From a virus: 22,125 nt of DNA. The position numbers and the translations under genes are program-made. Shown one piece after another: positions 1 to 22,125 of this stretch. Every line of letters starts with the position of its first letter. The stretch's first letter is position 1. The notes under the pieces are model-generated. The model saw nothing but the letters and a program-made list of their open reading frames with translations, did no database searches and had not been told where the DNA came from. The stretch is taken from positions 1 to 22,125 of IMG/VR virus record IMGVR_UViG_3300006844_000184, one strand, 5' to 3'.

Positions 1-1860
1 ATCTCATCTGGTGAGACTGTACCGAATCTTCCAGGACTTGAGTTGACATGGGTTGTGTCACTACTCTTCCAGCAGGCGCGCGTAAGCACGTCGTTTTCTT
101 CCATAAATCTGCCGGAAGATCGCGGTTACTTGTGGGGATATGGCTTCTTCGCCGCTCCCAACGTTCGCCGATCAACGCTTATGCATGTACCGTGTCACGG
201 TTCACTTCATACGTTCTTCACAAATATGACGTGTCAATACGCATTCACTGTGACAAGTGGATTGCTACGTAGGCGAGTTATGTTTTGGGACGGTCTCTAT
301 GTCGCGGCGACGGAGCAGGCACCGCATAATGGAGGCTCCATCCAAGCACTATGGGATGGATTAAACGTTGGTGGCTTTGGCGATGTCTGGTTGTGGAGCA
401 CGGTTGACCAGACCGCCGGAAGAATTGAGTTCGTTGCTCGGTTCTTCGTGGAAAGTGCGGGTGGATCAATCGTTCTCACTGTGCAGGGTGATACCGCGAT
501 ACACTTCGTGAAGGTCACCATCACGCAAGACGGTAGTGTTGTCTGGGATCTTCGACAAAACGGTGGAGCTACGAGAACATCCACCGGTCCATCTGTGCCA
601 ACTGATGAAGATTGGCACTGGTATGGAGTCTACTGGAACTCAACAACCGGGCAAGTGATCTTTGCGATTGACGGTGTTGAGACGGCGAACTCGGTGAGTG
701 TACTGTCAAATAACGCAAACACAGATAGCTTTATCGAGATGACACTCGTCATGCAGAACGGTGCGCAGATCTCCGACATCTACGTCGACGGCGGCATCAA
801 CGAAACATCGTCAGACACATCGACGACTCTCATCACTGCGACGAGTGACTGGTTTGCAGACTCGTTCACGCCAAACGCGTTCATCGATAAGAGTGATACG
901 TTACTTGACGGTATTCTCTTCATTGATGGATCACTCGATCCGTGGGAGATCTTACAAGATCTCGCGCAGTCTGACTTCGCCGCTGTGTATCTCGACTCAT
1001 TTGGTCAGATGCACTGGCGTAACGGAAGATCAGATGCCTCTGATGAGGGACAGACGATCGTCCGTGAACTTACAGCGCGTGACGCGCTTCTCGATGTAGA
1101 TTACACAAGTGGTGCGTCGCAGATCGCTAACGTGGTGTCGGTTTCATACACACCTATTGAGATCATCATCGATGGAGATTACTACCGACCAGCGGGTGCG
1201 ATTAAAGTACCTGCGAGTAGTACGTTGACGATCACGTTTGAGGCACCGGGACCGCTCGTTCCAAGTGCGCCGTTCTCAGCGACACTCACCGCAGCGAACA
1301 CACAGGCTGATGGATCGGGAACTGATCTTAACATAAACTTTATTCTCGTTAGTTCATCGTTTGGTTCGCAGTTTGGAAGTGTCTCATTTGAGAATCAGTA
1401 CGCGCAGGATGTATGGCTCGTTGATACGAGTGGACAACCCGCGTTCGTACTCATCGCGTCATGGTTTCAGCAGTCCGCCAACGCGGAACCTGTGACATCA
1501 ACCGACGATAACTCGATTCGTAAGTACCGTGTGCAGCCTCTCTCAATCGGATCGACGGTATGGCGACAGCGTGAGGACGCGGCTGAGATGCTCGCCGAAC
1601 AACTCGTAGGTGATCTATCGACGCCTCGACCGATCGTTCGAAATGTGAGGATAATTGGTGATCCACGACTCGAACTCGGTGACCTCACCACTCTTAACGA
1701 TGAAAATGGAATCGGTCTCAACGGATCATATCGGTTGAGTGGCATCTCATCACGATACAGTGCAAGCTCAGGATTTGGACAAACGATAACCGCGCGTGAG
1801 GGTCCTGAGACCGCTGACTGGGATGAAGATAGTTGGGATAGCGACGAGATCTGGGGATGA
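1..1860 (+). CDS. Minor tail protein with LamG-like domain, 5'-truncated by window edge
   Basis: The frame is open to base 1, so this is the C-terminal ~619 residues of a longer protein; the TTG at 43 is not a credible start. The middle region contains a concanavalin A/LamG-like signature (HWYGVYWNSTTGQ followed by FAIDGVE), a fold often used for carbohydrate or surface contact. The later part, around VRELTARDALLDVDYTSG and the GDLTTLND stretch, resembles beta-rich C-terminal regions of actinophage minor tail proteins. The extreme C-terminus is Trp/Asp-rich (DWDEDSWDSDEIWG), a common ending in that group. It is followed after 3 bases by another tail-type gene. The role is inferred as tail-tip or baseplate host recognition; the sequence does not show which surface sugar is bound. 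Confidence 0.8.
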   Translation: MSSGETVPNLPGLELTWVVSLLFQQARVSTSFSSINLPEDRGYLWGYGFFAAPNVRRSTLMHVPCHGSLHTFFTNMTCQYAFTVTSGLLRRRVMFWDGLYVAATEQAPHNGGSIQALWDGLNVGGFGDVWLWSTVDQTAGRIEFVARFFVESAGGSIVLTVQGDTAIHFVKVTITQDGSVVWDLRQNGGATRTSTGPSVPTDEDWHWYGVYWNSTTGQVIFAIDGVETANSVSVLSNNANTDSFIEMTLVMQNGAQISDIYVDGGINETSSDTSTTLITATSDWFADSFTPNAFIDKSDTLLDGILFIDGSLDPWEILQDLAQSDFAAVYLDSFGQMHWRNGRSDASDEGQTIVRELTARDALLDVDYTSGASQIANVVSVSYTPIEIIIDGDYYRPAGAIKVPASSTLTITFEAPGPLVPSAPFSATLTAANTQADGSGTDLNINFILVSSSFGSQFGSVSFENQYAQDVWLVDTSGQPAFVLIASWFQQSANAEPVTSTDDNSIRKYRVQPLSIGSTVWRQREDAAEMLAEQLVGDLSTPRPIVRNVRIIGDPRLELGDLTTLNDENGIGLNGSYRLSGISSRYSASSGFGQTITAREGPETADWDEDSWDSDEIWG

Positions 1861-1863
1861 GAG

Positions 1864-2409
1864 ATGACGGTTAACTTACCGGTCGCCGGTAAACTTCGTC
1901 GTGATGAGTGGGGTATTCCGCTTACTCAGCAGTGTAATGATCACGATGACTTTTTGTCGACGTTCCGACTTATCGAACGTCTATCCGCCGACACAACACC
2001 GGTCAACAACAGCACAGTACTTGTGACGATTTCTGGTCTCGTTATCCCAGTTGAGATTAACACCGGATACATCTTTGAGCTGTACACACCGTATAGCTCA
2101 AATGCGACCGCAGATATTAAGATTGCGTGGGCACTTCCTACCGGAAGTGTTGCTGACTTTGGTATCGACTACTGGGACACAACGTCACCAACACCGGCGA
2201 AGCAGTTTGGGCAGTCATCTACGATACCTACCACTGGACAGCAGTGTGGTGGCTTCGCGGCTGACCTATACTGTCGATTCTTTGGATCATTCTTAACAGG
2301 TAGCACAGCTGGTAGCTTCACACCTCAGTTCGCACAGGTAACTGCGAACGTGTCGAATACCGTGATTCGGCGTGGTGCCTATCTACGACTGGAAAAGATT
2401 CCAGTATAA
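1864..2409 (+). CDS. Tail-associated structural protein (181 aa)
   Basis: The ATG lies 3 bases after the stop of the minor tail gene, behind a purine-rich GGGGATGAGAG. The protein has a short polar N-terminus and then a Ser/Thr/Gly-rich beta-type sequence with little charge (NNSTVLVTISGLVIPVEI; FELYTPYSSNATADIKIAWALP). This composition and position match small virion proteins encoded downstream of minor tail genes in actinophages. No enzymatic motif is visible. It is probably a tail-tip or capsid decoration component. Its Ser/Thr richness and its position just before a glycosyltransferase operon make it a possible glycosylation target, but that is only inference. Confidence 0.7.
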   Translation: MTVNLPVAGKLRRDEWGIPLTQQCNDHDDFLSTFRLIERLSADTTPVNNSTVLVTISGLVIPVEINTGYIFELYTPYSSNATADIKIAWALPTGSVADFGIDYWDTTSPTPAKQFGQSSTIPTTGQQCGGFAADLYCRFFGSFLTGSTAGSFTPQFAQVTANVSNTVIRRGAYLRLEKIPV

Positions 2410-2410
2410 T
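2382..2410 (+). promoter_or_regulatory. Possible promoter for the glycosyltransferase operon
   Basis: A perfect TATAAT lies at 2405-2410. It is preceded at 17 bp by TCTACG, which matches 4 of 6 bases of the TTTACA -35 element of this phage's minus-strand promoters. Transcription would start near 2416-2417, at the ATG of the first glycosyltransferase, giving a leaderless mRNA; no Shine-Dalgarno sequence precedes that ATG. The -35 box is weak and the site lies inside the end of the preceding gene. Confidence 0.35.
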
Positions 2411-2416
2411 CGGTTT

Positions 2417-3100
2417 ATGCTGGTTATCGTGCCATCCCGCGGTCGACCACACAACGTCGACAAGCTTATTGAGTCGATGATGGCGACTCGCACGGGTAAC
2501 TCATCCCTTCTCGTTGTCGTTGACAGTGACGATACATCACTTAGGCGTTATGAGGAACTCGACTGGCCTAAGTGGGCTCGTCTCGTTATCCAGTCGCCAC
2601 GTCGGATCGGGCCAACGCTCAACGATTTCGCCGTAGCCGCTCCTAGCTTTAATGATCAGGTTGACATCATTGGTTTCATGGGTGATGATCATCGACCACG
2701 TACCGTGGGTTGGGACTCGATCATTGAGCAGGCGATGAAGAATCAAGATGGTACAGGATTCGTCTACGGTAATGATCTTCTTCAGGGTTCGATGCTGCCA
2801 ACCGCGATATTTATCTCATCGAACATCGTCCAGTCACTTGGGTACATGTGCCCTCCTGGGATGCAGCACATGTACCTCGACAACGTGTGGAAACTGTGGG
2901 GTGAGCGGATTCATCGACTCACGTACCTAAACGATGTTATCATCGAACACATGCATCCAGTAGCTCGCAAGGCTGAGTGGGATGACGGTTACGCGATCGT
3001 CAACTCAGGTGAGATGTACCAAAGTGATGAACGACGAATGAATGAGTACATCCTCGAGCAGCTCGAGGAAGATGTCAAAAAGATGAAGGAGTTGCTGTGA
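2417..3100 (+). CDS. Family 2-like GT-A glycosyltransferase (227 aa)
   Basis: The start was placed at the ATG at 2417 because the protein then begins directly with the first beta strand of a GT-A fold (MLVIVPSRGRPHNVDKL). The alternative upstream start overlaps the tail gene by 38 bases and adds an unrelated leader. Acidic residues at ~36-39 (VVDSDD) and the GDDH motif at 89-92 are the expected nucleotide-sugar and metal-binding positions. It is probably a cytoplasmic transferase using a nucleotide-diphospho sugar; donor and acceptor cannot be read from sequence. It is the first of five overlapping genes after the tail genes, which suggests modification of virion proteins or of DNA. Confidence 0.75.
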   Translation: MLVIVPSRGRPHNVDKLIESMMATRTGNSSLLVVVDSDDTSLRRYEELDWPKWARLVIQSPRRIGPTLNDFAVAAPSFNDQVDIIGFMGDDHRPRTVGWDSIIEQAMKNQDGTGFVYGNDLLQGSMLPTAIFISSNIVQSLGYMCPPGMQHMYLDNVWKLWGERIHRLTYLNDVIIEHMHPVARKAEWDDGYAIVNSGEMYQSDERRMNEYILEQLEEDVKKMKELL

Positions 3101-3678
3101 GAATTGAACGAATGAGGGAACGACACTCTCCCGAAATGCTGGCTGAGATCTACGAGAAGCCGCATGATCACACGAAGTTCGAAGATCACCTACTGCGAGT
3201 TGACGCAACGATCGCACTCGCGCGGTGGTTGATTCGAGATATTGAGAAGCCGATCGTAGCGGATCTCTCATGCGGTAACGCGGCAATCCCACGAGCGATT
3301 GTATCGGCGAATGCGTTCGGTGAGGGACGCCTCCTCCTCGGTGACTTCGCTCCGGGGTATCTTCGTCACGGTCCATTGGAAGAGACCATTAACGATATCG
3401 AGCACGTAGATCTGTTCATCTTGTCTGAGACGATCGAACATGTTGACGATCCTACGTTGGTACTCAACGCGATTCGCGTGAAGTCTGATCGTCTCGTGCT
3501 CTCCACGCCGATCGACGAGAAGCTCGAGGATGACAACCGTGAACACTACTGGGCGTGGGATGTTGAGGGTATGGAACATCTGCTTAAGGCAAGCGGATGG
3601 AATCCCGTGACGAAGATAGAGCTAACGTTCACCGACTGGTTCTTCCCATACAACTTTCAGATCTGGGGATGCAAGTGA
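3097..3678 (+). CDS. Class I SAM-dependent methyltransferase (193 aa)
   Basis: The GTG start overlaps the previous stop as GTGA and has an AAGGAG ribosome-binding site at 3086-3091, 5 bases away. The Rossmann-type motif I is VADLSCGNAAIP (residues 54-65), and the motif IV region is LFILSETIEHVDDP (106-119), the pattern of small-molecule and sugar O/N-methyltransferases. An HYWAWDVEGMEHLLKASGW segment (~146-164) matches the usual helix after strand 5. It sits between glycosyltransferases, so a likely job is methylating a sugar, as in capped glycan chains. The substrate is not known from sequence. Confidence 0.75.
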   Translation: MRIERMRERHSPEMLAEIYEKPHDHTKFEDHLLRVDATIALARWLIRDIEKPIVADLSCGNAAIPRAIVSANAFGEGRLLLGDFAPGYLRHGPLEETINDIEHVDLFILSETIEHVDDPTLVLNAIRVKSDRLVLSTPIDEKLEDDNREHYWAWDVEGMEHLLKASGWNPVTKIELTFTDWFFPYNFQIWGCK

Positions 3679-4259
3679 GATTGGTGACAGAGGTGGAGAG
3701 TAACGATATCACTGTCGCGATCCCAACGATTCCAGTAAGACAGACCGAGCTCTTTCGAGCACTCTCCTCGGCGATCGCTGATCAGACACTACCGGCAGAC
3801 GCGGTTTCCATTGCTGTTGATCTTGATCGACGAGGTGCGGCAGTGACTCGTCAGCGTGCGCTCGATGGTGTGAAGACGAAATGGGTTGCGTTTCTCGATG
3901 ACGATGATTACTACTACCCAACCTATCTCGAGACGTGCGCACGACTTGCCGTTGAGAACTTGGCTGATGTTGTCTATACGTGGTTCGACGGGAACAATCC
4001 GTTCCCGATGCACCGTGGAAAGCAGTGGAATCCGGACGATCCACATCACCTGACGATGACGTTGTTCGTTCGTACAGAGCTCGCGAAGGCCGTAGGCTTT
4101 ACAACCAAACATCCAGAGGGTTGGGTCTTGCCTCAGGAGGACTGGCAGTTCATTCTAGGTCTTCGAGACGCCGGTGCTAGGTTCGTTGGAACTGGCGACG
4201 TCCTCTGGCATTACACGGTCAATGGTAAGAACACGTCGGGACGGCCGGACAGATGGTAG
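3669..4259 (+). CDS. Family 2-like GT-A glycosyltransferase, paralogue 1 (196 aa)
   Basis: The start is the ATG at 3669, overlapping the methyltransferase stop by 10 bases. The in-frame GTG at 3675 forms a GTGA overlap with GGGG at a better distance and is an equally plausible start. GT-A features are the first strand ITVAIPTIPVRQTELFRAL, a VTRQRALDGVKTKWVAFLDDDD segment with the DDDD metal-binding motif at 77-80, and a C-terminal EDWQFILGLRDAGARF region followed by WHYTVNGKNTSG. It shares the same layout with the next gene, so the two are tandem duplicates. Donor and acceptor are unknown. Confidence 0.75.
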   Translation: MQVRLVTEVESNDITVAIPTIPVRQTELFRALSSAIADQTLPADAVSIAVDLDRRGAAVTRQRALDGVKTKWVAFLDDDDYYYPTYLETCARLAVENLADVVYTWFDGNNPFPMHRGKQWNPDDPHHLTMTLFVRTELAKAVGFTTKHPEGWVLPQEDWQFILGLRDAGARFVGTGDVLWHYTVNGKNTSGRPDRW

Positions 4260-4852
4260 ATGACGTTACAGTGGTGATTCCGCATCTACCGAATCGTGCA
4301 CTGCTGCTCAACCGTGCGGTGAGTAGTGTCGTCTTTCAGTGGAGGCAGGCCGATGCGATTCACATTGAGACAGCGTGGAGTGGTGAGGATGCCGCGACCG
4401 TGCGAAATCGCGCACTGGCTACCGTTCGCACGAAGTGGATCGCGTGGCTCGACGATGATGATGAGTTTTTACCGCATCATCTTCAGGCATGTATGGACGC
4501 AGCAGAGTCGTCAGGCGCTGATCTCGTGTACCCAGGTATGTGGATCGAGGGTAAGGCAGACCCACTTGCCGTCGCTGTCAACGGACGATGGGTTAATCCC
4601 TTTGGAGTGACGTTTGGTCAAGAGCAGGAGATGCATCTACGTGACTCGGGTAACTTCATTCCCATCACGTATCTGGTGTTGACCGATCTCGTGCGGCAGG
4701 TGGGCGGGTTTCCGCCACCCACCGATAAGGTTCCCGAGGATCACGGTCTTCTCATCCGACTCCTCGATGCAGGAGCGAGATTTCATCACGTACCTGAGCG
4801 AACGTGGCGTTATCACGTGCATGGTGGAAACACAGGTGGAGTCTTAAGGTGA
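4253..4852 (+). CDS. Family 2-like GT-A glycosyltransferase, paralogue 2 (199 aa)
   Basis: The ATG overlaps the preceding TAG (ATGGTAG). The protein begins at the first GT-A strand (DVTVVIPHLPNRALLLNRAV). It has VRNRALATVRTKWIAWLDDDDEF with DDDD at 67-70, a PEDHGLLIRLLDAGARFHHV segment holding the likely acceptor-side acidic residue, and WRYHVHGGNTGG at the end. The two paralogues align along their full length with especially close cores. They may add successive sugars, or act on different acceptors after duplication. There is no membrane segment, so both should act in the cytoplasm on virion protein or DNA. Confidence 0.75.
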   Translation: MVDDVTVVIPHLPNRALLLNRAVSSVVFQWRQADAIHIETAWSGEDAATVRNRALATVRTKWIAWLDDDDEFLPHHLQACMDAAESSGADLVYPGMWIEGKADPLAVAVNGRWVNPFGVTFGQEQEMHLRDSGNFIPITYLVLTDLVRQVGGFPPPTDKVPEDHGLLIRLLDAGARFHHVPERTWRYHVHGGNTGGVLR

Positions 4853-5916
4853 AGATCTACGTCTACCCAGCTGACCGCACTGGATGCGGATACTTTCGTC
4901 TCATCTGGCCGGCGCAGGCACTGCGTGCAAAGGGATACAGCGTTGAGATCATGGATCCTCGCCACCGCGCGTTCAACGCGCTCGTTGACGTTAACACAGA
5001 TAAGGTTCTCGACGTTCAAGTCCCTACCGATGCGGATGTGATCGTACTGCAACGTGTAACGCACCGTCACATCGCTGAGTCGATTCCGTTCATCCGCGCA
5101 AAGGGTGTCGGTGTTGTCGTCGACATCGACGATGATCTCGCAGCGATTCATCCACGTCACCCGGCGTTTGTGAACCTACATCCTCATAAAGATCCACTAA
5201 AGGTTGGAAATAAGAACTCACTGTATCACAACTGGCACAACACAGCACTCGCGTGTCGTGATGCGAGCATCGTTACCTCGTCCAGTCAGGAACTGCACGA
5301 CCGCTACGCAAATCACGGACGTGGCTTCGTGATTCGCAACTACCTCCCTGACTTCTACCTCCAGGTGGCACACGAGGACTCCGACCGAGTTGGTTGGGGT
5401 GGCTCAGTTATGTCGCACCCCGACGACCTGGATGTCCTCGGTAGGTCGGTGAAGCTGCTGATCGGAAGTACCGACCGTGACTTTCACGTGATCGGTCCCG
5501 AGTGGGGAGTCGCCGAGGCGCTCAACATCGACGCGTCACGAGTCGTAGCCACTGGACCGGTCGACATGCATAAGTGGCCCGAGGCGTTGACGAACCTGGG
5601 TATCGGCATCGCACCACTCAGTGACACACGGTTCAACGGTTCGAAGTCGTGGCTTAAGCCACTGGAGTACGCCGGACTCGGTATCCCGTGCGTGATGTCC
5701 CCACGACGTGAGTATCGGGAGATCTCGAAGCACGGGATCGGTATCTCAGCGAGTAAACCGGATCAGTGGTTCAAGAAGTTGAGACAACTCACAACTGATG
5801 ACGTCTACCGACGTGAGCTGGGTTGGCATGCGAGAGAAGTTGCAGCGCAGATGACGATTCCGATTCACGCATATCGCTGGGCAGAGGCGTGGACGTCAGC
5901 TTACGAGCGTCCTTAA
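4849..5916 (+). CDS. GT-B glycosyltransferase (355 aa)
   Basis: The GTG start overlaps the previous stop as GTGA and is preceded by GGTGGAG at 4835-4841, spacing 7. This was preferred to an upstream start that adds 15 residues of overlap. The protein opens with KIYVYPADRTGCGYFRL, a GT-B N-terminal strand with a Gly-rich loop. It has VVVDIDDDLAAIHP in the N-terminal half and, in the C-terminal half, GIAPLSDTRFNGSKSWLKPL followed by EYAGLGIPCVMSP, the donor-binding region of GT4-type enzymes. It is the last gene of the plus-strand operon and ends in a stop shared with the opposing WhiB gene. Substrate unknown. Confidence 0.8.
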   Translation: MKIYVYPADRTGCGYFRLIWPAQALRAKGYSVEIMDPRHRAFNALVDVNTDKVLDVQVPTDADVIVLQRVTHRHIAESIPFIRAKGVGVVVDIDDDLAAIHPRHPAFVNLHPHKDPLKVGNKNSLYHNWHNTALACRDASIVTSSSQELHDRYANHGRGFVIRNYLPDFYLQVAHEDSDRVGWGGSVMSHPDDLDVLGRSVKLLIGSTDRDFHVIGPEWGVAEALNIDASRVVATGPVDMHKWPEALTNLGIGIAPLSDTRFNGSKSWLKPLEYAGLGIPCVMSPRREYREISKHGIGISASKPDQWFKKLRQLTTDDVYRRELGWHAREVAAQMTIPIHAYRWAEAWTSAYERP

Positions 5917-6248
5917 ATCTGCCAAGATAACGCGCAACTCATGCAGATCTCGAGACTTTGCGCTTCCTGGTAGATATCATATCCTCCACAACCAGGACAG
6001 CGAACTCGCTCTCTACGACGAAGAAGGGCGGTACGCTGAAAAACAGTCGTACCGCCCCACGTTCCACTCTCCCCGTGTTTTAACGCCCAGTCGAGACACT
6101 GTCCACTGTGGATGCACATGTTACATATCTTAAGTGCGACTGGATGTGGTTCTCGATCTCTCTTATCGTCACCGTGAAAGAGACCAGGATCTTCATCACG
6201 ACACGCTGCGTGAGGAAAGTTTGGTAACTCATCACGAAGTATCTTCAC
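5913..6248 (-). CDS. WhiB-family Fe-S transcription regulator with C-terminal zinc ribbon
   Basis: This is a GTG start abutting the upstream stop, with AAGGA 7 bases before it. The WhiB cluster cysteines are C16, C42, C45 and C51 (HAACRDEDPGLF; KICNMCIHSGQCLDWAL), followed by the diagnostic GTWGG turn at 62-66. WhiB proteins bind a 4Fe-4S cluster and act with host sigma factor region 4. After a basic segment (LLRRRERVR) there is an extra C84-x2-C87 ... C102-x2-C105 pair that looks like a zinc ribbon, not a usual part of WhiB proteins. The family strongly suggests an actinobacterial host. It probably redirects host transcription or blocks superinfection. The stop overlaps the plus-strand operon's stop. 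Confidence 0.9.
   Translation of the reverse strand: MKILRDELPNFPHAACRDEDPGLFHGDDKRDREPHPVALKICNMCIHSGQCLDWALKHGESGTWGGTTVFQRTALLRRRERVRCPGCGGYDIYQEAQSLEICMSCALSWQI
6026..6057. other. Strong inverted repeat inside the WhiB gene
   Basis: GGGCGGTACG (6026-6035) pairs with CGTACCGCCC (6048-6057). The stem continues as CTG/CAG across an AAAAA loop, with one bulged T at 6047. It encodes the region just after the conserved WGG turn. It lies ~110 bases downstream of the last plus-strand stop, so it could stop or stabilise plus-strand read-through. No U-rich tail follows on the plus strand; on the minus strand it is followed by TTCTTCG. Confidence 0.6.
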
Positions 6249-6638
6249 TTACATATCCTTGGTTCGTAAGTAACGTTCAAGTGACTCCATCGTCGCGGTA
6301 AGCTTGCGCATGTCATCGCCGATCGCAGCCATTGCGTACATCTGTGCGTACTGCGTGTACCACTTATTGGCCTCGATGTGACCCTTGTATGTCGGATCAC
6401 CCACCGTATTTGAGCTACCGAAGCAGTAGATATCAGTCAACGCCGTGACTCGTTCAATGAACTCAGTTGGCTTGGTTCGCCGCATCTTAGGATAACGACT
6501 ATCGATGTCACGCTCGGCGCGTTCACGAATGCTCCGCCTACGTAGAATCGCCAACTCCTCACGACGACGTGCATACGTTAGATACTTGTCGCGAAGTTCG
6601 GCGTTAGTCTTACTGCGATCAACTTCGTAATCTTCCAT
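6249..6638 (-). CDS. Hypothetical phage protein (129 aa)
   Basis: The ATG is preceded by GGAGAA at a normal distance, and the stop abuts the WhiB start. I do not recognise a family. The N-terminal third is strongly basic and helical (residues ~19-50, several Arg/Glu runs such as YARRREELAILRRR), suggesting a coiled coil or nucleic-acid contact. The C-terminus is a predicted amphipathic helix ending in LTATMESLERYLRTKDM. There is no signal peptide or membrane segment. It is co-transcribed with the WhiB gene from the promoter at 6660-6688, so it may act with it. Confidence 0.75.
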   Translation of the reverse strand: MEDYEVDRSKTNAELRDKYLTYARRREELAILRRRSIRERAERDIDSRYPKMRRTKPTEFIERVTALTDIYCFGSSNTVGDPTYKGHIEANKWYTQYAQMYAMAAIGDDMRKLTATMESLERYLRTKDM

Positions 6639-6653
6639 CGTTTCTCCTTCGTA

Positions 6654-6671
6654 AGTCGAATACTATCGACT
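6654..6671. promoter_or_regulatory. Inverted repeat around a -10 box (possible operator)
   Basis: AGTCGA (6654-6659) and TCGACT (6666-6671) are perfect inverted arms. The six bases between them read TAGTAT on the minus strand, which is the -10 box of the predicted promoter for the 129-aa/WhiB unit. A protein bound here would block that promoter. It could also form an RNA hairpin just upstream of the ribosome-binding site if transcription starts further up. Confidence 0.4.
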
Positions 6672-6688
6672 TTGTCATCATTTGGAAA
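6660..6688 (-). promoter_or_regulatory. Predicted promoter of the 129-aa/WhiB unit
   Basis: On the minus strand, TTTCCA (6683-6688) and TAGTAT (6660-6665) are 17 bp apart. The -35 differs by one base from the TTTACA of the two other promoters found in this arm. It lies directly after the terminator at 6696-6717, where a new unit would be expected to begin. The start site would be near 6653, about 15 bases before the 129-aa gene. Confidence 0.45.
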
Positions 6689-6695
6689 CAACGAA

Positions 6696-6717
6696 AGGAG
6701 GCCAAAGTTGACCTCCT
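6696..6717 (-). terminator. Hairpin terminator after the 53-aa ORF
   Basis: AGGAGG (6696-6701) pairs with CCTCCT (6712-6717) around a 10-base loop. Read on the minus strand, the hairpin is followed by TTTCGTTGTTTCC, a T-rich tail. It lies 20 bases past the stop of the 53-aa ORF. The plus-strand AGGAGG resembles a ribosome-binding site, but no plus-strand gene follows it. Confidence 0.55.
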
Positions 6718-6736
6718 CACGTCACTGGAACGAGTC

Positions 6737-6898
6737 TTACCGAATGTTCTCGTTCCGATCGCCCGAGTCGGCGTTACGCATCGCGTTGACGACGCTGTCC
6801 GGTTCATCATCGTCAATCACAACAAGTTCCATGTCGTCGTCTACCTGCGGGGCTTGGTTACGATCTCGGTTTTCACGCTCACGATCACGTTCAATCAT
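6737..6898 (-). CDS. Small acidic protein (53 aa)
   Basis: The ATG at 6898 has GGAGAA at 4-base spacing and sits behind the best promoter in the window, with a terminator after its stop. That punctuation argues for a real gene despite its size. The first 15 residues are charged (MIERDRERENRDRNQ). The middle is very acidic and hydrophobic (VDDDMELVVIDDDEPDSVV) and the end is polar. No family is recognised. Acidic small phage proteins often mimic DNA or bind host regulators; that is only a possibility here. Confidence 0.65.
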   Translation of the reverse strand: MIERDRERENRDRNQAPQVDDDMELVVIDDDEPDSVVNAMRNADSGDRNENIR

Positions 6899-6932
6899 TG
6901 TTTTCTCCTTGGTAGCTCCCTTCAGCCAACTG

Positions 6933-6948
6933 TATAAGGCTGCTTATA
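6933..6948. promoter_or_regulatory. Inverted repeat at the predicted start site (possible operator)
   Basis: TATAAG (6933-6938) and CTTATA (6943-6948) are perfect inverted arms separated by four bases. The predicted transcription start of the 53-aa ORF falls at about 6947, so the repeat spans roughly +1 to +15. That is a typical operator position for a repressor or for an autoregulatory product. Confidence 0.45.
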
Positions 6949-6953
6949 ACAAT

Positions 6954-6982
6954 ATTATATCAAGATTAAGTTGAAGTGTAAA
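6954..6982 (-). promoter_or_regulatory. Strong sigma-70-type promoter
   Basis: On the minus strand, TTTACA (6977-6982, 5 of 6 consensus) and a perfect TATAAT (6954-6959) are separated by exactly 17 bp. The surrounding sequence is AT-rich compared with the rest of the window. The -35 box begins at the tail of the preceding terminator. It drives the 53-aa ORF. Confidence 0.7.
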
Positions 6983-7019
6983 CAAATCACGTCCCGTTCT
7001 GCGACGGGACGTGATTTGT
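6982..7019 (-). terminator. Strong rho-independent terminator after the DUF932 gene
   Basis: A perfect 16-bp stem pairs 6982-6997 with 7004-7019 around the 6-base loop TCTGCG. On the minus strand it is followed by TTACACTT, continuing the T-rich end of the stem. It lies 8 bases beyond the DUF932 stop and separates that unit from the next promoter. The stem is symmetrical, so it would also act in the opposite direction. Confidence 0.85.
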
Positions 7020-7026
7020 GCGTCGA

Positions 7027-8001
7027 TCAGAGACGAGTCAGGATGTGCGCCGCGGTTTTATTAATCGCAGCGTGAGTCTGCCCTTGAAGTGCGGCGACGA
7101 ATCGTGACTCTGGTGAACCGCCAGTGCGACCCCACTCGAAGTAATCCGAGACGGCGTTGACCAATCCCCATCCAGTACCTGCGTATCCTACGTATGGCGA
7201 CGTATTGAATCGCTGGATTATGTTGTCGATCACCTCGGTGGTCTTAGGACGTTTAAGAAGAATCTTAGTGAGTACGAGTTTTGCCTGCTCGTTGTTCACC
7301 TTTTTTGCCGCTAGCTTCTCGACGAGTGCGTTGAAGTGTGTTGCGTAGTCTCCGATCTTTTTCAGTGATGTCAACGCCTCGGAGAGTTTCGCCTGCATCG
7401 TTGACGTATGTTTCACAGTCCAGCGATGTTGCACACCCGCGTTGAATGAACGAAGTGTCATCTGATTCATGCACTTACTGCGAAGTGGCATGACCATCAG
7501 CTCAACGGCGCGAGTGAGGTCGTGCGACGTGCGAAGTACGACGAACAGGTCGTGTGGATCGCCGCCATCGAGCACGTTCAACTTCACGTTGTTTGGTGCG
7601 CGAACGACCATGAATCCTTGCTTGCCACCCTTGAGGGCACCCGCCGCGACGTACTCTGGATTCACCTGGTCCATGAAGTCGAATGCCTCGTGATACTGCA
7701 GGACCGGATAGCCACTGGAAACGATCGCGAGTGGTTCGTTGGTGTCCGTGCGGACGACTGCGCGACGATTGGTAATCTCGTCATGAAAATCAAGAGCACC
7801 TTCAGTCTCAACTTCGGGTGTACCAAAATACACCTTTCGCAGCTCTACCGTAAAGTCAAGACCACCGTGTTTCGCCGCATCCTTCGCAGTCAGTGCGGTT
7901 TCGGTCAGCTTGCCGAGTTTCATCCACGGAACCTCACGTGCCGTGAACTGGACGTTCTGCCCGCCCTCAGAGATCTCCGTTGCCGGAGTCTTCGTAACCA
8001 T
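7027..8001 (-). CDS. DUF932 (phage/plasmid-like) protein (324 aa)
   Basis: The start was set at the second of two adjacent ATGs (8001), because the strong AAGGAGG at 8006-8012 is 4 bases from it and only 1 from the other. The longer open frame upstream runs through tRNA sequence. The protein carries the DUF932 pattern: the REVPWMKLGKLTE N-terminal segment, LAIVSSGYPVLQYHEAFDFM, RTSHDLTRAVELMVMPLRSKCMNQM and a C-terminal GTGWGLVNAVSDYFEWGR. DUF932 proteins are common in actinophages and plasmids; their biochemical role is not settled, though some links to DNA metabolism are suggested. It is the last gene of the tRNA-containing transcription unit. Confidence 0.85.
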   Translation of the reverse strand: MVTKTPATEISEGGQNVQFTAREVPWMKLGKLTETALTAKDAAKHGGLDFTVELRKVYFGTPEVETEGALDFHDEITNRRAVVRTDTNEPLAIVSSGYPVLQYHEAFDFMDQVNPEYVAAGALKGGKQGFMVVRAPNNVKLNVLDGGDPHDLFVVLRTSHDLTRAVELMVMPLRSKCMNQMTLRSFNAGVQHRWTVKHTSTMQAKLSEALTSLKKIGDYATHFNALVEKLAAKKVNNEQAKLVLTKILLKRPKTTEVIDNIIQRFNTSPYVGYAGTGWGLVNAVSDYFEWGRTGGSPESRFVAALQGQTHAAINKTAAHILTRL

Positions 8002-8031
8002 CATTCCTCCTTCGTTGTAGCATTGTGCTAC

Positions 8032-8095
8032 GCGGCGTACGAGGCATCGAACCTCGACGTGCAGGCTTTCACACGTTACCACCATTACGCCCCGC
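8032..8095 (-). ncRNA. tRNA-like structure without a D stem (possible decayed tRNA)
   Basis: Acceptor-like arms GGCGTA (8086-8091) and TACGCC (8034-8039) pair 6 of 6. A perfect T-arm (CGAGG, loop TTCGATG, CCTCG; 8040-8056) joins the acceptor directly, as in a tRNA. An anticodon-like hairpin ACGTGT/GCACGT (8057-8062 with 8071-8076) has an 8-base loop with no U33. Only nine bases replace the D arm and there is no variable loop. It starts immediately at the 3' end of tRNA-Glu. It is either a degenerate tRNA or a tRNA-like processing element. Confidence 0.4.
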
Positions 8096-8165
8096 AGTCT
8101 CGATGGGAATCGAACCCACAACTCCTGCTTGAGAGGCAGGTGAGTTGCCCTTACTCTACGAGACC
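8095..8165 (-). tRNA. tRNA-Glu (anticodon CTC)
   Basis: This is a complete cloverleaf on the minus strand. The acceptor is GGTCTCG/CGAGACT (first pair G-U), then TA at positions 8-9. The D stem is GAGT/ACTC with a 7-base loop. The anticodon stem is CCTGC/GCAGG with loop CTCTCAA, giving anticodon CTC (8131-8133) for GAG codons. It has a 4-base variable loop and a T arm GTGGG-TTCGATT-CCCAT. The 3' CCA is not encoded. It lies in the leader between two protein genes and is probably processed from the mRNA. Confidence 0.85.
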
Positions 8166-8168
8166 TTG

Positions 8169-8202
8169 GTGGGATACGCTCCCACGGGCGTCTTACTCTA
8201 CG
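8169..8202 (-). pseudogene. tRNA fragment: T-arm-like hairpin plus duplicated 5' segment
   Basis: The 11-base plus-strand sequence CTTACTCTACG occurs at 8150-8160 (in the D-arm side of tRNA-Glu) and again at 8192-8202. Between the second copy and tRNA-Glu is a T-arm-like 5-7-5 hairpin, GTGGG (8169-8173) with CCCAC (8181-8185). This looks like a deleted copy of a neighbouring tRNA retaining D-arm and T-arm pieces. The second copy supplies the last codons and stop of the adjacent 64-aa gene. Confidence 0.4.
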
Positions 8203-8387
8203 TTTACGGTTTCACTGAGAAAATCAAGAAGTGCGCCATATGACGGCATCTTCTGTGCGGCGTGATAGAACTCGTTCTTAGCTTCTACTCCGTGTACATC
8301 CTCAATAGCCGTACCAACACGCGCCATGAGAAAGAATGCGTTGCCATCGGTGCCGGTAAGTTGAACAGTGATGTCGTACTTTGGCAT
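8193..8387 (-). CDS. Conserved small actinophage-type protein (64 aa)
   Basis: The start was chosen at the second of two ATGs because GGAG is 5 bases from it. The sequence MPKYDITVQLTGTDGNAFFLMARVG is a recurring type of small hypothetical protein in actinophages, of no established function. It is mixed alpha/beta, soluble, with no membrane segment. The last residues (ETVNVE) and the stop overlap a duplicated tRNA segment, so the C-terminus may have been set by that sequence. It is encoded directly downstream of the 90-aa gene. Confidence 0.75.
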   Translation of the reverse strand: MPKYDITVQLTGTDGNAFFLMARVGTAIEDVHGVEAKNEFYHAAQKMPSYGALLDFLSETVNVE

Positions 8388-8397
8388 CATTACTCCT

Positions 8398-8670
8398 TTA
8401 GAGGGAAACTGTGGTTACGACTGTGCGATTGAGACCGTTGGCGAGAGCCTTTGAGAAGCTGCGATACCGCCTTTGACCTAGTAGCTTGTCACCGCTTACG
8501 ATGACGCCGTCGACGTAGATGATCCAGTAACCGCTGATCGTTACACCGGTGACCTTGACGCCGAGAAGATCGCTGAGCTGCCGCATGACGTCATCCTGCG
8601 CGGAGATGTTTGTCCGGTCTGGGTCACCCTCGATGATGATCGTGTCTGTACCCTTGAGACCTATGTTCAT
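8398..8670 (-). CDS. Hypothetical protein (90 aa)
   Basis: The ATG at 8670 has GGAGA at 4-base spacing. No family is recognised. The N-terminus (MNIGLKGTDTIIIEGDP) and centre (LGVKVTGVTISGYWIIYVDG) are beta-rich, and the end is basic (GQRRYRSFSKALANGLNRTV). It is the first protein gene after the tRNA-like block, in the unit that starts at the promoter at 8882-8910 and ends at the terminator at 6982-7019. Its stop is followed at once by the ribosome-binding site of the 64-aa gene. Confidence 0.7.
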   Translation of the reverse strand: MNIGLKGTDTIIIEGDPDRTNISAQDDVMRQLSDLLGVKVTGVTISGYWIIYVDGVIVSGDKLLGQRRYRSFSKALANGLNRTVVTTVSL

Positions 8671-8700
8671 TGTCTCTCCTTCATCGTTGTTCGTTGGGAG

Positions 8701-8774
8701 CCTCGATCCGAGGAGTCGAACCTCGGTCCTCCGGGCCGCATGCCCGGTGTGCCGTTACCGTCACACTCATCGAG
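8701..8774 (-). tRNA. Non-canonical tRNA-like cloverleaf (anticodon position reads TGC)
   Basis: Four stems are in tRNA order: acceptor CTCGAT/ATCGAG (8769-8774 with 8702-8707), D-like arm GTGTG/CACAC (8747-8751, 8762-8766) whose loop contains GGTAAC, anticodon-like arm CCGGG/CCCGG with loop CATGCGG, a 4-base variable loop and a T arm CCGAGG-TTCGACT-CCTCGG (8708-8726). The anticodon position would read TGC (Ala), but base 33 is A instead of T, positions 8-9 are GA instead of TA, and the acceptor has only six pairs. Function is therefore uncertain. Confidence 0.45.
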
Positions 8775-8881
8775 CGACTAGGATTCCCGCCTAGCCTAAC
8801 CATCCGGTTCTCACCAAGATCGAGGGGAATCCGACTTCCGCCGGCTCAGTTATGGCTCCCGGTTCGTTACCTTATGAGATA
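8775..8881 (-). other. Block of further tRNA-like hairpins
   Basis: This stretch has no ORF with a ribosome-binding site. It contains a T-arm-like 5-7-5 hairpin (CTAGG 8778-8782 with CCTAG 8790-8794), a second weaker hairpin (GGAA 8826-8829 with TTCC 8836-8839) and another D-loop-like GGTAAC (minus strand, 8866-8871). ATCGAGG at 8819-8825 can pair 7 of 7 with CCTCGAT at 8701-8707, competing with the acceptor of the neighbouring cloverleaf. I could not fold a standard tRNA from it. It may be decayed tRNA genes or a structured leader RNA. Confidence 0.4.
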
Positions 8882-8910
8882 ATTCTAGCTCGGTGATGTG
8901 ATGATGTAAA
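8882..8910 (-). promoter_or_regulatory. Predicted promoter of the tRNA/DUF932 unit
   Basis: On the minus strand, TTTACA (8905-8910) and TAGAAT (8882-8887) are exactly 17 bp apart. The -35 is identical to that of the promoter at 6954-6982. It lies 30 bases after the lysis-module terminator and just before the tRNA-like block, the right place to start a new unit. Confidence 0.6.
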
Positions 8911-8940
8911 TAGGATCTCTCAAGATCTTTAGATGACGAA

Positions 8941-8969
8941 ACCGGCCGTAGGTAACTACCACGGCCGGT
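8941..8969 (-). terminator. Terminator after the lysis module
   Basis: ACCGGCCGT (8941-8949) pairs perfectly with ACGGCCGGT (8961-8969); GGT/ACC inside the 11-base loop can extend the stem. On the minus strand it is followed by TTCGTC, a short T-containing tail. It lies 47 bases past the stop of the last holin-like gene. Confidence 0.7.
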
Positions 8970-9015
8970 GTCGAAAGTGTCTCTAGGGATGATTGAAATC
9001 GGTACAAACTATTAC

Positions 9016-9357
9016 TTACGGGTTGGATCCAACACCGTTGTGAGAAACCGCTGGAGCCATGCTGATGCCTGCCGCGGTAAGCGCAACGATGACGAGCTCC
9101 CAGATCTCCTGCTGAGTGACGCCGTCAACGATGATGATCACAAGCGCGTTCAGCACAACGAGTACGACGCCGATCGCTGTCTTCATCCACGGCCACTCCG
9201 GGGTGAGTGGCACCATGTACACACTAATCGCGGTGACGCCCGCGATGATGATCGCAATCATCTCGGTGACGGAGACCGTGTTGTCATTGAGAAAGTTGTA
9301 GAGTGCGACGACGATCGCACCGACGACGGCGAGTAACGCCTTACCGTAGCTTCTCAC
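9016..9357 (-). CDS. Holin-like membrane protein (113 aa)
   Basis: This is a GTG start with GAGGA 6 bases upstream, overlapping the previous gene by 17 bases. It has hydrophobic segments at ~5-23, 31-50, 57-78 and 84-104, with WPWMK at the start of the third, a pattern of actinophage holin-type proteins. The C-terminus is short and polar (SHNGVGSNP). Holins form pores in the cytoplasmic membrane to release or activate the endolysin. It is the last gene of the lysis module, directly before a terminator. Which of the membrane proteins here is the true holin cannot be decided from sequence. Confidence 0.65.
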   Translation of the reverse strand: MRSYGKALLAVVGAIVVALYNFLNDNTVSVTEMIAIIIAGVTAISVYMVPLTPEWPWMKTAIGVVLVVLNALVIIIVDGVTQQEIWELVIVALTAAGISMAPAVSHNGVGSNP

Positions 9358-9676
9358 TGTTGTTCCTCTCAGCTGCCTGAATACGAATGATCTTGATGAG
9401 CCACCCGCACATGATCGTACCGACAGCCACGTAGATCACCGCGCGAATGATGAGGCCGACGCTCGACATGTCAGGCACACTTCCTAGACGCGCGACGGTT
9501 CGCACCGCGACATAGTCCAGTGTGAGTGCGAGACAGACGAACGTCGACTGGAGTAATCGACCGATCTCTGATGCCTCAAACTTAGATCGTACTCCGTAAA
9601 TGAGGACGTTTCCGGTTGTGATGAGCGCTGCGAAGAACACCGCGACGTCACCGACTAACGTGAGAATAAGCTTCAT
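9341..9676 (-). CDS. Membrane protein of the lysis module (111 aa)
   Basis: The ATG overlaps the preceding stop as ATGA. There are three predicted membrane helices (~4-27, 43-61, 74-97) and a charged C-terminal tail (RIQAAERNNSEKLR). The tail is probably cytoplasmic. The size and position fit a second holin or antiholin-type protein; many actinophages carry two or more such genes beside the endolysin. No enzymatic motif is present. Confidence 0.65.
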   Translation of the reverse strand: MKLILTLVGDVAVFFAALITTGNVLIYGVRSKFEASEIGRLLQSTFVCLALTLDYVAVRTVARLGSVPDMSSVGLIIRAVIYVAVGTIMCGWLIKIIRIQAAERNNSEKLR

Positions 9677-9855
9677 CGCGGGTTTCTAATCGCCCTCTCG
9701 ATCAGTGGGATGAGACCGTTGTTTACCCGAACGCGTCGCATAGCGTGCTCTAATTTATCAACTTCATCTCTTTGCTTACGAATCTCAGTGAGTGCCTCTT
9801 CCGCTTGCTGAAGCCCTTCGGATGGGCGCCGACGACGCCAGAAGCGAAGTCTCAT
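9673..9855 (-). CDS. Small basic coiled-coil protein of the lysis module (60 aa)
   Basis: The ATG overlaps the previous stop as ATGA, with GGAGAA upstream. The N-terminus is highly basic (MRLRFWRRRRPSEGLQQAEE), followed by a helical, heptad-like segment (residues ~15-45, EEALTEIRKQRDEVDKLEHAM) and a hydrophobic end (LIPLIERAI). Proteins starting MRLRFWRRRRPSE recur next to lysis genes in actinophages without an assigned role. It has no membrane helix, but the Arg-rich start could bind the membrane surface. It may regulate lysis timing; that is inference. Confidence 0.7.
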   Translation of the reverse strand: MRLRFWRRRRPSEGLQQAEEALTEIRKQRDEVDKLEHAMRRVRVNNGLIPLIERAIRNPR

Positions 9856-10109
9856 CGAATCTCTTCTCCGGCAACCTTCGCAAGTGCCTTAAAGGCGGCG
9901 TCCGTCGTCTTCGACGACTCAAGCAATTGCCCATTCTGCTTGATGGCTTCCTCTGCGGCCTGACGCCAGCGATCTCGTTCTTCTTTAACTTCGTTATACA
10001 TCCAGCGAGGAATCATTCGAGCCGTGAAGATGGCCCAGACACCAAAGGCGGTGAGTATCGCAAACCCACCGTCCTTCAGCGCTTCCCACGGAATCTCACC
10101 GAATGTCAC
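9852..10109 (-). CDS. Single-pass membrane protein, holin-like (85 aa)
   Basis: This is a GTG start 5 bases after the stop of the peptidase gene, with no strong ribosome-binding site, so it may rely on coupling. It has one membrane helix (~13-30, GGFAILTAFGVWAIFTA), then MIPRWMYNEVKEERDRW, a motif seen at the helix/cytoplasm border of small actinophage lysis proteins. A long charged helix follows to the end. One helix plus a coiled-coil tail fits a class III-like holin or a spanin-like accessory. It is the first membrane gene after the endolysin. Confidence 0.65.
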   Translation of the reverse strand: MTFGEIPWEALKDGGFAILTAFGVWAIFTARMIPRWMYNEVKEERDRWRQAAEEAIKQNGQLLESSKTTDAAFKALAKVAGEEIR

Positions 10110-10114
10110 GTCGC

Positions 10115-11020
10115 TTAACTGTCTTCTGCTCGCTGCGCGCCCTCGAAGGCAGCCTGCTCAGTCTCCTCGAAGGTGAGACCACCGGATCCATCCTGGGCGC
10201 CCTCACGAGCTGCCTGCTTGATCTCTTCAATGTTTGCGTCAGCCAGCTCGACCTGCTCCGGCGTGGTGATGTCCTCACCCCACATGTAGAGCTTACCCGA
10301 TGGTACCGATAGGATTGTTCCGTTAGCCCAAACCTTCATTGTTCCGTTGGTGGCTTGAGTGCGGTAATCATTCAGATCGTCGGTGTCAACGAGTCGACGT
10401 CGAGTTTGCTTGTTCTCCGAAGCCCAAACGATACCGGACGTGTCACTTACCAGAAAGATCATGTCATCATCTCCGTCTGATCCTGTGAGAACTTCGAACA
10501 ACCCACTGTGATTCCAACGCACACGAGAGCGCCAGAATGAGATATGCCAGTGTTCAAGATGCGATGAGTCAAATGGACTCTGGATGGCACCACCGTCGCA
10601 GCGGAATCGAACCACGTTTACACCGTCGAAGGTACCGGCAAACTCGCGACATTGTTGGATTCGAGGATCATACTTCTTTGCCGCAGTGTACATACGATTG
10701 GTGCCGTCGATCATTCGCTGATTGTTCTCGGTAGATCCCCACTGATGCGGAGTCATGTCACACGCAGAGCAGTCGTTCCAACTCATGTTGACGGTATCGA
10801 GTGTGTTCTGGATGGAGTAGTCACCCGAGCCACTTGCTCCTGGGACGTTAACGAGTGTGTTGCGAGAGCGATGATAGCCGGATAGATGATTTTCATCACC
10901 CTTGATGCCAAAGTTCGAGCTACCGACACCGTAGTGAGCTTTTAGCAGATTTCCGAGATCGATCACCGTTGGTGGCTGAACCTCAGCCACAACGATTGGG
11001 TCACTCATATTGAGTGGCAT
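10115..11020 (-). CDS. Putative endolysin, M15-like metallopeptidase (301 aa)
   Basis: The ATG has AGGAGG at 4-base spacing. The putative zinc site is spread as in M15 D-Ala-D-Ala carboxypeptidase-type enzymes: GYHRSR (H50), SGDYS (D67) and HLEHWHISF with E156 and H159. These would cleave peptide cross-links in host peptidoglycan. Residues ~170-245 form a second, Trp-containing beta region that may bind the wall. The C-terminal ~50 residues are a charged helix (ELADANIEEIKQAAREGAQ). There is no signal peptide, so export would need a holin, consistent with four small genes downstream. The family call rests on the spacing and the EHWH motif. Confidence 0.6.
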   Translation of the reverse strand: MPLNMSDPIVVAEVQPPTVIDLGNLLKAHYGVGSSNFGIKGDENHLSGYHRSRNTLVNVPGASGSGDYSIQNTLDTVNMSWNDCSACDMTPHQWGSTENNQRMIDGTNRMYTAAKKYDPRIQQCREFAGTFDGVNVVRFRCDGGAIQSPFDSSHLEHWHISFWRSRVRWNHSGLFEVLTGSDGDDDMIFLVSDTSGIVWASENKQTRRRLVDTDDLNDYRTQATNGTMKVWANGTILSVPSGKLYMWGEDITTPEQVELADANIEEIKQAAREGAQDGSGGLTFEETEQAAFEGAQRAEDS

Positions 11021-11076
11021 GACACCTCCTCACTGGACTCTATGATGATTGTACAGCGATTCTCGTTAACACGACA

Positions 11077-11108
11077 CCGGGAGACCGACCTTTTGAGTCG
11101 ATCTCCCG
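11077..11108 (-). terminator. Hairpin between the methyltransferase and lysis genes
   Basis: GGGAGACCGAC (11079-11089) pairs with GTCGATCTCCC (11097-11107); one pair is G-U in the minus-strand RNA. The stem can extend by two pairs and the loop contains AAAAG on the minus strand. It lies ~18 bases after the methyltransferase stop. The downstream sequence (GTCGTGTTAACG) is not T-rich, so termination may be incomplete. Confidence 0.5.
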
Positions 11109-11125
11109 AAGACGTGTTGTCGCTA

Positions 11126-11434
11126 CTAAGCGATCGCCTCGGCCGGTGCCTCCACCGGCGCGGTACCCGGCAACCAGACGTACGACTTCTGCGCGCCATC
11201 CGCGCCACGAACCTTGTAGATCCGATTCGTCACGCGTAGACGATACAGCGACAAGTAAGCCTTGTTCGGCGGGACATCGATCGCTGCGGCAAGCGCTTCC
11301 TTCGTGAGTGGCGTACCGGTATCAGCCGCCGCTACGATCGCCGCGAAGGCGCGCTCATCCTGCTCGATCGTTGCCTGCGGACGCGGTCGGCCGGCGTTGA
11401 TCTTTTCGGTTGCCTCGGCAACGGGTTCCGTCAT
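11126..11434 (-). other. Possible internally initiated HTH protein (102 aa)
   Basis: This is in frame inside the methyltransferase ORF. ATG at 11434 is preceded by AAGGAG at 11444-11449 with 9-base spacing, unusually good for an internal codon. The product (MTEPVAEATEKINAGRPRP...) begins at a natural domain edge and has an AT-hook-like GRPRPQ followed by a helix-turn-helix of the TPLTKEALAAAIDVPPNKAY type. Stand-alone small HTH proteins with this layout are common in actinophages. Either two ancestral genes fused by stop loss, or both the long and short forms are made. Confidence 0.4.
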
Positions 11435-12730
11435 TATGAACTTCTCCTTCACTTGATGTGATGTTACCGGCGGATGTCCGAGCAGTTTACGGTACTTCCG
11501 CTCAGGTGTCAGGTTTGATTGTATCAAGTTTGAGTCGTACCAGTGGGTTCCATCGATGAGAAACTCTCGATCACCGATCTTGCTGCCCGCGTAGGAACCT
11601 GGAGATCCATCGAGAGCATCACGGATCCAACCACCGATCCAGCTACCGCAGTCTACCGTAATTCCCTTACCCCAGGTCATCTGAAGGCCACTAACATCCT
11701 TGAGCGGAGCGATCCGCCAGTCATCCGGGAAACCCATGATGCGGGCTACCTCACGGTGTGTTAGAGTGCGCGGTAGATGGGGATGCACAGTGGTGTAGAG
11801 TGACCCACCGGTGATCACTCGTGAGTATCGGTCTCCAGCCCAACGAACTGGAGTCGTGAATCCCATACTGAAGTTACTCCTGATGATCTTTTGCTCAGTT
11901 GCCACCCATGAATCGGGCAGTCGGCCGTGGGATTGATGGTAACGCTTGGCAACCGTAGCAATGCTTTCGCCTGCGTTCCATATCGTTCCACAAAGGAGGT
12001 CACGAATACGTCGAGTGATCGGATTGTCGATGCTACGGTTCCCGTCCACGCAGCCGATCGCGGATCGACGGCTAGCTGCCCACCAAGACGGTTCTTGATC
12101 ATACGGAACCAGTTCCCAGGACTCCGGGAGAGTTGCAAGATCGCCGATGACCTCATCAAGCACCGGCACCCGGGCTGGAGCCACTCTCTCAACGCCGAAC
12201 GGAACACGGCTGAGAACGAAGAAGTATCTCCGTCGCATCGATGAACCTCCAACCGCCAGCGCGTTGTGGAGGACGTGGTAAAGGTTGTATCGTTCATTCG
12301 TCAGTTCCTCAATCCGATTCCGAAGTCTTCGCATGAGGTCGAGTCCGTCGGGGCGGGTAAACGCCATCTGTACCGACTCAAAGACAGCAACCTGAGGAAG
12401 GCAACGAGCTGTGAACTCGATAAACGCCCACATACAGTGATTGATCTTGGAGTCAGCCCCGCGAAACTCCTTGCTTGACATGACACTGAATCCCGAGCAG
12501 GGAGGATTACCGAACACGACGTCAACCCCACCCACTGGAACCGTCCAGTGAGCTGGGTCACAGGACTCTGCCTGCCATCCATCTCCAAGAAGGTGACGGT
12601 TAGCCTCGCAGTTTGCGACACCGAACCCGCCCTTCATTTCTCGCTTACCGACAAGTTGAAAGCCGGCGGCCACCATTCCCATGGTGAAACCGCCGGCGAA
12701 TCCTAGACAGTCTACGGCGCGATATGTCAC
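11126..12730 (-). CDS. C5-cytosine DNA methyltransferase with C-terminal HTH domain (534 aa)
   Basis: C5-MTase motifs occur in order: motif I FAGGFTMGM (11-19), motif IV GNPPCSGFS with nucleophile C78, motif VI FESV (118-121, where ENV is usual), motif VIII RRRYFFVLS, motif IX HLPRTLTHREVARIMGFP and motif X GKGITVDCGSWIGGW (~354-368). It transfers a methyl group from SAM to C5 of cytosine. The family normally ends near residue 375. Here ~160 more residues follow, including GRPRPQ (AT-hook-like) and a winged-helix-like segment (TKEALAAAIDVPPNKAYLSL). An internal ATG with its own AAGGAG lies at 11434. The GTG start has no clear ribosome-binding site. Roles could be self-protection from restriction or the first step of base hypermodification. 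Confidence 0.85.
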   Translation of the reverse strand: MTYRAVDCLGFAGGFTMGMVAAGFQLVGKREMKGGFGVANCEANRHLLGDGWQAESCDPAHWTVPVGGVDVVFGNPPCSGFSVMSSKEFRGADSKINHCMWAFIEFTARCLPQVAVFESVQMAFTRPDGLDLMRRLRNRIEELTNERYNLYHVLHNALAVGGSSMRRRYFFVLSRVPFGVERVAPARVPVLDEVIGDLATLPESWELVPYDQEPSWWAASRRSAIGCVDGNRSIDNPITRRIRDLLCGTIWNAGESIATVAKRYHQSHGRLPDSWVATEQKIIRSNFSMGFTTPVRWAGDRYSRVITGGSLYTTVHPHLPRTLTHREVARIMGFPDDWRIAPLKDVSGLQMTWGKGITVDCGSWIGGWIRDALDGSPGSYAGSKIGDREFLIDGTHWYDSNLIQSNLTPERKYRKLLGHPPVTSHQVKEKFIMTEPVAEATEKINAGRPRPQATIEQDERAFAAIVAAADTGTPLTKEALAAAIDVPPNKAYLSLYRLRVTNRIYKVRGADGAQKSYVWLPGTAPVEAPAEAIA

Positions 12731-12742
12731 CGTTCGACTGTA

Positions 12743-13204
12743 TTAGGCTGACGCACAGACGAACTGATTCCAGGTGTCATTTGAGCGTGTGCACTTCACA
12801 TCAGGATCGTCGAGTGCACGTCCACATCCTGGACACTTTGAAGACACGCCGTCGTACTTGCCAATGCGATCATAGTTGATGGTGTGCTTACGATACAGTT
12901 CAGTTTCGAGTCTCGCTGCGAGCTTATCACCCGTCTCTCCAGTTACGACCATCATCAGGTTCGTCAAGAACTGCCAGGTATCTCGCAGCTCGCCAAACGC
13001 CGCATCAGTGTTGATGTGCCGTGATGTTGCCCACGGCTTCCAACCAACCTCGTTGAGGAACTCGCCGATCTCCAACTGAAGCGCGAGTACCTGGTCTTTG
13101 ATGTATGTGATGCGCTGCTCTGACGTCATCTCGGTGATGTTATTACCGAGTGTTACCTGGAGCTTGTGTTGCGCGTTAATCATGTCTGCGAGTCGATCCA
13201 TCAT
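12743..13204 (-). CDS. dUTPase-like MazG-superfamily pyrophosphatase with zinc ribbon (153 aa)
   Basis: The ATG shares its A with the previous stop (TAATG), with GGAAGGA upstream; a second ATG follows directly. The all-alpha NTP-pyrophosphatase signature is ALQLEIGEFLNEVGWKPW, then AFGELRDTWQFLTNLM, matching the paired E-x2-E and E-x2-D metal-binding helices of dimeric dUTPases. It would hydrolyse dUTP or a related dNTP, limiting uracil in DNA or shaping the nucleotide pool. The C-terminus adds cysteines C124, C127, C138 and C150 (CPGCGRALDD...), probably a zinc ribbon, not a standard part of the enzyme. It sits just upstream of the C5-methyltransferase, linking it to DNA metabolism. Confidence 0.75.
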   Translation of the reverse strand: MMDRLADMINAQHKLQVTLGNNITEMTSEQRITYIKDQVLALQLEIGEFLNEVGWKPWATSRHINTDAAFGELRDTWQFLTNLMMVVTGETGDKLAARLETELYRKHTINYDRIGKYDGVSSKCPGCGRALDDPDVKCTRSNDTWNQFVCASA

Positions 13205-14100
13205 TAAATCCTTCCCTTGAGTGCACGTGCGACACCCTCAAAGATGTCAATCGTAGGTGTGTGATATGCGAGCATCCGTGTTGGGTCGCCGACACGATTG
13301 AGTACGCCCATTGGCTTCGATAGGTCGTGATCAATATGTGGCTCATAATCAACGACATCCGCGACTAGATGTGCGAGGTTCCACATCGTTGTCGCGACGC
13401 CTGTGCAGAGATTGACGGGCAACTCGATGCCATCCTCGATGATGTTCATCATAGCAATCATGATGTCATCTACGTGGATGAAGTCACGTCGCTGATTCAT
13501 CGTACCCCAGATCGTAAACGGATCCGTACGATCGAGTGCGCGCTGAATGAACGCCGGGAATGGATACGCAAGATCTTGATCCTCACCATATCCAGAGAAT
13601 GGTCGCAGTACTGTGATCTTAACGCCACACTCACGTGCCGCCTCTGCCATCTTCTCACCATATAGCTTTGCCTCACCATATCGCCCATCTGGTTGATCGG
13701 GAGCATGGAAGTCGATGTCACTCTCTCGTAGGCGATAGTTATCGAGTGTTGCTTGAAGATGAGTGGGATATGCCGCACTGGATGAGAAGTAGACGACGTG
13801 CGGTTGCCTCGTTCGCACCGCCCACTCGAAGAGGTTCGCATCAAGCTGTGCGTTGAGATGCAGGTTCGCCGGCTTACCGTCGATCTCAACGCGGCCACCA
13901 ACGTGATACGCCGCGTGAACTACGAGATCGTATCGCTTACCATTCGTTTGAAAGACGAAGTTAGCGTCACGGTACCATGGGTCCAAGTCGTCGTACTTAA
14001 TGTCGCACATGTCGACGTTCCATCCAAGCGTGTCGAGATGTACGACTGTGTGACGACCAATGAACCCGGCGGAACCGGTGACGAGTGCCGTCTTAACCAT
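13204..14100 (-). CDS. NAD-dependent nucleotide-sugar epimerase/dehydratase (298 aa)
   Basis: The ATG has GGAG at 7-base spacing and overlaps the previous stop by 8 bases. It is an extended short-chain dehydrogenase: TGSAGFIG (8-15) is the NAD(P)-binding Gly motif, VVHAAYHVGG the strand-4 motif, YFSSSAAYP the catalytic Ser region and GRYGEAK the YxxxK pair. RPFSGYG and RRDFIHVDD are substrate-side motifs typical of UDP/GDP-sugar epimerases and fucose-synthase-like enzymes. It would convert a nucleotide sugar in the cytoplasm, probably supplying a donor for the transferases encoded beside it. The exact sugar cannot be told from sequence. Confidence 0.85.
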   Translation of the reverse strand: MVKTALVTGSAGFIGRHTVVHLDTLGWNVDMCDIKYDDLDPWYRDANFVFQTNGKRYDLVVHAAYHVGGRVEIDGKPANLHLNAQLDANLFEWAVRTRQPHVVYFSSSAAYPTHLQATLDNYRLRESDIDFHAPDQPDGRYGEAKLYGEKMAEAARECGVKITVLRPFSGYGEDQDLAYPFPAFIQRALDRTDPFTIWGTMNQRRDFIHVDDIMIAMMNIIEDGIELPVNLCTGVATTMWNLAHLVADVVDYEPHIDHDLSKPMGVLNRVGDPTRMLAYHTPTIDIFEGVARALKGRI

Positions 14101-15463
14101 AGATCCGCTCCTCGATCATTTTAAGGTATCGCTTCTCACGTAGCGCGTTATCGAAGTGCTCACGCTGCTTACGAATGAGCCACGTGAACGTTGTGGCAGA
14201 TGCGTTAACCGCCGCGACGCGGTCTTGCAGATCCTTCGGGGTGTCGCAGCGAAGCCATGTTTTAAGTCCCGGATCTGCGTCACGGAGGATGTTGTTCTGA
14301 TCATCATATTCAGGATGGAAGAAGCAGACCGTCCCGCCGGCGAACGCCTCCCACGGCTTCGCGGTTGCCCAACCGGAACCACTGGACGGTGTGGTGAAGG
14401 TGCAGCGCACGGAGTGTAGCTTGGGATAGTACTGGTCCCACGGGGCAGGCTTGATGTGTGCCCACTTGCCGTCGTAGATGGCGAGCTTTGCGCGTGACAC
14501 GTCGCTCCACGTGCCGTGGATGAAGTACGGGTTGAGTGGCATGACCCACTCAGTCATCACGTTCACACGCTTCCGACGCTCGTTGACGCCGATCGCGCGT
14601 GCCTCGTTGACGAACATTCCAAACTTGCCGGGACGATCGAAGTTATCATTCCACTGGATGAGGTTGCCAAAGGGTGTCCCGGGAGCGAGACCGTTGATCT
14701 CCAGTCGTGAGTATACGTTTTGCACACCGGCGGTCCACACACTCGCATCGTCCGTGTAACCGAGGTTTTGATGCGTCTTGTAGTCAACGTCTCGCATCTT
14801 CTCGAAGAACGACTTAAATTCTTCCTTGTCGTTCCCGTCGTAACGCTCATGCTTGATGCGATGCCAGAAGTTGTACTGTGTCAACACCGGATGACGAAGC
14901 GGCCACTTCAAGTCGCGCATCTTCATGTAGTTACGTGCGTCCGCGTTGAGATAGATCTCCTCGCGCGTGAATGGATTCTTGTCCCGCCACTCGTTGATAC
15001 CCTGCAGGATGAACGACACGTAGTACGTACACCAGTCGTGGGGCTTGGTGAGCACGTCACGGTTGCCGACCTTGGGAATCGGCATGTTCGTCGAGCCGTG
15101 CTGACCAAGCCAGATGACGTACGCATCCATCTCGAGCATGCGATCACGGGTGATCTCAGCAGTGATCTCGTTCGCCTTGAGGTGTTCCTCGACGGTGAGA
15201 TTGGCGTGATTGAGGTTGGCGGCATTCAGCTGCTGTCGCAGCTTGGGTCCCCATATGATCCATGGGTTGATGATGTTCTTCGGCATGCCGACGTGATTTG
15301 GGTACTCGCCGGTGTTGCGTCCGATGAGGTAGAAGTGATCATCGGGATGACGAAGCGCGAGTTCCTTGACTACCGCGACCATCTCAACGTCTCCGCCGAG
15401 ATTGCCACACTTATCCAGTGTGAGCGGCATCGAGCGACCGATCTTACCATAACCGATCTTCAT
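14093..15463 (-). CDS. GT-B-type glycosyltransferase (456 aa)
   Basis: The ATG overlaps the previous stop as ATGA. The N-terminus (MKIGYGKIGRSMPL) and LGGDVEMVAVVKELALRHPD resemble the first GT-B Rossmann strand and helix. HFYLIGRNTGEYP follows. Near the C-terminus SGSGWATAKPWEAFAGGTVC and FFHPEYDDQ match the donor-binding helix region of GT-B phage transferases. A long middle section (residues ~110-300) is unlike common families and rich in Trp, Tyr and Asn. It lies between the epimerase and the RGP-like gene, forming a three-gene sugar module. The acceptor is unknown; virion protein or DNA are both possible. Confidence 0.75.
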   Translation of the reverse strand: MKIGYGKIGRSMPLTLDKCGNLGGDVEMVAVVKELALRHPDDHFYLIGRNTGEYPNHVGMPKNIINPWIIWGPKLRQQLNAANLNHANLTVEEHLKANEITAEITRDRMLEMDAYVIWLGQHGSTNMPIPKVGNRDVLTKPHDWCTYYVSFILQGINEWRDKNPFTREEIYLNADARNYMKMRDLKWPLRHPVLTQYNFWHRIKHERYDGNDKEEFKSFFEKMRDVDYKTHQNLGYTDDASVWTAGVQNVYSRLEINGLAPGTPFGNLIQWNDNFDRPGKFGMFVNEARAIGVNERRKRVNVMTEWVMPLNPYFIHGTWSDVSRAKLAIYDGKWAHIKPAPWDQYYPKLHSVRCTFTTPSSGSGWATAKPWEAFAGGTVCFFHPEYDDQNNILRDADPGLKTWLRCDTPKDLQDRVAAVNASATTFTWLIRKQREHFDNALREKRYLKMIEERIYG

Positions 15464-16485
15464 ACGACGTTCGCCCTCATGAGATCAGCCACCCACAGTC
15501 CGAGTGATGCACGCGTCTGCGTCGGCATAAAGTCGAGTTTATGGATCGCTGCAAAGCAGCGATCAAGCGCCTGGATGATAGTGGCGCATCCGTTGAGATC
15601 AACTTCCTTGAGCGCGGCAACGAACTCGTCGGTGAACGTCATACCGAACATCTCATGTGAGAGATCTACGATAACATCATGTTCATTGCGAGTCTGTCGC
15701 ACGGCTGGGTTGCCGTAGTACACCGATAGATTGAAGTGATCCATTACTCGACGTGCGAGATAACTTGCCCAGATGTCATCATAGCGTCCGATACCTGGGA
15801 ACATGAACATTAGCGGCGCGACATCATAGCGGTACACGGTTGCCTGTGAGTTGAATGGTGCCCAGACACCAGGAGGCGTGATCGTATCAAACTCAACATC
15901 GTTCACGGTGGGGTTGAGTACCATTCGCTCGATGGCGTCTATGTCGGGATCACCTACCCACAACATAGCTCCCACCGCGATGTCGACGTCAAAGCGTTGT
16001 GCGTAGTCGGGATCGATGTCAGCGTGACGTTGTGAGAGTGGGAAACCGCGGTGCGTCACGTTTGGAGTACATGCACTACCTGGGTTGTACCACTCAACCC
16101 CGGTAACGATGTCGGTATCTCCGGGAGTCTCCATCACGTTGATCATCCGTGTGATCTGATCGTCGGTCATTGGTTCGTTGTCGTCATCGATGGTAATAAT
16201 GTGATCAGGACGAAGTTTAAGTGCCTCGAGAAGACCGATGTTGCGACGTTGAATTGTGTTCCATCCAAGAACATCCGAGATACTCCAGTGTGTCTGCTGA
16301 TCTGGAGCCATATACCGCGTGTTGATACCGTCCGTACCTGTGATGTCTCGGAGAACGTTGATCACGTCTTGATGTGGTGTCTTCTGGTCCCCAATGACGA
16401 TGATGTGATCTTCTTCGTCGAGTCCTATGGACCATCCCTTGAGAACAGTTGGGACGTTAATCGTAGTCGTAATAAGCACCTTCAC
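15460..16485 (-). CDS. RGP/STELLO-like GT-A protein (341 aa)
   Basis: The start was set at GTG 16485, which has AGGAG at 16493-16497 with 7-base spacing; the longer frame lacks such a site and runs through a hairpin. The first strand is KVLITTTINVPTV, and the metal motif is ITIDDDNEP with DDDN at 100-103. The later segment FNSQATVYRYDVAPLMFMFP then GIGRYDDIWASYLARRV resembles reversibly glycosylated polypeptides (UDP-arabinose mutases, GT75) and STELLO proteins. Such enzymes interconvert or transfer pentose-type sugars. Finding it with an epimerase suggests that an unusual donor sugar is made. Assignment is at fold and motif level only. Confidence 0.7.
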   Translation of the reverse strand: MKVLITTTINVPTVLKGWSIGLDEEDHIIVIGDQKTPHQDVINVLRDITGTDGINTRYMAPDQQTHWSISDVLGWNTIQRRNIGLLEALKLRPDHIITIDDDNEPMTDDQITRMINVMETPGDTDIVTGVEWYNPGSACTPNVTHRGFPLSQRHADIDPDYAQRFDVDIAVGAMLWVGDPDIDAIERMVLNPTVNDVEFDTITPPGVWAPFNSQATVYRYDVAPLMFMFPGIGRYDDIWASYLARRVMDHFNLSVYYGNPAVRQTRNEHDVIVDLSHEMFGMTFTDEFVAALKEVDLNGCATIIQALDRCFAAIHKLDFMPTQTRASLGLWVADLMRANVV

Positions 16486-16512
16486 TGGATGACTCCTAGG
16501 TCGATATGGAAG

Positions 16513-16545
16513 GTGGACGAGCCCACTACAGACGAGCTCGTCCAC
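16513..16545 (-). terminator. Hairpin between replication and sugar modules
   Basis: GTGGACGAGC (16513-16522) pairs 10 of 10 with GCTCGTCCAC (16536-16545) around a 13-base loop. It lies in the only gap (90 bases) in the chain of overlapping genes from the polymerase to the dUTPase-like gene. The minus-strand sequence after it (CTTCCATATCG) is only partly T-rich. It is likely a weak terminator or an RNA-processing hairpin that lowers expression of the sugar genes. Confidence 0.5.
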
Positions 16546-16574
16546 AACTCTACCACACTCGCTGAACGACTAGA

Positions 16575-17129
16575 TTAGAAGGGAAGTGGCGGTGCGCCGG
16601 TCGGTGCGGGCGGTCCGCTAGCCGGCGCAGATGCAGCCGCTGGTGCTGCTCCGGGAGCGACCGGACCTCCTGGAGTCGCTACCCCAGTTACCGTACCCGG
16701 TGCCACCGGACCACCGGTTAGAGGAGGAAGGATGGCCTTCACATCGTTACGTTCAACGCCCTGCCAGGTTCGTGAACCGAGCTGAATTCGACACGTTCGA
16801 TTCAACAACGCGTCACATGCAGTCGCGAGACCCTGCCGGCCGGCCGGTAGTGAGGACCAGTAGTTCGCATCGAGTCCCATCGCCGCCATCTGTCGGAAGA
16901 AGATGGCGATCGCCATCGGGTTATCATCCGACAGCACGAGTTGAGTAGGAACCTTGCGACCCTGATGTGGCCCCTCGATGATCTCAAACTTGATGCGTGC
17001 CATCAACTTCTGAGTCGAAGCGAGATCATCTCGCGCGTCGACGATCTTCACGGAATACTCACCGTCCGGTACGGGTGAGAGTTGTCCCTCCGAGTCTTTG
17101 AGCAGATCATTCCACGACTTAGTGGTCAC
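16575..17129 (-). CDS. DUF669-like, probable ssDNA-binding protein (184 aa)
   Basis: The GTG start overlaps the previous stop as GTGA, with GGAGG at 7-base spacing. The core (PVPDGEYSVKIVDARDDLAS... MARIKFEIIEGPHQGRKVPT) is the beta-barrel-like pattern of DUF669 proteins, which accompany phage recombinases. The last ~45 residues are Pro/Ala/Gly-rich and end in PPLPF. This resembles the flexible tail and terminal DDIPF-type tip of SSB proteins, though without the acidic residues. It sits just downstream of the Sak4 ATPase, so it probably coats ssDNA or supports annealing. The binding activity is inferred from family and context. Confidence 0.7.
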   Translation of the reverse strand: MTTKSWNDLLKDSEGQLSPVPDGEYSVKIVDARDDLASTQKLMARIKFEIIEGPHQGRKVPTQLVLSDDNPMAIAIFFRQMAAMGLDANYWSSLPAGRQGLATACDALLNRTCRIQLGSRTWQGVERNDVKAILPPLTGGPVAPGTVTGVATPGGPVAPGAAPAAASAPASGPPAPTGAPPLPF

Positions 17130-17869
17130 GCCTCAACCTCCATCATATTCACTTCTGAGTAGATCTTCTTCATCATTGCCTCGATATCCGGCTCGGCCAC
17201 CGTGTCTCCAAGTACTCCCTGAACACGTTCACCAGACTCGAATTGTGGATGTGTGCCAACGAACAGCTGCCGCACCTTCTTTGTGTTTTGCCCGTTCTCA
17301 TCCGCGACAGAGTCGACGTACAGGTAACCGCAGATATCGACCATGTACGGTAGTGAGACGCCAATCTGACCCTGCATATACGGTCGCCACTTACCGTTGC
17401 CCTCACGAGTTTCGGCGATCATGACAACACACTGGATGGTATTCGGCATCTCGGTGAGATCGCGAAACGCTCGAATCGTACCATCCATCTGCACTAGAAG
17501 CTGCCCCCAGTCTTGGATCTGCATCGCTTCTGTACCCTTGAGGTTGGCCTTAAGTCGACGTTGGATCTCGGTAATGGAGTCAATGACCACGGTAGTGAAT
17601 GAGTGTGGTCGCTGAGTGAGCCACTGATATACCTGCTGCACCTGCTGCCAGTGTGTTACCGTGACGATGCATGCATCCCACTTACCGTCATACTCGGGTG
17701 GTGGATCCTTTGGATCCCAGTAAGTCTTACGTACCTTGATGAACTTCCAGGAACCCTCCGCGTCGAGCACACAGATCGGCTTGGGTGCGGTTGATGACAG
17801 TGTCGACTTGCCGACCTTCGCCGCCGCGTGAATGAGAAGCGATAGTGTCTCGCGTGTCGTCATATTCAT
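17126..17869 (-). CDS. Sak4-like RecA-fold ATPase (247 aa)
   Basis: The start is ATG 17869, sharing a base with the previous stop, with AAGGA at 6-base spacing; the GTG one codon earlier is less well placed. Walker A is AAAKVGKST (15-23) with A in place of the first Gly, and Walker B is TTVVIDSITE (D97). It is short compared with RecA and lacks its C-terminal domain, as expected for Sak4 single-strand annealing/exchange proteins of phages. It would act on ssDNA with the DUF669 protein and the Cas4-like nuclease that flank it. Confidence 0.8.
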   Translation of the reverse strand: MNMTTRETLSLLIHAAAKVGKSTLSSTAPKPICVLDAEGSWKFIKVRKTYWDPKDPPPEYDGKWDACIVTVTHWQQVQQVYQWLTQRPHSFTTVVIDSITEIQRRLKANLKGTEAMQIQDWGQLLVQMDGTIRAFRDLTEMPNTIQCVVMIAETREGNGKWRPYMQGQIGVSLPYMVDICGYLYVDSVADENGQNTKKVRQLFVGTHPQFESGERVQGVLGDTVAEPDIEAMMKKIYSEVNMMEVEA

Positions 17870-19014
17870 CACTCATCCTTCGTCGTTAGTGAACGATCTA
17901 CGAGATAGTAACTCAGTGGATCTCCCTTCACGAAGTACTGGTTTATCATATCCTCTACCCGTGACCCATCATCGAACAGTGGGCAGATGGCTGCAAAGTC
18001 GCAGTCCCACGCACACGCCTCGGTGGGTGTCGGGTATGCGACGCGATATGGAGTGATCTTATACGCACCGCCTGGTGGGTTACGAAGTTGTCGCTCGGTG
18101 TTCAGGATGTCGCCGATCGTACCGATGAGTCGATGACGCAGTGATGCGAGTTGGTGAGCATTGTGCCAGATGACGTGTCGCTGGAAGAACGGTGGCTTCG
18201 CAGCGGCAGTACGCTTCACACGGCGAATCATGTTAAGTAACGCGCCGTCACAACGCTCCTTCACCGAGTTGAGATACTCGATGAGGTGATACAGCAGAAA
18301 CTGCTCATTCGCAGCGGACGCAGCTACCTTAGGTGCGAACGCGGCAACCGTCTTGTGGTCGATGAACAGACGCACCCCGTCACTGACTCGACGAACACGA
18401 GCGTCGAGTTTGGCGATAACGTAGACGGGATATGATGGGTCCTCATTGGGCACGAGTAGACGTGCGTCAAGATACTGCTCTGAATCGATGATATCCAGAT
18501 CTGAGTCGACACCCGTTTCCTCCAGCCACTGGATGTAGCCCTCCATCATGGCTCGCTCGAGGTCGGCATCCTTCTTCCAGTCTTTGAGGAGCTGTGATTG
18601 GTTGGGTGGTTCGAGTGATTTATAGAGATCTGAACTCATGAGTTGCTTGAGATCATCTTCGATGAGAAGATTAAGTGCGGTAAGTGGGTCGATGCGACCA
18701 CCGTCCACAGTGGACGGTCGATACCAGTATGACAACGCACGGTGAACGCGGTCGCCGATGGCGCGTGGTCCCGTACCGCGATCATTCTTAGCTCGCAAGC
18801 CACGGAACCACGCTAACCACCACTTACGTCTGCAGCGCTTGAACGTTTGAATCTCTGAATTAGAGACAAGTCTTGCGTTGGATCTTAAAGATATCTGTGC
18901 TGATCGATCCGCGTAATGAGCAAACGGATCCACGAGGGTCGACGGTGTCGAGCCCGATAACCCCGTGGCTTGAAGTCGTTCAGTCGTTGGAGTGTCATGA
19001 CCGTCTCCTGTCAT
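17869..19014 (-). CDS. Cas4-like Fe-S exonuclease, PD-(D/E)XK (381 aa)
   Basis: The ATG overlaps the helicase stop as ATGA. After a ~48-residue non-conserved N-terminus comes SNSEIQTFKRCRRKWWLAW with C61. Next are the nuclease residues LDARV (D204), FIDHK (D219, K221) and NEQFLLY (Q238, the QxxxY motif), and finally CAWDCDFAAIC with three more cysteines. Four cysteines placed at both ends of the core are the Cas4/AddB-type 4Fe-4S site. It would resect DNA ends to give ssDNA for Sak4. No CRISPR genes are present, so this is a replication/recombination nuclease. A 19-bp palindrome lies within the gene at 18700-18718. Confidence 0.8.
   Translation of the reverse strand: MTGDGHDTPTTERLQATGLSGSTPSTLVDPFAHYADRSAQISLRSNARLVSNSEIQTFKRCRRKWWLAWFRGLRAKNDRGTGPRAIGDRVHRALSYWYRPSTVDGGRIDPLTALNLLIEDDLKQLMSSDLYKSLEPPNQSQLLKDWKKDADLERAMMEGYIQWLEETGVDSDLDIIDSEQYLDARLLVPNEDPSYPVYVIAKLDARVRRVSDGVRLFIDHKTVAAFAPKVAASAANEQFLLYHLIEYLNSVKERCDGALLNMIRRVKRTAAAKPPFFQRHVIWHNAHQLASLRHRLIGTIGDILNTERQLRNPPGGAYKITPYRVAYPTPTEACAWDCDFAAICPLFDDGSRVEDMINQYFVKGDPLSYYLVDRSLTTKDE
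18700..18718. repeat. 19-bp near-perfect palindrome inside the Cas4-like gene
   Basis: ACCGTCCAC and GTGGACGGT are exact inverted arms around one central A (18709). It lies in codons for the PSTVDG segment at ~residues 100-105. It is too tight for an RNA hairpin without opening the centre, but has the shape of a dimeric protein-binding site. Confidence 0.4.
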
Positions 19015-20864
19015 ACCGGTGCCCCCAGGAACGAGCTACGAATCCGCTCTGCCTCCTGATCGAGATGTGAGATATCTTGACTTGCCTGACTTAGCGTGAA
19101 TCTATCACGCGTAATTTCCTCCAGTCGCTCGAGTTTCTCAGTAAGTCGAGCGATCTGAAGAAGTTCCACAGTTCCATCTGTGACGATGTCGATGATGTGA
19201 ACTGAGTTATGGATCTCGGAGCCAATGCGATGAACGCGATCCTCTCCCTGAAGGTTATCGATCATTGACCACGAGCGCTGCAGTCGAATCAGAGTATCCG
19301 CTGCGGTCATCGTTAAACCAACTCCTCCGGCCTTCAGTGTGAAGAGTAGGCAACGAAGGTCGCCAGCTTGAAAAGCGTTAAGTGCGCGATCACGTTCGTA
19401 CTCATCAACGGCACCCGTGATGAGTCCATATTTGATTTTTTCTTTATCGAGCCGACGTGCCGCGAGTTCGATCAACTTACGATGCTCCGCGGCAACCGCC
19501 ACTGGCTTATCACCTAACTCATCCAAGATAGCGATGAGTTCGTCGACCTTAGGTGACGGCTCAGTGAGTTCCACGGTCCAGGTGGAGATATCGTTAGGAT
19601 CGGGTCCGACATCGATCTTGCAGTACGAAGATGATAGCTGCAGCAGTCGGATCTGTGCTGAGAGATTGTTTGCCGCAACCAGAAGTTCACCATTATCGAG
19701 ACGAGTGATGAGCGACTTGGAGAGATCATCATATGCCTTCTTTTGCTTAGGAGACATTTCTACGAGTCGAGTGGATCTTATCTTCTGTGGAAGTTGCGTA
19801 AGTACGAGATCTTTCGGCATACGACGAAAACGTGGATCGAAGATCTTGAAGAACTCGTCACGGGTGTGCGGGTTTAGCCCAACGACGTCGAGTCCACCAA
19901 ACGAGTTCCATGCCTGAAGTGCGTAGCGATCTACGAACTTACTCTTCGTCGGATACTCTTGCGGTGCGATGGCACGCATGATTGACCAAAGGTCGCTCGG
20001 GTCATTCGCAAGAGGCGTGCCGGTGGCACCGAAAACATGAGAGACAGACTCAGCCGAGGTAAGAGCCCAAACGGCACGAGTCTGCTTCGCCTTCGGATCC
20101 TTGATACGGTGCGCCTCATCGATGATGACGACCCTGAACGGTATGGTGTTGAGGACACGTGGGTGAACCTCACATCTCGCCGCGGTACAGTCGGGTGTAG
20201 ATGTCCTTGGGTCGCAGGCAACACAGCGCGCCAGTCTCATCGAACCAAAACCGGACAAACGGGAGAGACGCATCAACGACTCGTAGTTCGTAATCACTAA
20301 CGAAGTTGAGTCCTTCACCGCCGCTTGGAGGATCTTGGTTCGGTTGAGCGTCGTTCCCGTGAGAACGTAGGGCGTCGCCTTCGATGTCCACGTCGCCGCC
20401 TCCTTTGCCCAGTTGACCTTCACGGAGTTGGGGCAGATCACGAGTGCGGGTAGTGACTCGGGACTTGTGCGATCGATGAAGTCAAGCAACTGGATGGTCT
20501 TCCCGGTACCCATTTCATCACCGAGAAGTGCGGACTCAGCGTGAAGTAGAAAGTTCACACCGGCGCGCTGGAATGGGTAGAGGTTGACGTTCCCAACCGG
20601 TGACTCGATCAATCCGCGAAGCTCCATTGCCAACTTCACTCGCTGGGAGTATTCCTCCCATGACCAACCTCTGAGTGCCTCACCAACGGTTAGCTTATCA
20701 CCAAACATCCCGCGCAATTGGACACAGGCAGCCCACGTAAGTGGTATCGTCCAGTAGCTGGCAGTGGCGTCCCAACGCGAACCTGGGATCGCCTTAATGA
20801 GCTCCTTGTCATTCCAGTGTGTCTGCACGCCGATGACGTCATCGACGATGTCGGCGTGTGGCAT
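19011..20864 (-). CDS. SNF2-family DNA helicase/translocase (617 aa)
   Basis: The ATG shares its A with the previous stop (TAATG). Motifs: Walker A GDEMGTGKT (115-123), motif Ia LVICPNSVKVNW, DEAH at 249-252 (VVIIDEAHRIKD), motif III GATGTPLAN, and motifs V/VI GGVGLTMTAADTLIRL and QGEDRVHRIG. The N-terminal ~90 residues (WDATASYWTIP) are like the HARP-type domain of annealing helicases such as SMARCAL1. Between motif Ib and DEAH is a cysteine cluster, C214, C217, C226, C231 then H234, suggesting a small zinc-binding insert. It probably remodels forks or D-loops with the resolvase, Cas4-like nuclease and Sak4 protein encoded next to it. Confidence 0.9.
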   Translation of the reverse strand: MPHADIVDDVIGVQTHWNDKELIKAIPGSRWDATASYWTIPLTWAACVQLRGMFGDKLTVGEALRGWSWEEYSQRVKLAMELRGLIESPVGNVNLYPFQRAGVNFLLHAESALLGDEMGTGKTIQLLDFIDRTSPESLPALVICPNSVKVNWAKEAATWTSKATPYVLTGTTLNRTKILQAAVKDSTSLVITNYESLMRLSRLSGFGSMRLARCVACDPRTSTPDCTAARCEVHPRVLNTIPFRVVIIDEAHRIKDPKAKQTRAVWALTSAESVSHVFGATGTPLANDPSDLWSIMRAIAPQEYPTKSKFVDRYALQAWNSFGGLDVVGLNPHTRDEFFKIFDPRFRRMPKDLVLTQLPQKIRSTRLVEMSPKQKKAYDDLSKSLITRLDNGELLVAANNLSAQIRLLQLSSSYCKIDVGPDPNDISTWTVELTEPSPKVDELIAILDELGDKPVAVAAEHRKLIELAARRLDKEKIKYGLITGAVDEYERDRALNAFQAGDLRCLLFTLKAGGVGLTMTAADTLIRLQRSWSMIDNLQGEDRVHRIGSEIHNSVHIIDIVTDGTVELLQIARLTEKLERLEEITRDRFTLSQASQDISHLDQEAERIRSSFLGAPV

Positions 20865-21064
20865 TAGAAGATCGTTCGAGACGTCGTGGTGTTCATGCCG
20901 CGAAGTGTCAGAACGTCACGTGCGAGTTGTCGATGACGCAACACGCCGTCCGCGATCGCGGAGAGTACGTCTTCGTAGAGTTTGATCACAGCCTCCCGAC
21001 GTTCGTCGTCATTCTCGATCAGTACGACCTGTCGGAGCCGGTTACGTAGTTCATTTTGTGTCAT
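20864..21064 (-). CDS. Small helical protein (66 aa)
   Basis: The start was placed at ATG 21064, the second of a pair, because AAGGA is 6 bases from it; the longer frame would overlap the resolvase gene. The sequence is highly charged and helical (NELRNRLRQVVLIENDDERREAV, then LSAIADGVLRHRQLARDVLTL). It has no membrane helix and no known motif. It is translationally coupled to the helicase by a TAATG overlap. It may be a helicase or resolvase partner; the function is unknown. Confidence 0.7.
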   Translation of the reverse strand: MTQNELRNRLRQVVLIENDDERREAVIKLYEDVLSAIADGVLRHRQLARDVLTLRGMNTTTSRTIF

Positions 21065-21101
21065 CATTCGTCCTTGTCTATGAACTTTTGGGCCTGTATG
21101 G

Positions 21102-21650
21102 CTAGAGCGATTGTAGCTCATCCATGAGGTTTGCGTAGTCACGTGGGTAGTGAGTCAGCAGCGCAAGTAACACGTGACGTGCGGCTGCGTTCGCGTGACC
21201 ATCTCTCGTTAGCTTATGCCAATGTAGCTTTTTCAGATCGCTTACGCCGGCCATCTTCATAGCCTCAGCTCGTCCCTGTAGCACGAACCTGTGATTCAAA
21301 CGATTACTGGTCTCGGTGATGTATCGCATCATACCGATCGCCTCTAGTGCGTCTGGTTGAAAGGACATCGTGCGACGATCGGGAGTGAACCGCTCCACCA
21401 CAACGATCCATCCACTCATTTCTTCAAGGTATCGACGAACGTACGTTGCCGCCACGATGGGTGACAGCTCGATGGACATGAAGTATTGATATGTTCCTCG
21501 CCACTGGAAGATCGCCACACCACACATCGCGCCGGGATCAACAGCCGCGATTGTTATGTTAGCTAATGAACTTATCGTACTCTGTCTTACTGCCCCACCT
21601 CTTCCCGACGGAGACGCTCGCGGTGACTGGGACGGTGAGGAGTCGGTCAT
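21102..21650 (-). CDS. RuvC-like Holliday-junction resolvase (182 aa)
   Basis: The RNase H-like core begins at residue 32. IAAVDPGAMCGVAIF holds D38, IVVVERFTP holds E87, and DGHANAAARHVLLAL (150-164) holds the last acidic/His pair. It would cleave four-way junctions or branched replication intermediates before packaging. The only legal start codon is ATG 21650, with AAGGTG upstream. This gives a 34-residue Ser/Pro/Arg-rich leader encoded within the end of the polymerase gene, a 92-base overlap. There is no in-frame ATG, GTG, TTG or CTG between that ATG and the core. Confidence 0.75.
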   Translation of the reverse strand: MTDSSPSQSPRASPSGRGGAVRQSTISSLANITIAAVDPGAMCGVAIFQWRGTYQYFMSIELSPIVAATYVRRYLEEMSGWIVVVERFTPDRRTMSFQPDALEAIGMMRYITETSNRLNHRFVLQGRAEAMKMAGVSDLKKLHWHKLTRDGHANAAARHVLLALLTHYPRDYANLMDELQSL

Positions 21651-22125
21651 CGTTCATCACCTTCTTAAGTGTGTGCGCGACTTCATGGATATGTTCGCCC
21701 GGGACGTCGAGCGCGATCTCATCGTGAACTGGTACCACCATGAACTCACCGAGACCGGCAGCGTCACACTGGAGAATCTTCATCTTGAAGATCTCCGCTG
21801 CCATACCCTGGATGAGGTAGTTTACGAGTGCGTATTCCTTACCGTCATCTGAAGGGTGACGACGTCGTGTGAGTGGCGAACGAACGTATCCCACTCCCTC
21901 GGACGCCTTACGCTCAAGCGCGGTGCGCTGGATGAGATTTTGAAACTGGCGGACCAGCGGGAAAGATTGATCAAACGCGTGCATGGCAGCCGCCGCTTGT
22001 TCCTCAGTGACGCCTGCCGTGATCGCCAGCTTGCGGATCCCAGCTCCGTAGATCTTACCGTAACCCACGTTCTTAGTGATCTGGCGACGAGGATCCGACT
22101 TGATGATCGTTTCATCGCGGAAGAC
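21559..22125 (-). CDS. Family A DNA polymerase, C-terminal part (5' end outside window)
   Basis: The frame is open to the window edge; ~188 residues are visible. Motif B (O-helix) reads RQITKNVGYGKIYGAG, fitting R-x3-K-x3-(F/Y)-x3-Y-G with Tyr where E. coli Pol I has Phe762. Motif C is VPVHDEIALDVP with the catalytic HDE. Between them SPLTRRRHP and YALVNYLIQGMAAEIFK are typical finger/palm segments. This is the replicative polymerase of the phage. Its last 92 bases are shared with the start of the resolvase gene, and the protein ends SKTEYDKFIS. Confidence 0.9.
   Translation of the reverse strand, partial: VFRDETIIKSDPRRQITKNVGYGKIYGAGIRKLAITAGVTEEQAAAAMHAFDQSFPLVRQFQNLIQRTALERKASEGVGYVRSPLTRRRHPSDDGKEYALVNYLIQGMAAEIFKMKILQCDAAGLGEFMVVPVHDEIALDVPGEHIHEVAHTLKKVMNDDRLLTVPVTASVSVGKRWGSKTEYDKFIS

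Follow-up and report, generated by a model that had tools for sequence, protein, structure and literature searches.

A putative T4-like system for the glycosylation of hydroxymethylcytosine in the DNA of actinobacteriophages

A set of genes on the minus strand of a viral contig is quite probably part of a post-replicative, T4-like system that glycosylates 5-hydroxymethylcytosine (hmC) in the DNA of an actinobacteriophage. This reading draws on sequence and fold, i.e., on a gene for a dCMP-type enzyme of the thymidylate synthase (TS) family in related phages, on a glycosyltransferase (GT) with a fold resembling that of the T4 β-glucosyltransferase (BGT), and on the lack of matches to TET oxygenases above the cut-off. 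The stretch of DNA analyzed, here called the window, comprises 22,125 bp, and the remainder of the genome was approached via relatives only. A nucleotide search with the whole window against phages gave no match.

The minus-strand module and its conservation

All genes named in the earlier note are present, and their coordinates and gene content stand; its count of six transferases, divided between two modules with one on each strand, is correct. On the minus strand, a GK-type homologue of C5-cytosine methyltransferases (C5-MTases) of 534 amino acids (11126..12730; PF00145, E 2.1e-21) is accompanied by a nucleotide pyrophosphohydrolase of the MazG/dUTPase_2 family with a Cys-rich C-terminal tail (12743..13204; PF08761, E 8e-11). 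The latter protein also matches phrog_18650 (E 1e-26) and the dUTPase structure 1w2y in the PDB (E 9e-6), and, judged by these matches, it may be a dCTP/dUTP pyrophosphatase. The module further includes an NAD-dependent sugar epimerase/reductase (13204..14100; PF01370, E 2.4e-32), whose top NCBIfam match is GDP-L-fucose synthase (NF047922) at 95 bits, well under the cut-off of 500, a 456-amino-acid GT-B glycosyltransferase recognized as BGT-like from its predicted structure (14093..15463), and a GT-A protein of the RGP family (GT75-like, UDP-arabinopyranose-mutase family; 15460..16545; PF03214, E 1.7e-9). An alignment showed the IDDDN motif to be conserved in this RGP-like protein, which is proposed to be a sugar-donor mutase or a second glycosyltransferase. 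Upstream of the module, also on the minus strand, lies a replication block (16575..22125) with genes for SSB-like and Sak4/RecA-like proteins, a PD-(D/E)XK exonuclease, an SNF2-type helicase, a small gene, and genes for a RuvC-like protein and the C-terminus of DNA polymerase A, the latter gene being cut by the contig end. The order within this block is identical in relatives.

The minus-strand block was seen with the same gene order in approximately 80 viral contigs, and such recurrence shows that the set did not come together by chance. The recurrent order is RecA-SSB-GT(s)-(epimerase)-MazG-C5. Of 72 loci, 70 have a MazG/dUTPase-like gene no more than 3 kb upstream of the C5-MTase-like gene. 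A candidate GT-type family lies within 6 kb of the latter gene in every one of the 59 viral loci that extend far enough upstream; the loci are related by descent, and the counts do not represent independent events. Among isolates, the module is carried by Micrococcus phage Kurnik, Actinomycetia phage DSL-LC01, and Gordonia phages Forza, GMA2, and GodonK. In the Gordonia and Micrococcus phages, the annotations of its genes do not go beyond methyltransferase, glycosyltransferase, thymidylate synthase, or hypothetical protein. In the reverse test, anchored on the TS gene, the GK C5 protein was also encoded in 28 of 31 long contigs. One TS-positive contig of 127 kb contains a GT-like gene and MazG without GK C5, which is, therefore, not essential to the module. 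In other lineages of the module, the BGT-like gene is replaced by GT-type families without homology detectable with HHalign; in this comparison, families K_8525, F_8101, and G_9664 grouped together and D_6911 and D_9067 apart from them, and neither grouping was joined to the BGT-like family.

Candidate enzymes for the synthesis and glycosylation of hydroxymethylcytosine

An Asp at the position of Asn177 of Escherichia coli TS is diagnostic of dCMP as the substrate. This Asp was present in all 26 readable copies of the TS-family gene (PF00303) from the relatives. The best match of the family profile in the PDB was the CMP 5-hydroxymethylase MilA (E 6.5e-38), and ordinary TS has Asn in the same column. 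Each of the 19 contigs that extend 12.3 kb or more beyond the C5 gene on its upstream side carries the TS-family gene, at a distance of 10.3-14.9 kb upstream; contig G002 also has an upstream PF00303 gene, and five complete genomes, i.e., of Gordonia, Micrococcus, and Actinomycetia phages, each encode one somewhere. Its product in the relatives is, by sequence, a candidate nucleotide-level dCMP hydroxymethylase, although the Asp at position 177 is equally compatible with a dCMP methylase, as in 5mC formation of the Xp12 type. The gene is not inside the window, as the contig stops before the expected place; the virus's own hydroxymethylase gene presumably lies just beyond the contig end, next to genes for a kinase and a dCMP deaminase.

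The 456-amino-acid GT-B protein gave no match in Pfam, PHROG, or NCBIfam, and a tblastn search with it found no phage record. When its AlphaFold2 model (pLDDT 86) was compared with the PDB using Foldseek, the top six matches were all T4 BGT, with E values down to 5.7e-11. Alignment of the model with VIA-align resulted in a Z score of 22.8 for T4 BGT vs. 18.8 for the best non-BGT structure, whilst sequence identity to T4 BGT is only 12%. The model suggests that the protein could be an hmC-DNA glycosyltransferase, although a fold like that of BGT does not prove that DNA is the acceptor.

In the pathway that we infer from these genes and models, including the dCTPase activity, the presence of hmC in the DNA, and the identity of the sugar, the pyrophosphohydrolase would convert dCTP to dCMP, from which the TS-family hydroxymethylase would produce 5-hydroxymethyl-dCMP. 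After phosphorylation, this nucleotide would be incorporated into DNA, where the BGT-like enzyme, aided by the RGP-like protein and the epimerase, would attach a sugar to hmC.

The GK homologue of C5-methyltransferases

The GK homologue consists of an MTase domain (residues 1-377), which could be aligned to solved C5-MTases, and a C-terminal extension that is predicted to be helical and to contain a β-hairpin region (about residues 438-521), possibly a winged helix. The fold of its model (pLDDT 88) matches those of DNMT1 (Z 31.1) and CmoX (8yf3; Z 24.1). Catalytic motifs IV (PC), VI (Glu), and VIII (RxR) are kept in all 84 full-length members of the clade, each of which has the catalytic Cys and Glu and both Arg residues, and these motifs and the fold place the protein in the C5-MTase superfamily (PF00145). 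In contrast, the residues binding the adenosine moiety of SAM are lost. As controls, 41 ordinary C5-MTases were taken from usable loci of a search of 84,980 bacterial and archaeal genomes for the GK clade, which itself yielded only apparent distant ordinary C5-MTases with approximately 20-30% identity over long matches. The position of Phe18, occupied in all 41 controls by the Phe that stacks on SAM, is never Phe in the 84 GK members, and that of Gly20 in motif I is always Leu, Phe, or Tyr (Gly in 39 of the 41 controls). Lys355 takes the place of the Asn of motif X (Asn304 in HhaI) in 84/84 members, with Asn in 34/41 controls, and a Trp is fixed in motif III. Also in the diverged members found through the TS gene, the Lys was kept in those checked by profile alignment. 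By this residue-based prediction, the clade does not have the make-up of a SAM-competent C5-MTase; because the adenosine-binding residues are lost, the GK homologue is unlikely to be an ordinary methylase, and it is probably SAM-independent.

Tentatively, and with less confidence than for the pathway described above, the GK clade may be considered a new class of DNA enzymes with a C5-MTase fold that has given up SAM. The Cys would most likely still attack C6 of a flipped-out cytosine or hmC, whilst the altered site for the adenosine of SAM and the Lys beside C5 would lead to other chemistry at the C5 substituent, such as exchange or coupling of the 5-hydroxymethyl group of hmC in DNA via the Cys-C6 adduct, after which the hypermodified cytosine would be glycosylated. 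Less likely still, the enzyme would be an ordinary C5-methylase that uses SAM despite drift in its cofactor site and that shields residual cytosines or host DNA. The invariant catalytic residues and the overall fold would agree with such a function, but the cofactor site is replaced so uniformly, i.e., at Phe18 and Gly20, with Lys for Asn and a fixed Trp in motif III, that it looks like the result of selection rather than drift.

It is improbable that the GK enzyme is a CmoX-like carboxymethyltransferase, which would use carboxy-SAM (Cx-SAM) to produce 5-carboxymethylcytosine with its Lys in the role of Arg350 of CmoX or Lys374 of M.MpeI. The substitution N374K lets M.MpeI accept Cx-SAM, and Arg350 of CmoX binds the carboxymethyl group (PMC12783734). 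The invariant Lys of the GK clade is located at exactly this position, and, although not the Arg found in CmoX, it is chemically similar. However, CmoX keeps the Phe, Glu, and Asp contacts with adenosine, which the GK clade does not, and its fold is no nearer to that of the GK homologue than are the folds of ordinary enzymes, for which Z reaches 31. Moreover, no CmoA (TIGR00740) was found in 42 related records including those of five complete phages, in a search in which E. coli scored positive as a control and the actinobacterium Corynebacterium glutamicum gave no match.

Alternative routes and comparison with known systems

We give similarly little credence to the idea that the minus-strand GTs have the cell surface or virion proteins as their targets, with an incidental linkage to replication genes. 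RGP-like proteins and epimerases are common in surface-sugar clusters, and the nearest isolate relative of the RGP-like protein is found in a sugar cluster of a Synechococcus phage. However, the position of the GTs between SSB and MazG-C5 is conserved across lineages, BGT is the top fold match, and a dCMP-type TS gene is present in every sufficiently long relative. For the plus-strand cluster (2417..5916), which lies downstream of tail genes as the earlier note had stated, virion glycosylation is neither supported nor excluded. It encodes a GT (2417-3100; phrog_14945, E 2e-54), a weakly recognized class-I SAM methyltransferase (3097-3678; only Methyltransf_23, E 0.016, below the cut-off), two GT2 proteins (3597-4259 and 4253-4852; PF00535, E 3e-9 and 5e-9, respectively), and a GT-B protein (4849-5916; PF13692, E 3e-7). 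The nearest isolate relative of the first GT is encoded among replication genes of Streptomyces phage Belfort, and similar GT clusters adjoin the module in six relatives.

A TET pathway is known in phages, and the C5-MTase fold adjoins GTs here, but a route in which the C5 enzyme produces 5mC, an off-window TET enzyme converts it to 5hmC, and the GTs add the sugar is the least probable of all, as the GK enzyme is devoid of the SAM-pocket residues, the TS-family dCMP enzyme fills the role, and the suggested search of the rest of the genome for TET/JBP (PF12851), run on 44 related records with five complete genomes, gave nothing over the cut-off, whilst no control genome matched either. Three contigs with sub-cut-off matches of 13 bits encode, as judged by eye, 2OG oxygenases of the prolyl-hydroxylase type. 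Of the earlier proposal, the idea that the minus-strand set hypermodifies DNA has good support from the linkage, the BGT-like fold, and the dCMP-type TS gene in relatives; the succession of C5-MTase, TET, and glycosylation is not upheld.

These results point to hmC-based DNA glycosylation in actinobacterial phages, including cultured Gordonia and Micrococcus phages. A literature search, which included Kurnik, HY126, and Gordonia hydroxymethylase, found no paper reporting such glycosylation in actinobacterial phages. If true, it is expected to guard the phages from restriction and possibly from CRISPR. With a Lys at the cofactor-respecifying position, the GK homologue is a candidate for catalyzing a new reaction at C5 in DNA, which is testable in isolates.

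The hmC glucosylation system of T4, with the dCMP hydroxymethylase gp42, the dCTPase-dUTPase gp56, and AGT/BGT, resembles the system proposed here in the dCMP-type TS-family enzyme and the kinase of the relatives, the MazG/dUTPase-family pyrophosphohydrolase, and the GT-B enzyme with BGT as its nearest fold. Here, however, another phage lineage and host group are concerned, and there are extra sugar enzymes and the GK homologue, of which we know no counterpart in T4. Shewanella phage Thanatos, which has sugar-modified C (pentosyl-cytosine), likewise combines a dCTP pyrophosphatase, a dCMP deaminase, a dCMP-HMase/TS, and a GT, but its sugar genes differ and the cited portions of the paper report no C5-MTase homologue (PMC12838424). 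Phage RB69, with arabinosyl-hmC, would resemble the proposed system in combining hmC with a non-glucose sugar and phage-encoded sugar genes, whereas a C5-MTase homologue is not mentioned in the corresponding parts of that report (PMC6024577). The CmoX/CmoA/CmoY system for 5-carboxymethylcytosine of phage S-B43 (PMC12783734) does include a C5-MTase homologue with a basic residue at the Asn of motif X. This residue is Lys rather than Arg in the GK clade, which has lost the SAM-adenosine pocket residues that CmoX keeps, and, instead of CmoA, the related records contain GTs and the dCMP-type TS gene.

Gene content and conservation of the module

The six transferases named in the earlier note are real open reading frames of real families, four on the plus strand (2417-3100, phrog_14945; 3597-4259 and 4253-4852, both PF00535; 4849-5916, PF13692) and two on the minus strand. 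The latter are an RGP transferase (15460-16545, PF03214) and GT-B456 (14093-15463), a 456-residue protein without a family match, which was assigned via structure. The epimerase, the dUTPase_2/MazG protein and the C5-methyltransferase (C5-MTase) homologue were likewise recovered, while the plus-strand SAM methyltransferase has a match, but a weak one (E 0.016). Two neighboring genes similar to the latter are present in a related locus (L023:18949-20107, minus). Several related contigs encode relatives of the transferases at 4849-5916 or 3597-4259 past the C5 gene, on the opposite strand. Among isolates, relatives of the plus-strand transferases were found in Streptomyces and Arthrobacter phages and a small number of others; in Streptomyces phage Belfort, a relative of the first one sits among replication genes. 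Virion glycosylation is a candidate role for the plus-strand set.

A WhiB regulator gene (5913-6248, minus) supports an actinobacterial host. The minus strand also carries genes for tRNA-Glu(ctc) (8094-8165) and tRNA-Ala(tgc) (8700-8774) and, between the lysis region and the glycosyltransferase (GT) clusters, for a DUF932 protein (7027-8121; PF06067, E 2e-31). A similar protein is encoded downstream of the C5 gene in the related locus L003.

Relatives of the C5 protein (11126-12730, minus; the GK clade) were found by tblastn in Micrococcus phage Kurnik, Actinomycetia phage DSL-LC01 and Gordonia phages (33-39% identity), and in every one of these phages inspected, a MazG/dUTPase gene and GT-type genes adjoin the C5 gene. 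Scanning IMG/VR with the clade alignment yielded 80 loci. Among those with enough sequence, a MazG gene lies at most 3 kb upstream of C5 in 70 of 72, and a member of the module's candidate GT families is found no more than 6 kb away in every case (59 of 59), several of these families being GTs by position or phage-record annotation only. In L304 (G068) and L308 (G064), the C5 match scores well but appears to contain one stop (TAG and TGA, respectively). Related loci have the order RecA-SSB-GT(s)-[epimerase]-MazG-C5 in common. The GT part differs by lineage, with GT-B456 and RGP in the window, D_6911/D_9067 with UDP-galactopyranose mutase in DSL-LC01, and other families in Gordonia phages and Kurnik; such exchange would be expected if the sugars differ. 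Near the module of DSL-LC01, a gene annotated as tryptophan halogenase and collagen-like genes adjoin a glycosyltransferase (L007:15848-21317, minus).

Proposed source of the hydroxyl

The TET route to the hydroxyl considered in the earlier note was not borne out: 44 related records contained no TET/JBP match above the cut-off, and a thymidylate-synthase (TS)-family gene (PF00303) was found instead. Because no control genome gave a TET match, this absence is moderate evidence. Below the cut-off, 13-bit TET_JBP matches occur on three contigs (G017, G018 and G026; loci L120-L124), where the proteins, judged by eye, look like prolyl-hydroxylase-type 2OG-Fe oxygenases. Two of these contigs carry more than one phage-encoded 2OG-Fe oxygenase-like protein each.

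The PF00303 gene is present in all 19 contigs that extend 12.3 kb or more upstream of C5, and also in contig G002 and five complete phages. In the reverse test, 28 of the 31 long contigs retrieved through the TS-type gene encoded the GK C5 protein. All 26 TS-type copies read have Asp at the position of E. coli TS Asn177, where the ordinary TS enzymes aligned have Asn; Asp at this position marks dCMP-type enzymes, as in T4 gp42 and in N-to-D mutants of TS. Among solved structures, the closest is that of MilA, a CMP 5-hydroxymethylase (E 6.5e-38). Aligned to a solved TS, the L003 protein lacks a Trp in the Trp80 region, and absence of this Trp favored hydroxymethyl over methyl in mutant work; the L003 sequence favors a hydroxymethyl rather than a methyl product. 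Genes for a kinase, the TS-type enzyme and a dCMP deaminase, then polA, follow one another in this order in both L003 and DSL-LC01. Since the window's contig stops within polA, the TS-type gene of this virus is predicted to lie just outside. The 127-kb contig G054 (L247:8964-20069) encodes a kinase, a dCMP-type TS, a dCMP deaminase, polA, a GT-like protein and MazG, and no GK C5 gene was found on it, making it a natural comparison for the contribution of the C5 enzyme to the module.

The C5-methyltransferase homologue

The model of the GK C5 protein (pLDDT 88) has a C5-MTase fold (Z 31.1 to DNMT1, 28.2 to HaeIII, about 25 to HhaI and 24.1 to CmoX). The C-terminal extension (residues about 438-525), with predicted helices and a β-hairpin, is possibly a winged helix and may aid DNA binding; it is missing in several homologues, e.g., that of L003. 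Residue counts cover 84 full-length members and, aligned to the clade, 41 ordinary C5-MTases, in a register corroborated by PDB alignments. The motif IV Cys, motif VI Glu and both motif VIII Arg are invariant (84/84). At the position of HhaI Phe18, the clade has Asn, Gln, Met, Leu or His and never Phe (0/84; 41/41 in ordinary enzymes), at Gly20 it has Leu, Phe or Tyr (Gly in 39/41), the ribose-binding acid is retained in only 22/84 (41/41), and a motif III Trp is fixed (84/84). In motif X, all 84 members carry Lys at the Asn304 position (Asn in 34/41 and Lys in 0/41 ordinary enzymes), as do diverged members retrieved via the TS-type gene. By sequence, the clade thus keeps its catalytic residues, whereas its SAM-adenosine contacts have been exchanged throughout, in part for bulky side chains.

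Ordinary C5-MTases have activity toward 5-hydroxymethylcytosine (hmC) at its C5 substituent, in the form of dehydroxymethylation and covalent adducts (PMC11347137), which makes a dedicated enzyme for hmC chemically plausible. SAM-independent chemistry on the C5 substituent of hmC is, tentatively, what the GK enzyme might perform; ordinary methylation seems rather unlikely. Carboxymethylation is more doubtful still: the Lys sits where Arg350 of CmoX binds the carboxymethyl group and where the Lys of engineered M.MpeI N374K, which accepts carboxy-SAM, is found (PMC12783734), but CmoX keeps the adenosine-contact residues that the GK clade lacks, and no CmoA partners of the clade were found in the related records searched. 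On these two grounds, classification of the enzyme as CmoX was set aside. Part of the probability goes to none of these three reactions.

The glycosyltransferase and known systems

A model of GT-B456 built from an 18-sequence alignment (pLDDT 86) had T4 β-glucosyltransferase as all of its best six Foldseek matches in the PDB (E down to 5.7e-11). VIA-align gave Z 22.8 to this enzyme (rmsd 4.0-4.2, 321 aligned), 18.8 to the next family and about 16 to AGT. Its proposed acceptor, hmC in DNA, and its sugar are inferred. The RGP-like protein and the epimerase, together with the galactopyranose mutase of DSL-LC01, point speculatively to an unusual sugar, perhaps a furanose.

A search of open-access literature, with few subscription papers or preprints, found no report of hmC or the GK clade in Gordonia or Micrococcus phages. 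The closest published systems are T4, RB69 with its arabinosyl-hmC (PMC6024577), Thanatos (PMC12838424) and CmoX (PMC12783734).
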